DNA of 64,000 nucleotides from Streptococcus tangpeifui (GTDB taxonomy: Bacteria; Bacillota; Bacilli; Lactobacillales; Streptococcaceae). A program made the position numbers and the translations under genes. The DNA is taken from assembly GCF_011038795.1 (NCBI RefSeq), contig NZ_JAAKDU010000005.1, positions 62,001-126,000 on the forward strand, in the 5' to 3' direction. Each line of letters opens with the position of its first letter. Within the stretch, counting starts at the first letter, position 1. Below the pieces are notes generated by a model. It was given only the letters and a program-made list of their open reading frames with translations, did not search any database and was not told the origin of the DNA. Positions 1-64,000 of the stretch are shown here, piece by piece.

Positions 1-381
1 AATACCAAGGCTTACGGGTCTCTGTCTATTGCAGTACAGTATTATATGGCGGCTGAGGTAGCCTTTATTGTACCTCGGACGGTCTTTGTACCCGCGCCGA
101 ATGTGGATAGCGCTATTTTGAAAATGGTACGCCGTGATCAGCCCTTGGTTGAGGTGCAAAATGAAGATTTTCTTTTCGATGTCGCAAAAGCTAGCTTTGT
201 TCACCGTCGTAAAACCTTGTGGAATAATTTAACCAACCGCTTTGGCAAGTCAGAAAATGTCAAAGAAAAACTGAGGCAGGCTTTAGAAATGGCAGGGCTA
301 AGGCCGAGTGTCCGGGGTGAAGCTTTATCGATTGCTGATTTTGGCCGTTTAGCTGACGCTTTAAAAGAGCAAGGATTTTGA
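1..381 (+). CDS. rsmA: 16S rRNA dimethyladenosine transferase RsmA (KsgA), C-terminal part
   Basis: The reading frame is open from base 1, so the gene enters from the left and only its last ~126 codons are present. Seen: the segment [15 protein letters not shown] followed by F-x-x-R-R-K-T-L-x-N-N, the typical C-terminal half of KsgA/RsmA, which binds the helix 45 target. Known for the family: SAM-dependent dimethylation of two adjacent adenines near the 3' end of 16S rRNA, a late small-subunit assembly step. The catalytic N-terminal Rossmann half lies outside the window. A hairpin terminator follows about 210 bases downstream. In streptococci rsmA commonly precedes rsgA; here the accessory cluster 781-8969 and two tRNA genes separate them, which suggests an insertion at this site. 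Confidence 0.93.
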
Positions 382-587
382 TAGGTTAAAAAGAGTAGAA
401 ATATGGAAAGATCAGGACTTATCTCGTTGAGGATGATAAGGGGAGCCTATATGGCCTCTTTGAGCTGACTTTTTATCGCGTAATCATTATTTTAACTCCA
501 TCTCATCTATTGTAGCCAGATTTATACAAGGTCATCCAGAGTTTTTCAAGCAGGATTATAGGCATATCCATCTCTCTATTATCGTTT

Positions 588-616
588 TAAAACCGCTAGA
601 TTAGCGGTTTTTTTTT
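588..616 (+). terminator. Rho-independent terminator of rsmA
   Basis: AACCGCTA (591-598) pairs with TAGCGGTT (602-609) around a three-base loop. A run of nine T follows. Confidence 0.85.
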
Positions 617-684
617 AATACTCTAAGCACCTAGTCAGAAGGTGTGTCATTTGAATGATAAACTTATGTCATTGGTTATCGATA

Positions 685-699
685 ATAGGTTTCATCTAT
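685..699 (+). promoter_or_regulatory. Candidate LysR-type regulator box upstream of the prpD-like gene
   Basis: ATAG-N7-CTAT fits the T-N11-A interrupted dyad of LysR recognition sites. Its centre lies about 65 bases upstream of the predicted transcription start, the usual position for the recognition half of LysR regulators. The cluster encodes its own LysR protein at 5152-6057. The regulator-site pairing is an inference. Confidence 0.45.
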
Positions 700-721
700 T
701 AAAATCATAAAAAACATTAAT

Positions 722-750
722 TTGTGTAATGAATCCGCTTGCAATATAAT
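722..750 (+). promoter_or_regulatory. Promoter of the prpD-like operon
   Basis: A perfect -10 TATAAT (745-750) sits 17 bases after TTGTGT (722-727), a weak -35. The weak -35 is what one expects of an activator-dependent promoter. The RBS AAAGGAGA lies just before the ATG at 781. Confidence 0.65.
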
Positions 751-780
751 GGGGGTGAAAAAATTTAAAGGAGATAAAAG

Positions 781-2145
781 ATGGAAAATTTAACTGTTGT
801 TGAACAAATGGCTAAATGGGCTGCTACAAAAAATTTTGCTGACCTTTCTCAAGAAGAAGTAGCTGCTTTGAAGGGACGTGTGCTTGATGCTATTGGTTGT
901 GCCATTGGTGCTTTGAATAGCCAGACAATCAAGAATATCCAGCAAATGACGCATGATTTAACTGCTGATGGTTCGGTGACCATGATTGGCGGGGGAAAAA
1001 CTACACCAGATTATGCAGCCTTGTTTAATGGTGCAGCTATTCGTTATTTAGATTATAACGACTCTTATTTAGCTAAAGGAGAAACCTGCCATCCGTCTGA
1101 TAATATTTCAGCTATTCTGGCAGCAACAGAGCACAATCATGGGACGGGGAAAGACTTTCTTCTTGGTCTAGCGATTGCTTACCAAATCCAGTGCCGACTT
1201 TCTGATGAGGCTCCTGTCAGAAAACATGGTTTTGACCATACTGTTCAGGAAGCTTATGGGGCTGCAGCTGGTGCGGCTAAGGCCTTGGGACTGACACAGA
1301 CGCAAATTGCAAATGCTATCGCCATCTCAGGAACTAGTTATAATTCTCTGCGGGTCACTCGGACGGGTGCACTGTCGAACTGGAAAGGTTTGGCGGCACC
1401 GAATACAGCCCGCGGTGCAATGTCTTCGGCTCTCTTGGCAAAGTATAATATTACAGGTCCACGAGAAGTTTTTGAAGGCAATAAAGGCTTCTATGAAACT
1501 ATTGCGGGTAAGTTTGAAATCGACTGGGAAAAAGAAGGTTTGGAACGTGTTTTAAAGACAATTATCAAGCGCTACAATGCTGAAATCCACTCCCAGTCTT
1601 CAATTGAGGGCTTGATTGAATTTAGAAATAAGGAACACCTTGCTCCAGAAGCTATTAAGGAAATTCGTTTGGATACCTTTGATGTTGCTTTTAATATTAT
1701 TGGAGGGGGCGAAGAAGGCGATAAGAAACAAATTCGTCTCAAGGAGGAAGCCGACCACTCGCTTCCATACATGCTGTCAGCAGCTTATTTGGATGGTCAG
1801 GTCTTGCCAGCCCAGTATGAACAAGATCGGATCCTAAAAGATGATATTCAAAATCTCTTGCAAAAAGTAACCGTTAGGGAAAATCCTGAGTTCAGCAAAC
1901 GTTTTCCGAATGAGATGGCTATCAGATTGGAAGTAGAAACCAATGATGGTCATGTTTATACGATTGATAAAGATGATTACCAAGGTTTTACTTCCAGACC
2001 AGCGACTTGGGAGGTCCTATTGGAAAAATATCATTTGCTGACAGAATCTATTGACCAGACTCTAGCTCAAAAAATTGCAGATACGATTGCTCGGCTTGAA
2101 GACATTGACATTAGTGAGTTAACCAATTTATTGGCAAAAATTTGA
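781..2145 (+). CDS. MmgE/PrpD family dehydratase/decarboxylase
   Basis: 454 residues, the usual length of the MmgE/PrpD family. Seen: the R-Y-L-D-Y-N-D-S-Y segment followed by G-E-T-C-H-P-S-D (about residues 87-107), and the S-N-W-K-G-L-A-A-P-N-T-A-R signature near 200. Family members include 2-methylcitrate dehydratase (PrpD), cis-aconitate decarboxylase (CadA/Irg1) and iminodisuccinate epimerase, so the substrate is not fixed by family alone. The start is chosen at ATG 781 behind a good RBS and promoter. Downstream come a PrpF-type isomerase, a CitMHS-type transporter and a convergent LysR gene. No prpB or prpC gene is present in the window, so a full methylcitrate cycle is not supported here. 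I infer action on a tricarboxylate brought in by the transporter. An aconitate decarboxylase or methylcitrate dehydratase are both possible. Confidence 0.85.
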   Translation: MENLTVVEQMAKWAATKNFADLSQEEVAALKGRVLDAIGCAIGALNSQTIKNIQQMTHDLTADGSVTMIGGGKTTPDYAALFNGAAIRYLDYNDSYLAKGETCHPSDNISAILAATEHNHGTGKDFLLGLAIAYQIQCRLSDEAPVRKHGFDHTVQEAYGAAAGAAKALGLTQTQIANAIAISGTSYNSLRVTRTGALSNWKGLAAPNTARGAMSSALLAKYNITGPREVFEGNKGFYETIAGKFEIDWEKEGLERVLKTIIKRYNAEIHSQSSIEGLIEFRNKEHLAPEAIKEIRLDTFDVAFNIIGGGEEGDKKQIRLKEEADHSLPYMLSAAYLDGQVLPAQYEQDRILKDDIQNLLQKVTVRENPEFSKRFPNEMAIRLEVETNDGHVYTIDKDDYQGFTSRPATWEVLLEKYHLLTESIDQTLAQKIADTIARLEDIDISELTNLLAKI

Positions 2146-2164
2146 TAAGTCTTGGTTTGGATAA

Positions 2165-2400
2165 CGGAGCATGGGCTTGCGGATTGTGTCAAAAAGATGA
2201 GTTCTCCTAGAATCTTTGATGATTCGTCGTCGGACTCCCTATTTTGACTTTATCCGCGGACGCCCTTTGCGACACGACGTTTGGTTGGTCGATTTTACTA
2301 ACCAAACGAAGTTAGTGGGAGAGGCAGCCAATTCACTCTAGTGATTGGCGTTTGTTATTAAGTGTGAAGCACTTAGGTAACAAGCCTCTGCCATATCTTA
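2165..2400. repeat. Tandem repeat unit 1 (236 bp), structured
   Basis: A near copy of the next unit with a period of 236 bases. Both units share TATCCGCGGACGCCCTTTGC and the segments after it. Three hairpins are visible: GTTTGGTTGGT with ACTAACCAAAC, GCCAAT-TCACT with AGTGA-TTGGC, and a nested GTTTGTTA/TAACAAGC plus AAGTGT/GCACTT stem. Confidence 0.85.
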
Positions 2401-2636
2401 ATAATCGAACACGGGCTGCGGCTTGTGCAAAAAAGATAGTTTCTTCCTAGACGCAAGCGTCTTCGTCGAACCTCCTATTTTTGCTTTATCCGCGGACGCC
2501 CTTTGCGACACGACGTTTGGTTAGTCGATTTTACTAATCAAACGAAGTTAGTAGGAGAGGTAGCCAATTCACTCTAGTGATTGGCGTTTGTTATCAAGTG
2601 CGAAGCACTTAGCTAACAAGCCTCTGTTGTATCTTA
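2401..2636. repeat. Tandem repeat unit 2 (236 bp), structured
   Basis: Second copy. Its differences from unit 1 keep the plus-strand RNA hairpins paired: G-U becomes A-U and G-C becomes G-U in the first stem, and U-G becomes C-G in the AAGTGC/GCACTT stem. Confidence 0.85.
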
Positions 2637-2652
2637 TATGAGGAGGTTAAGA

Positions 2653-3792
2653 ATGCTAGTAGATTTACCAGTGAGTATTTACCGTGGTGGGACTAGCAAA
2701 GCAGTTTTTATTGATGAAGCAGTTTTGCCAAGTGACCTCGGCGACAGAGAGAAAATTCTCTTGAAATTGATGGGAAGTCCTGATGCCAGACAAATTGATG
2801 GTCTGGGTGGGGCTGTTTCAACGACAAGTAAGGTGGCTATTATTTCTAAAGAGACGGTTAATGACTGGGATGTCAATTATACCTTTGCACAAGTTGCTGT
2901 GGATAAGGCCGTTGTCTCTTATTCTGGAAACTGTGGAAATATTTCGTCTGCAGTCGGTATTTATGCCATTGAAAATAATTTGGTTAAAACCAGCTCACCC
3001 CAAACCTTGGTCCGAGTTTATAATACAAACACCAAGAAAGTAATCAACGAGTATATCCCAACGCCAGATGGGCGATTGACCTATGAAGGCGATTTTGAGA
3101 TATCTGGTGTTCCGGGTAAAGGCTTAAAAATTGAGCTGGAATTTCTTGAGCCTGCTGGGGCGTTCAGTGGGCAATTATTCCCAACGGGACAAGCAAAAGA
3201 TGTCATAACCTTAAGTGATGGGAAAGACATTGACGTTTCCTTAGTTGATGTCGCCAATCCCCTCGTCTATATTCGGGCAGAAGATATTGGCTTAGAGGGA
3301 ATCGAGACCCCTGAAATGATTGATAGCAAGGATAGTCTCCTGCAGCTTTTGGAAGAAATTCGCGGTAAGGCAGCCGTACTGATGGGAATTATTAAAGACC
3401 CTAAAGATAGTGCAGTTCTGACTCCAGGTGTCCCTAAGTTGACAATTATTTCTAAACCAAAAACTTACCTGACTAAAGAAGGAAAAGAAATAAAAGAATC
3501 CAATTTTGATATTGCTGTCCGTATGATGAGTATGCAAAAGGCTCATAAATCCATTGCTTTGACAGGTGCCCTATGCACTGGAGCAGCTACTCATCTAAAG
3601 GGAACGATACCTTATGAGTTGGTTCAGGATAGAGAGATTGGTGATAAGCTGGAGATTGCCCATAGTAGCGGCAAGATTTCGGTTTCTGTCAAGAGTGAGA
3701 TTGTTGAAGGAAAAACTGTTATTAGGTCTGTTTCGAGTTATCGGACAGCCAGAAAGATTATGACAGGAACGGCCTTTATTAAGGGGGAATAG
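2653..3792 (+). CDS. PrpF family isomerase (aconitate/methylaconitate type)
   Basis: 379 residues with the PrpF hallmark R-G-G-T-S-K-A-V-F near the N-terminus (residues 11-19), then G-L-G-G-A-V-S-T-T-S-K and S-G-N-C-G-N-I-S-S-A. These match the DapF-like fold of PrpF proteins, which shift double bonds in methylaconitate, 4-oxalomesaconate or aconitate without cofactor. The start is taken at ATG 2653 because AGGAGG lies 6 bases upstream. It is in line with the prpD-like gene and 4 bases from the transporter gene. In other organisms PrpF-like proteins act as aconitate isomerases (cis/trans), which would fit a partner that decarboxylates or hydrates aconitate. The exact substrate is an inference. 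Confidence 0.85.
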   Translation: MLVDLPVSIYRGGTSKAVFIDEAVLPSDLGDREKILLKLMGSPDARQIDGLGGAVSTTSKVAIISKETVNDWDVNYTFAQVAVDKAVVSYSGNCGNISSAVGIYAIENNLVKTSSPQTLVRVYNTNTKKVINEYIPTPDGRLTYEGDFEISGVPGKGLKIELEFLEPAGAFSGQLFPTGQAKDVITLSDGKDIDVSLVDVANPLVYIRAEDIGLEGIETPEMIDSKDSLLQLLEEIRGKAAVLMGIIKDPKDSAVLTPGVPKLTIISKPKTYLTKEGKEIKESNFDIAVRMMSMQKAHKSIALTGALCTGAATHLKGTIPYELVQDREIGDKLEIAHSSGKISVSVKSEIVEGKTVIRSVSSYRTARKIMTGTAFIKGE

Positions 3793-3796
3793 TCCT

Positions 3797-5155
3797 ATGC
3801 TAGCTATACTCGGATATTTAATGATCATTACCTTCATGGCCTTATTGCTAGGCAAAAAAATCAGCCCCTTTGCAGGACTAATTTTGGTTCCGTTAATTTT
3901 TGGAATAGCAGCGGCTTTGATAACCGGCGTCCCATTTTTGAAAACTTTTGAATGGGTCTATCAAGGACTTTATTATGCTGTCGGTAGTGGAGGAAAAATC
4001 ACAACAGGGGTTGCACCGACTATTACCCTCTTACTTTTTGCCATCCTTTATTTCTCTGTTATGCTGGATGTTGGTTTATTTGATCCCTTAGCCGTTATGA
4101 TGATCAAATGGGCTAAGGGTGATCCGATGAAGATTATGGTTGCCGCAGCAGTCATTACGCTGTCGGTTTCCTTAGATGGTGACGGTACAACGACCGTTCT
4201 GATTGTTACAGCTTCGATGTTGGTGCTGTTTAAGAAGATGAAAATGAAGCAGATTTATTTGGCGGCCATCATCGGTTTTGGTAATTCTGTTATGAACTTG
4301 GTGCCTTGGAGCGGTCCCATGGCGCGTGCAATGCCGGTCCTAAATATTGGGCCTAAGGAATTCCTTTTACCAGTCCTTCCGGGGATGGTTGCTGCAGCGC
4401 TCTTAGCTATTTTTCAGGCTTATACGTATGGTAAGAAGGAGAGAAAACGACTCGGCTATGTCAAAGGGCAAGGAATCCTCACTCAGTCTGAAACACAAAG
4501 TATTATTGATGATGTCACTCTGACAAACGTTGAATACAAGCGGCCTAAATTGATTTATTTCAATCTTATTATGACGGTGGCCATCATGGTTTTGCTGGTG
4601 TTGGATATCGTCAACGGAGGAATCCTCTTCTTAGCTGGGACAGCTATTGCTCTGATTGTCAATTATCGTGATCTATCTCTTCAAAATTCCCGTTTACTGG
4701 CAAATGGTGCCGAAGCTCTCGGCCCAGTCTCCTTGGTGTTCGGTGCTGGGGTCATCATGGGTGTTTTAAATGGTAGCGGCATGAGCGCTGCTATTGCGCA
4801 TCAGTTGGTATCAATGATTCCCCATAGCTTGGGAGGTTATATCCCTCTGATTTTTGCTCTGATTTCTTTGCCTGGTTTGTTCTTCTTGCCAAACGATGCT
4901 TTCTATTTTGGCTTATTACCTGTTATCGCCCCAATTGCTTATTCTTATGGGGCAACACCTGTTCAAATTGGAGTAGCCTCTTTAATGGGACAAGCTATTC
5001 GATTCGCTAGTCCCCTCGTTGCTTTCTTATATGTCTTAGTTGATCGGACGGAAGTAAGCTTTGTGGATTATCAAAAGGAATATTTGAAATGGGGCTTTGC
5101 CAGTTTCGTTTTACAGACGAGCATTGCTGTTTTGACAGGAGCCATCCCGATTTAA
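3797..5155 (+). CDS. CitMHS-type citrate/tricarboxylate transporter
   Basis: 452 residues with about 11-12 hydrophobic segments. Seen: S-L-D-G-D-G-T-T-T-V-L near residue 118 and N-L-V-P-W-S-G-P-M-A-R near 171, which match the CitMHS motifs S-L-D-G-D-G and N-x-x-P-W-x-G-P. Family members import citrate with a divalent cation and protons. The gene starts 4 bases after the PrpF-type gene, so it is translated from the same message. Its stop overlaps by four bases with the end of the convergent LysR gene, with no terminator between them. I infer that it delivers the substrate of the two enzymes. It could equally exchange substrate for product. Confidence 0.85.
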   Translation: MLAILGYLMIITFMALLLGKKISPFAGLILVPLIFGIAAALITGVPFLKTFEWVYQGLYYAVGSGGKITTGVAPTITLLLFAILYFSVMLDVGLFDPLAVMMIKWAKGDPMKIMVAAAVITLSVSLDGDGTTTVLIVTASMLVLFKKMKMKQIYLAAIIGFGNSVMNLVPWSGPMARAMPVLNIGPKEFLLPVLPGMVAAALLAIFQAYTYGKKERKRLGYVKGQGILTQSETQSIIDDVTLTNVEYKRPKLIYFNLIMTVAIMVLLVLDIVNGGILFLAGTAIALIVNYRDLSLQNSRLLANGAEALGPVSLVFGAGVIMGVLNGSGMSAAIAHQLVSMIPHSLGGYIPLIFALISLPGLFFLPNDAFYFGLLPVIAPIAYSYGATPVQIGVASLMGQAIRFASPLVAFLYVLVDRTEVSFVDYQKEYLKWGFASFVLQTSIAVLTGAIPI

Positions 5156-6057
5156 ATACTGTGTTTGCAAATTTCGATAAAGGCTTTAGCAAAACTAGGA
5201 AGCTGTCTGTTTTTGCGGTAGGCAACCACTAAATCAACATAGACTTTCTGTTCCAGCGAAAAAAATTTTATTTTGGCGTTGTCATTTAAATGCTTGGTAT
5301 GTGAAGCGTTAATGAAACAAACGCCCAGATTGTTGGCAACAAGGTTGGCGGCAGTCTCGATATTTCGGGTTTGTAAAACCTGCTTTGGCTGGAAGTGATT
5401 TTCTAGGAAGATATTGTCGGAAATATGCCTTGAAAATTGGTCTGGCTGGTGTAAAATGAATAATTCATCAGCCAAGAGATCTAGGCTTAGAGAGGGATAG
5501 TCTCCCTCTTTTTTTAGATGGCTTTGTCCTACTAGATGGTGCTTGGCAGGCAGAGCAATTAAGATTTCTTCTGATTTTATTTTTTTGATTTCTAGAAGGT
5601 GACTTTCTTGGGTCCGATTCATTAGAGCCAAATCCACATTTCCATTTTCAATGAGGTAAGGAAATGAAGCGGATGAGGATTCATTTAATTGAATATCGAC
5701 ATTAGGAAATTCTTTATGAAATTTAGGTAACAACTCTGGCACCAAATAGGAACTTCGCAAAAGGGGGATAGCTAAACGCAAACGGCCAAATTTATTATTT
5801 AAAGCATTCTGTACAGTATCGTTAAAATTTTCTTGAATGCGAAGGATTTGTAAACCATACTTTAAAAATTCTTCTCCAAGGTAGGTTAGCTCAAGTTTCT
5901 TTCCACGCTGGTAAAAAACGTCAAAACCCAATCTTTGTTGCATATTTTTGATATAAATACTTAGAGACGGTTGGGTAATGTATAAGGCCTTTGCGGCCTT
6001 GGTGATACTGCCGTAATCAATAATTGTTTTAACATATTCAATATCTTTAATCTCCAT
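5152..6057 (-). CDS. LysR family transcriptional regulator of the prpD-prpF-transporter cluster
   Basis: 301 residues. The N-terminal winged HTH (residues 1-60) has the family pattern G-S-I-T-K-A-A-K-A-L-Y-I-T-Q-P-S-L-S. An effector-binding domain fills the rest. The ATG at 6057 follows AGAAAGAGGTAG, a fair RBS. The promoter is probably the extended -10 TGCTATAAT (ATTATA on the plus strand at 6096-6101). It is convergent with the transporter gene, its 3' end overlapping by four bases, and lies about 5 kb from the T-N11-A site at 685-699. LysR proteins usually need a small carboxylate co-inducer, which fits the neighbours. The target and effector are inferred. Confidence 0.85.
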   Translation of the reverse strand: MEIKDIEYVKTIIDYGSITKAAKALYITQPSLSIYIKNMQQRLGFDVFYQRGKKLELTYLGEEFLKYGLQILRIQENFNDTVQNALNNKFGRLRLAIPLLRSSYLVPELLPKFHKEFPNVDIQLNESSSASFPYLIENGNVDLALMNRTQESHLLEIKKIKSEEILIALPAKHHLVGQSHLKKEGDYPSLSLDLLADELFILHQPDQFSRHISDNIFLENHFQPKQVLQTRNIETAANLVANNLGVCFINASHTKHLNDNAKIKFFSLEQKVYVDLVVAYRKNRQLPSFAKAFIEICKHSI

Positions 6058-6104
6058 GATCTACCTCTTTCTAGACAACTTAATCTTCCTTTGCTATTAT
6101 AGCA

Positions 6105-6280
6105 CTAAATAAATTGCAGCGAAGCAGCGGCCTGTTCAAGAGGATTCCGTTTTAACTGCTCGTTGGAATCACTTGCCAGCCAGAGATTTTAAGACAATTT
6201 CTGATGGGTCCCCGCTTTCTGATAAGGTGGTTGTATTAACGTTAGTAGCAGACTGCTTGGATAAGATTAGGAGGAAAGAG
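6105..6280 (+). other. Open in-frame stretch upstream of the membrane protein, possible gene remnant
   Basis: From about 6112 to 6280 the frame of the downstream protein is open and reads like protein (segments A-R-W-N-H-L-P-A-R-D-F and D-G-S-P-L-S-D-K-V) but has no start with an RBS. I do not recognise a family. It may be the fossil end of a lost gene, or chance. Confidence 0.3.
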
Positions 6281-6682
6281 ATGAAAATCAAACAGCTATC
6301 CTTGGTCAGTGCTCTGCTTTGGTTTTCGCAAGCGTTCTTACATTTCCTGCTGCTGATAGGAGCTCCGTTAGGGCAATTTGTTTTTGGCGGAGTTTATACG
6401 GTTTTCCCGCTGTGGCTGAGACCAGTTAATCTGGCTTTATTCTTGCTTTGGACCTTCTTTGGTTATAGTTATTTGCTTTATGGCGGGATTCTAAAATCAT
6501 CTTGGCAGGAAAAAACACTTACTAGGATTATCCAGCTTGTCACGGTCTTTCTAGGTTTAGCCACTTGCTTTAATTTCTTTGTCAGTAACAGTCCGCTTGA
6601 AAAGTATGGAACAGGCAGCATGACAGCCTTGACTTTCTTATTAAGTTGTTACTTGCTTATCCTATCAAAAAAATCTCGCTAA
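6281..6682 (+). CDS. Small four-helix membrane protein, unknown function
   Basis: 133 residues with four hydrophobic segments and short basic loops. I do not recognise it. The start is chosen at ATG 6281 because AGGAGG lies 7 bases upstream; upstream starts have no RBS. The stop codon lies inside the loop of a terminator hairpin shared with the convergent zinc-ribbon gene. It stands alone between the LysR gene and a minus-strand group. Confidence 0.6.
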   Translation: MKIKQLSLVSALLWFSQAFLHFLLLIGAPLGQFVFGGVYTVFPLWLRPVNLALFLLWTFFGYSYLLYGGILKSSWQEKTLTRIIQLVTVFLGLATCFNFFVSNSPLEKYGTGSMTALTFLLSCYLLILSKKSR

Positions 6683-6697
6683 ATCAGCGAGATTTTT
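6668..6697. terminator. Bidirectional terminator overlapping two stop codons
   Basis: AATCTCGCT (672-680 in 6600s) pairs with AGCGAGATT, with A-run on the left and T-run on the right. It ends both the membrane-protein gene and the convergent zinc-ribbon gene. Confidence 0.85.
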
Positions 6698-6884
6698 AAC
6701 TTAATTTTTCAGGATGTTCGACAAAAAATCGAACAATTGTTCCACAGTTTTTGCAGATTTCTAAGCAGATCGATTGACCTAGACTAGTAGCACTGCCTGA
6801 ACGTGAGATGCCAGCATAACCTTTATTTTGCTTAGCTGTCACAAATTGAGTTCCCCCACAGTAAGGGCAAGTTTGTGCGTTCAT
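6696..6884 (-). CDS. Small zinc-ribbon protein
   Basis: 62 residues with C-P-Y-C near the N-terminus and C-K-N-C near residue 44-47, spaced as a four-cysteine zinc ribbon. Similar small proteins occur in streptococci, with no known function. Its start lies inside the 3' end of the broken hydrolase frame (53-base overlap), so it was probably translationally coupled to it. The stop falls in the shared terminator. Confidence 0.65.
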   Translation of the reverse strand: MNAQTCPYCGGTQFVTAKQNKGYAGISRSGSATSLGQSICLEICKNCGTIVRFFVEHPEKLS

Positions 6885-7760
6885 GATGAGTCCTCCCTTT
6901 AAAAAAGGTAATGATTTGTTGTTCTTCTTGCTTTGTCAAATAACAAAGGTGACCGCGATTTTCAAGCAAGTAGGTTTGACAATTGCTAAAAATGGCTTGT
7001 GCTCGAGGAAGCACCTTTTTCGCAGGAAAAAGGCAGTCTTTTTCTGCAGCTATAATGAGAAGAGGCGCTTTACATTTTTTGGCTGATTGTTCTAAAATAT
7101 TTGAAGGCATCCCAGCCCTGACATGTACATGATCAAAGCTATCTGCCGAGGTTGGCAAAATATGCTGTTCTAAATCTCTACTGTCAGCGGAAGCGGCTAG
7201 TTGCAGAGCGTTTTTTAAGAGATAGGACTTGTTCTTTGTCAGGCGGTATTGCAGCATTGACAAAGCTAAAGGCATAATGTTCAGAGATAAATTATTCTTA
7301 ATGCCGGCTGGCACAAGCAAAACGGATTTTTCAATCCTTTCAGGAGCAGTAGCTATGAGTTTTGTGATAATTCCTGCTCCATAAGAGCTGCCTAAGACTA
7401 GCATTTTTGAAAATGAAGTTGTTCAATCACCTGCTTAGCCCATTTCCCATAATCAAGATTTTTAGGAGATAGGACAGTTTCTGCACTCTTTCTAGGCTGT
7501 CCAATGCTATCAATGGCATAGGTGCGAAAATCTTTTAGTAAAAATTTAAATTGATGTAGATTGTAGGGTGAACTGGTATTCCCTCCATGAAAAATCAAGA
7601 GAGGTTTTCTATCAGAATTTCCTAATTCAATAAGATGCGTTTTACCAAAGCTAGTTTCAAGAAAAATATCTTGATAAGGAAGATTAAGTGCTTCTACTTG
7701 CTGGTCATAGAGTGAGTATGAAGCTCTTTTTCCCCCTTTACTACGATAAACTTGTGACAC
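6832..7760 (-). pseudogene. Alpha/beta hydrolase split by a frameshift
   Basis: Two overlapping minus-strand frames (7398-7760 and 6832-7404) together make one alpha/beta hydrolase of about 300 residues. The first has the oxyanion segment I-F-H-G-G-N-T and Y-A-I-D-S-I-G-Q. The second begins with the nucleophile elbow L-G-S-S-Y-G-A-G and later has A-A-E-K-D (acid) and N-R-G-H-L (histidine). The break lies in an A-run at about 7404: one extra A would restore H-F-Q-K-M-L-V-L-G-S-S-Y-G. Family members are lipases or haloperoxidase-like esterases. It is a true frameshift, phase variation at the A-run, or a sequencing slip. The C-terminus also runs unusually far past the expected end I-I-T-F-F. Confidence 0.75.
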
Positions 7761-7768
7761 TGTATCAC

Positions 7769-7981
7769 CTACTTTTCTTCCTTCTTCAGTTGAAAAATAT
7801 CTTCCACAGGCAGCTGGAAAATCTCTGCGATTTTCAGTGCCATTTCAAGTGACGGATTGTAACGGCTGTTTTCTAGGTGAACAATGGTTTCTCTGCGGAC
7901 ACCAACTAATTGCGCCAGCTCCTGTTGGCTCACTTTTTTGGCTTTACGCAGTTCTTTGAGATTAGTGACAATGTTAGCCAT
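7769..7981 (-). CDS. Small XRE/Cro-CI HTH regulator
   Basis: 70 residues, a single HTH (V-S-Q-Q-E-L-A-Q-L-V-G-V-R-R-E-T-I) with no effector domain, of the short YozG-like type that often pairs with membrane proteins. The start at 7981 is chosen for the RBS AGAGGT upstream; the longer frame would run into the upstream gene. It is the last of three minus-strand genes from one promoter at 9023-9051. The palindrome over that promoter is a likely operator for it. Confidence 0.8.
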   Translation of the reverse strand: MANIVTNLKELRKAKKVSQQELAQLVGVRRETIVHLENSRYNPSLEMALKIAEIFQLPVEDIFQLKKEEK

Positions 7982-7982
7982 C

Positions 7983-8552
7983 TTAAGCACCTCTTTTCTC
8001 AAAGACGAAGAAAGCAATGTCAAAGGCTAAAATCATCACTGCGCCGAAAATCAAAACCATCCCAGCTGTCAGAGTAAATGGGAAAAAGAAGGCGATGACG
8101 CTCAAAATCATCAAAGAGGCTAAAATTAACGTCAGGGTCAAGCAAGCAGCTCTAGCCAAGTCAGCATAAAAGCGTTCATCAGGTTTTTCGTCCACTTTTT
8201 TGAAAGCAAAGTAGAGGAAGAAAGCAACTAAAATCAGTAAGCCCAAGCCCAAAAAGACATGCTTTAACCAGATAGGATTGCTATTTGGAGTAAGAGCCCA
8301 AAGACCTTTGGTATAAATCCCGAACGCGGCAAAGATTGTCATGCTATAGAGCTTTTCAGTCAGTCCAAAATAACGATCTTCTTTGTCTTGAAAAGCTTCC
8401 TTACGAAAGAGCCAAAAAATGATAGCTTGGACCAACAGAACGATAATGAAAACAGTAGGTTTTATCCAAGCAGGATGTCCCTGCGGAGTGAGAAACCACA
8501 AGAGTAACATCAGGGGAAGCCAGGAAATATAGAGCCATTTTTTATTTTTCAT
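7983..8552 (-). CDS. Six-helix membrane protein paired with an HTH regulator
   Basis: 189 residues, about six hydrophobic segments arranged as two short loops plus long helices. I do not recognise a named family; it resembles uncharacterised membrane proteins found with YozG-like HTH genes. The motifs G-H-P-A-W-I-K-P and S-N-P-I-W-L-K-H recur at the start of helices, and the upstream gene has S-H-P-I-W-I-K-H. It ends one base before the HTH start, so they are coupled. A role as anti-regulator or sensor is an inference. Confidence 0.65.
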   Translation of the reverse strand: MKNKKWLYISWLPLMLLLWFLTPQGHPAWIKPTVFIIVLLVQAIIFWLFRKEAFQDKEDRYFGLTEKLYSMTIFAAFGIYTKGLWALTPNSNPIWLKHVFLGLGLLILVAFFLYFAFKKVDEKPDERFYADLARAACLTLTLILASLMILSVIAFFFPFTLTAGMVLIFGAVMILAFDIAFFVFEKRGA

Positions 8553-8567
8553 GAGTCAGTAACCTTT

Positions 8568-8969
8568 CTAACTTTCTTTGTGACGATTCATCAGCTGAGC
8601 AGTAATAGCGAAAATGATGGCTATCAAACCCAATGTTATTCCTATGACAGCAGCCTTGAAACTAACAAGATTTGATGCGACATTGACAATCATAATTGGG
8701 ATAACAGATAAGCTTGGTATCAAGTAGCCCCAGCGGAGTTTTTGCTTTTGCTGAGGAGCTTTTTTAGGATCAGACTTGGCACCTTTATCAGGAAATTTGA
8801 CAGTACCTACAATGATAAAGATAATGAAAATCAGAGCCACTGTAATGCCAAAGGTGACATGTTTGATCCAGATAGGATGGGAGTCAGCTGAGATCAGCCA
8901 GATGACAAACAGTTGAAGGAGCACAATAACGAATGCAATCCGTTGGTAAACATTATTTTCATAAGTCAT
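8568..8969 (-). CDS. Four-helix membrane protein, paralogue of the downstream one
   Basis: 133 residues, four hydrophobic segments, with a basic linker (K-S-D-P-K-K-A-P-Q-Q-K-Q-K) between helices 2 and 3. It shares the S-H-P-I-W-I-K-H-V-T-F-G segment with the next gene (S-N-P-I-W-L-K-H-V-F-L-G), so the two look related by duplication. First gene of the operon; a promoter with a palindromic operator lies directly upstream. Function unknown. Confidence 0.65.
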   Translation of the reverse strand: MTYENNVYQRIAFVIVLLQLFVIWLISADSHPIWIKHVTFGITVALIFIIFIIVGTVKFPDKGAKSDPKKAPQQKQKLRWGYLIPSLSVIPIMIVNVASNLVSFKAAVIGITLGLIAIIFAITAQLMNRHKES

Positions 8970-8993
8970 CCCTTCTTTCTATATGGTATAGAT

Positions 8994-9032
8994 GTGATAT
9001 ATTTATAACTCTTTATGTTATAAATATATCAC
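8994..9032. promoter_or_regulatory. Perfect 16-bp inverted repeat over the operon promoter
   Basis: GTGATATATTTATAAC (8994-9009) and GTTATAAATATATCAC (9017-9032) are perfect arms around a 7-base spacer. The right arm covers the -10 of the minus-strand promoter. It looks like a repressor operator, most simply for the HTH protein at 7769-7981. Confidence 0.7.
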
Positions 9033-9051
9033 TGCAGAGAAAGGCTGTCAA
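9023..9051 (-). promoter_or_regulatory. Promoter of the membrane-protein/HTH operon
   Basis: On the minus strand TTGACA (9046-9051) is followed after 17 bases by TATATT (9023-9028). This is a consensus -35 and a near-consensus -10. Confidence 0.8.
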
Positions 9052-9132
9052 GAGAAAAGTGAATTATTTTTAACATTTAGATCATAATCGGTTAGGAGTA
9101 GCTGTTCTCAGTAATAGCAGTTCTTTAGGATT

Positions 9133-9170
9133 AAAAAACTCTCGTCTACCCTATTAGGAAGACGAGAGTT
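9133..9170 (-). terminator. Terminator downstream of tRNA-Ser
   Basis: On the minus strand an inverted pair CTCTCGTCT/AGACGAGAG is followed by six T. Confidence 0.8.
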
Positions 9171-9183
9171 AACTATTGATAAA

Positions 9184-9272
9184 GGAAAGGACGGGATTTG
9201 AACCCGCGCGTGAACAAGTGTCCACTTGCCGGATTTCGAGTCCGGTGCCGTACCAAGCTGGGCCACCTTTCC
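9184..9272 (-). tRNA. tRNA-Ser(CGA)
   Basis: 89 bases folding as a class II tRNA with a long variable arm. The acceptor arms GGAAAGG/CCTTTCC pair. The anticodon stem CCGGA/TCCGG holds loop CTCGAAA, so the anticodon is CGA (reads UCG). The T arm has GGGTTCAAATCCC. No CCA is encoded. Confidence 0.93.
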
Positions 9273-9360
9273 AAAAGAGTCTTTTGAAAATGAATTGTTT
9301 CACTATCAATTGTGAGTTACCTAAATCCATTTTTATCTGACTTTGTAAACGTATTGATTG

Positions 9361-9396
9361 AAAAGAAACATCACAGGAAGAAAACCAACCTGTGAT
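9361..9396 (-). terminator. Hairpin downstream of tRNA-Leu
   Basis: ATCACAGG (9370-9377) and CCTGTGAT (9389-9396) form an 8-bp stem. On the minus strand a T-rich tail (GTTTCTTTT) follows, so it may be a terminator. Confidence 0.5.
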
Positions 9397-9414
9397 TAAT
9401 CTTTCTCAATCAAA

Positions 9415-9498
9415 TGCGGAGGAAGGGATTTGAACCCTCACGCCCGTACGGGCACATGCGCCTGAAGCATGCGTGTCTGCCGTTCCACCACCTCCGCA
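9415..9498 (-). tRNA. tRNA-Leu(CAG)
   Basis: 84 bases, class II. The acceptor TGCGGAG/CTCCGCA pairs. The anticodon stem CATGC/GCATG has loop TTCAGGC, giving anticodon CAG (reads CUG). The T arm has GGGTTCAAATCCC. Confidence 0.93.
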
Positions 9499-9572
9499 TA
9501 CACAACTATTATAGCGTATTTTCTGAAAATTGCAAGGCTTTGTTTCTGCCCCCAAGAGAGGGTCTTTTATGG

Positions 9573-9578
9573 TATAAT
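9573..9578 (+). promoter_or_regulatory. Extended -10 promoter of the rsgA operon
   Basis: TGGTATAAT is a TGn extended -10. No good -35 is seen 17 bases upstream. Confidence 0.55.
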
Positions 9579-9607
9579 AAGCCCATAAAATTCATAAAGG
9601 AGCTCAT

Positions 9608-10480
9608 TTGCAAGGTAGAATTATCAAGGCTTTAGCAGGTTTTTACTATGTTGAGTCAGCCAACCAGCTTTATCAGACTCGAGCCCGAGGAAATTTCCGT
9701 AAAAAGGGGCAGACCCCTTATGTTGGCGATTGGGTCGATTTTTCAGCGGAGGAGAATTCTGAAGGCTATATTTTAAAGATTCATGAACGGAAAAATAGTT
9801 TGGTCCGGCCACCTATTGTCAATATCGATCAGGCTGTGGTTATCATGTCGGCCAAGGAGCCGGATTTCAACAGCAATCTTTTGGATCGCTTTCTAGTACT
9901 CTTGGAATATAAGCGAATTAGGCCTATCGTTTATATTTCTAAGATGGACCTTATCGAGGATGATGGACAAATGAAAGCTATCCGCCAGTGCTATCGGGCT
10001 ATTGGTTACGATTTTTACTGGTCACTGGATGAGCTCATCCCTAAATTAAACGATCAAGTAACTGTCTTTATGGGGCAAACAGGTGTAGGTAAATCCACCC
10101 TCCTTAATAAAATAGTCCCTGAGTTAGCGCTTGAAACCAATGCTATTTCCGATAGTTTGGGGCGGGGCCGTCATACGACACGGGCGGTCAGTTTCTATAA
10201 TGCTTGTGGGGGAAAAATTGCGGATACACCAGGATTTTCTTCCATTGACTATGAACTTTCCGATAGTGTCCAGCTCAATCAAGCTTTTCCTGAGCTTCAA
10301 AAAATTAGTCAGAGCTGTAAATTTCGCTCCTGTACCCATACTCATGAGCCAGATTGTGCGGTTAAAGCCGCCCTAGGGACTGGACAGCTTTGGTCTAGTC
10401 GTTATGATAATTACCTCATCTTTCTCAGTGAAATTGAGAATCGTCGAGAAACCTATAAAAAGGTCATCAAAAGAAAGTAG
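9608..10480 (+). CDS. rsgA: Ribosome small subunit-dependent GTPase RsgA
   Basis: 290 residues with an N-terminal OB fold, a circularly permuted GTPase and a C-terminal zinc domain. Seen: S-K-M-D (G4 first), then [10 protein letters not shown] (G1) and D-T-P-G-F-S-S (G3), and the zinc set [14 protein letters not shown]. RsgA checks maturation of the 30S decoding centre. The start is TTG at 9608, behind AAAGGAGCTCAT; no ATG fits. First gene of a tight operon with rpe, thiN, rmuC and yhaM. Confidence 0.95.
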
Positions 10481-10492
10481 GATTAATCTTCT

Positions 10493-11152
10493 ATGGTCAA
10501 TAAAATTGCTCCCTCTATTCTAGCTTCGGATTATGCTAATTTTGCTCAAGAACTTCATCGGATTGATCAAACCAGTGCGGATTATGTTCATATTGATATT
10601 ATGGATGGTCAGTTTGTCCCTAACATCAGTTTTGGGGCTGATGTGGTAGCTAGTTTACGCAAACACAGCAAGCTGGTCTTTGACTGTCACCTGATGGTGG
10701 TCGAGCCTGAACGATATGTGGATGCCTTTGCACAAGCTGGTGCTGATATTATGACTATTCATGCTGAAGCGACCAAGCATATTCACGGAGCTCTGCAAAA
10801 GATAAAAAAAGCAGGCCTCAAGGCTGGTGCGGTCATCAACCCAGGTACTCCAGTTTCAGCTTTGGAGCCGGTTCTCAGCTTGATTGATCAGGTACTGATT
10901 ATGACTGTTAATCCAGGTTTTGGTGGGCAGGCTTTTATCCCTGAAATGCTAGATAAGGTTAAAACAGTAGCGGCTTGGCGGGAAGAAACAGGTTATGACT
11001 TTGATATTGAAGTTGATGGTGGTATTGATGATAAAACTATCAAGGCTTGTAAGAACGCTGGTGCCAATGTTTTTGTTGCGGGCTCCTACCTCTTTAAGGC
11101 CGAAGATTTAGCTAATCAAGTTCAAACCCTGCGAGATGCCCTTAATGCCTAA
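10493..11152 (+). CDS. rpe: Ribulose-phosphate 3-epimerase
   Basis: 219 residues, a full TIM barrel. Seen: A-P-S-I-L-A-S-D, the metal-site H-I-D-I-M-D-G-x-F-V-P-N, D-C-H-L-M-V, V-N-P-G-F-G-G-Q and E-V-D-G-G-I. It interconverts ribulose-5-P and xylulose-5-P in the pentose phosphate pathway, and supplies xylulose-5-P to the transketolase encoded at 58316. It starts 12 bases after rsgA and overlaps thiN by 8 bases. Confidence 0.95.
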   Translation: MVNKIAPSILASDYANFAQELHRIDQTSADYVHIDIMDGQFVPNISFGADVVASLRKHSKLVFDCHLMVVEPERYVDAFAQAGADIMTIHAEATKHIHGALQKIKKAGLKAGAVINPGTPVSALEPVLSLIDQVLIMTVNPGFGGQAFIPEMLDKVKTVAAWREETGYDFDIEVDGGIDDKTIKACKNAGANVFVAGSYLFKAEDLANQVQTLRDALNA

Positions 11153-11780
11153 AACAGTCGCCCTTTTAGCAGGTGGTTGTAAGGTTCAGCTTCCTGAGAC
11201 TTTCGACCTTTATGTCGGCATTGACCGTGCTTGCCTCTGGCTTTTGGAACAGGGACTTCCCTTGGATTTAGCCATTGGGGATTTTGATTCTGTTACTGTC
11301 GAGGAGCTAGCCTTGATTAGGCAGCAGGCAGGGAAAATGATTCAAGCTCCGAGTGAGAAGAATGATACGGATACTGAACTAGCAGTCAAGACCGTATTGA
11401 GTCAGTATCCCAAAGCCGTCTTGACTATTTACGGAGCATTTGGCGGCCGTTTGGACCACACTCTCAGTAATCTTTTCCTGCCCAGCGACCCTGAAATTGC
11501 TCCTTTTATGCAGGCTATCAGCTTATTGGATGAGCAGAATGCTGTCAGCTATCTGCCGGCTGGTAAACATCAGATTCCACCTGATTCTGCTATGACCTAC
11601 GTCTCTTTTATGGCTTCTCAAGAAGCAAACTTGATGATCAAAGGGGCTAAGTATGAGCTGACACCGGAAAATTATTTTAAAAAACAGATTTATTCCAGCA
11701 ATGAATTTACGAATCAAGCAATAGAGGTCAGCCTAGATCAGGGTTACCTCATTGTGATTCAAAGTAAGGATAAGCTATGA
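11145..11780 (+). CDS. thiN: Thiamine pyrophosphokinase ThiN
   Basis: About 211 residues. Seen: Y-V-G-I-D-R-A-C, A-I-G-D-F-D-S-V, E-K-N-D-T-D-T-E-L-A and G-A-F-G-G-R-L-D-H-T, the metal and thiamine-binding motifs of the family. It makes thiamine diphosphate from thiamine and ATP, the cofactor of transketolase. The ATG at 11145 is preferred; another in-frame ATG lies at 11136. It overlaps rpe by 8 bases and rmuC by 4 bases (ATGA). Confidence 0.92.
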   Translation: MPKTVALLAGGCKVQLPETFDLYVGIDRACLWLLEQGLPLDLAIGDFDSVTVEELALIRQQAGKMIQAPSEKNDTDTELAVKTVLSQYPKAVLTIYGAFGGRLDHTLSNLFLPSDPEIAPFMQAISLLDEQNAVSYLPAGKHQIPPDSAMTYVSFMASQEANLMIKGAKYELTPENYFKKQIYSSNEFTNQAIEVSLDQGYLIVIQSKDKL

Positions 11781-13054
11781 CCTTCATTTTAATTCTCATA
11801 GGCCTAGCCAGTTTAGGTCTCTCCCTTTATCTGCTGAGTAAATTATCCGTTCTCCACAGCAAACTGGCCAAGAAGCTGGATGATAATGCAGACAATCTGT
11901 CTGAGCAGGTTTCCTATCAGTTGGATTTGGCCAAGAAGGATCAGCTTCTGGCTCTCAATCAGGAGTTGGGGCGGCAAAAGACAGAAATCTACCAACAGTT
12001 ATCGGAAATTCGAGATGTCCTTCATAAAAACCTCAGTGATAATCAGGATCGATCGGATCAGAGGCTGCAACAGATGACACAAAGTTTGAGTACGGCTGTT
12101 AAAGAAATGCAGGTTTCCAATGAAAAACGTCTAGACCAAATGCGTCAGACCGTTGAAGAAAAACTAGAACAGACTCTGCAAACCCGTCTGCAGGCCTCCT
12201 TTGCAACGGTTTCTAAACAGTTGGAATCTGTTAACCAAGGCTTGGGTCAAATGAAGACCGTAGCCCAAGATGTTGGCACTCTCAATAAGGTTCTGTCCAA
12301 CACCAAAACTCGAGGGATTATGGGTGAATTGCAGTTGGGCCAAATTATTGAAGATATCATGACAGACAACCAATATGAGCGAGAATTTGCGACGGTAAAG
12401 GGATCCAGCGAGCGGGTAGAATATGCTATCAAACTCCCTGGGAACCATGATGGTGAGTATGTCTATCTGCCCATAGATTCCAAGTTTCCTTTGGAGGATT
12501 ATTACCGTCTGGAGGAAGTCTATGAATCCGGTGACAGTCAGCAGATTGAGACCTATCGTAAGTCGCTTCTGGCTAGTCTCAAGCGTTTTGCCAAGGACAT
12601 TCAAAAGAAATACCTCAACCCACCAGAAACCACCAATTTTGGGATCATGTTTCTACCAACAGAAGGCCTCTACTCAGAAGTGGTTAGAAATTCAGCCTTC
12701 TTTGATGCCTTGAGACGGGAGGAAAATATTGTTGTGGCAGGCCCCTCTACTCTATCTGCTCTCCTCAATTCCCTCTCCGTTGGCTTTAAGACTCTCAATA
12801 TCCAGAAAAATGCTGATGATATTTCTAAAATTTTAGGCAATGTCAAAACTGAATTTGGAAAATTTAGCGGCATGTTGGTCAAGGCACAGAAGCAGCTCAA
12901 TACAGCAAGTAAGACTGTTGATAGTCTTCTAACAACTAGGACCAATGCTATTGTTAAAGCTCTGGACACGGTTGACGCTTATCAAGATTCAAGTACCCAA
13001 TCGTTACTGAATATCCCTCAAGTAGAAGAAGGTGAGGATTCTCATGAAAATTAA
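11777..13054 (+). CDS. rmuC: RmuC family protein
   Basis: 425 residues: an N-terminal membrane helix (1-22), a long heptad-rich coiled coil (about 25-170), then the RmuC domain with R-G-x-x-G-E-L-Q-L and L-P-I-D-S-K-F-P and M-F-L-P-T-E-G-L-Y. RmuC proteins are linked to limiting DNA rearrangements and may act as nucleases. The ATGA overlap with thiN and the 11-base overlap with yhaM show translational coupling. Confidence 0.92.
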   Translation: MTFILILIGLASLGLSLYLLSKLSVLHSKLAKKLDDNADNLSEQVSYQLDLAKKDQLLALNQELGRQKTEIYQQLSEIRDVLHKNLSDNQDRSDQRLQQMTQSLSTAVKEMQVSNEKRLDQMRQTVEEKLEQTLQTRLQASFATVSKQLESVNQGLGQMKTVAQDVGTLNKVLSNTKTRGIMGELQLGQIIEDIMTDNQYEREFATVKGSSERVEYAIKLPGNHDGEYVYLPIDSKFPLEDYYRLEEVYESGDSQQIETYRKSLLASLKRFAKDIQKKYLNPPETTNFGIMFLPTEGLYSEVVRNSAFFDALRREENIVVAGPSTLSALLNSLSVGFKTLNIQKNADDISKILGNVKTEFGKFSGMLVKAQKQLNTASKTVDSLLTTRTNAIVKALDTVDAYQDSSTQSLLNIPQVEEGEDSHEN

Positions 13055-13982
13055 TCAAATGAAGAAAGATGAGCTTTTTGAAGGTTTCTACCTGATAAAA
13101 AAGGCTGAATTAAGAAAGACTAGGGCTGGCAAGGATTATCTGGCTATGACTTTTCAGGATGATTCTGGCGAAATTTCTGGGAATCTTTGGGATGCCCAAC
13201 CTCACAATGTAGAAGAGTTCACTCCTGGTAAGGTTGTTCACATGCAAGGGCGGCGGGAGGTCTATAATGGCGCCCCTCAAGTCAATCAGATTACCTTGCG
13301 TAATGTCAAGGAAGGTGAACCGAATGATCCAGCTGATTTCCGTGAAAAATCTCCTGTTGATATTGCAGAGATTCGCGATTACCTAGAGGGGATGATGTTC
13401 AAGATTGAAAATGCTACTTGGCAACGAATTGTCCGCACGCTCTATCGCAAGTTTGATAAAGCCTTCTTTACCTATCCAGCTGCTAAGACCAATCACCATG
13501 CTTTTGAAAACGGCTTGGCCTATCACACAGCGACTATGGTTCGCTTGGCAGACAGTATCGGAGACATTTATCCTAATCTCAATAAGAGTCTGCTTTTTGC
13601 AGGGATTATGCTCCATGACCTTGCTAAGTGCATTGAGCTCTCTGGCGTCGATGGGACCGAGTATACCATTCGTGGCAATCTCATCGGCCACATCGCACTG
13701 GTTAATGAAGAAATTACCAAGGCTATTATTGAGTTGGGGATTGAAGATGACCGTGAAGATGTCACAGTTCTTCGCCATGTGGTGCTCAGTCACCACGGTC
13801 AGCTGGAGTACGGCAGTCCTGTTCGCCCACGAATTATGGAAGCTGAGATTATCCACTTAATTGATAATATTGATGCTGAAATGATGATGATGACGACAGC
13901 GCTGACACAAGTCGAAGACGGAGAAATGACTAGTCGAATTTTTGCTTTGGAAAATCGTTCCTTCTATAAACCAAAATTGTAA
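13044..13982 (+). CDS. yhaM: 3'-5' exoribonuclease YhaM (Cbf1 type)
   Basis: 312 residues. An N-terminal OB-fold (about 10-95) precedes an HD phosphohydrolase domain, seen as H-H-A-F-E-N-G-L-A-Y-H, M-L-H-D-L-A-K and the later H-V-V-L-S-H-H-G. Family members degrade short RNA and some DNA from the 3' end with Mn2+ or Co2+. The start is at ATG 13044, behind GAAGGTGAGG; a longer frame would overlap rmuC more. Last gene of the rsgA operon. Confidence 0.92.
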   Translation: MKINQMKKDELFEGFYLIKKAELRKTRAGKDYLAMTFQDDSGEISGNLWDAQPHNVEEFTPGKVVHMQGRREVYNGAPQVNQITLRNVKEGEPNDPADFREKSPVDIAEIRDYLEGMMFKIENATWQRIVRTLYRKFDKAFFTYPAAKTNHHAFENGLAYHTATMVRLADSIGDIYPNLNKSLLFAGIMLHDLAKCIELSGVDGTEYTIRGNLIGHIALVNEEITKAIIELGIEDDREDVTVLRHVVLSHHGQLEYGSPVRPRIMEAEIIHLIDNIDAEMMMMTTALTQVEDGEMTSRIFALENRSFYKPKL

Positions 13983-14013
13983 ATTAAAGATTAAAACGGA
14001 TATTTATTGGATA

Positions 14014-14026
14014 AATGTTCGTTTTT
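14014..14026 (-). promoter_or_regulatory. PurBox-like site upstream of purR
   Basis: Read on the minus strand it is AAAAACGAACATT, 12 of 13 positions of the lactic-acid-bacterial PurBox AWWWCCGAACWWT. It lies near the -35 region of a promoter with -10 TACAAT at 14041-14046, so purR may regulate itself. Confidence 0.5.
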
Positions 14027-14077
14027 TACTGTTTTTATGATACAATATGATTAAAATAATAAGGAATGGGAAAATGA

Positions 14078-14896
14078 ATGAAATTAAGAAGAAGTGAACG
14101 GATGGTGGTTATCTCTAACTACCTGATTAATAATCCTTATAGTTTAACTAGCTTAAACACTTTTGCTGAGAAGTATGAAGCTGCTAAGTCATCTATCTCG
14201 GAAGATATTGCTATTATTAAGCGAGCCTTTGAAAACAGCCATATCGGTCATATTGAAACTGTGACAGGTGCTAGTGGCGGTGTGGTTTTTACACCTAGCA
14301 TTTCACAGGAAGAAGCTAAAACGATTGTTGCAGATCTCTGTCGGCGTTTATCTGAGAGTGACCGAATTTTGCCAGGCGGTTACATCTATCTGTCTGATTT
14401 GCTCAGCACCCCCAGTATTTTGCAGAGCGTCGGACGAATCATTGCCAGTGCCTTTGCTGGTCAGAAGATTGATGCAGTGATGACAGTGGCTACCAAAGGA
14501 GTTCCTCTGGCTAATGCGGTTGCCAATGTTCTCAATGTTCCTTTTGTGATTGTCCGGCGTGATTTGAAAATTACAGAAGGATCAACTGTTTCGGTAAACT
14601 ATGCCAGCGGTTCCAGTGACCGGATTGAAAAAATGTTTCTGTCAAAGCGCAGTCTTCAACCTAACAGTCATGTATTAATTGTTGATGACTTCCTCAAAGG
14701 AGGAGGAACTATCAGCGGAATGATCAGTCTGCTCAAGGAATTTGAAAGTGAGTTAGTTGGAGTTGCTGTCTTTGCAGAGAATGCTCAAAAAGAGCGGGCC
14801 CACTTATTTGACTACAAGTCTCTCTTGACCGTCTCAGAAATAGATATTAAAAATAATTTGGTGAAGGTAGAATTAGGGAATATCTTTAAACGTTAA
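14078..14896 (+). CDS. purR: Purine operon regulator PurR
   Basis: 272 residues. A winged-helix N-terminal domain (residues 1-75) precedes a phosphoribosyltransferase-like domain with the PRPP loop V-L-I-V-D-D-F-L-K-G-G-G-T near 205. In Firmicutes PurR binds PurBoxes and PRPP controls it. In lactic acid bacteria it activates pur genes. ATG 14078 gives M-K-L-R-R-S-E-R, the normal start. A PurBox-like site lies in its own promoter. Confidence 0.93.
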   Translation: MKLRRSERMVVISNYLINNPYSLTSLNTFAEKYEAAKSSISEDIAIIKRAFENSHIGHIETVTGASGGVVFTPSISQEEAKTIVADLCRRLSESDRILPGGYIYLSDLLSTPSILQSVGRIIASAFAGQKIDAVMTVATKGVPLANAVANVLNVPFVIVRRDLKITEGSTVSVNYASGSSDRIEKMFLSKRSLQPNSHVLIVDDFLKGGGTISGMISLLKEFESELVGVAVFAENAQKERAHLFDYKSLLTVSEIDIKNNLVKVELGNIFKR

Positions 14897-15078
14897 GAAT
14901 TAAGAAAAGTAATGAAAGACGTGTCTACTATTAAGATTAGGGTCAAAATTGATCCATTTTAAAGGGTGTTCGAGTTAACTAAATTTGTTAATAACTGCCT
15001 ATAAATTTTCTAAGAAAAGGTAAGGGATTCCATTCCAGCCTTTTTATTTTGTAAAAAATGCTAAGTTTAGACAAGATA

Positions 15079-15107
15079 TTGACAAAATACTGATGTTGTA
15101 GTATTAT
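15079..15107 (+). promoter_or_regulatory. Promoter of rpsL-rpsG
   Basis: TTGACA (15079-15084) and TATTAT (15102-15107) are 17 bases apart, a near-consensus pair. Confidence 0.85.
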
Positions 15108-15114
15108 GATAAAC

Positions 15115-15246
15115 GGTACTTTTTACTTTTGGTCTCTCCAAAGTGTACAGAGACGTGCTGACAAATGTTGCAAAGTACACCCAGATAGGTGCCTGTCACC
15201 AAGCGCTCTATCAACCAAAAATAAAATTTTACAGGAGAAAATGTAG
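15115..15246 (+). promoter_or_regulatory. Structured leader of rpsL
   Basis: GTCTCT (15132-15137) can pair with AGAGAC (15149-15154). GTGTAC in that loop (15143-15148) can pair with GTACAC (15175-15180), so a pseudoknot or switch is possible. GGTG and CACC form a further small stem. No known ribosomal-protein leader is recognised. Confidence 0.4.
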
Positions 15247-15660
15247 ATGCCTACAATCAACCAACTGGTACGTAAACCACGTAAATCTAAAGTTGAGAAA
15301 TCTAACTCACCAGCACTTAACATTGGTTACAACTCTCACAAAAAAGTTCCAACAAACATTTCTTCACCACAAAAGCGTGGTGTTGCTACGCGTGTTGGTA
15401 CTATGACACCTAAGAAACCAAACTCTGCCCTTCGTAAATTCGCTCGGGTTCGTTTGAGTAACTTGATCGAAGTTACAGCTTATATCCCAGGTATCGGCCA
15501 CAACTTGCAAGAACACAGTGTTGTGCTTATCCGTGGTGGACGTGTTAAGGACCTTCCAGGGGTTCGTTATCATATTGTCCGTGGTGCACTTGATACTGCA
15601 GGTGTTGCTGACCGTAAACAAGGTCGTTCTAAATACGGTGCTAAACGTCCTAAAGGATAA
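15247..15660 (+). CDS. rpsL: 30S ribosomal protein S12
   Basis: 137 residues with the family core K-K-P-N-S-A-L-R-K and the decoding-site loop [15 protein letters not shown]12 helps accuracy in the A site; lysine 56 in the K-P-N-S-A-L-R-K segment is wild type, so no streptomycin-resistance change is seen. ATG 15247 follows CAGGAG. First gene of the str operon, 20 bases before rpsG. Confidence 0.98.
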
Positions 15661-15680
15661 TAGAAGGGAGATAAGAACTA

Positions 15681-16151
15681 ATGAGTCGTAAAAATCAAGC
15701 GCCTAAGCGCGAAGTGTTGCCAGATCCATTGTACAATTCAAAGCTTGTAACGCGTCTTATCAACCGTGTCATGCTTGATGGTAAGCGTGGTACCGCTGCT
15801 AGCATCGTTTACGGTGCTTTCAACCAAATCAAAGAAGCCACTAGCAATGATGCTCTTGAAGTCTTTGAAACAGCAATGGAAAATGTCATGCCTGTACTTG
15901 AAGTACGTGCTCGCCGTGTCGGTGGGTCTAACTATCAAGTCCCAGTCGAAGTCCGTCCAGAACGTCGTACAACTCTTGGGCTTCGTTGGTTGGTAAATGC
16001 TTCACGTGCACGTGGTGAACACACGATGCAAGATCGTTTGGCAAAAGAAATTATGGATGCTGCTAATAATACAGGTGCTTCCGTCAAGAAACGTGAAGAT
16101 ACACATCGTATGGCAGAAGCCAACCGTGCTTTTGCACATTTCCGCTGGTAA
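15681..16151 (+). CDS. rpsG: 30S ribosomal protein S7
   Basis: 156 residues, normal length. Seen: [25 protein letters not shown] and the C-terminal [16 protein letters not shown]7 nucleates assembly of the 30S head. The RBS AGAAGGGAGAT precedes ATG 15681. It is followed by a 395-base gap to fusA, unusual for a str operon. Confidence 0.98.
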
Positions 16152-16546
16152 AAACAAGATACGAAGGCGTATAAAACGCACAGTGAAAATAGGAAACTTG
16201 ACAAAGAGACTTTTGTCTCTAGGAGAGTTTGTACCTAAAGGTAGTCTTGGCTGTAATTGACTAAAGTCAAAACAGCCACCTCGCTTTTTCACCAAGCGTT
16301 TAGCCTGAGTTCAATTATTTAAGATGCGGAGAACGAGTCTGCAGACGGAAAATAGGAAATCGAAGCAGAACGCATTTGCGTTCAATGAGATTTATCTTTT
16401 TTCGTTGGCGGCAGACCGTTCGAGCTCAATTCGGCTATTGAACTGTTAGTTTAGTCCGAACGCAATTAAACTAATAAACATTGGAAACGGGTAGGTCCCT
16501 GCCTATCCGTTTTTTCCAAAAATATAGATTTATAGGAGAATCATTC
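16152..16546. other. Non-coding region between rpsG and fusA with hairpins
   Basis: No credible ORF. Hairpins: AGAGAC/GTCTCT (16205-16220), GAACGCA/TGCGTTC (16368-16383) and a terminator-like stem at 16486-16515. It is longer than the usual str spacing. Confidence 0.65.
16486..16515 (+). terminator. Terminator-like hairpin just upstream of fusA
   Basis: AACGGGTAGG (16486-16495) pairs with CCTATCCGTT (16502-16511), followed by T. It ends about 30 bases before the fusA start, so it could attenuate read-through from rpsG. Confidence 0.7.
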
Positions 16547-18628
16547 ATGGCTCGCGAATTTTCATTGGAAAAAACTCGTAATATTGGTATCATGGCTCAC
16601 GTCGATGCCGGTAAAACAACTACTACAGAGCGTATTCTTTACTACACTGGTCGCATCCACAAAATCGGTGAAACTCACGAAGGAGCTTCACAAATGGACT
16701 GGATGGAACAAGAACAAGAACGTGGTATCACCATCACATCTGCGGCAACAACCGCACAATGGAATGGTCACCGTGTTAATATCATCGACACCCCAGGGCA
16801 CGTTGACTTTACGATCGAAGTACAACGTTCTCTCCGGGTTCTTGATGGTGCTGTAACGGTTCTTGATGCCCAATCAGGTGTTGAACCTCAAACTGAAACT
16901 GTTTGGCGCCAAGCAACTGAATATGGTGTTCCACGTATCGTCTTTGCTAACAAGATGGACAAGATTGGTGCTGATTTCCTTTATTCAGTATCTACTCTCC
17001 ATGAACGTCTGCAAGCTAATGCTCACCCAATTCAATTGCCAATCGGAGCTGAAGATGACTTCACAGGTATTATTGATTTGGTAACGATGAAGGCTGAGAT
17101 CTATACAAATGACCTTGGTACCGATATTCTTGTCGAAGATATCCCAGCAGAATATGTTGATCAAGCGAATGAATATCGTGAAAAGTTGATTGAAGCGGTT
17201 GCTGAGACTGATGAAGATCTCATGATGAAATACCTTGAAGGTGAAGAAATTACTGAAGCAGAATTGAAAGCTGCTATCCGTAAGGCAACCATCAATGTTG
17301 AGTTTTTCCCAGTCCTTGCAGGTTCTGCCTTCAAGAATAAGGGGGTTCAAATGATGCTTGATGCAGTCATTGACTATCTGCCAAGCCCACTTGATATCCC
17401 AGCAATCAAGGGTGTTAATCCAGATACAGATGAAGAAGAAGAACGTCCAGCATCTGATGACGAACCATTTGCAGCACTTGCCTTTAAGATTATGACTGAC
17501 CCATTCGTCGGTCGTCTGACCTTTATCCGTGTCTACTCAGGTGTTCTCAACTCTGGTTCATACGTTATGAATACTACTAAGGGTAAACGTGAACGTATCG
17601 GACGTATCCTGCAAATGCATGCTAACAGTCGTAAGGAAATCGAAACGGTTTATTCAGGTGACATCGCAGCTGCTATCGGTTTGAAAGATACTACAACCGG
17701 TGATTCACTGACTGATGAGAAACATAAAGTTATTCTTGAATCAATTGATGTTCCAGAACCCGTTATCCAGCTCATGGTTGAGCCTAAGACTAAGGCTGAC
17801 CAAGATAAGATGGCTATCGGTTTACAAAAACTTGCGGAAGAAGATCCAACTTTCCGTGTTGAAACTAACCCAGAAACTGGTGAAACAGTTATTTCTGGTA
17901 TGGGTGAATTGCACTTGGATGTCCTTGTTGACCGTTTGAAACGTGAACATAAGGTCGAAGCAAATGTCGGTGCCCCACAAGTATCTTACCGTGAAACTTT
18001 CCGTGCTTCTACACAAGCCCGCGGTTTCTTCAAACGCCAATCTGGTGGTAAAGGTCAATTTGGTGATGTTTGGATTGAATTTACACCAAACGAAGAAGGT
18101 AAAGGCTTTGAATTTGAAAATGCTATCGTCGGTGGTGTTGTCCCACGTGAATTTATTCCAGCTGTAGAAAAAGGTCTGGAAGAAGCTATGGCTAATGGTG
18201 TTTTAGCTGGTTATCCATTGGTTGACATCAAGGCTAAACTTTATGATGGATCATACCATGATGTCGACTCCTCTGAAACGGCCTTCAAGATTGCCGCTTC
18301 TTTGGCACTGAAAGAGGCTGCTAAGTCTGCACAACCAACTATTCTTGAACCAATGATGCTGGTAACTATCACGGTTCCAGAAGAAAATCTTGGTGATGTA
18401 ATGGGTCACGTTACTGCTCGCCGTGGACGTGTTGATGGTATGGAAGCACATGGTAACAGCCAAATTGTTCGTGCTTATGTACCATTGGCTGAAATGTTCG
18501 GTTATGCGACGGTCCTTCGTTCAGCTTCACAAGGTCGTGGTACCTTCATGATGGTATTTGATCACTACGAAGACGTACCAAAATCTGTACAAGAAGAAAT
18601 TATCAAGAAGAACTCAGGCGAAGCTTAA
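16547..18628 (+). CDS. fusA: Elongation factor G
   Basis: 693 residues, full length. Seen: A-H-V-D-A-G-K-T-T (G1), D-T-P-G-H-V-D-F (G3) and N-K-M-D (G4). Further domains II-V follow in order with no gaps. EF-G moves tRNA and mRNA through the ribosome, and helps recycling. The start at ATG 16547 (M-A-R-E-F-S-L-E-K) is chosen because AGGAGAA lies upstream and it matches the family N-terminus. Confidence 0.98.
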
Positions 18629-18747
18629 TCTGAGTTAAGAGTTCTTTGAAGGATAGAAAAACTAAAATTCAAAACTAGCAGGTCAAACTTGCTAGTTTTT
18701 GTTTGATTTTCAAACTGAATTTGTAACTTTCTGAAAATGGTAAGTGG

Positions 18748-18776
18748 TTGCAATTTACAGAAAAAGATTATATAAT
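18748..18776 (+). promoter_or_regulatory. Promoter of gap
   Basis: TTGCAA (18748-18753) and TATAAT (18771-18776) lie 17 bases apart. Confidence 0.85.
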
Positions 18777-18794
18777 AATCATGTTGAAGGGGCT

Positions 18795-18810
18795 TTGTGA
18801 ATGTTCACAA
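18795..18810. promoter_or_regulatory. Rex-like palindrome in the gap leader
   Basis: TTGTGAATGTTCACAA is a perfect 16-bp palindrome. Its arms are those of the Rex redox-repressor site TTGTGAA-N4-TTCACAA but with a 2-base spacer. It lies about 12 bases after the predicted transcription start. A further half-site TTTTCACAA follows. Confidence 0.4.
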
Positions 18811-18887
18811 GTTAACCTTTTCACAAATCGTTTAAAGGGCTTGCCCTTAATCAAATTTATATGATTTTCATAAGGAGGAAATCACAG

Positions 18888-19901
18888 ATGGTAGTTAAAG
18901 TTGGTATTAACGGTTTCGGTCGTATCGGGCGTCTTGCATTCCGTCGTATCCAAAATGTTGAAGGTGTTGAAGTTGCTCGCATCAACGACCTTACAGACCC
19001 AGCAATGCTTGCACACTTGTTGAAATACGATACAACTCAAGGTCGTTTCAACGGTACTGTTGAAGTTAAAGATGGTGGTTTCGAAGTAAACGGTCAATTC
19101 GTTAAAGTTTCTGCAGAACGTGATCCAGAAAAAATTGACTGGGCTAACGATGGTGTAGAAATTGTCCTTGAAGCGACTGGTTTCTTCGCTACAAAAGCAG
19201 CTGCTGAAAAGCACTTGCATGAAGGTGGTGCTAAGAAAGTTGTTATCACTGCTCCTGGTGGTAACGATGTTAAAACTGTTGTCTTCAACACTAACCATGA
19301 CGTTCTTGATGGTTCTGAAACAGTTATCTCAGCTGGTTCATGTACAACAAACTGTCTCGCACCAATGGCAGATGCGTTGAATAAGAACTTTGGTATCAAA
19401 GCTGGTACTATGACAACTATTCACGGTTATACTGGTGACCAAATGATTCTTGATGGTCCACACCGTAAAGGTGACTTCCGTCGTGCACGTGCTGCTGCAG
19501 CTAACATCGTTCCTAACTCAACTGGTGCTGCTAAAGCTATCGGTCTCGTATTGCCAGAGTTGAATGGTAAACTTCAAGGTCATGCTCAACGTGTTCCAGT
19601 TCCAACAGGTTCATTGACTGAGCTGGTTTCAGTACTTGACAAGAAAGTTACTGCTGAAGAAGTAAATGCAGCTATGAAGGCAGCAGCTACTGAATCATAC
19701 GGTTACAACACTGATCCAATCGTATCTTCTGATATTGTTGGTATGTCATTCGGTTCATTGTTTGATGCAACTCAAACAGAAGTAACTGAAGGTGCTGATG
19801 GCACTCAATTGGTTAAAACAGTATCATGGTACGACAACGAAATGTCTTACACTTCACAACTTGTTCGTACGCTTGAATACTTCGCAAAAATTGCTAAATA
19901 A
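18888..19901 (+). CDS. gap: Glyceraldehyde-3-phosphate dehydrogenase
   Basis: 337 residues. Seen: I-N-G-F-G-R-I-G-R (NAD-binding), S-C-T-T-N-C-L-A-P (catalytic Cys) and W-Y-D-N-E near the C-terminus. It makes 1,3-bisphosphoglycerate for the pgk product. The start is ATG 18888, behind AAGGAGG; an upstream start without RBS is not used. Strong codon bias, own promoter and own terminator show high expression. The surface form (plasmin receptor Plr) is a known second role of streptococcal GAPDH. Confidence 0.98.
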
Positions 19902-19923
19902 GTTATGATTTAGTGATCGTAGA

Positions 19924-19947
19924 GGCTAGTTTAGGCTAGCCTTTTTT
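19924..19947 (+). terminator. Terminator of gap
   Basis: GGCTAG (19924-19929) pairs with CTAGCC (19936-19941), followed by T6. Confidence 0.85.
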
Positions 19948-20259
19948 GGTACTTTTTTTATGACTTATAATATCTGTGGTAGATAACTCCGCTTTGATAA
20001 TGAGGAGCTTTTTAATGTGCTTTATATTTTATACTCAAAGAAAATCAAAATAGCAGGATGACGTGTAGATGACTTGAGCATAGCAAGCTGAAGTTAACAA
20101 TGTATCGTTTTGATTTTCAAAGAGTATTAATTACTAAGAGTTGGCAGAGAAGCCTTCTTAATTAGTGAAAGCTATCACTTTTTGTGGAAGAATTTAGATA
20201 TAGCTTTGAAATTATGTTATAATGATGGGGTAAAAAATAAATTTTAAGGAGTCCTATCC
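19948..20259. other. gap-pgk intergenic region
   Basis: No credible ORF. It holds a BOX-like inverted repeat and, near 20218-20223, the -10 TATAAT of pgk with a weak -35. Confidence 0.6.
20031..20128. repeat. BOX-like inverted repeat, copy 1
   Basis: The ends are ATACTCAAAGAAAATCAAAA and TTTTGATTTTCAAAGAGTAT, nearly mirror images. Similar ends occur in the copies at 49586 and 57281. The type resembles the short, mobile BOX/RUP-type elements of streptococci. Confidence 0.6.
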
Positions 20260-21456
20260 ATGGCTAAATTGACTGTAAAAGACGTTGATTTGAAAGGGAA
20301 AAAAGTCCTCGTTCGTGTTGACTTTAATGTACCTGTAAAAGATGGCGTTATCACAAATGACAACCGTATTTCTGCGGCTCTTCCAACTATTAAATACATC
20401 ATCGAACAAGGTGGTCGTGCCGTCCTCTTTTCTCATCTTGGACGGGTTAAAGAAGAAGCTGACAAAGAAGGTAAATCTCTCGAACCAGTTGCTAAAGATT
20501 TGGCAGCTAAGTTAGGTCAAGATGTCGTTTTCCCAGGTGTAACACGTGGTCCAAAATTGGAAGAAGCCATTAATGCTTTGCAAGATGGACAGGTTCTCTT
20601 GGTTGAAAACACTCGCTTTGAAGATGTTGACGGTAAAAAAGAATCTAAAAACGATCCAGAACTTGGTAAATACTGGGCTAGCCTTGGTGATGGTATCTTT
20701 GTAAATGATGCCTTCGGTACAGCTCACCGTGCACATGCTTCAAACGTCGGTATCTCTGCAAACGTTGAAAAGGCAGTGGCTGGTTTCCTTCTTGAAAACG
20801 AAATTGCTTATATCCAAGAAGCTGTTGAAACACCAGAACGTCCATTCGTAGCTATTCTTGGTGGATCAAAAGTTTCAGATAAGATTGGTGTTATCGAAAA
20901 CTTGCTGAAAAAAGCTGATAAGGTTCTTATTGGTGGTGGGATGACTTATACATTCTACAAAGCGCAAGGTATCGAAATTGGTGATTCTCTAGTCGAAGAA
21001 GATAAGCTTGATGTAGCTAAATCGCTTCTTGAAAAAGCAGACGGTAAATTGGTCTTGCCAGTTGACTCTAAAGAAGCTAATGCTTTTGCTGACTACACTG
21101 AAGTTAAAGATACTGAAGGTGAAGCAGTAGACGCCGGTTTCCTTGGCCTTGATATCGGTCCGAAATCTATCGCTAAATTTGACGAAGAATTAACTGGTGC
21201 AAAAACAGTTGTCTGGAATGGTCCTATGGGTGTCTTTGAAAATCCTGACTTCCAAGCTGGTACTATCGGTGTGATGGATGCTATCGTTAAACAACCAGGT
21301 GTTAAATCAATCATCGGTGGTGGTGACTCAGCAGCAGCAGCTATCAACCTTGGCCGTGCAGATAAATTCTCATGGATTAGTACGGGCGGAGGCGCAAGCA
21401 TGGAGCTGTTAGAAGGTAAAGTGTTACCAGGTTTGGCTGCGTTGACAGAAAAATAA
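20260..21456 (+). CDS. pgk: Phosphoglycerate kinase
   Basis: 398 residues. Seen: [13 protein letters not shown] near 56, [17 protein letters not shown] and G-G-G-D-S-A-A-A near the C-terminus. It transfers phosphate from 1,3-bisphosphoglycerate to ADP. RBS TAAGGAG precedes ATG 20260. Terminator at 21496-21520. Two decayed copies of its 3' end lie just after this terminator. Confidence 0.98.
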
Positions 21457-21495
21457 GATTGAGCCCGTCAGTCTCTGCAAAATCGTAATGATAAT

Positions 21496-21520
21496 AAAAG
21501 GGTGACTTGTTCACCCTTTT
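21496..21520 (+). terminator. Terminator of pgk
   Basis: AAAAGGGTGA pairs with TCACCCTTTT (21511-21520) around five bases. Confidence 0.85.
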
Positions 21521-21545
21521 GTGATAATGGAGATATTTGTGATGC

Positions 21546-21620
21546 AGTGGCGGTGCATCAATGGAATTACTAGAAGGAAAAGTTCTTCATGGACTCGCAT
21601 CGCTTAGAAATAGGCGGTAA
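21546..21620 (+). pseudogene. Remnant of the pgk 3' end, copy 1
   Basis: Translates as [20 protein letters not shown], matching the PGK tail [21 protein letters not shown]. It then runs to a new stop. It has no start and no upstream gene body. Confidence 0.8.
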
Positions 21621-21771
21621 GTCAGAAATCTTTGATTTCCTTGACGCACCCCCGCAAGGCTGATTAGGTCGGTTGCGAGTTTAACGAAGCAAACTACCAA
21701 TCAGCTACTGCGCAGTAAAAAGGTTAGAAAAAGAGACGGATGTCTCTTTTTTCTGTACATCGCGTAGAGTT

Positions 21772-21880
21772 TCTACGAATGGTGCGAGTTAGAAAATCTA
21801 GCAAGGTATAGAGTTCTTCCTAGACTCGCAGCATTGATAAAAAATAAGGTTGAGCTTGTTAGTCTCTATAAAATTCTGAT
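21772..21880 (+). pseudogene. Remnant of the pgk 3' end, copy 2, more decayed
   Basis: Bases from about 21781 align to the pgk end and the following untranslated stretch: GGTGCGAGT for GGCGCAAGC, then AATAAGGTTGAGC for AATAAGATTGAGC and TTAGTCTCTATAAAATTC for GTCAGTCTCTGCAAAATC. Its frame is broken by several changes. Confidence 0.6.
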
Positions 21881-21895
21881 TTTGTAGAAGAAAAG

Positions 21896-22235
21896 CAGAG
21901 TCGATATAAAAAATGAGGTTGGGAAAAAGTATTCCAGCCTTCTAATTTTGCAGTAATAACAGTTTGACGCAGTGGTTGGGAGTAAGACTTGTTGGCTATG
22001 CCAAGAAGTCTTACCCCTGCACAGTTCATTAGGTGCTTTAGCACCTAATGAACCACTGCTGATTGGAGGTCCTTATCTTGGGGTGCAGTCCCATTTTCAG
22101 GCATCCCCTTAAACAGTCCGCTGGGCTGTTTAACTACTCCGCAATTGTTAGCGGCCACCACCCTAATCAACTGTGCGGAGGTAGGACGACGAAGTCAATT
22201 TTTTATATAAATTGACTTCTGTCCCACTCTCATTT
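21896..22235. repeat. Composite hairpin repeat, copy A
   Basis: Contains GTAAGACTT-G-TTGGC-TAT-GCCAA-G-AAGTCTTAC, then GTTCATTAGGTGC with GCACCTAATGAAC, enclosed by GCAGTG/CACTGC. Shared with copies B and C. Confidence 0.75.
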
Positions 22236-22240
22236 TTGTG

Positions 22241-22399
22241 CTAATCCAAATAGTCATGATTACGGTACCATTTGATGGTAGCTAACATTGTCTCTTCAAT
22301 TGGGCGAAAATATCCTCCCAATTCTTTTTTTGTTTTAGTATGATCAAAGTGAGTGCGCTGGTATTCCTCTACAGCAGAGGCGATTTTATCCTTCGAAAT
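22241..22399 (-). pseudogene. C-terminal remnant of an NAD-dependent epimerase/reductase
   Basis: The minus strand reads to a stop at 22241: K-E-L-G-G-Y-F-R-P-I-E-E-T-M and T-I-K-W-Y-R-N-H-D-Y-L-D. This looks like the last ~50 residues of a dihydroflavonol-reductase type short-chain dehydrogenase. An in-frame stop lies just upstream and no body of the gene is present. Confidence 0.5.
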
Positions 22400-22411
22400 T
22401 GTCAGAAAATT

Positions 22412-22440
22412 TTGTTACTCATCTAAATCTATGGTAGAAT
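22412..22440 (+). promoter_or_regulatory. Promoter of the ArAE-like gene
   Basis: TTGTTA (22412-22417) and TAGAAT (22435-22440) are 17 bases apart. Confidence 0.65.
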
Positions 22441-22475
22441 AGGGAAGTGAATTTTTGGAAGGCGGGTTTTCAATT

Positions 22476-22991
22476 GTGGGACGATTTCGTTTTAATCCTC
22501 AAGAATTTAAGTTAGGCATGCGGACTTTTAAAACTGGCCTAGCTGTTTTCTTAGTCTTAGCTCTTTTTGCTCTTTTGGGGTTTAAGGGTTTGCAGATTGG
22601 CAGTTTAACGGCTGTTTTTAGTCTCAGGGAAAATTTCGATAAGAGTATTCACTTCGGAACCTCCCGAATTGTTGGCAATACCATTGGTGGTGTCTATTCT
22701 TTGCTCTTTTTCGGTATTAGTGAACTTTTTCATCGTCCTTTGTGGGTGATGTTAGTCTTTGTTCCTATTTTTACCATGCTGACCATTATGACTAATGTGG
22801 CTATGAATAATAAAACTGGGATTATTGGGGCTGTAGCGGCTTTCTTAATTATTACTCTGTCTATTCCAGAAGGAGATACCTTTACCTACACAATTGCTCG
22901 GATTTTTGAAACTTTTGTAGGTGTATTTATCGCAACTTTAGTCAATGCGGATATTGACCGAGTTCGTGAAAAATTTTTTAACAAGTCTTAA
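22476..22991 (+). CDS. FUSC/ArAE-like membrane protein
   Basis: About 171 residues with four or five hydrophobic segments, beginning G-R-F-R-F-N-P-Q-E-F-K-L-G-M-R-T-F-K-T-G. This matches small Firmicute proteins of the aromatic acid exporter (ArAE_1, DUF939) family. The GTG at 22476 is chosen because GGAAGGCGG lies upstream; a TTG at 22455 is also possible. The gene lies between pgk and glnR, as in mutans-group streptococci. Substrate unknown. Confidence 0.75.
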   Translation: MGRFRFNPQEFKLGMRTFKTGLAVFLVLALFALLGFKGLQIGSLTAVFSLRENFDKSIHFGTSRIVGNTIGGVYSLLFFGISELFHRPLWVMLVFVPIFTMLTIMTNVAMNNKTGIIGAVAAFLIITLSIPEGDTFTYTIARIFETFVGVFIATLVNADIDRVREKFFNKS

Positions 22992-23046
22992 ATTTAGGTC
23001 TTATAAATCATTGATTTATGAGGCTTTTTATTCACTCTAATTTCAA

Positions 23047-23063
23047 TGTCAGAAAATATAACA
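23047..23063. promoter_or_regulatory. GlnR box
   Basis: TGTCAGAAAATATAACA fits TGTNA-N7-TNACA exactly. It lies seven bases upstream of the -35 of the glnRA promoter, so GlnR should repress its own operon when glutamine is high. Confidence 0.9.
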
Positions 23064-23069
23064 TTTGAC

Positions 23070-23098
23070 TTGACAGAGGCTCTTTTTCAGCCTATAAT
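23070..23098 (+). promoter_or_regulatory. Promoter of glnR-glnA
   Basis: TTGACA (23070-23075) and TATAAT (23093-23098) at 17 bases, both perfect. Confidence 0.95.
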
Positions 23099-23118
23099 GG
23101 TTCGTGAAAGGAGTTTTT

Positions 23119-23490
23119 ATGCGAGAAAAAGAGTTCAGACGTTCTCTAGCCGTCTTTCCAATTGGTTCAGTTATGAAGCTGACCGATTTAACAGCCAGAC
23201 AGATTCGCTATTATGAAGATCAAGGTCTTTTAACTCCCGATCGCAGTTCTAGTAACCGCCGTCTCTATTCCTTGAATGATATGGATGTTTTACTAGAAAT
23301 TAAAGATTTTCTGGATGAAGGTTTGAATATTGCCGCTATTAAAAAAGAATACGCTAAACGTCAAGAGTCTGCTAATAGTAAACAAAAGCCATTAACAGAT
23401 GCTGATGTTCGGCGGATTTTGCAGGATGAGTTGCGCAATCAAGCGAGATTTACCTCACCTAAGTCCAATTTTGGTGGTTTCCGGATGTAG
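23119..23490 (+). CDS. glnR: Nitrogen regulator GlnR
   Basis: 123 residues, MerR family: the winged helix has L-T-D-L-T-A-R-Q-I-R-Y-Y-E-D-Q-G-L-L, with the typical C-terminal tail ending S-N-F-G-G-F-R-M, which senses feedback-inhibited glutamine synthetase. The ATG at 23119 behind GAAAGGAG is preferred to the upstream GTG at 23104. The gene is followed by glnA after 99 bases. Confidence 0.95.
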   Translation: MREKEFRRSLAVFPIGSVMKLTDLTARQIRYYEDQGLLTPDRSSSNRRLYSLNDMDVLLEIKDFLDEGLNIAAIKKEYAKRQESANSKQKPLTDADVRRILQDELRNQARFTSPKSNFGGFRM

Positions 23491-23589
23491 TTTCTGGTGA
23501 TCCCACTCACTATTCTCACTCATAAAACATGGGCAGGTTGGAAATTGAGTTACTTTTTTGCCCCTTACAACTTAGAAGAGGAGGCCGTT

Positions 23590-24936
23590 ATGGCAATCAC
23601 AGTAGACGATATTCGTCGCGAAGTCAAAGAGAAAAATGTTACCTTTTTACGTTTAATGTTTTCGGATATAGCAGGAACTATGAAGAATGTTGAAATTCCT
23701 GCTACTGAGGAACAGCTTGATAAGGTTTTATCAAACAAGGCTATGTTTGACGGATCGTCTATTGAGGGATTTGTACGGATTAATGAGTCTGATATGTATC
23801 TCTACCCAGATCTTGACACTTGGACTGTTTTCCCTTGGGGAGGAGAAAATGGTGCTGTTGCTGGATTAATTTGTGATATTTATACGGCTCAAGGTGAGCC
23901 TTTTGCAGGGGATCCGCGTGGCAATTTGAAGCGTGCCCTACGTCACATGGAAGAAATGGGATTTAAATCATTTAATCTAGGTCCAGAACCAGAGTTCTTC
24001 CTCTTTAAAATGGACGAACTTGGTAATCCAACACTAGAAGTGAACGACAAGGGTGGTTATTTTGACCTTGCGCCAACCGATTTAGCTGACAATACCCGTC
24101 GGGAAATTGTCAATGTTTTAACTAAGATGGGATTTGAAGTTGAAGCTAGTCACCATGAAGTAGCTGTTGGTCAGCATGAGATTGACTTCAAGTATAGCGA
24201 TGTTCTTAAGGCTTGTGACCATATTCAAATCTTTAAATTGGTTGTTAAAACGATTGCTCGTAAGCATGGTCTCTATGCGACTTTTATGGCCAAACCTAAA
24301 TTCGGCATTAATGGTTCAGGGATGCACTGTAATATGTCCCTCTTTGATGCCGAAGGTAATAATGCTTTCTTTGATCCTGACGATCCCCGTGGTATGCAGC
24401 TGTCGCAAAATGCTTACTATTTTTTGGGTGGTTTGATGGAGCATGCCTATAACTATACAGCTATTGTCAACCCAACCGTTAACTCTTATAAGCGTTTGGT
24501 ACCTGGTTATGAAGCACCTGTATATATTGCTTGGGCTGGTCAAAACCGTTCTCCATTGATCCGTGTACCTGCCTCTCGTGGTAAGGGAACGCGTTTGGAA
24601 CTACGTTCAGTTGACCCTACGGCCAATCCTTACCTAGCTTTGGCGGTGCTGCTAGAAGCTGGTCTTGATGGTATTGAAAACAAGATTGAAGCTCCAGCCC
24701 CTGTTGAATCCAATATCTATGTCATGACAGCAGACGAACGTAAGGCTGCTGGTATTCGTGATTTACCTTCAACTCTCCATAATGCAGTCAAGGCTCTACA
24801 GGAGGATGAAGTGGTTAAAGCAGCTCTTGGTAATCATATCTATCCTAATTTTGTTGAAGCAAAACGAATGGAATGGGCTAGCTATGCAGCTTTTGTTTCT
24901 CAATGGGAAGTTGATAACTACTTAGATTTATATTAA
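23590..24936 (+). CDS. glnA: Glutamine synthetase, type I
   Basis: 448 residues. Seen: [26 protein letters not shown] and the C-terminal W-E-V-D-N-Y. It makes glutamine from glutamate, ammonia and ATP. No adenylylation-type N-terminal extension is present, typical of GSI-alpha controlled by feedback and GlnR. ATG 23590 sits behind AGAGGAGG. Confidence 0.97.
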
Positions 24937-24975
24937 GTTTTGCCTGACGCTAAGGCTATTAGATAAAAATAAAGT

Positions 24976-25010
24976 AAGGAACTTGATGGCTTGTCAGGTT
25001 TCTTTTATTT
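24976..25010 (+). terminator. Terminator of glnA
   Basis: AACTTGA (24980-24986) pairs with TCAGGTT (24994-25000), followed by TCTTTTATTT. Confidence 0.6.
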
Positions 25011-25218
25011 GGCGAATGATAAGCTTAAAATTTTCTTTTTGTGTCAATCTGGTTAAAAAATTAACAATTTAAGTAGAATTTGTCACCAGAATAATCAAGG
25101 ATTTTAATTTTGAATTAATGGACTTGTTATTTTTTCTTGTTAAACTGGAAACACAGTAAAAGAATCCTAAGTAAATTTATTGATTAGGATTTTTATTATG
25201 AACATAAGGGGAAATAAG

Positions 25219-25872
25219 ATGAATAAAAAATTATCAACTGCAAGTTTATTTGTTGCTGCAACAGTTTTAGTGGGTTTGGCAGGTCAAGTCGCTCAAGCCG
25301 AAACCTACACCGTTCAAAATGGTGATAGCTTCTTTTCTATCGCCAGCAATCAAGGGATGGATCCTTATCAATTGGCAGCCAATAATGGAATGACCATTTC
25401 AAGCACAATTTTGCCTGGTCAAACTATTGAAGTTGATGGTTCTACTCAGGCAGCTGCACCAGCTCAAGAAGCTGTACCAGTTGCTGAAGCACCTGTCGAT
25501 CAGGGGCAGGCTGCGGCTCCAGCCTTGGATACGGCAGTAAATACTTATCCTACAGGTCAATGTACTTGGGGAGTAAAACAGGTAACTGGTTGGGCCGGTG
25601 ACTGGTGGGGTAATGGTGGCGATTGGGCTGCCAGCGCAGCTAGTGATGGTTACACAGTCGGTTCTACTCCGCAGGTTGGTTCTATTATTTGTTGGTCTGA
25701 TGGCGGCTACGGTCATGTTGCCTATGTTACAGATGTCAACGACCAAGGTCAAATCCAAGTTTTGGAATCCAACTATAAGGATAACCTAGAAATTAATAAC
25801 TATCGTGGTTGGTTCGATCCTAATAATAGCGTAACTCCAGGTCAAGTTAGCTATATCTACCCTAACTCATAA
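25219..25872 (+). CDS. Secreted LysM-CHAP cell-wall hydrolase
   Basis: 217 residues. Signal peptide at 1-27 ending A-Q-A-E. LysM domain from T-Y-T-V-Q-N-G-D-S to about residue 73. An Ala/Pro-rich linker leads to a CHAP domain with catalytic Cys in G-Q-C-T-W-G and His in G-H-V-A-Y-V. Such proteins cleave peptide cross-links or act as amidases in septum splitting and cell separation. The ATG at 25219 lies behind GGGGAAATAAG. Single gene with its own terminator at 25902-25930. GbpB/SibA-like genes are larger; the true orthologue is not certain. Confidence 0.85.
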   Translation: MNKKLSTASLFVAATVLVGLAGQVAQAETYTVQNGDSFFSIASNQGMDPYQLAANNGMTISSTILPGQTIEVDGSTQAAAPAQEAVPVAEAPVDQGQAAAPALDTAVNTYPTGQCTWGVKQVTGWAGDWWGNGGDWAASAASDGYTVGSTPQVGSIICWSDGGYGHVAYVTDVNDQGQIQVLESNYKDNLEINNYRGWFDPNNSVTPGQVSYIYPNS

Positions 25873-25901
25873 TCATAATAGGCAAAGAATAAACGAAGCC
25901 T

Positions 25902-25930
25902 AAGCCTTCTCATTTTGGGAGGCTTTTTCT
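25902..25930 (+). terminator. Terminator of the CHAP gene
   Basis: AAGCCTTCTC with GGGAGGCTT, followed by TTTTC. Confidence 0.7.
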
Positions 25931-26036
25931 TTAGGCCATTTAATTCTGTCTCCGTCTGACCCCGCTAGGTACGAGACAATAATTTACCACTGGTGAGAGT
26001 CATGATTACAATGGTTAGATTTATACTTGGAACGGA

Positions 26037-26071
26037 GAAAAACTCGCTTGGAACTTACAAGCGAGTTTTTT
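26037..26071. terminator. Bidirectional terminator between the CHAP gene and rnjA
   Basis: AACTCGCTTG (26041-26050) pairs with CAAGCGAGTT (26058-26067), with A-run on the left and T-run on the right. Confidence 0.9.
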
Positions 26072-27763
26072 CTATTTATCGTTATTTTTGTCTGGTGTTA
26101 GAATCATTGGAATAATGATAGGTTCACGTTCTGTTTGCTCGTAGAGGAAGGGCCTCAGGGCATTGACGATAGCTCCATTAACGCTTTGGATACTGGCCTC
26201 TTTATTCTTAAGGGCGATCCGAATAGCATTGAAGAGGATACGTTGGCCTTGACGAATCAAATCCCCTGATTCTCGCATATAGACGAAACCTCGGCTAAGA
26301 ATATCCGGTCCTGCCAAAATCATCTTGGTCTTAAAATCAACGGTAGCGACTGCTAAAACGACCCCATCTTCTGAGAGATCCCGTCGATCCCGAAGAACTG
26401 CAGTACCAATATCACCGATACCATTACCATCAACATAGATGTCTTGAGCATTGAAATGTCCGGCACGACGAGCAGAATCTTTAGTCAGGGCAAGGACATC
26501 CCCATTTTCCATGATAAAAATATTCTCTCTTGAGATACCCGTATCTTCGGCTAATCCAGCATGGACCTTTTGCATCCGATACTCGCCATGGACGGGCATA
26601 AAGAATTTTGGTTTAATCAGACGGAGCATGAGTTTTTGCTCTTGTTGGCCGCCGTGTCCAGAAGTGTGAATATTATTAATCTTACCATGGATAACATCCA
26701 CACCAGCTTCCTGAATAGTGTTAATCAGCTTGTTGACGCTGGTTGTATTGCCTGGAATTGGGCTAGACGAGAAAATGACCGTGTCCCCAGGTTGTAAAGT
26801 GACTTGCCGATGGGTACCATTGGCAATCCGAGCTAAGGCAGCCATAGATTCCCCTTGACTGCCGGTACACATAATCATAATTTCGCTGGCATGGTAATCT
26901 TTGAGTTCATTTGGTTCAATGAAGGTTCCATCAGGCACTTTGATATAGCCCAGTTCAATCCCATTGACGATAGCCTTCTCCATAGAGCGACCAAAAACAA
27001 CAATCTTACGGCCGTTCTTAACGGCGGCTTCTGCAGCCTGCTGCAGACGGAAAATATTGGAAGCGAAGGAAGCAAAGATAATTCGACCGTGGATATCCCC
27101 AATAATTTTCATAATGGATTGACCGACAACTTTTTCCGAATTAGTAAAAGTTGGAATCTCCGCATTGGTAGAGTCTGATAGAAGGCAGAGAACGCCATCG
27201 TCACCGATGGCAGCCATACGGTGAAGGTCAGCTGGTTGACCAACAGGCGTAAAATCAAACTTAAAGTCACCGGTACAGACAATTTTGCCTTGGGGCGTGT
27301 GGATGACAATTCCTAGAGGTTCTGGAATTGAGTGAGTTGTTCGGAAGAAGGTGACACTGAGATTTTTAAAAGTTAATTTAGTGTTATCATTGATTTCATA
27401 CAGTTTAGCATCGCGCAGGAGACCATGTTCCTCTAACTTTCCGCGAATGAGGGCTAAAGCCAAAGGGCCAGCATAGATAGGAATATTGGCCTGCTTGAGC
27501 AGGAAAGGGATTCCTCCAATGTGATCCTCATGTCCATGGGTTATGACCAAGGCTTTAATCCGATCAACATTTTCAACGATATAAGAATAGTCGGGAATAA
27601 CATAGTCGATACCAAGAAGGTCATCTTCTGGGAACTTGATACCGGCATCGACGATGATAATTTCATCTTGGTATTCGATACCATAGGTATTTTTACCAAT
27701 TTCCCCCAGTCCGCCTATAGCATAAACTCCGACTTCTTCGGGTTTTAAATTGATAGTTGACAT
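26072..27763 (-). CDS. rnjA: Ribonuclease J1
   Basis: 563 residues. Seen: metallo-beta-lactamase motif H-G-H-E-D-H-I-G-G (76-84), V-C-T-G-D-F-K-F-D, the beta-CASP region, [10 protein letters not shown] and a P-V-H-G-E-Y near 390. RNase J1 has 5'-3' exonuclease and endonuclease activity on mRNA. It is the second gene of an operon with rpoY, one base after its stop. RNase Y is also encoded in this window. Confidence 0.96.
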
Positions 27764-27764
27764 A

Positions 27765-27995
27765 TTAGAACTCCGTTAGACTAAAGGTACCTGATTCTTT
27801 TTCATAGTCTAGGTGTTTATCAGATAATAATTCAATAAATTCAATATTGTAGTTTGTTTTTTCTTCAATTACTTTTCGAGCCTTGATTCGACCTTCAAGT
27901 TCATCTTTGGCGTTAATATCCAGATAAAGGGCTTGAGTGGTTTCGCGTCTTGGGCTACGGTCCTTAGTTTCTTGATAAAAAACTTTATAAATCAT
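27765..27995 (-). CDS. rpoY: RNA polymerase epsilon subunit
   Basis: 76 residues beginning [11 protein letters not shown] with the R-R-E-T segment, as in the YkzG/RpoY family, a small Firmicute RNA polymerase subunit. The start at 27995 is chosen because it gives the family N-terminus; the longer frame adds 14 atypical residues. The pairing rpoY-rnjA is conserved in Bacilli. A -10 TATAAT lies on the minus strand at 28082-28087, with a weak -35. Confidence 0.9.
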
Positions 27996-28240
27996 GGTTT
28001 TCCTTTCTGAGTTGTCAGGTATTTCTAAAAGATTCAAATCAAAAAAAGCCTTGTCGTGCCAGTTTGATTATTTTCTATTAAATTATACTGAGTAGTAGTT
28101 TGACCTGAACATTTATAGCTATCGAAATTATATCATAAAAAAGGGGATTAGTAAAAAGGAATCAATCTTGTCGGGGAGACTGAGGTGTCAAGGACTATAT
28201 TTTATGATAAAATAAGAAGGAATTTGACGAGAGGGAAATC

Positions 28241-28927
28241 ATGAAATTATTAGCTTTTGACACATCCAATCAGCCCTTGTCAGTGGCGCTTTTGGAAGAT
28301 GATAAAATCGTGGCGGACTTGACCTTGACGGTTAAAAAGAACCACAGTATCAGCTTGATGCCGACTATTGATTTTTTGGTAGCTCAAGTAGGCTGGCAAC
28401 CCAGTGATTTGGAGCGGATTGTCGTGGCTCAAGGGCCTGGATCCTATACTGGGCTAAGAGTAGCGGTAGCGACTGCTAAAACCTTGGCCTATAGCTTAGG
28501 GATTGATTTGGTTGGAATGTCTAGTTTACAGGCTTTATGTGATCTGGAAGTGGACGGTCTAGTTATCCCTTTAATTGATGCTAGACGACAGAATGTCTAC
28601 GTCGGTTTTTATGAGGCCGGACAAATCGTCTCCCCAGAGCGGCATGCTAGTTTGGCAGACGTCTTGGACTTTGCCCAGTCTTATCCTCAAGTAACCTTTG
28701 TTGGTGAAGCAGAGAAGTTTCGGCCAGAAATTGAAGAAGTTCTGCCTCAAGCCCAGATTGTTGAAACCTTGCCATCGGCTAGCTTGCTAGGGCATTTGGG
28801 TCGAAGTCAGTCAGCGGTAGATGTCCATGCCTTTGTACCAAATTATCTCAAACGAGTTGAGGCGGAAGAAAATTGGCTTAAAACCCATCAAGAAAATAAT
28901 TCTGATAATTATATCAAGCGCGTCTAA
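28241..28927 (+). CDS. tsaB: tRNA t6A synthesis protein TsaB
   Basis: 228 residues, ASKHA fold: F-D-T-S-N-Q-P-L-S-V-A at the start and G-P-G-S-Y-T-G-L-R near residue 66. TsaB scaffolds TsaD in making N6-threonylcarbamoyl-adenosine on ANN-reading tRNAs. RBS GAGAGGGAAAT precedes the ATG. One base separates it from rimI; tsaD follows 42 bases after rimI. Confidence 0.95.
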   Translation: MKLLAFDTSNQPLSVALLEDDKIVADLTLTVKKNHSISLMPTIDFLVAQVGWQPSDLERIVVAQGPGSYTGLRVAVATAKTLAYSLGIDLVGMSSLQALCDLEVDGLVIPLIDARRQNVYVGFYEAGQIVSPERHASLADVLDFAQSYPQVTFVGEAEKFRPEIEEVLPQAQIVETLPSASLLGHLGRSQSAVDVHAFVPNYLKRVEAEENWLKTHQENNSDNYIKRV

Positions 28928-28928
28928 A

Positions 28929-29345
28929 ATGAAAGAGAAAGAATTAGCTCAGTCTATTTATGATATTCTAGCGGATGTCTATGGCCAGTCCCCTTGGACC
29001 TTGGCTCAGGTACAAGCGGATTTAGCTCAGGACAATACCGATTATTTTTATGCTTATGAAGGGCATGAAATTGTTGGTTTTTTATCCATTCAGAATCTGG
29101 TTGGTCAATTAGAAATTACTAATCTGGCTGTTAAGAAAGCCTACCAAGGTCAAGGATTGGCCAGTCGGTTATTGCAGAAGTTAGAAGGCCGATCAGAAGA
29201 CATCTTTTTGGAAGTTAGGGCCTCAAATCAGTCCGCCAAAAGGCTCTATGAAAAGTTTAACTTTAGCTGCTTGGCTAAGCGCAAGGCCTATTATCATAAT
29301 CCAATCGAAGATGCTCTGATCATGCAACGGGCTGCTAAGAAATAA
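28929..29345 (+). CDS. rimI: Ribosomal-protein/tRNA-linked N-acetyltransferase RimI
   Basis: 138 residues, GNAT fold with N-L-A-V-x-x-x-Y-Q-G-Q-G-L-A and the tail N-Q-S-A-K-R-L-Y-E-K. The start at ATG 28929 directly follows the tsaB stop. RimI acetylates the S18 N-terminus in E. coli, but gram-positive substrates are less clear. The conserved neighbourhood with tsaB and tsaD is typical. Confidence 0.88.
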   Translation: MKEKELAQSIYDILADVYGQSPWTLAQVQADLAQDNTDYFYAYEGHEIVGFLSIQNLVGQLEITNLAVKKAYQGQGLASRLLQKLEGRSEDIFLEVRASNQSAKRLYEKFNFSCLAKRKAYYHNPIEDALIMQRAAKK

Positions 29346-29387
29346 GGAAGATTGAGTCTGGCAAATTGGCTATTATGAGGTTGAATA

Positions 29388-30407
29388 ATGACGAAAGATA
29401 GATATATATTGGCGATTGAGTCTTCTTGTGATGAGACTAGTGTCGCTGTTTTAAAAAACAATTCGGAACTTTTGAGCAATATTATTGCCAGTCAGGTTGA
29501 GAGCCATAAACGCTTCGGTGGTGTGGTGCCAGAAGTGGCCAGTCGTCATCATGTTGAGGTGGTGACACTCTGTATTCAGGATGCTCTGAATGAGTCTGGG
29601 ATTGGGGTTCAGCAACTGGATGCTGTGGCTGTGACCTATGGTCCTGGACTAGTTGGGGCTCTTTTGGTTGGGATGGCTGCAGCCAAGGCCTTTGCCTGGG
29701 CCAATGGTCTCCCGCTTATTCCTATTAACCACATGGCAGGTCACCTGATGGCAGCTAGGGAAGCGGGTGCCTTGACCTATCCGCTCTTGGCGCTCTTGGT
29801 CTCAGGCGGCCATACTGAGTTAGTCTATGTCAAAGAACCAGGTGATTACAAAATTGTTGGGGAAACCAGAGATGATGCGGTTGGCGAGGCCTATGATAAG
29901 GTCGGTCGGGTCATGGGGCTGACCTATCCTGCGGGTAAGGAAATTGATAATTTAGCTCACAAAGGACAGGATATCTACGATTTCCCTAGGGCTATGATCA
30001 AGGAAGATAACCTAGATTTTTCTTTTTCGGGTCTCAAATCAGCCTTTATTAACCTGTATCACAATGCTCAACAAAAAGGTCAAGCCTTAAAAATCACTGA
30101 CTTGTCTGCTTCCTTTCAAGCAGCGGTTTTGGATATTTTGCTGGCTAAGACTAAGAGGGCCCTCGAGCTTTATCCAGTCAAGACCTTGGTCGTAGCTGGC
30201 GGTGTAGCGGCCAATCATGGTCTCAGGGAGCGCTTGGCTGAGGAAGTAGCTGATCAAGTTGAGGTACGAATTCCGCCGCTCCGCCTCTGTGGTGACAATG
30301 CTGGGATGGTTGCTTTGGCAGCAGCCATTGAGTTTAAGAAGGGACATTTTGCCAATCTGGATCTCAATGCCAAGCCGAGTTTGGCTTTTGAAAGCCTAGC
30401 TGACTAG
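29388..30407 (+). CDS. tsaD: tRNA t6A synthesis transferase TsaD
   Basis: 339 residues. Seen: [18 protein letters not shown], metal motif H-M-A-G-H (115-119) and S-G-G-H-T-E. The enzyme transfers the threonylcarbamoyl group to A37 of tRNA. An RBS-like GAGGTTGAATA precedes the ATG. Last gene of the tsaB-rimI-tsaD cluster. Confidence 0.97.
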
Positions 30408-30539
30408 CTTTCTATCCCAAGTTATCTTTACTGTAAGCCGGAGATTTAATTGAGAATTCAGATTTCCCAGACTTCTTGTCTTGGGCTTTTTTCTCTGCTA
30501 TAATGATAGAATATTCTAAAAATTGAAAGAAGTCTTGAT

Positions 30540-31238
30540 ATGCAAGAAAAGGGATTTAAAGCTGGGGCTAAAGATGCTCTGCCGACAGCTTTAGGTTATA
30601 TATCGATAGGGATTGCTTTTGGGGTAGTGGCAGCTTCGGCAGGTCTGTCAACCTTAGAAGTCGGTTTGATGAGCCTTCTCATTTATGGAGGTTCAGCTCA
30701 GTTTGCTATGGTAGCCATGATTGTTTCAGGAGCCGATTTGTTGACGATTACCCTGACTGTCTTTCTGGTCAATCTGCGAAATATGCTGATGAGCCTGCAT
30801 GCTACAACTATCTTTACCAAGACTCCCTTCTTTCAGAATATTCTCATGGCTACTCTAATTACCGATGAAAGCTATGGCGTTCTCTTGGGAGAACAGGTTC
30901 ACAATAAAGCTATTACAGCGGCCTGGATGCATGGTAATAATGTAGTTGGCTACCTAGTCTGGTTTTCGGCGACAGTTATTGGAACTCTAGTGGGCAATCT
31001 TATACCTAGTCCGCAAGCCATGGGGCTGGATTTTGCCTTGATTGCAATGTTTCTGGGACTCTTGGTCTTCCAGCTGGAGTCCATGATTTCGCAAGGAGCC
31101 AAAAAGCTCTGCTTGATTTTATTAGCTGTGGCGGCTAGTTACCTGCTCTTGGCGACCGTCTTGACTTCGTCTTTGGTAGTTTTGCTGGCAACCTTCATCG
31201 GCTGTAGCCTGGGGGTGATTTTAGATGGCAAATACTAG
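30540..31238 (+). CDS. azlC: AzlC family branched-chain amino acid exporter subunit
   Basis: 232 residues with six or seven hydrophobic segments. The G-x-A-F-G-V-V-A-A-S-A-G-L-S and Y-G-G-S-A-Q-F-A-M-V segments are typical of AzlC. It forms a two-subunit exporter with AzlD, which starts inside its 3' end (14-base overlap). Promoter -10 TATAAT near 30500. Confidence 0.9.
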   Translation: MQEKGFKAGAKDALPTALGYISIGIAFGVVAASAGLSTLEVGLMSLLIYGGSAQFAMVAMIVSGADLLTITLTVFLVNLRNMLMSLHATTIFTKTPFFQNILMATLITDESYGVLLGEQVHNKAITAAWMHGNNVVGYLVWFSATVIGTLVGNLIPSPQAMGLDFALIAMFLGLLVFQLESMISQGAKKLCLILLAVAASYLLLATVLTSSLVVLLATFIGCSLGVILDGKY

Positions 31239-31551
31239 TTTTATTTTACTGGCTATCGTTCTGGGTTTTGTTGTGACTTGGATTCCTCGAGTGCTTCCAT
31301 TTGTTTTAGTCAAATATCGGGGGTTACCTGATGTGGTCGTTCATTTTTTGAAATACCTACCGGTGACCATTCTCTTTGCTTTGACCTTGTCCAGCCTTTT
31401 TACCAGTAAGGTGGGAGATCTACCTAGGATCAATGGTTTGGAAGTACTAGCCAGTTTCCCTACTTTACTAGTCGCCATTCGGACAAAAAATCTTCTCTAT
31501 ACTGTTTTAACAGGTATTGTCAGTCTGGCTTTCTTGCGTTTGGTTTTTTAG
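31225..31551 (+). CDS. azlD: AzlD family branched-chain amino acid exporter subunit
   Basis: 108 residues, three or four hydrophobic segments, with V-T-W-I-P-R-V-L-P-F and the F-L-K-Y-L-P motif. It overlaps azlC and completes the pair. Confidence 0.9.
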   Translation: MANTSFILLAIVLGFVVTWIPRVLPFVLVKYRGLPDVVVHFLKYLPVTILFALTLSSLFTSKVGDLPRINGLEVLASFPTLLVAIRTKNLLYTVLTGIVSLAFLRLVF

Positions 31552-31596
31552 AAGTCTCAAGCTGTGGTAAAATAGGGACAAGAAAGTGAGGCTCTT

Positions 31597-32226
31597 ATGG
31601 TTTTATCAAATAAACGTGCCAGAAAGGTAATTGAGGCGATTATTGCTCTTTACCCTGATGCCAAACCCAGTTTAAATTTTGCCAATCATTTTGAATTGTT
31701 AGTAGCAGTCATGCTGTCCGCCCAAACAACGGATGCTGCAGTTAACACGGTGACACCGGCCCTCTTTGAGGCTTATCCAACTCCTGAGACTATGGCAGAA
31801 GCCAGCGAAGCTGATTTAGCCCAATGTATTTCTCGCTTAGGACTCTATCGTAACAAAGCCAAGTATTTGAAAAAATGTGCCCAGCAATTAGTCGAAGACT
31901 TCGCTGGTCAGGTTCCGCAAACGAGAAAAGAGTTGGAGAGCTTGGCAGGTGTCGGTCGTAAGACGGCTAATGTGGTTATGAGCGTTGGTTTTGGTATTCC
32001 AGCTTTTGCAGTTGATACTCATGTGGAGCGGATTTGTAAACACCATGATATTGTGAAAAAGTCTGCCAGTCCTCTGGAAGTAGAAAAACGGGTGATGGAA
32101 GTTCTTCCGAGAGAGGAGTGGCTGCCAGCTCATCAGGCCATGATTCTTTTTGGACGTGAAATCTGCCATCCTAAGAATCCAGAATGTCATAACTACCCAC
32201 AACTCTACGATTTTTCTGATAGTTAA
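31597..32226 (+). CDS. nth: Endonuclease III-like DNA glycosylase
   Basis: 209 residues. Seen: helix-hairpin-helix L-A-G-V-G-R-K-T-A near 113, the catalytic Lys in it, and V-D-T-H-V-x-R with the conserved Asp. It removes oxidised pyrimidines. The C-terminal E-I-C-H-P-K-N-P-E-C-H-N-Y-P has only two of the four cysteines that bind the 4Fe-4S cluster in E. coli Nth, so the cluster is probably absent. The usual neighbour dnaD is not found here. Confidence 0.9.
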   Translation: MVLSNKRARKVIEAIIALYPDAKPSLNFANHFELLVAVMLSAQTTDAAVNTVTPALFEAYPTPETMAEASEADLAQCISRLGLYRNKAKYLKKCAQQLVEDFAGQVPQTRKELESLAGVGRKTANVVMSVGFGIPAFAVDTHVERICKHHDIVKKSASPLEVEKRVMEVLPREEWLPAHQAMILFGREICHPKNPECHNYPQLYDFSDS

Positions 32227-32671
32227 GCTCTTAAATGAGTCTGGGAAAAAGTCCAGATTCGTTAGCCTTGTTCTAGATTGACACAGTAGTTGGGAGTAAG
32301 ACTATTGGTTAGACCAAGAAGTCTTAACCCTGCACAGTTCATGAGATACTTTAGTACCAATGAACCACTGCTGATTGGATTTTTCTGTAACTGGAGCTTC
32401 TTAGTTTTTAAGCGCCCCCTTAAACAGTCTGGGAGGCTGTTTGAGAAACCAATATCCAACTGTGCGGAGGTGGGTTAAAAAGCTCTGGCAGAGCTTTTTA
32501 ATCGGGAAATAAAGCTTGCAAAGCAAGTGTCAAAATGCTCCAGTGGACTTTGGCAGTCTGAAGCCTGCCACTTAAAAACAAGAAAGTGGCAGAGGCCTGA
32601 GCCTTAAAATGGAGAGCGAGGAAAATCAAAGTCGTGATTTTATCACGATTTACTGATTGAGTCCCACTCTC
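32225..32671. repeat. Composite hairpin repeat, copy B
   Basis: It fills the gap between nth and the aldolase gene. The stem reads TTGGT-TAG-ACCAA where copy A has TTGGC-TAT-GCCAA, a paired change. Its right half (from about 32530) matches copy D in reverse. Short minus-strand ORFs here are translations of the repeat, not genes. Confidence 0.75.
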
Positions 32672-32715
32672 AGTTGATTCTTAGTGTCGAGCTGTATGGT
32701 ATGGAAAGGAAATTT

Positions 32716-33741
32716 ATGTTACATTTTGAAAACGACTATAATGAAGGAGTCCATCCCAAGCTTTTGGAGGCCTTGACCAAGACCAATACTGAAAATCTAG
32801 CAGGATACGGCCTTGATTCCTATACTGAGGGGGCAAGTCAGAAAATCAAAGAGGCCTGTCAGGCTCCCAACGCCCAGGTTTTCTTTTTGACAGGCGGAAC
32901 TCAGACCAATCAGGTGGTCATTGATACCATGCTGGCGTCTTATGAAGGTGTCTTAGCAGCAGAAACAGGGCACATTGCTGCTCATGAAGCTGGGGCGATT
33001 GAATATACCGGTCACAAGGTATCAACCTTGCCGCACGAAAATGGAAAGCTAACTGCTGGGGATGTTAAAGCATGTCTGGAGGATTTTTATGCTGATGATA
33101 ATCATGAACATATGGTTTATCCTGGCATGGTCTATATTTCTCATCCGACCGAATACGGTGCCCTCTATAGCAAGACAGAGTTGGCGGAGCTTGCTCAAGT
33201 CTGCCGTTCTTATGCCATTCCTTTATTTTTAGATGGGGCTAGACTGGGGTATGGTTTAGCAGCGAAGGAGACAGATCTTGATTTGCCGACGATTGCTGAG
33301 TTGACAGATGTCTTCTATATCGGTGGAACCAAGATGGGGGCTCTAATAGGTGAGGCAGTCGTCTTTACACATGGGAATATGCCCAAGCGCTTTAATACCA
33401 TGGTCAAACAACACGGTGCTCTCTTGGCTAAGGGGCGGATCTTGGGGATCCAGTTTGATCAATTCTTTACGGATAATCTCTATGAAGAAATTGGTAAAGG
33501 AGCTCTTCGTTTGGCTGAACAGCTCAAGGGAATTTTAAAAGATAAGGGCTATTCTTTCTTTTATGAATCGCCGACTAATCAACAATTTGTTATTGTTGAA
33601 AATGGTCAGCTAGAAGCATTAGGGGAAAAGTTGGCCTACAGTTCTTGGGAGAAATATGATGATAATCATACCGTGATTCGTCTAGCAACAAGCTGGTCCA
33701 CGACTCAGGAAGATATCGATCAATTAAAAGAAATTTTATAG
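32716..33741 (+). CDS. ltaE: Low-specificity threonine aldolase
   Basis: About 341 residues. Fold-type I PLP enzyme: P-L-F-L-D-G-A-R near 175 and the PLP lysine in G-G-T-K-M-G-A. It splits threonine or allo-threonine into glycine and acetaldehyde. ATG 32716 is preferred, with RBS GGAAAGG. Single gene with its own terminator at 33742-33772. Other beta-eliminating lyases share the fold, but the motifs favour threonine aldolase. Confidence 0.9.
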   Translation: MLHFENDYNEGVHPKLLEALTKTNTENLAGYGLDSYTEGASQKIKEACQAPNAQVFFLTGGTQTNQVVIDTMLASYEGVLAAETGHIAAHEAGAIEYTGHKVSTLPHENGKLTAGDVKACLEDFYADDNHEHMVYPGMVYISHPTEYGALYSKTELAELAQVCRSYAIPLFLDGARLGYGLAAKETDLDLPTIAELTDVFYIGGTKMGALIGEAVVFTHGNMPKRFNTMVKQHGALLAKGRILGIQFDQFFTDNLYEEIGKGALRLAEQLKGILKDKGYSFFYESPTNQQFVIVENGQLEALGEKLAYSSWEKYDDNHTVIRLATSWSTTQEDIDQLKEIL

Positions 33742-33772
33742 AAAAAGAGTGGCTGGTTGAGTCACTCTTTTT
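33742..33772 (+). terminator. Terminator of the aldolase gene
   Basis: AAAAAGAGTG pairs with CACTCTTTTT. Confidence 0.85.
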
Positions 33773-33777
33773 AAATC

Positions 33778-33906
33778 TTAAATAAGCAGAATGCTTGAGA
33801 TAAGGCTTGTACCAAAAATAGATAAGAAAAAAGCAGCCGCTAGGGCTGCAAAGGGTTTGAATAAGAAGAATTGTGAGATAATTATAACCAAAGTCACTAA
33901 AAACAT
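33778..33906 (-). CDS. Possible 42-residue membrane peptide
   Basis: An ATG frame of 42 residues, almost wholly hydrophobic (F-A-A-L-A-A-A-F-F-L core), runs between the aldolase and the flavoprotein gene. It lacks a good RBS, so it may be a chance ORF or a fossil. Confidence 0.25.
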   Translation of the reverse strand: MFLVTLVIIISQFFLFKPFAALAAAFFLSIFGTSLISSILLI

Positions 33907-33970
33907 ACTTAAGAAAAACTATTAGAAAACTTAACTTTATATTGGCTTGGGAGGACGGTATTATTGTCCT

Positions 33971-35272
<1,302 letters not shown>

Positions 35273-35402
35273 TTACGGATGCCTAGCTTCGTTAATGACA
35301 ACCTTAGGGCAGAGACGTTCTTTTGAATCTTTGTTGAAATTGACAGTCAAAGCCTATTATGATACTATTTTAGAAGAAATTTCGGATAAAAAAGAGGACT
35401 TT

Positions 35403-35921
35403 ATGGCTATTGAAAAAACAGTCAGTGAATTAGCTGAAATTCTTGGTGTCAGTCGCCAAGCGGTCAATAATCGAGTAAAATCATTACCAGAAGAATTTGT
35501 TGGAAAAAATGAAAAGGGTGTGACGGTTGTCAATCGTGATGGCCTTATAAAGCTGGAAGAAATTTATAAGAAAACGATTTTTGAGGACGAGCCGGTCAGT
35601 GAGGAAACTAAGCAGCGGGAACTGATGGAAATTCTGGTGGATGAGAAGAATGCGGAGATTGAGCGTCTCTATAACCAACTTAAGGCTAAAGATGTTCAGC
35701 TTTCTTCCATGAATGAGCAGCTCAATATCAAGGATGTGCAGATTGCAGAAAAAGATAAACAGTTGGATCAGCAGCAACAGCTGACTTTGACGGCTATGCA
35801 GGACAGTGAAAATCTTAAATTAGAATTAGATGAAGCTCGTACTCAGGTTGAAGAGATTCAAATTCAGCAGGCTCGTGCACAGAAGAAAGGCTTTTTTGCA
35901 CGGATGTTCGGCGGTAAGTAA
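35403..35921 (+). CDS. rocS: Chromosome segregation protein RocS (DUF536)
   Basis: 172 residues. N-terminal HTH with V-S-E-L-A-E-I-L-G-V-S-R-Q-A-V-N-N-R (residues 4-24), central coiled coil (about 70-155) and a C-terminal K-K-G-F-F-A-R-M-F-G-G-K that looks like an amphipathic membrane helix. This order is that of pneumococcal RocS, which links chromosome segregation and nucleoid protection to the membrane. ATG 35403 gives the family N-terminus; no strong RBS is seen. DUF536 also occurs in plasmid proteins, so the orthology call rests on order and size. Confidence 0.72.
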   Translation: MAIEKTVSELAEILGVSRQAVNNRVKSLPEEFVGKNEKGVTVVNRDGLIKLEEIYKKTIFEDEPVSEETKQRELMEILVDEKNAEIERLYNQLKAKDVQLSSMNEQLNIKDVQIAEKDKQLDQQQQLTLTAMQDSENLKLELDEARTQVEEIQIQQARAQKKGFFARMFGGK

Positions 35922-35929
35922 TTGAAAAT

Positions 35930-36375
35930 ACAGAGGAGGCTGGGTAAGAACTCGTCCAGTCTCCCTGTTTTGGAATAAACTCTTAGCGCATTGGCTGGGA
36001 GCAAGACTTGTTGACTATGCCAAGCAGTCTTACCCTGCACAGTTGATTAGGCTGGCTGCTCTCACTTGCGTGATAGTTAAACAGTCCAGTGGACTGTTTA
36101 GGGGGTTGCCTGACAATGGGACTGAGGACTGCCAATTAACCACTGCGTCAATCTGGTCAATCTAGAACAATGTTAACAAGTCTAGACTTTTGTCCCAGAC
36201 TCCATTGCTGGCCAAGGCCAAAGCGGAAAACCTAAACGAACGTGATGAACCTTCTTAATTTTATTTCCGACCTCAAAAGATCTCCCGGACCTTTTGAGGT
36301 GTGCGGGGGTGGGAATGCAGCCCAAAATTTTCAATTTTTGGGTTGCTCCCACTCCCTTTTTGATTGGAAAGGATA
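35930..36375. repeat. Composite hairpin repeat, copy C
   Basis: Shares GCAAGACTT-G-TTGAC-TAT-GCCAA with copies A and B and ends with two further hairpins: ACCTCAAAAG/CTTTTGAGGT and GCCCAAAA/TTTTGGG. It fills the gap between rocS and the exonuclease gene. Confidence 0.7.
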
Positions 36376-36379
36376 TACC

Positions 36380-36967
36380 ATGGAAAAATTAGATACTTAT
36401 ATTGCTTTTGATCTAGAATTTAATACAGTTGAGGGAGTCAGTCATATTATCCAAATTTCAGCTGTTAAGTTTGACAAGCATGAAGAAGCGGCACAGTTCG
36501 ATAGCTATGTCTATTCGTCTGTCCCCTTGCAGAGTTTTATTAATGGCTTGACAGGAATTACAGCGGATAAAATTTCACAAGCCCCAAAGATTGATCAGGT
36601 ACTGGATGCTTTCAAGTCCTTTATTGGGGACACACCACTTATTGGCTACAATGCTCACAAGTCTGATCTCCCGATTTTAGCTGAAAATGGTCTTGGTTTA
36701 GCTACACAATATAAGCTAGACATCTTTGATGAAGCTTATGAGCGCCGTTCGACTGATTTAAACGGTATCGTCAACCTTAAATTAACAAGTGTAGCTGACT
36801 TTTTAGGAATCAAGGGGCGTGGGCATGATAGCTTAGAGGATGCTCGAATGACGGCGCGTGTTTACGAAGCCTTTTTAGAACTGGACAGTAACAAAGATTA
36901 CCTTAATCAGCAGGAAGAAGCGCATGGTGACAATCCGTTTGCAGCTTTGGGGGATTTATTTGATTAA
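36380..36967 (+). CDS. DnaQ-like 3'-5' exonuclease
   Basis: 195 residues, DEDDh fold: F-D-L-E-F (Asp/Glu), G-Y-N-A-H-K-S-D and H-D-S-L-E-D-A. Such stand-alone proteins resemble the PolC proofreading exonuclease or ExoX. ATG 36380 is behind GGAAAGGAT; the longer frame falls in the repeat and has no RBS. Single gene. Confidence 0.85.
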   Translation: MEKLDTYIAFDLEFNTVEGVSHIIQISAVKFDKHEEAAQFDSYVYSSVPLQSFINGLTGITADKISQAPKIDQVLDAFKSFIGDTPLIGYNAHKSDLPILAENGLGLATQYKLDIFDEAYERRSTDLNGIVNLKLTSVADFLGIKGRGHDSLEDARMTARVYEAFLELDSNKDYLNQQEEAHGDNPFAALGDLFD

Positions 36968-37000
36968 TAGCAAAAATTGTCAAAAAAGTGATGTTTTGGC

Positions 37001-37031
37001 TTGCATGTAACGCAGCGTCATTTGCTAGGAT
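37001..37031 (+). promoter_or_regulatory. MerR-type promoter with 19-bp spacer
   Basis: TTGCAT (37001-37006) and TAGGAT (37026-37031) lie 19 bases apart. The spacer holds a 9-base dyad ACGCAGCGT (37010-37018), as in promoters that MerR proteins twist into line. Confidence 0.55.
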
Positions 37032-37087
37032 ATAGGAGAACAGGGGGTGAACAATGGTTTTCCTTGTTCTTGGTAGGGAGGTAATAA

Positions 37088-37813
37088 GTGACTAAGACGT
37101 ATTCAACTGGTGAGCTAGCCAAGCTCGTTGGTGTGTCAGTACGAACGGTGCAATACTACGACCAGAGGGAGATTTTAACCCCGTCGCAGTTGACTGAGGG
37201 TGGCCGACGAATCTATACAGCATCTGATGCTGAGCAGCTTAAACTCATTTGTTTTCTGCGTGATATGGATTTTTCGATTGAAGACATCAAGACGGTTTTA
37301 TCAGAAGACAGAGAAATGTCGGTTTTGCAACTCCTGCTAAAAGAGCGGATTGCAGACCTAAAAACTGAAATTGCTGATAAGCAGGGCAAACTTGACACTG
37401 CTGTCAACCTGCTTGACAGACTTAAAAAACAAAATCACCAGTCAATTAAAGCTCTCTCAGGCATTTCGCTAACCATGAAAAATCAAAAACTGTGGCGTCA
37501 ATTGCAATGGCAATTATGGGGCAGTCTGGTGCTGGTGATAGTAATTGTCTTTATCTATGCGAGTTTCATTGATGCTACCGATTATGAATGGACTATTTTA
37601 CTTGCTTTACCGGTCATTTTTCTTGTTGTAATAAGGATGATGTACCAGTATCATCGACGTGTTGTTTATTTATGTCCTAATTGCCATCAGATCTTTAATG
37701 TTTCTCTAAAGGCTTTTATCCTAGCATCCCATACACCTAGAACCCGAAAATTCACTTGCCCTCATTGCCAGCAAAAATCATTTTGCTTAGAATTGGCTAA
37801 GGAGGTAGACTAA
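37088..37813 (+). CDS. Membrane-anchored MerR regulator with C-terminal zinc ribbon
   Basis: 241 residues. The MerR winged helix (5-75) has S-T-G-E-L-A-K-L-V-G-V-S-V-R-T-V-Q-Y-Y-D. A coiled coil follows, then two membrane helices (143-160, 168-186) and a C-terminal C-P-N-C ... C-P-H-C zinc ribbon (196-199, 224-227). Start GTG 37088 behind GGGAGG. It is fused by overlap to the ABC ATPase gene (TAATG). I infer that it controls the transporter in response to a signal sensed at the membrane. Confidence 0.82.
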   Translation: MTKTYSTGELAKLVGVSVRTVQYYDQREILTPSQLTEGGRRIYTASDAEQLKLICFLRDMDFSIEDIKTVLSEDREMSVLQLLLKERIADLKTEIADKQGKLDTAVNLLDRLKKQNHQSIKALSGISLTMKNQKLWRQLQWQLWGSLVLVIVIVFIYASFIDATDYEWTILLALPVIFLVVIRMMYQYHRRVVYLCPNCHQIFNVSLKAFILASHTPRTRKFTCPHCQQKSFCLELAKEVD

Positions 37814-38742
37814 TGGTAGAACCTATTTTAAGCTGTCAACAAGTAACCAAAAATTTCAAGCATAAGTCGGTACTCAAGGGTGTTGACCTGAAAATAGAGG
37901 CTGGTCGCATTCTTGCCCTCTTAGGTCCTAATGGGACGGGTAAGACAACCTTGATACGGACAATCTTAGGGTTGCTAAAAGCAGATAGTGGAACGGTTGA
38001 ACTGTTTGGCGAAACGCTGACAACAAGGAATCGTGCTGATTTATTAAAGCAAATTGGGGTTCAAAATGATGGCAACCTCTACGAGCAGCTATCTGTCAAA
38101 GAAAACCTAGGAATCTGGGGTCAGCTTTATGGCCTTGATGCTTCTGATATAGAACAAGCGATCAGTGAAGTGGTGGAACGTTTAGATTTAGTAGCTTATC
38201 TCAATGAAGCAGTTGGTAAACTCAGTAAAGGAAATCGTCAAAAGGCGGCCCTAGCTAGAGCAATTTTACATCAACCAAAGCTCTTGATTTTAGATGAGCC
38301 AACTACAGGCTTAGACCCACAGATGGTTGAGAGTTTCCTCAGCTATTTAAAGGAACTCGTTGCCAGTCGTGGAACGACGGTACTGATGTGTACGCATCAA
38401 CTACACGGTTTAGAACTAATTGTGGACGATGTGGCTATTATGTCAGAAGGAAAGATTTTATTAGCTGGTGATTTGGAGAGGTTGCTAAGCAGTCGTTATG
38501 ATGCTCAGCCCCTATGTTTGGAAGTAGCTCCCTTAACATTAGCTGTAAAGACTGCTCAAAATTATGGAAGGATTGATCTGGGAGATACTAGCTTAAGGAT
38601 AACTGGTATCCAGCGTCAAACCATTCCTCAGTTAGTGGCGAATTTAGTGGCTCTGGACTGTGATATCTACCATATAGAGCGTGAGGCTCTTAGCTTAACC
38701 AGTCTTTACTTAGAAGTAATAGGAGACTCAAAAGATGAATAA
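37813..38742 (+). CDS. ABC exporter ATPase subunit
   Basis: 309 residues. Walker A G-P-N-G-T-G-K-T-T, signature L-S-K-G-N-R-Q-K and Walker B L-L-I-L-D-E-P-T-T-G-L-D. Overlaps MerR by one base and the permease by eight. Such MerR-ATPase-ABC2 units often export antibiotics or peptides; the substrate is unknown. Confidence 0.9.
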   Translation: MVEPILSCQQVTKNFKHKSVLKGVDLKIEAGRILALLGPNGTGKTTLIRTILGLLKADSGTVELFGETLTTRNRADLLKQIGVQNDGNLYEQLSVKENLGIWGQLYGLDASDIEQAISEVVERLDLVAYLNEAVGKLSKGNRQKAALARAILHQPKLLILDEPTTGLDPQMVESFLSYLKELVASRGTTVLMCTHQLHGLELIVDDVAIMSEGKILLAGDLERLLSSRYDAQPLCLEVAPLTLAVKTAQNYGRIDLGDTSLRITGIQRQTIPQLVANLVALDCDIYHIEREALSLTSLYLEVIGDSKDE

Positions 38743-39541
38743 GAAGCAGATTGCAGTGATTATCCGCAAGGATTTGCAGGATTTTTTCTCAGACAAGAGT
38801 ATTCTAGGGCTTTTCATTTTTATTCCCTTGCTCTTTAGTCTAATTTTACCAGTTTTACTCATAAAGCTCGGTAACAATGAGTTGCTGTTTGATTCTATCA
38901 ATGGGATGGATAGCTTTGTGGATAACCTGCCAGCTACAATCCTTCCTAAGGGTATTGACAATGACTTAGCTCCGCTTTATGCTCTTTTGATATTTTTTAT
39001 GCTTCCCCTCTTTATGATGTTACCAATTATTTTCTCAAATTTAATAGCTAGTTTTAGCTTTATCGGAGAAAAGGAGCATAAGACCTTAGAAGGTTTGCTT
39101 AGTACACCGATTAGTCCTCAAAGTTTACTGGTTGGGAAAATGTTAGCCTCTATGATTCCAGCTGTTTTGGTCACTTGGCTGGCTATGGTAGTTTATGGTG
39201 TCATCGTAGATGTCATGGGCTATTCCCTATTTCACCACTTGCTCTTTCCCAATATAACTTGGTTGATCAGTGGATTGTTAGTTTCTCCATTACTTGTTAT
39301 GCTGTCGAGCTTCTTGGTCTTAGGGGCATCTCAATATCTCAAAACGAGTAAATCGGCCCAGTCTGTTTCCATGTTATTGATACTTCCCTTGGTGACTCTA
39401 ATGATTTCACAAAGTACAGGTGTGATGCTAATTGGCCTTGAACTAATGTTGATAATTGTAGGAATTTTAGCCTTATTCAATGGGCTTGCTTTTTATATCC
39501 TCACTAAGATTTTTAATATGGAGGCCTATATTACTCAATAA
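38735..39541 (+). CDS. ABC-2 type permease
   Basis: 268 residues, about six membrane helices, with an N-terminal cytoplasmic start (K-K-Q-I-A-V-I-I-R-K-D-L) and the E-K-E-H-K-T-L-E-G-L-L-S-T-P segment of ABC2 permeases. Partner of the ATPase at 37813. Terminator at 39555-39588. Confidence 0.85.
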   Translation: MNKKQIAVIIRKDLQDFFSDKSILGLFIFIPLLFSLILPVLLIKLGNNELLFDSINGMDSFVDNLPATILPKGIDNDLAPLYALLIFFMLPLFMMLPIIFSNLIASFSFIGEKEHKTLEGLLSTPISPQSLLVGKMLASMIPAVLVTWLAMVVYGVIVDVMGYSLFHHLLFPNITWLISGLLVSPLLVMLSSFLVLGASQYLKTSKSAQSVSMLLILPLVTLMISQSTGVMLIGLELMLIIVGILALFNGLAFYILTKIFNMEAYITQ

Positions 39542-39554
39542 AATCGTATATAGT

Positions 39555-39588
39555 AAAAAAATCGCTTGGAAACTCCAAACGATTTTTT
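39555..39588 (+). terminator. Terminator of the MerR-ABC operon
   Basis: AAAAAATCGCTTGG with CCAAACGATTTTTT. Confidence 0.85.
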
Positions 39589-39619
39589 ATTATGGCTCCA
39601 GCCAGTTTTTCTCAGAGAG

Positions 39620-39651
39620 AAAAACAAGAAAACCACCAGCTAGGCTGGTGG
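39620..39651 (-). terminator. Terminator of the YbaB gene
   Basis: On the minus strand CCACCAGC pairs with GCTGGTGG, followed by TTTTCTTGTTTTT. Confidence 0.75.
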
Positions 39652-39677
39652 CAGATAAGGCTACTAGCCTCCATTTA

Positions 39678-39977
39678 TTAAAACGGCAATTTACCGGCAA
39701 AAGCTCCCATCGATTTTTTAGTTGCTTCATCAATTTGAGCAAGGGCATCATTAACAGCTTGAGCAGTCATGTCAGATAAGGTTTCAAGATCCTCCGGATC
39801 AACGACAGCTTCCTGAAAGTCAATAGAGACTAATTTTTTATCGCCTGTAAAAGTTGCAACAACTAAATCCTGAGCGGACTTGCCGATAAATTCTTGAGCA
39901 GCCAACTCGCCTTGTTTTTGTTCCATCTGCTTTTGTAGTTTCTGCGCTTGCTTCATCATATTTTGCATATTCATCAT
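39678..39977 (-). CDS. YbaB/EbfC family nucleoid-associated protein
   Basis: 99 residues: [18 protein letters not shown] at the start, then a conserved F-x-G-x-K/x-V-S-I and [11 protein letters not shown]. Dimeric DNA-binding proteins. RBS AAGGAGAA lies 11 bases upstream of 39977; the second Met (39974) is an alternative. Single gene with its own terminator. Confidence 0.9.
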
Positions 39978-40118
39978 TGTTCTAAATTCTCCTTAAAATT
40001 TTTACTTTGCCATTATATCATGTTTAAGCTTAATTTTGAAATAACCTGAGCTAGCAGAAAAGACTGGGATGATATTGATGGTTAATGAGACTTTTTGCCT
40101 TTGATTCTTTGCAAGAGT

Positions 40119-40146
40119 TTGCATATTCTTTGGCATGTATTATAAT
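40119..40146 (+). promoter_or_regulatory. Promoter of pepC
   Basis: TTGCAT (40119-40124) and TATAAT (40141-40146), 16 bases apart. Confidence 0.65.
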
Positions 40147-40182
40147 AGATGGGAAATGAAAAAAATTAGAAGGAAGTGCACT

Positions 40183-41520
40183 ATGTCGAAAATTGAAACA
40201 CGTTTTACTGACAAACTATATGCAGACTACCAGGCCAACCCTAAGCTGAGAGCTGTTGAAAATGCTGTGACTCATGCTGGACTGCTTAAGTCTTTAGAAA
40301 ATCGCAAGGCTAGTCAAAATAATGATTTTGCCTACTCCATTGATTTAACCAAGGATGAGGTTGCCAATCAAAAACAATCCGGTCGTTGCTGGATGTTTGC
40401 GGCTCTCAATACCTTCCGTCATAAATTAATTGCAGACTTTAAGTTGGAGAATTTTGAGCTCTCTCAAGCTCATACCTTCTTCTGGGATAAGTATGAAAAA
40501 TCTAACTGGTTCTTAGAGCAAATTATTGCGACAGCTGACCAAGAGTTAGGTAGCCGCAAGGTTAAATTCTTGCTTGATGTTCCACAACAAGATGGGGGGC
40601 AATGGGACATGGTCGTGGCTCTCTTTGAAAAGTACGGAATTGTACCCAAATCAGTTTATCCAGAATCTATTTCATCTAGCAATAGTCGGGAACTTAATCA
40701 ATATCTTAATAAGTTGCTCCGTCAAGATGCTCAAATCTTGCGGGAATTAATTGCTGCTGGTGCTGATGACAGCTCTGTCCAAGCTAAGAAGGAGGAGCTC
40801 TTGCAAGAAATCTTTAATTTCTTAGCTGTTAATCTTGGTCTGCCACCGCGTCGGTTTGATTTTGCCTATCGCGATAAGGATGACAATTACCATAAGGATA
40901 GTGATATCACACCGCAGGAATTTTACCAAAAGTATGTAGGTCTCAAGCTGGATGATTATGTATCTATCATCAATGCTCCGACAGCGGATAAGCCCTATGG
41001 TAAGTCTTATACAGTTGAGCTTTTAGGAAATGTAGTCGGCAGTCGCCAAGTTCGCTACCTCAATCTAGATATGAAACGTTTTAAGGAACTGGCTATTGCT
41101 CAAATGAAGGCTGGTGAAACGGTTTGGTTTGGTTCAGATGTGGGTCAATCCAGCAACCGTCAATCTGGCGTTATGGCCACTAATCTGTATGATTTTGCGA
41201 CAGCCCTTGATATTGACTTTAAGCAAGATAAAGCTGGCCGTTTGGATTACAGCGAAAGCCTGATGACTCACGCCATGGTTCTAACTGGTGTTGATTTGGA
41301 TACCGAGGGTCGTCCCCTTAAATGGAAGGTCGAAAATTCTTGGGGAGAAAAGGTCGGTAAGGATGGTTATTTCGTTGCAACTGATAGCTGGATGGACGAA
41401 TATACTTACCAAATTGTTGTCCGTAAAGAGTTTCTAACTCAAGAAGAACTGGCAGCCTATCAAGCAGAACCAACAGTTTTGGCACCTTGGGATCCAATGG
41501 GAGCTTTGGCTAGCAGATAA
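40183..41520 (+). CDS. pepC: Aminopeptidase C
   Basis: 445 residues, papain-like: S-G-R-C-W-M-F-A (catalytic Cys 69), T-H-A-M-V-L-T-G-V (His) and W-K-V-E-N-S-W-G (Asn). The C-terminal end blocks the active site in the bleomycin-hydrolase family. It trims peptides in the cytoplasm. ATG 40183 sits behind AGAAGGAA. Convergent with pbp1a, with two separate terminators between them. Confidence 0.95.
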   Translation: MSKIETRFTDKLYADYQANPKLRAVENAVTHAGLLKSLENRKASQNNDFAYSIDLTKDEVANQKQSGRCWMFAALNTFRHKLIADFKLENFELSQAHTFFWDKYEKSNWFLEQIIATADQELGSRKVKFLLDVPQQDGGQWDMVVALFEKYGIVPKSVYPESISSSNSRELNQYLNKLLRQDAQILRELIAAGADDSSVQAKKEELLQEIFNFLAVNLGLPPRRFDFAYRDKDDNYHKDSDITPQEFYQKYVGLKLDDYVSIINAPTADKPYGKSYTVELLGNVVGSRQVRYLNLDMKRFKELAIAQMKAGETVWFGSDVGQSSNRQSGVMATNLYDFATALDIDFKQDKAGRLDYSESLMTHAMVLTGVDLDTEGRPLKWKVENSWGEKVGKDGYFVATDSWMDEYTYQIVVRKEFLTQEELAAYQAEPTVLAPWDPMGALASR

Positions 41521-41544
41521 ATTTTAGCTTTTTAGAAATATACA

Positions 41545-41577
41545 TAAATCCTAGAAGAAAATGCTTCTAGGATTTTT
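41545..41577 (+). terminator. Terminator of pepC
   Basis: AAATCCTAGAAG with CTTCTAGGATTT. Confidence 0.9.
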
Positions 41578-41586
41578 CAGATGTTT

Positions 41587-41620
41587 AAAAGAGCCTTGAG
41601 CGTAAACTCAAGACCCTTTT
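41587..41620 (-). terminator. Terminator of pbp1a
   Basis: On the minus strand AAAAGGGTCTTGAG pairs with CTCAAGGCTCTTTT. Confidence 0.7.
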
Positions 41621-41622
41621 AG

Positions 41623-43878
41623 CTATTCACTATCGTTATCTTCGCTGTCGTCATTATTTTGATTGGTTTGACTGCTTGATGAGCTACTATTATCATCAGA
41701 ACTGCTGCTGGAACTTTGCGTCTGAGTATCAGAACTGCTGCTGTAGCTATAGGATGATGATGACGTGCTGTAACTATAGTTATTACTGTAACCACTCTTG
41801 GCAACATAACCACCGCTACGATAGACCCCATCAGGCATCGTCCAATCTGTAGAACCACTGCCATAAGTTTGGAAGAGGAAGGAACTCATAGCTTGATAAA
41901 CTTCTGCTGCGACATCAAGACCTGTACCATAGACAGGCGTGAAGCGACTCTTATAACCAGTCCAAACAGCCATGGAGTACATTGGGGTGATCCCAACGAA
42001 GGATTCGTCAGGAGCCATGGTTCCCACAGAAGCATTGTAGAGGCCGGTATTAGCTTCGACTTGTGCCAACTCATCATCGGAGTAGTTGGAAGTACCGGTT
42101 TTACCGGCATTAATAGCACCAGGCACAGCAGCTTTGGTACCTGTACCAGCTTGTAGAACAGTCTTCATCATATCGACCATCATGTAGGCTGTTTCAGGTG
42201 ACATAGCCTGTGATCCGTTCGATGAGAAGGTTTGGTCCTTACCATTACTAAACTCAATTTTATTGATATAGAGAGGTTCATAGTAAGTACCACCGTTGGC
42301 AAAAGCAGCATAAGCAGCAGCCATTTTTTCAGAGCTGGCTCCATATTTTTGGTCAGCGCTGCTAGTATTACTTGAGATAGCATTGGAGTATTGCAATTCA
42401 GGATAATTAATCCCCAATCCGCTCAAGAAGGCTTGGGCTTTATCTAGACCGACTGAATAGAGAGACTTAACTGCCGGAATATTACGAGATTGCTGGATAG
42501 CGGTTTGGATAGACATGGTTCCCATATATTTTCTATCCCAGTCGTAAACTGGTGTCGATGTTCCAGGGAAATTGTAAGGACTATCGGAAACACTTGCACC
42601 AGTTGAGTTGTACACACCATTTTCGATGGCTGGCGCATAATCCGTGATTGGTTTCATGGTTGAACCCCAGTCACGGTCGGTTAGGACAGCTTGGTTAGAC
42701 CCCATCGAAACAGCTGCATCTTGGTGCCGAGCACCGATTTGAGCCACAACATTACCATTAGTCACATCAATGACGGTTGTCGCTATCTGCATTTGGTCAT
42801 CAGGGTAAGCCACATAATCATCGGAGTTGACAATATCGTAAAGACGTTGTTGAGCAGTCGGGTCAACATTCGTATAAACTTTAAGTCCTGCGCTGTAGAC
42901 ATCTGCATGGGTCTTGGCCGAAACTTGATTGACAACTTCCTTGATATAATTATCGAGGTAGGCATCATAGCTTGATTTTTCGGTCTGTGGAATCAACCCA
43001 TCTCCAACATCAGTGGCGATAGCAGAATCGTAAGTCTTCTTATCGATGCTGCCCACCTTATACATTTCAGAAAGGACAGTATCCCGCCGTTTCTTGGACT
43101 GTTCAGGATTGGTGTAAGGGTCATAGAGAGTTGGAGCATTTGGCAGCCCTGCAAGGAGAGCCAGCTGAGGAATGGATAAGTCAGTGAGACTCTTGCCATA
43201 GTAGCCTTTGGCTGCGGTTTGCATTCCGTAATAACCATTCCCCATATAAACTTTATTGACGTAGAAGGTCATGATTTCTTCTTTGCTGTACTTCTTTTCC
43301 ATCTGGATTGACAGCCAGGCCTCTTGAGCCTTCCGTTTAAGAGTCTTATCGGAATTATTAGTGGAGAAGTAGGCCAGTTTGATTAATTGCTGGTCAAGCG
43401 TAGATCCCCCTTGGGTGCTGGTACGGGTCATATTGTGCCAGGCCGCACCGATAATCCGATAGATATCAATCCCACGGTGTTTATAGAAGCGATGGTCCTC
43501 AATAGCTGTAATAGCATTAACCAGATTAACAGGAATTGAATCGGTTTTAGCACTGATCCGCTTTTCTGCTCCTAAGTCAGCGATTTCACTGCCATTTTTG
43601 TCGTAGAGAATACTTGAGTTAGTAGCAACCAGCTGTCTTTCGGACAGACTAGGCGCACTGCTGGCATAATAAGCGAAAAGCAAGCCGCCTGCAATGATCC
43701 CAACGATTGCTAGGGAGGCGATAATGCCTAGAAAGTACTTAAAGAATTTCCAAGACTTCTGCTTAGGTGTTAATTTGCGTCCATGTTCGCCTTCACTTTT
43801 TCCAATTGATTTGATTCGGTCGGATAAATTATTCCCAATGCCCTTCAAATCTGGAAATTTAAAATTAAAATTTTTCAT
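41623..43878 (-). CDS. pbp1a: Class A penicillin-binding protein 1a
   Basis: 751 residues. A membrane anchor near 47-71 is followed by a glycosyltransferase with [10 protein letters not shown] (127-136). The transpeptidase has S-T-M-K (SxxK) in G-S-T-M-K-P, an S-x-N motif and K-T-G-T-S. The last ~60 residues are rich in Ser, Asn and Asp, with no folded domain. It polymerises and cross-links glycan. Starts within the last bases of recU (ATGA overlap). Confidence 0.95.
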
Positions 43879-44480
43879 AAGTCTTTACTTCCGTTCAAAA
43901 AATGGTAGTCGATAATGTCTAAATAAGGTACCTGAGGAAAGGCACTTTCCTTGATTATGATACCCTTTTTTCTGATATAATGAAGGGGCATGGACTTGCT
44001 GCCATTGTCAATCTGATAAAAATCTATCAGAGCCCTCGCTGGTAGGAGATAAGTTTCTTTCAAGCTAGAAAAATGCAGTAGGACAAAGCAAATGCCATCC
44101 TGCTTGAGCACCTGTTCCATGTGTTCAACCTGATGGGCATGAAAATTTTTCATGGGCATGGCTGTTTTTTGGCGGGTCTCCTTAGCCTCAAAGTCAATAT
44201 AATGCCCCTTATAAACACCAGAATAATCTGTTGTGGAGGCTTGACGAAAGTAGGCTTCTACTATTTTTGCCCGACTCCGTCTGGGATAATCAACCTTGAC
44301 AATCTGAACAGGGGTCGGTTTCTTGTGAATGACAGCCATCTGATGGGCCAAATAGTATTCATTGGTCTGGTTGATAGCTGCTTCGAAAGACATTCCCCGA
44401 TTGGCAAAATCAGTTTTTTTCTTTTGCTGCCTTACTTTTGGAAATGGCTTACGAACAAGGTTATGTGGATAGTTAACCAT
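43875..44480 (-). CDS. recU: Holliday junction resolvase RecU
   Basis: 201 residues. Seen: N-R-G-M-S-F-E-x-x-I-N-x-T-N-E-Y-Y, and [15 protein letters not shown] with the metal ligands. RecU resolves Holliday junctions with RuvAB. The recU-pbp pair is conserved in Firmicutes. Its promoter has extended -10 TGGTATAAT on the minus strand near 44524-44529. The divergent ypsA starts 75 bases away. Confidence 0.94.
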
Positions 44481-44555
44481 AATTCTCCTAACTGAAACAG
44501 ACTTATTTCCATAAGCCTTCCCATTATACCATAAAAATTTGAAGGAATACAGTCT

Positions 44556-45080
44556 ATGACCTCAATTCTTGTAACGGGTTACCGTAATTTTGAACTGGGA
44601 ATTTTTAAAGATGATGACCCTAAAATTGGGATTATCAAAAAAGCTATCAAACGGGCCATTTTACACTATTGTGATCAAGGCTTGGACTGGCTCATTTTTA
44701 CAGGAAATCTGGGTTTTGAATTCTGGACTTTTGAAGTTGCTGAAGAGCTAAAGTCAGAATATCAGTTTCAAACGGCAGTGATTTTTCCTTTTCAAACGCA
44801 TGGTCAAAATTGGAAGGAAAGCAATCAAGAAAAGCTGGCTCGTTTTAAGCAGGCTGATTTTGTGAAATATTCCTATGAGAGCTATCAAAATCCTAGCCAA
44901 TTTAGAATTTACAATCAATTTTTGATTGATAATACTGATGGCGCCTATGTTTTTTATGATTCTGAAGCTGAAACGAACTTGAAATATTTTATCAAGCAAA
45001 TGACCTCAAATAATCATTATTTTGTAGACTTCTTAACTTTCGAAAATTTAAATGAAATTTTGGAAGAGGATGAGTGGTAA
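44556..45080 (+). CDS. ypsA: YpsA family protein (DUF1273)
   Basis: 174 residues. Seen: [11 protein letters not shown] near the start and [15 protein letters not shown], typical of the SLOG-like YpsA fold. Bacillus YpsA affects cell division. Context (recU, gpsB) fits. RBS GAAGGA precedes the ATG. Confidence 0.88.
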
Positions 45081-45171
45081 AGACTTGATTTTTGATAGTT
45101 TTGTCTGTATAATTACTATTTGCTAGGGCTGTTAGCTCTGACAAAAATGACAGATAGGTATGGAGAAAAGA

Positions 45172-45510
45172 ATGGCAAGTATTATTTTTAGTCCTAAGGA
45201 CATTTATGAACAAGATTTTAAAACCAGTATGCGCGGCTATGACAAGAATGAAGTTGATGAATTTTTAGATGATGTCATCAAGGACTATGAGACTTATGCG
45301 GCTCAAATTGCAGCTTTGCGCAAGGAAAATGAAAAGTTAAAAGCTGATGCTAAAAAAGCTGCGGCTCAGCCTGCTAGTGTGACCCCATCGTACGGCAGTG
45401 ATGGTCTTCGCACGGCTAGTGTGGCCTCGGCACAAGCTAGTAATATTGATCTTTTGAAGCGCGTTAGCCGCCTTGAAAAGGAAGTTTTCGGGAAACAATT
45501 GATGGACTAG
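45172..45510 (+). CDS. gpsB: Cell division regulator GpsB
   Basis: 112 residues. DivIVA-like N-terminus (F-S-P-K-D-I-Y-E-Q-D-F, then R-G-Y-D-K-N-E-V-D-E-F-L-D), a coiled coil, a linker and a C-terminal helical end (I-D-L-L-K-R-V-S-R-L-E-K-E-V-F-G). GpsB links septal and peripheral wall synthesis through PBPs and MreC/EzrA. ATG 45172 is behind GGAGAA. Confidence 0.94.
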   Translation: MASIIFSPKDIYEQDFKTSMRGYDKNEVDEFLDDVIKDYETYAAQIAALRKENEKLKADAKKAAAQPASVTPSYGSDGLRTASVASAQASNIDLLKRVSRLEKEVFGKQLMD

Positions 45511-45518
45511 AAGACAGT

Positions 45519-45903
45519 GTGCAATTTTTGGATAATCGCATGTCACTTTTTAGTTGATATGAGGAAAGTCCATGCTAGCACTGGCTGTGATGCCAGTAGT
45601 GTTTGTGCTAGGTGAAACAATAAGCCTAGGCATGTCTATTTGACATGACGGCGGACGACGGAGCTAAGTTCTTGGATATGTTCCCAGTCCTGAAAGTGCC
45701 ACAGTGACGGAGTCCTTGAGGAAACTTAAGGAGTGGAACGCGGTAAACCCCTCAAGCTAGCAACCCAAATTTTGGTCGGGGCACGAGATGGCTGGAATCC
45801 GAACGGACCATCTTGACTGCGTAAGCGGTAGACAGATGATTATCGAAGGAGACAGCACCTAGTGTCTCTGGAACAAAACATGGCTTATAGAAAATTGCAT
45901 AAT
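45519..45903 (+). ncRNA. rnpB: RNase P RNA, type B
   Basis: The 5' GTGCAATTTTTGG pairs with AAAATTGCAT at the end (P1). Universally conserved GAGGAAAGTCCATGC near 45564 and GGAACAAAACATGGCTTA near the end are seen, with the streptococcal type B sequence in between. It is the ribozyme that cuts tRNA 5' leaders. It sits between gpsB and the methyltransferase gene. A terminator follows. Confidence 0.96.
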
Positions 45904-45912
45904 AGGTTTAGG

Positions 45913-45936
45913 AGCTAGCTCAGGCTAGCTTTTATT
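45913..45936 (+). terminator. Terminator of rnpB
   Basis: AGCTAGC (45913-45919) pairs with GCTAGCT (45924-45930), followed by TTT. Confidence 0.8.
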
Positions 45937-45955
45937 GTATAAAAATAGGACAAAT

Positions 45956-47110
45956 ATGAAGCAAACATTTAATTTAATAGCAACAGCGGCAGCAGGACTC
46001 GAAGCAGTAGTTGGCCGTGAAATTAAAGATTTGGGAATTGAGCGCCAGGTTGAAAATGGCCGGGTGCGTTTTCAAGGAGATATCCGTACAATCGCGGAAA
46101 CGAACCTCTGGCTGCGGGCAGCAGACCGCATTAAGATTGTCGTGGGGGAATTTCCGGCTCGGACCTTTGAAGAACTTTTTCAAGGGGTCTTTGCCTTGGA
46201 TTGGGAAAACTACCTGCCTTTGGGAGCTAAGTTTCCAGTAGCTAAGGCCAAATGTGTCCGTTCCAAGCTCCATAATGAGCCTAGTGTTCAGGCTATTACT
46301 AAAAAAGCCATTGTTAAAAAATTGCAGAGCTATTTCCATCGTCCTGAAGGGGTTCCCCTGCAAGAAATTGGGGCTGAATTTAGGATAGAGGTATCGATTC
46401 ATAAGGATCAGGCCATGGTCATGATTGATACAACAGGAGAAAGTCTTTTTAAACGGGGCTACCGAACTGATAAGGGCGGAGCTCCTATCAAAGAAAATAT
46501 GGCAGCTGCTATCATTATGCTGTCCAACTGGTATCCTGATAAACCTTTTATCGATCCGACTTGCGGTTCGGGGACCTTCTGTATTGAAGCGGCCATGATC
46601 GGTATGAACATTGCACCAGGCTTTAATCGGGATTTTGCCTTTGAAGCTTGGCCCTGGGTTGATAAAGAGCTAGTTGAGGCTGTCCGTGATGAAGCAGACG
46701 GCAAAGCCAACTATGATATAGAGTTGGATATTATGGGGACAGATATTGATGCCCGCATGATTGAAGTTGCTAAAAATAATGCCTTAGAAGCAGGACTTGC
46801 AGATGTTATCAAATTGAAACAAATGCGCTTGCAAGACTTGAAAACAGATAAAATCAACGGCGTTATTATTTCTAATCCTCCTTATGGGGAGCGATTGCTT
46901 GATGACAAAGCGGTTGACATTCTGTATAATGAAATGGGTCAGACCTTTGCTTCACTTAGGACTTGGAGCAAGTTTATTTTGACCAGTGATGAAAATTTTG
47001 AACAAAAGTATGGGACAGCCGCTGATAAGAAACGCAAGCTCTATAACGGAACCTTGCGGGTTGATTTGTATCAATATTTTGGTCAGCGGGTTAAGCGATC
47101 AGAAATGTAG
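45956..47110 (+). CDS. THUMP-domain class I rRNA methyltransferase
   Basis: 384 residues. N-terminal THUMP (about 50-150) and methyltransferase motifs D-P-T-C-G-S-G-T-F-C-I-E-A and S-N-P-P-Y-G-E-R. These match the N-terminal half of RlmL and the Firmicute single-domain relatives, which methylate guanine N2 in 23S rRNA. It starts about 20 bases after the rnpB terminator and 11 bases before mapZ. Confidence 0.9.
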   Translation: MKQTFNLIATAAAGLEAVVGREIKDLGIERQVENGRVRFQGDIRTIAETNLWLRAADRIKIVVGEFPARTFEELFQGVFALDWENYLPLGAKFPVAKAKCVRSKLHNEPSVQAITKKAIVKKLQSYFHRPEGVPLQEIGAEFRIEVSIHKDQAMVMIDTTGESLFKRGYRTDKGGAPIKENMAAAIIMLSNWYPDKPFIDPTCGSGTFCIEAAMIGMNIAPGFNRDFAFEAWPWVDKELVEAVRDEADGKANYDIELDIMGTDIDARMIEVAKNNALEAGLADVIKLKQMRLQDLKTDKINGVIISNPPYGERLLDDKAVDILYNEMGQTFASLRTWSKFILTSDENFEQKYGTAADKKRKLYNGTLRVDLYQYFGQRVKRSEM

Positions 47111-47121
47111 AGAGGACTTTT

Positions 47122-48588
47122 ATGGCTAAGGAAAATGAGAATGGGAAGCTGGATTTTGAAGAAGCCAAGGATATGACAGTTCAAGAAGCTCTTCAAAAAC
47201 ACAAAGAAATTGAAGCCGGCGTCACTGATGATGATGGTGTTCTCGATAAATATATTAAGCAGCACCGTGATCAAGTGGTTGCTGAAAAGTATGAGGCACA
47301 GACGTCTGACTTTGAAAATATTGATACGTCATCTTTGGATAGTTTTATTCAAAAGCAGAGAGAGGAACTGGCCAATCAAGGTTTATTATCTAAGGAAGAG
47401 CCGGAAAGTCAAGCGCAAAATCAGGCTTCTGAAACAATAGCTGCCGACCAGAAGGACCCAGAATTCCTAGATGAAACCCGTGTCTTTGCCCCTGCCAAAG
47501 AAGGGGTGAAATCAGCAGATAAGACTGCTGAGGATGACCAGTCTATCAATGATGAAGACTATCTGGTTGAACCAGAAGAAAAGTCAGATGAGGATGAGGA
47601 TTTCTTACCAGAAGAAGAACCCTCTAAAAAGAAAAAAGCAGGAATTGTAGCTGGCCTAGTGGCCATTTTAGTGGTCATTGTCGGGACTGGTTTTGGCTTG
47701 AATTATTGGAATAAGCAGTCAACGACAACGGTATCTTCTGGAGCTAGTACTAAAGGTAAAGATGCTGGCAAAACAGATTACAAAGCTTTTCAAAAGTCCT
47801 ATAAGTCCTTCTTTATTGATGATAAACAGACCCAGTTGAAAAATAGTCAGTTCAGCCAGCTGGTTAATCTCAATAAGACTCTGAAAAAACTTGATGGTAC
47901 GACTTATTATAAAGATGCCAAGTCAGATTATAGCAGTCTGAATAAGCAGATTACAGCGATCAAAACTGTCAATAAACTTTTTGACAAAGATATGATTGTT
48001 GATGGAAAGTTGGCTGCCGATGCTAAGGCCAAGAAGGATGCGGATTTTGATAGCCTGACTGATGATACTCTTAAAACTGGTAATAGCACACTTGATAAAT
48101 TGATTCAAGAAGCTATTAAAAAGGGGAAGGAGCAGCAAAAAGCTAGTCAAACTCCTGCTTCCAGTTCATCTAGTCAGTCTGGTTCTGCTCCTGCTGATAA
48201 TGGTGGTCAAAATACCAATACTGGCTCATCCAATAATGCTTCTATTCCTTCTGGTGGGAATATCCGTCAGTCTGGCATTACCAGCTATGACCCTTCCATT
48301 CTTCAACGAGATCGGAGCCGAGTTCCTTATAATGCAGATGCAGTTAAGGATGTCAATAATGCCGCTTGGATTTTTGGTGATGGTATCTTGGAAAAAGTTG
48401 TCTCAACGTCACAGTCACGTGGTTATTTCTCAGGTAATGACTATATTTTGGAGCCGGTTAATATTGTCAATGGTCATGGTTACTATAATATGTATAAGTC
48501 AGACGGCACCTATCTCTTTTCTATAAATGCTCAAACGGGTTACTTTGTTGGAAATGCTTCCGGCAATTCAGATAATCTTGATTTTTAA
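47122..48588 (+). CDS. mapZ: Mid-cell anchored protein Z (MapZ/LocZ)
   Basis: 488 residues. A long acidic cytoplasmic part (1-170) precedes a single membrane helix (about 174-196) after K-K-K-K. An extracellular part with Ser/Asn-rich linker (about 335-370) carries the C-terminal globular domain, which ends with N-A-S-G-N-S-D-N-L-D-F. Streptococcal MapZ marks the equator and guides FtsZ. It follows the methyltransferase at 11 bases, as in other streptococci. Confidence 0.93.
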   Translation: MAKENENGKLDFEEAKDMTVQEALQKHKEIEAGVTDDDGVLDKYIKQHRDQVVAEKYEAQTSDFENIDTSSLDSFIQKQREELANQGLLSKEEPESQAQNQASETIAADQKDPEFLDETRVFAPAKEGVKSADKTAEDDQSINDEDYLVEPEEKSDEDEDFLPEEEPSKKKKAGIVAGLVAILVVIVGTGFGLNYWNKQSTTTVSSGASTKGKDAGKTDYKAFQKSYKSFFIDDKQTQLKNSQFSQLVNLNKTLKKLDGTTYYKDAKSDYSSLNKQITAIKTVNKLFDKDMIVDGKLAADAKAKKDADFDSLTDDTLKTGNSTLDKLIQEAIKKGKEQQKASQTPASSSSSQSGSAPADNGGQNTNTGSSNNASIPSGGNIRQSGITSYDPSILQRDRSRVPYNADAVKDVNNAAWIFGDGILEKVVSTSQSRGYFSGNDYILEPVNIVNGHGYYNMYKSDGTYLFSINAQTGYFVGNASGNSDNLDF

Positions 48589-48597
48589 GTTTTTAAA

Positions 48598-48790
48598 AGA
48601 GAGTGGGACTCAATCGGTAAATCGTGATATAAATACGATTTTGATTTTCCTTGCTCTCCATTTTTATTTAGGCTTTAACCTCTGTTGTTCTTTAAGGTGG
48701 CGAGCGTTTGGCAGTCTATCTCCAGACTGCCAAAGTTCACTGGAGCATTTCATCCCATCTCCGCACAAGGCAAAGTTGATGTAGTGGGCA
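48598..48790. repeat. Composite hairpin repeat, copy D (reverse)
   Basis: GAGTGGGACTCAATC through CACTGGAGCATTT matches the reverse complement of 32535-32671 in copy B. Confidence 0.7.
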
Positions 48791-48914
48791 GATAAAGGCT
48801 TGTTTGGGGGACAAACGCTGTAACCCAAGAGGGAAATGCCAAGTAACAATTGACATGGGATTGGTTCTCATGGTCAATAACCTCCTCAAATACAATAAGA
48901 AAATGGCTCACAAC

Positions 48915-48955
48915 AAAAACAGAGACTCACATCAAAAGTGAATCTCTGTTTTTTC
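48915..48955. terminator. Bidirectional terminator between mapZ and luxS
   Basis: AACAGAGACTCAC pairs with GTGAATCTCTGTT, with flanking A and T runs. Confidence 0.8.
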
Positions 48956-49075
48956 TTTGACCTGAACTCTTTTTGTCTCAGACTCTTGTTTTTATACGAT
49001 TAAAGCTAAAAAATCTGCTGGGTTTAAGCTATTCGCTAGGACTAGAAAGTATTCAGAACAAGACTTTACAACTGT

Positions 49076-49558
49076 TTAAACGGTGTGGCGCTCAAAAGCA
49101 TTATCGGAAATTCCTTGGGAAAGGATAAGCTTGGCCCATTCTTTAGCTGAATGCAGGCTGTGATCTTTATAATTTCCACAGGATTCAATAGTTGTTCCCG
49201 GGACATCATCCCAGGTAATGCTAGTGGCGATTTCTTCCAGACTGGATTTAACGGCTTTAGCGATTTCTGTCGGATTTTGCTTGCCCCAGAAAATCATGTG
49301 AAAACCTGTACGACAACCAAAAGGAGAGCAGTCAATGAGACCATCGACGCGCTGGCGAATCAGTTTGGCTAGTAGGTGTTCAATAGTATGCAAACCTGCC
49401 GTATCAATAGCATTTTCGTTAGGCTGAACTAAACGAAGATCAAAGTTGGTGATCGTGTCTCCAGTAGGCCCTTGTTCTTCAGAGATTAAGCGAACATAAG
49501 GTGCTTTTACTATAGTATGATCCAGTTCAAAACTTTCTACAACAACATCTTTTGGCAT
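49076..49558 (-). CDS. luxS: S-ribosylhomocysteine lyase LuxS
   Basis: 160 residues. Zinc ligands H57 and H61 (H-T-I-E-H) and C127, and the active-site Cys82 in S-P-F-G-C-R-T-G. It splits S-ribosylhomocysteine to homocysteine and DPD, the precursor of AI-2. A BOX-like repeat lies upstream of its promoter region. Single gene. Confidence 0.97.
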
Positions 49559-49585
49559 GAGTTTACCTCGCTTTTAAAAGTTTTT

Positions 49586-49735
49586 ATGCTCTTTGAAAAT
49601 CAAAGCGATATATCGTTGACTGTGCCTTGCCGCATCTCAGTGTCATAAGCTAGATTTATCCTATCCCCAAAGGGCTTGTCTGCCCCGGCCTCTGGTCTGC
49701 GACTCATCGCCTAGTCTGATTTCCTTTGAGCATTA
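49586..49735. repeat. BOX-like inverted repeat, copy 2
   Basis: ATGCTCTTTGAAAATCA at the left mirrors TGATTTCCTTTGAGCAT at the right. It has a different, longer middle than copy 1. Confidence 0.55.
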
Positions 49736-49833
49736 CTAGACTTATCATACCATAAATGTTGGAAATAAACGGGAAATGGGCATCGAGGTTTGTAAAATAC
49801 TGGTGTTGGGAGTTTGTTATGTAAGAAATATAA

Positions 49834-49862
49834 TTGAGATATTCTTTAAAATATGCTAGACT
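49834..49862 (+). promoter_or_regulatory. Promoter of rny
   Basis: TTGAGA (49834-49839) and TAGACT (49857-49862) at 17 bases. Confidence 0.55.
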
Positions 49863-49908
49863 TAAAGTTAGCCTTTTGGTAAAAAAGGTATTAGATTTGA
49901 GGTGAAAC

Positions 49909-51516
49909 ATGCTAGATATTATTTTAGCGATTGTTGCTATCCTCATTGGTTTAGGTATTGGTTATGGAGCCATGGTTGCTAAGACAAAAGCTGACCGTGA
50001 AGCTGCAGAACTAGCGCTTTTAAATGCCGAGCAAGAAGCTGTTACGATCCGTGAAAAAGCTCAAGATGACGCTGTTCATATTAAAAAAACAGCAGAATTG
50101 GATATGAAGGCTGAACGCAAGGAGCTACTTCTTGAGGCTAAGGAAGACGCCAGAAAATATCGTGAAGAAGTTGATAAAGAATTTAAGTCTGAAAAACAAG
50201 AGTTGAAGCAAATGGAGACTCGTTTGACTGAGCGTGCTTCAAGTCTTGATCGTAAAGATGAAAATTTATCAAGCAAGGAAAAAACACTTGATAGTAAAGA
50301 ACAAAGTCTTTCTGATAAATCTAAACACATTGATGAGCGAGAAGCTAAGATCGCACAATTAGAAGAAGAAAAGCAGGCTGAGTTGCAACGAGTTGCCAAT
50401 ATGACCATTGCTGAGGCGCGTGATGTCATTTTGACGGAGACTGAAAATGATCTGAGTCAGGATATTGCCAGTCGGATTAAAGATGCTGATGATGAGGTCA
50501 AGCGGACAGTGGATAAAAGGGCTAAAAACTTATTAGCTCAGGCCATGCAACGCTTGGCTGGTGATTATGTCACTGAGCAGACCATTACGACAGTTCATCT
50601 GCCAGATGACAGTATGAAAGGGCGGATTATTGGACGCGAAGGTCGTAATATTCGGACTCTGGAAAGTCTAACTGGTATTGATATTATTATTGATGATACC
50701 CCAGAAGTTGTTGTTCTTTCTGGTTTTGATCCTATCCGCCGCGAGATTGCTCGTATGACTCTGGAGGCCTTGATTCAGGATGGACGCATTCATCCAGCTC
50801 GTATAGAGGAATTGGTTGAAAAGAACCGGCAGGAGATTGACAATCGTATCCGTGAGGCTGGTGAAGCGGCTGCTTATGAGATTGGTGCTCCTAATTTGCA
50901 TCCTGACTTGATTAAAATTATGGGACGCTTACAGTACCGAACATCTTATGGACAAAATGTTCTGCGCCATTCGGTCGAGGTTGGTAAGCTGGCTGGTATT
51001 TTAGCTGGTGAAGTCGGTGAAAATGTTGCATTGGCTCGTAGGGCAGGTTTTCTCCATGATATGGGGAAGGCGCTTGATCGGGATATTGAAGGCAGTCACG
51101 TCGAAATTGGAACAGAATTTGCGCGTAAATACAGGGAGCACCCTGTGGTGGTTAATACGATTGCCAGCCACCATGGTGATGTAGAGCCAGAGAGCGTCAT
51201 TGCTGTTCTGGTTGCTGCAGCTGACGCGCTCAGTTCAGCGCGTCCAGGAGCTCGGAATGAATCTATTGAGAACTATATTAAGCGTTTGCGCGATCTAGAA
51301 GATATTGCGTCCGGATTCGAGGGGGTTCAAAATAGTTTTGCTCTGCAGGCAGGACGTGAGATTCGTATTATGGTTCAGCCTCAGAAAATTTCTGATGATC
51401 AGGTAACTATTTTGGCTCACAAAGTTCGTAAAAAAATTGAAGATAATTTGGATTACCCCGGCAATATCAAGGTAACAGTTATCCGTGAACTGCGTGCCAT
51501 TGATTATGCCAAATAA
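49909..51516 (+). CDS. rny: Ribonuclease Y
   Basis: 535 residues: an N-terminal membrane helix (1-25), a long coiled coil (about 25-215), a KH domain with G-R-E-G-R-N-I-R near 246, and an HD domain with H-D-M-G-K. RNase Y starts mRNA decay in Firmicutes at the membrane. Own promoter and terminator. Confidence 0.97.
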
Positions 51517-51523
51517 AAGTTAT

Positions 51524-51554
51524 AAAGTCGCTAGGCAACTTAGCGGCTTTTTTA
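51524..51554 (+). terminator. Terminator of rny
   Basis: AAAGTCGCTA pairs with TAGCGGCTTT, followed by T-rich tail. Confidence 0.8.
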
Positions 51555-51601
51555 GTGCACTTTTTGTTAGCGGCCGTGACAGAAGTTGTACCCAAAAAAC
51601 A

Positions 51602-51630
51602 TTGAAACGCTTACATTTCTTGCTTATAAT
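51602..51630 (+). promoter_or_regulatory. PTS operon promoter overlapping a cre-like site
   Basis: TTGAAA (51602-51607) and TATAAT (51625-51630) at 17 bases. The reverse complement of 51602-51615, TGTAAGCGTTTCAA, matches 13 of 14 positions of the CcpA site TGNAANCGNWNNCW (C13 differs). It would block the -35. Confidence 0.55.
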
Positions 51631-51663
51631 GATGGTAACAAGGAAATAAGGAAGGAGGCTCGT

Positions 51664-52116
51664 ATGATATCGCGATTCTTAACTCAGGATTGTGTACGCT
51701 TTTCTGATAGAAAAATATCTTGGGAAGATGCAATAAGCTTGTCTGCCCAGCCGCTGCTTGATCAAGGTAAAATTGACGAAGTTTACATTGAGGCAATGAT
51801 CAATAAGGTAAAAGAGTTTGGTCCTTTTATTAATTTAGGGCAGGGAGTGGCTCTCCCACATGCCCGGCCGGAGGAAGGTGTCAAGGATTTTGGAATGTCA
51901 GTTTTAAAATTGCAAGAGCCGGTGTTTTTATTGAATGATGAACAGCAAAAAGTAGATTTACTTTTTTGTTTAGCGGCTAATGATAATAACAATCACTTAG
52001 AAGCTTTGTCCTCTTTAACGAAACTTTTATCCAATAAGCAAACTTTGAAGCAGTTAAAAGAAGCCAAGACTAGCCAAGAATTTATTACTATTATAAAGAT
52101 GGAGGAAGGATCATGA
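51664..52116 (+). CDS. PTS IIA component, ascorbate/galactitol type
   Basis: 150 residues. PTS_EIIA type 2 fold with the phosphorylated His66 in A-L-P-H-A-R-P. The Met at 51664 lies behind AAGGAGGCTCGT; the longer frame overlaps the promoter. IIB starts 4 bases before its stop. Substrate likely ascorbate or a related sugar acid by type. Confidence 0.85.
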   Translation: MISRFLTQDCVRFSDRKISWEDAISLSAQPLLDQGKIDEVYIEAMINKVKEFGPFINLGQGVALPHARPEEGVKDFGMSVLKLQEPVFLLNDEQQKVDLLFCLAANDNNNHLEALSSLTKLLSNKQTLKQLKEAKTSQEFITIIKMEEGS

Positions 52117-52412
52117 AAATTTATGCCGTATGTCAAAGTGGTTTAGGAACCAGTTTTATGGTTCAAATGAATATTGAAGCAGCTTTAGAAGCAGCTGGGG
52201 TTGATAAGAGTGATTTCCAGGTTGATCATGCTGATTCCGGCAGTATCAGCGGAGATATGGCAGATTATTTCTTTGCAGAAAAGACTTTAGTGCCAGCTTT
52301 AAATAATCTACCAGATGAAAAAATAATCCCTCTGGATTCCATTATTGATGCTGACGAAATCACTCAGAAAGTCAAAGAGCTCTTAGATAAGAATAATATT
52401 TCACATACTTAG
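52113..52412 (+). CDS. PTS IIB component, ascorbate (UlaB/SgaB) type
   Basis: 99 residues. P-loop with phosphorylated Cys7 in V-C-Q-S-G-L-G-T-S. It accepts phosphate from IIA and passes it to the sugar in IIC. Start ATG 52113 overlaps IIA (ATGA). Confidence 0.88.
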   Translation: MKIYAVCQSGLGTSFMVQMNIEAALEAAGVDKSDFQVDHADSGSISGDMADYFFAEKTLVPALNNLPDEKIIPLDSIIDADEITQKVKELLDKNNISHT

Positions 52413-52427
52413 ATGGGAGATGGTAAT

Positions 52428-53788
52428 ATGGCAGGAATTCTCAATCTATTTGTTTCAATCGTAACGCAGCCGGCTATTTTAGTTGCCTTGATTGCTTTAA
52501 TTGGTTTGGTTTTGCAAAAGAAGAAGATTTCTGATATTGTTTCGGGAACGATTAAAACAGCTGTCGGTTTCCTTGTTTTGACAGGCGGAGCAGGCATTCT
52601 TCAATCGGCATTGGAGCCTTTTGCGAAGATGTTTCAAGTTGCTCTTCATGCTCAAGGGGTCGTTCCGAGTAATGAAGCTGTTGTTGCTATCGCCTTAAAA
52701 GACTATGGTAGCCAGACTGCTTTGATTATGCTGGTAGGGATGATCGTCAATATATTATTAGCTCGTTTTACAAGGTTTAAATATATCTGACGGGTCAAGC
52801 AATGATGTATGTTTCCTGTATTACAGCTGTCATTCTGATTAGCTCCGGCATGAAGGCCAGTCCTCTGATGATTATTTTAGGAGGCATTTTTGAAGGGACG
52901 CTTTTAACGATTACCCCTGCTCTTTGTCAGCCCTTTATGAGAAAAATAACTGGTAATGATAAGGTCGCAATGGGTCACACTGGTAATATTGGCTATGCGG
53001 CCTCTGGCTGGATTGGAAAATTTTTTGGCGATGAAACAAAGTCAACAGAAGATTTAAATGTTCCATCATCATTTGGTTTTTTGAGGGACTCGACAGTTTC
53101 TATTATGATTTTGATGAGCTTAGTTTACCTTGCATTGACCTTCTTTACAGGACTTGGTTACGTGGAAAATAAATTAAGTGACGGAACCAGTGCTATCGTC
53201 TTTGCTCTTGTTCAAGCCGGAACTTTTACAGCTGGCTTTGTCGTTGTTCTTCAAGGTGTTCGGATGGTTTTGGCTGAAATTGTTCCAGCCTTTCAAGGAA
53301 TCGCTAAAAAGTGGGTTCCTGATTCTAAGCCAGCTTTGGATGTTCCGATTATTTTCTCGTATGCTCCAAATGCTGTGCTGATTGGCTTTTTCGTTAGCTT
53401 TATCGTTGGTACCCTATCGATGTTTGTCATGATTGCTCTTCATACGACAGTGATCATTCCGGGGGTTGTCGGGCACTTCTTCTGTGGAGCAGCAGCGGGT
53501 ATCTATGGGAATGCTACAGGAGGCCGGCGAGGAGCTGTCTTAGGTTCGGCAGTCAATAGTCTCTTACTCAGCTGGTTGCCCCTAACTATTTTGCCGCTTC
53601 TAGGCTCTTTAAAATTGGCGGCTTCAACCTTTGCTGATACGGACTACTTAATTCCAGGATGGATTTTAGGTACGTTGGGTCAAGCCGGTTCTGTAGTCTT
53701 GGTAGCCAGTATTATTGCTTTTGTACTACTTGTTATCATGGCTAGTTTTCTTCTGGGAAGGAAGGCAAGAGCTGTCAGCGGTGAATGA
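52428..53788 (+). pseudogene. PTS IIC component (UlaA/SgaT type), frameshifted
   Basis: The gene is in two frames: 52428-52790 (about 120 residues, ending R-F-K-Y-I and stop) and 52802-53788 (328 residues, starting M-M-Y-V-S; the frame also reads L-T-G-Q-A just before). Together they have the UlaA length of ~450 residues and helix pattern. The break is a net loss of one or four bases at about 52787, where the family usually has R-F-T-K-F-K-Y-I-F-L-T-G. The ATG at 52428 lies behind GGGAGAT. If the frameshift is real, sugar transport by this operon is lost while IIA and IIB stay intact. Confidence 0.8.
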
Positions 53789-53793
53789 TAAAC

Positions 53794-53828
53794 AAACTAT
53801 CGTCCCACCACTTCGGGCGATAGTTTTT
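53794..53828 (+). terminator. Terminator of the PTS operon
   Basis: AAACTATCGTCC pairs with GGGCGATAGTTT, followed by T. Confidence 0.85.
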
Positions 53829-53914
53829 GATTTTGAAATAATGTGTCAGTATGTTAGAGTGATTATACTAACTAGTACTAATCATTGTCTTGCATCAAAG
53901 GTTGGAGGGAAAGT

Positions 53915-55963
53915 ATGCTTGATAAGCGGTTAAGAGATCTGGCTAATTTTTTTATCAGGGAGAGACGAAGTAGCCTAGCTGTCTTAGAAAATTATTTAGA
54001 CCTGTCGCATCGGCAAATTACGTACGTACTAGATCGATTAAATGAACTCTTTCGAGAAAATCAGATTTCACCGATTTCTTATCTGGGACGGGAGCTCGAA
54101 CTCACCGATAAGCAGTTGGATTTCCTGTCGCAGCTGCTCACTACCTCTCAAATGAAGAATTATATAATGAATAATGGAGAGAGGCAGAAGTTTCTTTATT
54201 TGATGCTAGTTGCCGTTGATTTGGACTATATTTCCTTAGCAGATATTGTGGATGACTTACGGGTTAGCAAGACAACTGCTCTGGCTGATTTGAAAAATTT
54301 GGAAAAGTGTTTAAAGGTCAAGGGTATCACTCTAGCCTATTCTAGGGATAAAGGCTACCATCTCTTGGGGGATGAATTAGTGTTGAGAAATCTGCTTTTT
54401 GAATGGTTAACAAAAGATATTGAAGAAGATAATAGTATTATCTACGATGTCTACATGTCAAGATTTAAGACTGAGAACGTTGAAACTCTTGTCCAAAAAA
54501 TCCGTTTATTGAAGCAGTCCTATCATCTCCGTCTAGTAGAAAGCCGGATGGTTGAGCTAGCCTATTTTATTGTTTTAATTTTAAATCGTTTAAGAGGGGG
54601 ATTCTATCAAGGAACCGATTTTTCAGAGATTGCGCTCTCAGATTTTGAAGAGTATCATTTTGTTCAAGCCTTACTAAAAAGTCTAGATGTAAAAAGTCCT
54701 AAAGAAAGTTCCTTTTTATCCGCTTTGGTTTTGGGGGAATCAGTAGGCGATATTCATTTTAATTCACCAGATAGGGCGAAAATTTTAGAACTGACAGAGG
54801 CAATGGTCACTCATTTTCAGATCTTATCTGGGATTCATTTTATGGAATGGTCCGATATCGTAGGGCAAATCTATAGCCATTTAAGGCCAACTTATTATCG
54901 TTTACTGTTTCATCTGCCCATCAACAATATATTGGTTGATAAGGTAAAGTCAGAATATCCTAGTATTTTTTATCTCGTTGAAAGAGCCTTGCAAGAGACA
55001 GACGGTTTAAAAATGTTTGTGGTCCCAGATGAAGAATTGGCCTTTTTGACGATGCACTTTGCTTCCATCTTGACGAAGAATCAGCGAAAGACTCATCATC
55101 GTTCAATCAGAGCGCTGGTTGTCTGTACGAATGGTGTGGGCAGTTCGGCCATCCTGTTTGAAAAATTAGACCATTTATTTACTGAAATGGGTTTGCTGGG
55201 ACCGATGGACATGGAGACAATGATGACCGTGGCTGATGGTGATTTTGATATTATTTTTTCTACGGCCAGTAATGCTTCGATTTATCACATGCATAAGCCT
55301 GTTTTCATTGTTAACCCTGTCATGACTGCCGATGAAGAGTATCGTCTGGTCAAGCGGGTTTATGAGACTGTAGGAAATTCTTATTTTAGGCTACCGAGTG
55401 TAGATGATTTGATGGCGATTATCGAAAAATATGCGATCGTTCACAACAAAACATCTTTGCGACAGGAATTGTTTCAATATCTTTCTCCTCAGCTAGGAGA
55501 TAGCAAGCTTCTTTCTGAAAAACTAGGTTTAAATGACGTCTTAAAACAGGAGTTCGTTCTTGTTCTTGAAAATGTATCCAATTTGCATGAGGCGGTTGAG
55601 AGAGTGGCTCAGCCATTAGCGGAAAAAAATATTATCGAAGTGAGTTACATTAATCAGGTTTTAGAAAATCTGGATCGAAACTTGCAAAATTTTTTAATCG
55701 CTCCGGGAGTCTTATTGCCCCATGCTTATCCTAATGGTGTTAATGCTATAGGGGTAGGTTTAGCTACGTTGCCAAAGCCACTTGAGACAGCTTTGGGTCA
55801 GATTAGCCTGATTATTTTTCTGGCTGCTGTGGATAATGAAAGCCATCTGCAGGTTATGAAGGATCTACTTAAGCTTCTTTCAAATCGACCACTTGTCGAT
55901 GAGTTGAAAAGGTCAACTTCTCAGGAAAAAAATTATCACTTACTTCAAAAGTCTCTCGAGTAA
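53915..55963 (+). CDS. PRD-containing BglG/MtlR-type activator
   Basis: 682 residues. Two N-terminal HTH units, two PRD domains (about 170-400), an EIIB-like P-loop with Cys in V-V-C-T-N-G-V-G-S-S and a C-terminal EIIA-like domain with L-L-P-H-A-Y-P-N. Such regulators are phosphorylated by HPr and by the operon's own IIB/IIA. The ATG 53915 sits behind TTGGAGGGAAAG. It lies just downstream of the PTS genes, in the same direction, after a terminator. Its probable target is the PTS promoter. Confidence 0.88.
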   Translation: MLDKRLRDLANFFIRERRSSLAVLENYLDLSHRQITYVLDRLNELFRENQISPISYLGRELELTDKQLDFLSQLLTTSQMKNYIMNNGERQKFLYLMLVAVDLDYISLADIVDDLRVSKTTALADLKNLEKCLKVKGITLAYSRDKGYHLLGDELVLRNLLFEWLTKDIEEDNSIIYDVYMSRFKTENVETLVQKIRLLKQSYHLRLVESRMVELAYFIVLILNRLRGGFYQGTDFSEIALSDFEEYHFVQALLKSLDVKSPKESSFLSALVLGESVGDIHFNSPDRAKILELTEAMVTHFQILSGIHFMEWSDIVGQIYSHLRPTYYRLLFHLPINNILVDKVKSEYPSIFYLVERALQETDGLKMFVVPDEELAFLTMHFASILTKNQRKTHHRSIRALVVCTNGVGSSAILFEKLDHLFTEMGLLGPMDMETMMTVADGDFDIIFSTASNASIYHMHKPVFIVNPVMTADEEYRLVKRVYETVGNSYFRLPSVDDLMAIIEKYAIVHNKTSLRQELFQYLSPQLGDSKLLSEKLGLNDVLKQEFVLVLENVSNLHEAVERVAQPLAEKNIIEVSYINQVLENLDRNLQNFLIAPGVLLPHAYPNGVNAIGVGLATLPKPLETALGQISLIIFLAAVDNESHLQVMKDLLKLLSNRPLVDELKRSTSQEKNYHLLQKSLE

Positions 55964-56653
55964 ACATAGCTGATTTTAGGTTAGCCAATCAATGTTATTA
56001 AGTTTGGTAAGTCCTGGATTTTATGAACCATCTGAGTGTGGGAGATTTCATCGTCTCAGTACTCAGATGTTTTTTTATAAGCACGACACAACAATATTCG
56101 CTTGAGAAATTTTAGTGATAAGGGCTCGAGAAAGCTCATAAAAGTCTCAGACTTGCATGCTATCTTTGGAAAAAGGCTGTAATAGAGACCCGACAGGATT
56201 TGACTGAGAAGTTCCTTAGGTAAGAGGCTTCTACTCATGCTAAGGAAGGTGGAACTTATGAACGGTATCTTAAAAATTGGGCGGAAAGTCTAATACTTGA
56301 GGTATTTTTGGGGTATTTATTAAACTACTGAGGATTTTCACTAGAAATACTTTATAAGATAACAGTGATTTTAAGGGGCATTGCAAACTATTTTTAAGCA
56401 CGTGAGAGCTTCAGCTGATGTTCCGTCTAGTTTCTATGAGATCGGTTGACAAGGGTATCAGGATAGGTGAGAAAGTAACTTTTGTTATCTGGAATAAATG
56501 AAAATGAAAAATAAAGAACTTTTTTAAGCTTGTAATGGTTAGTTTGAAATTTCATTAAATCAAACTCAACTGTATTTTCATCTGAAACTAATTATGTTAA
56601 GCTAAATCTCGTTAAGTAAAAGTGCTTAACAAAAAATAAAAGGAGAATTTCTT
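55964..56653. other. Long non-coding region upstream of the bacteriocin gene
   Basis: No recognisable gene. It starts with a hairpin terminator at 56029-56077, then a stretch without a good frame, and ends with small repeats (GTTAAG direct and inverted repeats near 56595-56630) upstream of the bacteriocin. No ComE/BlpR-type direct-repeat pair is evident. Confidence 0.5.
56029..56077 (+). terminator. Terminator of the PRD regulator
   Basis: CATCTGAGT pairs with ACTCAGATG, followed by eight T. Confidence 0.8.
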
Positions 56654-56932
56654 ATGAACACATTTGCATTTAATGATTTTGAAACAGTAGGATTGGTTGA
56701 CTTAGCCGCCGTAGAAGGTGGTGACTTTGGTGATTTCCTAGAAGCAACTGGTGAGGGAGCTCTTATCGGAGGCGTAGGAGGAGCTGTCTCAGGCGGTGTT
56801 GCTGGTGGTATTAGTGGAAGTATTGTACCTGGTGCAGGAAATGGTGTCGGAGCTGTCGGCGGAGCCGCTATTGGAGGCGTCTCTGGTTTTGTTGGAGGAG
56901 CCGTTACTGGTGCCTTAAATTATTTATTTTAA
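56654..56932 (+). CDS. Class II bacteriocin with double-glycine leader
   Basis: 92 residues. The leader runs to E-G-G (residue 23), then a mature peptide of 69 residues: D-F-G-D-F, followed by a long Gly/Ala/Val stretch with G-x-x-x-G patterns (G-G-V-S-G-F-V-G-G-A). This matches Blp-like or two-peptide class IIb bacteriocins. A peptidase-containing ABC exporter elsewhere would cut and export it. It follows AAAGGAGAA. No immunity gene is recognised, so the gene stands alone. Confidence 0.8.
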   Translation: MNTFAFNDFETVGLVDLAAVEGGDFGDFLEATGEGALIGGVGGAVSGGVAGGISGSIVPGAGNGVGAVGGAAIGGVSGFVGGAVTGALNYLF

Positions 56933-56947
56933 TTAATATCAGATATA

Positions 56948-56989
56948 AAAAGCACTTCTGTTAATCTCCTAGATACAGGGGTGTTTTTT
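56948..56989 (+). terminator. Terminator after the bacteriocin gene
   Basis: CACTTCTG and CAGGGGTG form a stem, followed by T6. Confidence 0.65.
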
Positions 56990-56990
56990 G

Positions 56991-57164
56991 ATGTTTGGAA
57001 AAATCTTATTCATTGACGCTAGTTAGTCTTGAGGTGGAGGAGCGATCATTGCAGATGCTTGGGGTGTTGATAAGCGTATTGGAACAGTCGTTGGTGGTAT
57101 TATAGGAGGACAAGCAGGAGGCGCTCTAGGTGCTCTCGGTGGATTAGCTATTCCTGAGCCTTAA
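56991..57164 (+). pseudogene. Broken second bacteriocin gene
   Basis: Frame from ATG 56991 is M-F-G-K-I-L-F-I-D-A-S, then TAG, S, TGA, then G-G-G-A-I-I-A-D-A-W-G-V-D-K-R-I-G-T-V-V-G-G. Two in-frame stops fall in the leader region, and the body is a Gly-rich bacteriocin to a stop at 57164. No RBS remains. It was probably the partner peptide of 56654. Confidence 0.7.
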
Positions 57165-57191
57165 TCATTAAAAAGTTCGATTTAAAATTTG

Positions 57192-57228
57192 AGCCAATCC
57201 TCTATGTTAGTGAGGGTTGGCTTTTTAA
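57192..57228 (+). terminator. Terminator after the broken bacteriocin
   Basis: AGCCAATCCTC pairs with GAGGGTTGGCT, followed by T4. Confidence 0.7.
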
Positions 57229-57280
57229 TTGCATGGACTTTCAGTCTTTGCGATATTTTCAGAGCGATTTGGTTTAAATA

Positions 57281-57376
57281 AAATAAAAATAGGACAAGAC
57301 GAGAAATCGTAGACAGTACTGAAGTACGGCAAGGTGAAGTCAGCGATGATTTATTTTGATTTTTAAAGAGTATTAG
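57281..57376. repeat. BOX-like repeat, copy 3
   Basis: It ends with TTTTGATTTTTAAAGAGTAT, as in copy 1, and has a middle with short hairpins including CAGTACTG. Confidence 0.5.
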
Positions 57377-57410
57377 TCTAGGGCTTTTCTCTTCCCTATG
57401 CGTGACAGAC

Positions 57411-57437
57411 AAAAAAAGACCGTCATGGTCTTTTTTG
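57411..57437. terminator. Bidirectional terminator at the end of the antitoxin gene
   Basis: AAAAAAGACC pairs with GGTCTTTTTT around GTCAT. Confidence 0.85.
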
Positions 57438-57440
57438 TTT

Positions 57441-57716
57441 CTATGAGTAATTGATAGTTAATTCCTTTCCTAATGCTAATGCAATTTTTGATAATGTATC
57501 AATGCTGGTGTTTGCTCCGCGTTCTATCCGTGCTATTGTTGATTGTGGCACATGGGCCAGTTCTGCCAGTTCTCGCTGGCTATATCCTTGTGCTTCCCTT
57601 GCAAGCATAAGAGCTACGGCGTTATCCATCCTCTTTTTTTCTTGTAAATATTTTTTTTGGAACTTTTCGTCTTTGAGTTGTTCTGCTAAAAAATCATCAA
57701 ATTTCACGGTTGTCAT
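57441..57716 (-). CDS. XRE-type antitoxin (HigA-like)
   Basis: 91 residues. A single HTH with Y-S-Q-R-E-L-A-E-L-A-H-V-P-Q-S-T-I-A-R-I-E, near residue 47-70. The start at 57716 gives the family N-terminus M-T-T-V-K-F-D-D-F; its first bases overlap the toxin gene by about 20. Forms a type II TA pair with the toxin. Confidence 0.85.
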   Translation of the reverse strand: MTTVKFDDFLAEQLKDEKFQKKYLQEKKRMDNAVALMLAREAQGYSQRELAELAHVPQSTIARIERGANTSIDTLSKIALALGKELTINYS

Positions 57717-58062
57717 TTTTCTTTTTCTCCCTTTCTTCAAATTCTATTTTGAGTTGCTTAGCATGTTGGATCTCACTTTTTGGAGTCTTTTGAGTTTTCT
57801 TAGTGAAACCATGTGTAATTATATAACGGTCGCCTACGACGTGAAAGTATAAGGCGCGTTGAATATTACTAGAAACTTTTGAGCGTATTTCAAAAATTTC
57901 ACTATCTAATCGTTTGACCCACTCCATTTTTTGAGAGATAAGTAAACCATAAGCATAAGATTGAATTTGATCAATAATCGTTAGTAACTTATTCTTATCT
58001 TTTTGCGGCAATCCTTCTAAAAAATCTAGAAATTCGTTTCTTCCATTAGGCCTAACGTACAA
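57697..58062 (-). CDS. HigB/RelE-like toxin (Gp49, DUF891)
   Basis: About 121 residues. Seen: the toxin core E-F-L-D-F-L-E-G-L, R-L-D-S-E-I-F-E-I-R-S-K and A-L-Y-F-H-V-V-G-D-R-Y-I-I-T-H-G-F-T-K-K. RelE-type mRNA interferases cut mRNA at the ribosome. The only clear start is TTG at 58062; upstream residues K-K-P-K-F-E-L look native, but an ACG stands where ATG would be expected (58083), so the toxin may have lost its start. Terminates against the antitoxin. Confidence 0.7.
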   Translation of the reverse strand: MYVRPNGRNEFLDFLEGLPQKDKNKLLTIIDQIQSYAYGLLISQKMEWVKRLDSEIFEIRSKVSSNIQRALYFHVVGDRYIITHGFTKKTQKTPKSEIQHAKQLKIEFEEREKKKNDNREI

Positions 58063-58089
58063 CTCGAACTTGGGCTTTTTCGTGCACTG

Positions 58090-58119
58090 ATTATATCATA
58101 TATGCGTTCAAAATAACAA
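58090..58119 (-). promoter_or_regulatory. Promoter of the TA pair
   Basis: On the minus strand TTGTTA (58114-58119) and TATAAT (58090-58095) are 18 bases apart. Confidence 0.55.
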
Positions 58120-58315
58120 TAAAAGCATTCAAAAAAGATTGAATCACTTCCACTTATAAGAATAATCCTTAAATCTAGGGTGAAATGAGAAGCTCATATA
58201 ACCTTACTGTCTTTTACAACTTTTTATAACCGTTTTCAGAATATCTGATTTATTTATGATACAATAGCAAATGTAGGTTCTTATTTACTTTTTATATAGA
58301 AAGGTCGTTCCAGTC

Positions 58316-60301
58316 ATGTCGTTTGATAATATTGATCAATTGGCGGTCAATACCGTCCGTTCACTATCGATTGAAGCTATCCAAGCAGCTAATTCGGGTC
58401 ACCCTGGTCTGCCAATGGGGGCTGCACCAATGGCTTATGTTTTGTGGAATCGCGTGATGAATGTTAATCCTAAGACCAGCCGTTCATGGAGCAATCGCGA
58501 CCGCTTTGTTTTATCTGCTGGTCACGGTAGCGCCCTACTCTACAGTCTCTTGCACTTATCCGGTTATGCTGTCAGCATGGATGATCTGAAAAATTTCCGA
58601 CAATGGGGTTCTAAGACACCAGGCCATCCAGAAGTCAATCATACAGATGGCGTAGAGGCAACGACAGGTCCGCTAGGTCAGGGCATTGCTAACGCTGTTG
58701 GTATGGCCATGGCAGAAGCGCATTTGGCTGCTAAATTTAATAAGCCTGATTTTGACATTGTTGATCATTACACCTATGCTCTTAATGGTGATGGCTGTCT
58801 GATGGAAGGGGTTAGTCAGGAAGCTGCAAGTTTGGCTGGTCACCTCAAGTTAGGCAAGCTAATCTTGCTCTATGATTCCAATGATATTTCCTTGGATGGC
58901 CCAACTTCAATGGCCTTTACCGAAGACATTAAGGGCAAATTTGAAGCTTACGGCTGGCAGCATATTTTAGTTAAAGATGGCAATGATTTGGAAGCTATTG
59001 AGGCAGCCCTCGAGGCGGCTAAGGCTGAAAAAGATAAACCATCGATTATTGAAGTTAAGACTGTCATCGGTTTCGGGGCGGAAAAGCAAGGAACGTCTGC
59101 TGTCCATGGTGCTCCGTTGGGTCAAGAAGGCGTTGACTATGCCAAGAAGGCTTGGGGCTATGATTATCCTGCCTTTACAGTACCGGACGAAGTTAAACGA
59201 CGTTTTGAAATTGGAATCCAATTCCGTGGGGAAGCGGCAGAAAATGCTTGGGATACTATGTTCCATGAGTACGAAAAGGCTTACCCTGAACTGGCGGCTG
59301 AGTATAAGGCAGCTTTTGCCGATCAGCCAGAGTCCGTTGAGCTGGAAGCTCATGAGCTTGGAACGGCTGTAGCCAGTCGGGTTTCTAGTCAGGCTGCTAT
59401 CCAGCAAATCTCAGCGCAGCTTCCTAATTTCTGGGGCGGTTCAGCTGATTTATCAGCTTCTAACAATACCATGGTTAAGGCTGAAACTGATTTTCAGGCA
59501 GATAACTATGCTGGTCGGAACATCTGGTTTGGTGTACGGGAATTTGCTATGGCAGCGGCTATGAATGGGATTGCTCTGCATGGTGGTACGCGTGTCTACG
59601 GTGGTACCTTCTTCGTTTTCTCAAATTACCTCCTACCAGCTGTTCGGATGGCTGCTTTGCAAAACTTGCCAGCAATTTATGTGATGACGCATGATTCAGT
59701 TGCTGTTGGGGAAGATGGTCCTACTCACGAGCCTGTTGAACAATTGGCTAGTGTTCGTTCTATGCCTAATCTCAATGTTATTCGTCCAGCTGATGGTAAC
59801 GAAACCAATGCGGCTTGGCAGAGGGCTTTGGCTGAAACTGACCGCCCAACCATGTTAGTTCTGACCCGTCAAGGCTTGCCTGTTTTAGAAGGTACCAAAG
59901 AAAAGGCGGCAGATGGTGTCAACAAGGGAGCCTATGTTCTTTCAGAAGCCAAGGGTGATTTGGATGGTATCATTATTGCGACCGGTTCTGAAGTGAAGTT
60001 GGCTTTGGATACACAGGCTGCTCTGGAAGCTCAAGGTACTTATGTTCGGGTTGTTTCTATGCCAGCTCAAAATATTTTTGACGAGCAAGACGCCACTTAC
60101 AAGGAAAGTGTTCTGCCTGCGGCTGTAACCAAGCGTTTGGCGATTGAAGCTGGTTCTAGCTTCGGATGGGGCAAATATGTCGGTCTAGCAGGTAAGACCT
60201 TGACCATTGATACTTGGGGAGCTTCGGCACCGGGAGGTAAGATCTTTGAAGAGTATGGCTTCACCGTTGATCATGCGACTGCTCTCTACAACTCTCTTTA
60301 A
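58316..60301 (+). CDS. tkt: Transketolase
   Basis: 661 residues. Seen: the TPP motif G-D-G-C-L-M-E-G, the [10 protein letters not shown] segment, and the C-terminal [13 protein letters not shown]. Moves two-carbon units in the pentose phosphate pathway, together with Rpe. ATG 58316; RBS AGAAAGG is rather far. Own promoter near 58250 (TACAAT) and a terminator at 60315-60339. Confidence 0.97.
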
Positions 60302-60314
60302 TCATTGAGGCATT

Positions 60315-60339
60315 AAGCTCATCTTAGGGTGAGCTTTTT
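60315..60339 (+). terminator. Terminator of tkt
   Basis: AAGCTCA pairs with TGAGCTT, followed by T. Confidence 0.75.
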
Positions 60340-60538
60340 ATATTGAGAGGAACGCCTATAAGTTGTGAAGTTGATACTTTTAATAACATGATGGCTCTGT
60401 AAGCTTTTGGCTGTTTGGCTCTCTCTTTTGATGAACGAGTTGAAATCAAATCTTTGTCATTTTTGATCTTGTTTCACTCGTATTTGTGCTATTGCGCGAC
60501 TTTTGAAGTTTTCTGCTTTGCTTTCTGGTGAATTGGCA

Positions 60539-60567
60539 TTGACAAGACTTAGTAAATCCCTTACAAT
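60539..60567 (+). promoter_or_regulatory. Promoter of the ABC pair
   Basis: TTGACA (60539-60544) and TACAAT (60562-60567) at 17 bases. Confidence 0.75.
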
Positions 60568-60628
60568 GGCTTTGTAATATACTTATAGTACAATATTTGA
60601 TGTATAAAGGTATTGTTATTCTGATTTT

Positions 60629-60677
60629 GGAAAAGGCCAGTCCTGCTTGGATTGGCGGAAAGGCGCTCTGCTTTTCC
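60629..60677 (+). promoter_or_regulatory. Structured leader upstream of the ABC gene
   Basis: GGAAAAG (60629-60635) can pair with CTTTTCC (60671-60677), enclosing GCCAGTCC/GGATTGGC and GGAAAGGC with GCTTTTCC. It ends close to AGGAGG. It could limit access to the RBS. Confidence 0.4.
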
Positions 60678-60693
60678 TTGTAGGAGGTAATTT

Positions 60694-61458
60694 ATGATTG
60701 AATTTCAGCACGTTTCGAAACTATACGGTGATAAAGAAGCGCTCAGTGATCTCAATTTGACCATCAATAATGGTGAAATTTTTGGTTTAATTGGCCATAA
60801 TGGGGCTGGGAAAACGACGACGATTTCCATCTTGACGTCGATTATCGAAGCAACTTATGGCGATGTGGTGGTTGATGGTCAGGTCTTGTCCGCTAATCGG
60901 GATGCCATTAAAAAGAAAATTGGTTATGTTCCCGATTCTCCTGATATTTTCCTCAATCTATCAGCTAGTGAATATTGGCATTTTCTAGGGAAAATCTATG
61001 GTGTGGCAGACAGTCAAGTTGACCAGCGGATCGCGGATTTGACTAAAGTCTTTGACCTGACCCAGCAGCAAGATGATATTATTGACAGCTTTTCCCACGG
61101 GATGCGACAAAAGGTTATCGTTATAGGAGCCTTGGTGGTCAATCCAGATATTTGGATTTTGGATGAACCCTTGACCGGACTTGATCCTCAAGCCTCTTAT
61201 GACCTCAAGGAAATGATGAAACAGCACGCTCAGGCAGGCAATACAGTTCTTTTTTCCACCCATGTCTTGCAAGTGGCAGAGCAGCTCTGTAACCGCATTG
61301 GTATTCTCAAACAAGGGAAACTGATTTTTGTTGGTACACTTGAAGAACTCAAGGCCAATCATCCTGAAAAAGATTTGGAAACTATCTATCTGGAGATGGC
61401 CGGTCGGAATGCTGAAGAAGCAGATTCTTCTCTTGATAATGAGGAGGCAAGTCTATGA
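60694..61458 (+). CDS. ABC exporter ATPase subunit
   Basis: 254 residues. Walker A G-H-N-G-A-G-K-T-T, signature-like F-S-H-G-M-R-Q-K, Walker B W-I-L-D-E-P-L-T-G-L-D. RBS AGGAGG. Overlaps the permease by four bases (ATGA). Confidence 0.9.
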   Translation: MIEFQHVSKLYGDKEALSDLNLTINNGEIFGLIGHNGAGKTTTISILTSIIEATYGDVVVDGQVLSANRDAIKKKIGYVPDSPDIFLNLSASEYWHFLGKIYGVADSQVDQRIADLTKVFDLTQQQDDIIDSFSHGMRQKVIVIGALVVNPDIWILDEPLTGLDPQASYDLKEMMKQHAQAGNTVLFSTHVLQVAEQLCNRIGILKQGKLIFVGTLEELKANHPEKDLETIYLEMAGRNAEEADSSLDNEEASL

Positions 61459-63053
61459 GTTGGTCCAATATTTGGGAACTGATAAAGATCAATATTCTTT
61501 ATTCCAATCCGCAAAATTTGTCTCAGATAAAGAAAAAGCGCGAGAAGAATCCTGGTAAAAATATCACAGCTTATAAGAGTGTCATTAGACAGCAAGTGAT
61601 TTTAATGGCAATGATGACAGTTCTTTTTGCCTTTACTTTCGCTTTTTATGATTTTAAGACTTATCCTGGTCTATTCTCTCAGTATTTTGCAGCTTTCTTC
61701 TGTATGTCAGTCATGAATGGTTTGGGAGCTATGTTCTCTATTTTTTACAGAAGTAATGATTTGAAACTTTATGCTCATCTACCATTAAGCCCTAAAGATA
61801 TTTATCTGGCTAAGATTTTTTCTACTCTGGGTCTGGTTGGGACTTTTCTTTTACCAATTCTGCCTTTATTAATTTGTCTTACTTGGCAACTTTATGGGCC
61901 TGTAGGGCTTATTCCAGCCATAATTCTCTTTATTCTAGCAAGTATCTCAAGTCTTACTCTTGGTCTAGTTCTCAACCATTTGATTGGTCGTGTAGCTATT
62001 AAGAGTTCTCATGGTAAGCTTTTTTCAACTATTCTTTTGACCATAACCTCAATTAGTGCAGTAGCTATTTGGTTTTGGGCAAATAGTCAATCAACGGCTT
62101 TACGGGAAGGAAAAAAGGTAGTTGTTTCTATCCCACAAATACCTGTGTTTAGAGGCTATAATGACATTTTAACCCATCCTCTTAGTTTGCCTACTGTCCT
62201 TAATTTTGTCCTCCCTTTAGTCTTTGTTCTTATCTGTTTGGTTTGGTTGATAAAGAAAATGTATCCTCGTTACTACCAAGAAACTCTTTTTGCTAATCCA
62301 AATCAGGGGCGTACTAAGCGACGTGATAGCGGTCAGTCAAGAAGTCTAAATCAATTCTGGTTTCGCCACCATCTTTCTACACTACAAGATGGTACTCTGA
62401 TTACTCAGGCTTTCCTTATGCCTCTGATTTTCCCTTTTGCCTTTGGGGCTAGTGCTTTGTCAAACGTTTCTGTTTTATCAAATGTTTCTGGCGTTTATTT
62501 TGGAGTTCCTTGGGTGATTGGTTTAGCTTTGGGCGCTTTAATTTCAATGCCCTCAACATTTCTGGCTGTCGGGATATCTTTGGAAAAGACAAACTATTTC
62601 ATCATAAAGAGTTTACCTGTTAATTTTAAGGGTTTCTTGAAGCAAAAGTTTGCTATCTTAGCGATTGCTCAGTTAGCTCCTCTTTTATTGGTTTACTTAG
62701 TGATAGGTCTGCTAGTTCATATTAATTTAGTCAATCTCTTAGCTCTTTTATTCGGGTTTACTTTATCATCTTTGGTCTTTGGGCAGTATATGTATCGCAG
62801 AGATTATCACAATCTTGTTCTTAATTGGCAGGATCTCACCCAATTGATTAATCGGGGCGGTGGTCAATGGTTTATTTTTGGAATAATGCTAGCTAGTTTG
62901 CTAGTTGGGGGAGTCGCTACTGTTATTACAATTATTTTAATTTACTTCTTAGGTGGACTAACTGCTGGTTTAGTCGTCGTTGGATTCAGCCTCCTCATCT
63001 TTGCTTTTCTTCAATACCGAATCAACCGCACTTTCTGGAAACAGTTGGATTAA
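61455..63053 (+). CDS. Large ABC permease (12 helices)
   Basis: 532 residues, about 12 hydrophobic segments in two halves, like the two-fold ABC-2-type permeases next to ATPases in lactobacilli and streptococci. Not recognised further. A large, basic loop lies near residues 270-310. Confidence 0.8.
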   Translation: MSWSNIWELIKINILYSNPQNLSQIKKKREKNPGKNITAYKSVIRQQVILMAMMTVLFAFTFAFYDFKTYPGLFSQYFAAFFCMSVMNGLGAMFSIFYRSNDLKLYAHLPLSPKDIYLAKIFSTLGLVGTFLLPILPLLICLTWQLYGPVGLIPAIILFILASISSLTLGLVLNHLIGRVAIKSSHGKLFSTILLTITSISAVAIWFWANSQSTALREGKKVVVSIPQIPVFRGYNDILTHPLSLPTVLNFVLPLVFVLICLVWLIKKMYPRYYQETLFANPNQGRTKRRDSGQSRSLNQFWFRHHLSTLQDGTLITQAFLMPLIFPFAFGASALSNVSVLSNVSGVYFGVPWVIGLALGALISMPSTFLAVGISLEKTNYFIIKSLPVNFKGFLKQKFAILAIAQLAPLLLVYLVIGLLVHINLVNLLALLFGFTLSSLVFGQYMYRRDYHNLVLNWQDLTQLINRGGGQWFIFGIMLASLLVGGVATVITIILIYFLGGLTAGLVVVGFSLLIFAFLQYRINRTFWKQLD

Positions 63054-63209
63054 AGTGTATTTTTTCAAGTCGTACTATTGCATGTCGATAAAACGGGAAT
63101 TATTGATTCACTTTGCTAGGTATGTGATAGGGTCAAAATAATTTTTTGTCTGTTTAACAAAAGAGTGAAAGGGCTCATTGGACTATTTCAGCCTGTTATC
63201 TTGAAATTT

Positions 63210-63264
63210 GGGAGTGAGGGAAGCCTAATTCTTTGAATTTATGACTTCTTTCCCACTCCCTTTT
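63210..63264 (+). terminator. Terminator-like hairpin after the ABC pair
   Basis: GGGAGTGAGGGAAG pairs with CTTCTTTCCCACTCCC, followed by TTTT. Same hairpin type as the ends of repeat copies B and C. Confidence 0.75.
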
Positions 63265-63268
63265 AGTG

Positions 63269-63274
63269 TATAAT
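63269..63274 (+). promoter_or_regulatory. -10 of proB; possible leaderless start
   Basis: TATAAT ends seven bases before ATG 63282. No SD is seen between them. Confidence 0.45.
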
Positions 63275-63281
63275 TAATGGT

Positions 63282-64000
63282 ATGAAACGTAATTTTACAG
63301 GCGTAAAGCGACTGGTTATCAAGGTAGGAACCAGCTCGCTTGTTTTGCCTAATGGAAAAATTAATCTCAATAAAATTGATCAGTTGGCTTTTGTCATTTC
63401 TGACTTGATGAATCAAGGCAAGGAAGTTATCTTGGTGTCTTCGGGAGCGATGGGGTTTGGACTCAATGTTTTGGGCAGGGATAAAAGACCAGCGGAAATC
63501 GCTCAGCAACAGGCAGTTTCAAGTGTCGGTCAGGTGGCCATGATGAGCCTTTACTCTCAGGTCTTTTCTCACTACCAAACCACGGTTAGTCAGCTCTTGA
63601 TAACGCGGGATGTGGTGGTCTATCCGGAGAGTCTGGATAACTTTACCAATGCTTTTGAGTCCTTAATTAAGATGGGCATTGTTCCAATTGTCAATGAAAA
63701 TGATGCTGTCAGTATTGAAGAGATGGATCACCAGACCAAGTTTGGCGATAATGACCGTCTCTCTGCTATCGTTGCCAACATCACCCATGCCGATTTGTTA
63801 GTCATGCTTTCGGATATTGACGGTCTTTTCAACAAGAATCCTAATATTTATGAAGATGCGGTCTTGCGAGACCGAGTGACGGAAATTACTGATGACATCC
63901 TTGCTTCTGCCGGCGGAGCTGGTAGTAAATTTGGTACGGGAGGCATGCTCAGTAAGGTGCAGTCGGCCCAGATTGTTTTTGAAAATAAGGGTCAGATGGT
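63282..64000 (+). CDS. proB: Glutamate 5-kinase, 5' part
   Basis: The gene runs off the right edge; 239 codons are present. Starts [19 protein letters not shown]. Seen: [22 protein letters not shown] and G-T-G-G-M-L-S-K. First step of proline synthesis; proA usually follows. Confidence 0.93.

Follow-up and report, generated by a model that had tools for sequence, protein, structure and literature searches.

The four related sequences in the 64,000-nucleotide Streptococcus tangpeifui stretch analysed here (the window) are members of one repeat family of a BOX- or STAR-like kind, and we consider it probable that they represent a mobile repeat, modular and non-autonomous, whose folded form matters for its spreading and which is tolerated at gene ends. 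A preliminary description had assigned related sequence to four places (A to D), and we found it at all four; the letters it gave, TTGGCTATGCCAA in A and TTGGTTAGACCAA in B, were likewise confirmed in the sequence. It had also described nested hairpins for the family, which holds for A and B, whereas C is a chimeric remnant and D carries end modules only (Table 1). The core model R1, which matches A and B, gave C a score of 40.3 bits, and D is absent from its match list.

The core of A is built of hairpin K1, GTAAGACTT/AAGTCTTAC with TTGGC/GCCAA, and hairpin K2, GTTCATT/AATGAAC with GGTGC/GCACC. The fold of A is far more stable than those of shuffled sequences (z -11.9; none of 100 shuffles was as good). 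As for the closure of the nested hairpins by CAGTG/CACTG, B reads CAGTA instead, and in the single fold of minimum energy computed for A, an upstream GCAGT takes up the 3' ACTGC in place of the proposed closing partner; even so, 89.5% of cells across 57 distinct aligned cores preserve the closing helix.

Table 1. Repeat copies and their parts in the window (positions count from the first letter of the window)
Feature	Position	Strand	Composition and remarks
Copy A, whole element	21915..22231	+	Left-end hairpin, core hairpins K1 + K2, modules X, X2, junction N, right terminal hairpin S
A, left-end hairpin, terminator-like	21915..21941	+	GAGGTTGGGA...TTCCAGCCTT; 1 found, 0.4 expected from shuffles
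A, core (nested hairpins K1 + K2)	21968..22066	+	In alignment A1; R1 match 121.4 bits
A, right terminal hairpin	22162..22231	-	Reading inward, GAGAGTGGGACAGAAGTC...GACTTCGTCGTCC; the part in common with Staphylococcus
Copy B	32237..32671	+	Left end, modules K1, K2, H2, N, T, W, E; element absent at the same site in related genome G036
B, core	32282..32378	+	Carries TTGGT/ACCAA; R1 match 92.6 bits
Copy C, outer element	35936..36356	+	Left end, K1, interruption, Z-type module, right end CTCCCACTCCC; outer end at 36356 set by reading (script pairing of ends gave 35936-36202)
Second element nested in C	36052..36202	-	Truncated, without core; end at 36188-36202; inner limit approximate
Copy D	48599..48985	-	Both ends and modules P, V, E; no nested hairpins

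Copy number, ends and modules of the family

A genome-wide search, which the preliminary description had proposed, was run with R1 and revealed many more copies than the four, with 82 matches at E <= 0.001, of which at least 63 reach 50 bits; out of 959 first-look candidates, 150 went into the scoring. Inverted ends of the form GAGNNTGGGACARAA, with at most one mismatch, occur at 100 sites compared with 6 in the control, giving these repeats the terminal inverted repeats typical of MITEs. In all, 36 distinct elements, 66-584 bases in length, were delimited at both ends. Their optional hairpin modules keep one order, as is also a trait of BOX, with 782 concordant against 16 discordant pairs (counted in 33 of the 36 elements, module Z left out), and module content differs between copies, the 33 elements giving 33 distinct strings. 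By reading, we also found elements nested inside one another. A 991-base end pair (L085), considered as a larger cargo element, was set aside: the ORF between its ends is an ordinary lipoprotein-like one, and the pair is better read as two elements lying side by side.

The ground plan of the family consists of three successive hairpins: one is terminal (GAGAGTGGGACAGAAATC...GATTTCGTCGTCCCAC), one is central (CGCA-GTTGAGT / ACTCAAC-TGCG), and the one at the opposite end is of the GAGGCTAGGACTTTTGTCCCAGCCTC type. Further hairpin modules, arranged in a set order, enlarge the central part in this genome. Small ORFs lie on both strands of the elements; all eight that were tested lacked a Pfam or NCBIfam match above the family cut-off, and the one compared with phages had no match there, and so we rejected these ORFs as genes.

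Placement of copies and candidate modes of movement

The number of R1 matches ranges from 0 to 82 between genomes, and the related genome G036 holds 2 core matches of at least 50 bits compared with 63 here. Sites A, B and C, the three tested, are all without the element in G036; since the flanking genes are only 80-86% identical between the two genomes, loss in G036 may also explain the empty sites. Copies lie between divergent genes in 1 of 54 cases, compared with 7 of 34 at baseline (p 0.005), convergent gene pairs are not enriched for copies (11/54 versus 6/34, p 1.0), and outward T runs stand at 40 of the 72 element ends, compared with 21% of positions drawn at random from these loci, coding sequence included. 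Because both ends resemble intrinsic terminators, in either direction, copies would be tolerated, and would survive, mainly behind genes. The T runs and the near absence of copies from divergent-gene spacing would also fit a host-serving RNA element, each copy being a terminator or a 3'-UTR stability element under host-gene selection and any covariation a sign of RNA function, yet this appears rather unlikely to us, given match numbers that run from none to dozens, elements that nest in each other and three empty sites out of three.

How a mobile repeat of this kind would move was approached through its targets, enzymes and carriers. None of the 36 elements shares five or more flanking bases as a target-site duplication, the copies being old and no close strain compared, and flanks sharing 2, 3 and 4 bases were found in 4, 2 and 1 of the 36, respectively, against 2.4, 0.6 and 0.2 expected; a TA target duplication, suggested by eye from nested copies, was not upheld in this count. 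Mobilization of the IS630 type, by analogy to RUP, was rejected on zero matches in the genome to the DDE_3 domain, which we take to be the marker of IS630. The sole Y1 transposase gene of the genome sits inside one copy, in its right-end module; among 30 Y1 loci, however, only two are near a core, and a Y1 match is missing in 6 of 23 core-carrying genomes, and so an analogy to REP/RAYT systems, in which repeats flank a Y1 gene, was rejected. Apart from an IS200-like gene inside one copy, no end pair enclosing a transposase gene, as expected of an autonomous partner, was present among the loci fetched from this genome. The window copy had no match in plasmids and a single partial match in phages (23% of the query, to a phage whose recorded host is S. 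dysgalactiae), on which account phage carriage was rejected, and exact empty sites were not seen on plasmids.

Base pairing in the core, covariation and decay

The change from TTGGC/GCCAA in A to TTGGT/ACCAA in B had been presented as an argument for selected structure, which was not borne out. In 57 distinct aligned copies (55 with both letters), this pair reads CG in 41, CA in 5, TG in 5, CC in 3 and TA in 1, so that single changes are commoner, and since independent change predicts 0.65 double changes by our own arithmetic, the one observed is no evidence of pairing. The broader conclusion, a structured composite family under some structural constraint, does stand, though not for the reason given.

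Within this genome, the stem cells are Watson-Crick in only 83.9% and the mismatches show no G-U preference, with 66 G-T and 85 A-C in one count; the copies here are decaying, an outcome that had been named beforehand as speaking against the proposed structure. Between species, 17 of 35 core pairs carry two-sided changes, a number reached by 0 of 500 shuffles, and against a tree-aware null covariation reaches E < 0.05 at 5 of 34, and so the covariance analysis that had been called for finds that the stems covary across species. Among the 24 column pairs that scored highest in the tree-aware test, 16 lie outside the structure, indicating that scores are still inflated by common descent. RNAalifold alone, run on alignment A1, missed the core stems (-0.87 kcal/mol), which counts against a simple reading, and following this miss the named structure itself was counted and tested on the alignment. 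As to whether the folded strand is DNA or RNA, the mismatches in the tree-aware analysis point both ways, with A-C ahead in the core of this genome (G-T 81, A-C 113) and G-T ahead elsewhere (116 and 77).

Decayed copies without a G-U preference on the modelled strand are a further argument against selection by the host gene. On our preferred reading of a mobile repeat, the spreading machinery would recognise the folded form, as single-stranded DNA or as a transcript, and pairing would therefore be kept in the spreading lineages while single copies decay. Two-sided changes can be block-wise, as in the change from AAGACT/AGTCTT to CTTTCT/AGAAAG in genome G020, and such blocks, together with about equal numbers of G-T and A-C intermediates, would fit palindrome correction, the paired changes arising by template switching between the arms of the inverted repeat with no selection on structure. 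We find this improbable, as many one-sided changes were left uncorrected in the copies of this genome, and as template switching should tend to erase a bulge and an internal loop, both of which hold over two genera (see below).

The three-hairpin plan in a second genus, and comparison with known repeats

The terminal hairpin was modelled from streptococci only; searched in 398 genomes of the class, representing 145 genera, this model matched 52 genomes from two genera, with none of the other 143 sampled genera showing the hairpin. In the second genus, all 12 chosen genomes had matches, 3 to 124 per genome, and the element was found in 41 plasmid records, all 41 of Staphylococcus, on which basis we take the second genus to be Staphylococcus; Streptococcus and this genus have the same three-hairpin plan, which may have moved between them, plausibly via plasmids. 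The terminal hairpin shows 47 two-sided cells compared with 14.4 in shuffles, although two of five measures are weak against shuffles (11 and 105 of 500 as high), and its mismatches are level (G-T 15, A-C 14, one pair left out). The central stem covaries between the two genera, one of its pairs showing all four Watson-Crick types (32 of 42 parsed). The unpaired features are constant over both genera, the terminal hairpin having a three-base bulge and the central hairpin a 2-nt/3-nt internal loop, and conserved unpaired positions in the internal loop are also what a host RNA element would predict.

Most of GTGGGACAGAAATGAT, the 'start signature' given in print for STAR loci of S. aureus, lies within the terminal hairpin: the initial 13 bases are present in L015 as well as in the majority of the second-genus copies shown, and the initial 11 in window copy A, with the end of the signature differing (available text of PMC3532100). 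The 14-base STAR motif T(G/A/T)TGTTG(G/T)GGCCC(C/A) was found exactly in none of 335 fetched loci, second genus included, and in the window it is not above chance (2 matches at 2 mismatches, 2.74 expected). A bolder proposal is that of one structured mobile lineage exchanged between Streptococcus and Staphylococcus, which some enzyme would spread in the form of a folded single strand, either DNA or RNA that is copied back, with the STAR loci of S. aureus its eroded descendants and the STAR motif one arm of their central hairpin; we hold it to be doubtful, but if true it would mean that repeats can move in a novel manner and would answer the origin of STAR.

Using the BOXA1R primer, whose string occurs in published papers and which we take as a proxy for boxA, we found no window match with up to 3 mismatches; the comparison with BOX drew on this primer and on the published description. 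In the available text of PMC3049150, BOX of S. pneumoniae and S. mitis, with a BOX type in S. suis, is similarly a modular interspersed repeat with inverted ends and a strong predicted fold, bears ORFs on both strands, has a size set by module number and is MITE-like with no proven enzyme; it is, however, composed as A-B(n)-C, whereas at least 10 module kinds follow one order here, and it is reported to cause target duplications, of which none was seen here. The same text describes RUP and SPRITE of the pneumococcus, likewise short intergenic streptococcal repeats, SPRITE being terminator-like; RUP differs in its ~107 bp and in its hypothesised movement by IS630-Spn1, DDE_3 being absent from the present genome, and SPRITE in consisting of one 18 bp duplex and a U-rich tract (PMC3049150).

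BOX, RUP, SPRITE and STAR have so far been described genus by genus, and their mode of spreading is left open in the available text of PMC3049150 and PMC3532100. A three-hairpin plan common to two genera joins repeats now treated as unrelated, a link that rests on the common plan, the covariation of the central stem between genera and the absence of the terminal hairpin from the other genera sampled, and it offers a precise substrate for tests, down to which hairpin, bulge and strand. No named family uniting these repeats appeared in the literature searched, subscription papers being outside its reach. When four strings of 11-13 bases from the terminal hairpin were looked for in the literature, the staphylococcal papers found were those on STAR and ftnA, the rest concerning other subjects by title; in the available text of the ftnA 3'-UTR paper (PMC9093591), the signature occurs only as part of a primer, and so that text is silent on its function.

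The terminal hairpin also aligns with Rfam RF02894, S35 (the Staphylococcus sRNA srn_0335, whose sRNA model spans 270 positions), at E 5.6e-5 to 7e-4. In the available text of PMC5826253, S35/srn_0335 of S. aureus appears among the bona fide sRNAs, backed by Northern data and annotated as 'Repeated region', which lends support to a host RNA element and likewise to a multi-copy family of a trans-acting small RNA, related to S35 over 96 bases at the best of these E values. The latter seems very improbable to us, since a consensus scan of 21800-22300 gave no promoter-like site, module content varies from element to element, and the streptococcal copies scanned score 24-31 bits (24.5-25.7 in the window), below the gathering score of 69. 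In such genomes, small ORFs and weak 'sRNA' matches may be repeat fragments. Among the ten second-genus loci scanned with S35, one exceeds the gathering score, at 73.4 bits.

Four window copies and their family

The preliminary description had placed repeats at four sites of the window (C17:62001-126000 of a 2.25 Mb Streptococcus genome in 21 contigs), and all four proved to be members of one family. The four-copy observation was real, but its accounts of copies C and D were wrong. The element ends are inverted copies of GAGNNTGGGACARAA, which with up to one mismatch occurred at 47 forward and 53 reverse sites, versus 2 and 4 for a control pattern read backwards. By reading, copy C holds a reverse truncated copy nested within it, and two other elements (L040 and L045) seem to be inserted in the K2 core hairpin of another copy.

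Repeat copies and adjoining features in the window
Feature	Position	Basis or score
Copy A	21915-22231	end pairing
Copy B	32237-32671	end pairing
Copy C	35936-36202	end pairing; outer end 36356 by reading
Copy D	48599-48985	end pairing
Further partial terminal-hairpin match	21615-21668	E 2.9e-6
Further partial terminal-hairpin match	63216-63260	E 2.7e-4
Presumed pgk gene	20260-21456	
Degenerate pgk 3'-end copies	21457-21900	

A core model (R1; 98 positions, 35 pairs) matched 82 places in the S. tangpeifui genome (E <= 0.001), of which 63 scored at least 50 bits. With scoring limited to 150 of the 959 first-look candidates, this count is a lower bound, and its weakest entry is a sub-match within another copy. 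Across the genus, scanned with stricter filters and 14 candidates scored per genome, 73 of 284 genomes matched at E <= 0.001 and, in our own tally, 23 at E < 1e-8. The core was also present in S. devriesei, S. orisasini, S. loxodontisalivarius and Streptococcus sp. 'caviae', in 15 stretches that match a degenerate pattern exactly. Two core subfamilies differ in the stem of the K1 hairpin (AAGACT- or CTTTCT-type versus AACTCT- or AACCCT-type); they are found together within a single genome and turn up again in others (G020, G069 and G175).

The loci fetched from the S. tangpeifui genome contained 36 distinct end-to-end elements, 66 to 584 bases long. Typed with seventeen hand-typed patterns, errors allowed, the modules run left end, K1, K2, X, X2, H, P, Q, N, T, V, W, E (or S). 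Usable strings were obtained for 33 elements, and in these 782 module pairs were in order and 16 out of order; among 1000 rounds of shuffling within elements the highest share in order was 58%. This is a test of consistency rather than prediction, since the order was derived from the same elements. All 33 strings differed from each other. In two loci on contigs C11 and C4 (L009 and L010) the element and its near flanks were identical, and therefore a longer repeat or an assembly duplicate exists.

Paired changes in the core stems

A paired change between copies A and B had been put forward as an argument for selected structure. This was right at the level of the family, but the cited case was weak, and copy B alone is not the basis of the conclusion: over the aligned cores its pair read CG 41 times, CA 5, TG 5, CC 3 and TA once.

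The 44 distinct S. tangpeifui cores in the core alignment (A1) showed 17 two-sided Watson-Crick changes versus 8.9 expected under independence, an excess due in part to a single change that four copies have in common; their mismatches comprised 66 G-T and 85 A-C. A larger set of 56 distinct cores of this genome was 83.9% Watson-Crick, with 81 G-T and 113 A-C mismatches (p 0.026). The mismatch pattern therefore indicates that the present copies are decaying, with no G-U preference on the modelled strand. Cores outside this genome had 116 G-T and 77 A-C mismatches (p 0.006, the copies being non-independent), and the folding strand may be DNA or RNA.

With all species of A1 included, two-sided changes were found at 17 of 35 pairs versus 7.1 in shuffled alignments (0 of 500 as high), and sliding the structure as a control lowered the paired share to 31-47%. 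Stem variants such as AAGACT/AGTCTT, AACACT/AGTGTT, AACTCT/AGAGTT and AACCCT/AGGGTT are visible in the alignment; RNAalifold, run unguided on A1, did not find the core stems. We then applied our own simplified version of a published type of tree-aware test, in place of the published program, merging 148 distinct cores into 22 groups and re-dealing substitutions over the tree branches in 60 rounds. Of the 34 pairs, five reached E < 0.05 (columns 16/47, 19/44, 20/43, 61/83 and 68/77), a sixth stood at E 0.058, and the top three scores among all column pairs were structural. The 24 best-scoring pairs comprised 8 structural and 16 non-structural ones (31/47 and 20/31 among the latter), which shows that common descent is incompletely removed.

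The terminal hairpin and a second genus

At gathering scores, an Rfam scan of the window returned RNase P, two tRNAs and nothing else. A permissive scan of copy A placed RF02894 (S35, Staphylococcus sRNA 35) on the right-end hairpin, with 25.7 bits and E 1e-4 when 381 bases were scanned and 24.5 bits and E 5.6e-5 for 96 bases, and two of eight loci scanned matched as well (L011, 28.9 bits; L015, 30.9 bits), all streptococcal scores lying below the gathering score of 69. PMC5826253 lists S35 as srn_0335, a 'Repeated region' with Northern support. Judged by the motif of STAR, the S. aureus repeat, the family does not belong to STAR; its copies carry most, but not the end, of the start signature that PMC3532100 prints for S. 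aureus STAR loci, GTGGGACAGAAATGAT. Near two elements, Rfam SSRC8_2 (Streptococcus sRNA 8) scored 43.8 and 49 bits, below its gathering score of 72 (L011:1364-1462 and L105:1684-1778, both minus strand).

The terminal hairpin shows strong paired changes of its own. In a model built exclusively from 35 hairpins of Streptococcus loci (R2), 95.2% of cells were paired and 47 were two-sided, versus 14.4 shuffled (0 of 500 as high); two other measures were weaker, namely 7 pairs with two-sided change versus 4.6 (11 of 500 as high) and 18 further pair types versus 16.7 (105 of 500). Scanned class-wide with stricter filters and 12 candidates scored per genome, R2 matched 52 of 398 genomes, 25 of its own genus (at least two genomes of which had no match) and 27 of one other genus from a different family, with no match in the remaining 143 genera sampled. 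Judging from its sequences, we take this second genus to be Staphylococcus. Twelve chosen second-genus genomes held 3 to 124 matches each, and S35 reached its gathering score in one of ten second-genus loci, fell below it in seven and left two unmatched. A complete 161-base element from the second genus (L310) matched 41 plasmid records, all Staphylococcus, with query coverage of 80% or more in 37. It also matched 22 Staphylococcus records labelled as phage, of which none exceeded 80% and several are very long, unannotated and possibly host DNA. A streptococcal element used as query matched two Streptococcus plasmids and one Staphylococcus record (68 bases at 81%). In one Staphylococcus plasmid record (NZ_CP022250.1) a staphylococcal element lies upstream of a plasmid fabI gene.

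We aligned 42 pattern-cut stretches, 18 streptococcal and 24 from the second genus, the majority of which run terminal hairpin, CCACC[CT]C, central hairpin, spacer, left-end hairpin. At least four cuts from one genome, G506 (L311, L320 twice, L329), where copies stand in tandem, finish at terminal-hairpin sequence without a left-end hairpin, and four other stretches are the same element on the opposite strand. Central-stem arms could be parsed in 32 stretches, 16 per genus and many near-identical: the streptococcal stem is CGCA-GTTGAGT/ACTCAAC-TGCG, and staphylococcal ones include GGCA-GGTGACT/AGTCACC-TGCC and CACA-GCTGACT/AGACAGC-TGTG. Position s2 takes TA, CG, AT and GC, c1 CG and GC, s6 GC, TA and CG, and s1 GC and AT; at s5, 8 of the 16 staphylococcal elements have an A-A mismatch. 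In our reading, the window elements would follow this three-hairpin plan with a longer modular middle in place of the central hairpin, and module N (CAACTGTGCGGAGGTGGGA) and GACGCAGTGGTT may be the opposite arms of that hairpin's stem.

Genomic surroundings and probable mobility

The family appears to work like a BOX-type mobile repeat, a likeness of kind that need not make it BOX itself; a literature search found no existing name for it. With ORFs called by a simple longest-ORF script, 54 of 58 S. tangpeifui cores lay between callable ORFs (42 tandem, 11 convergent, 1 divergent), and the 34 element-free window gaps of at least 50 bases were 21 tandem, 6 convergent and 7 divergent. Divergent gaps are avoided (p 0.005), convergent sites were not enriched (p 1.0, 54 core sites versus 34 gaps), and elements at tandem sites had the same orientation in 16 cases and the opposite in 26 (p 0.16). 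Outward flanks had at least 4 T in 8 bases in 40 of 72 cases, versus 21% of random positions of the same loci, coding included, as terminators would.

In a related genome (G036), the three genes beside copies A, B and C keep their order, and no element was seen in the gaps behind them, which measure about 243, 64 and 70 bases versus about 791, 497 and 469 in S. tangpeifui. G036 is the closest of ten genomes for two of these genes (84% and 80%), several others being equal or closer for pgk (86%), and has four core matches in total, two of them scoring at least 50 bits. None of the 36 elements showed a target duplication of 5 or more bases. A single Y1 transposase gene was found in the S. tangpeifui genome; it is IS200-like and sits within an element, in its right-end module (L026:611-1735; C14:201510-202634).

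Behind the gene that we take to be pgk, the degenerate copies of its 3' end span about 35-50 bases up to the stop codon. Such copies also occur in several related genomes (L250, L252, L254), between terminator-like hairpins, and in one of these (L252, from G207) the unit is repeated several times.
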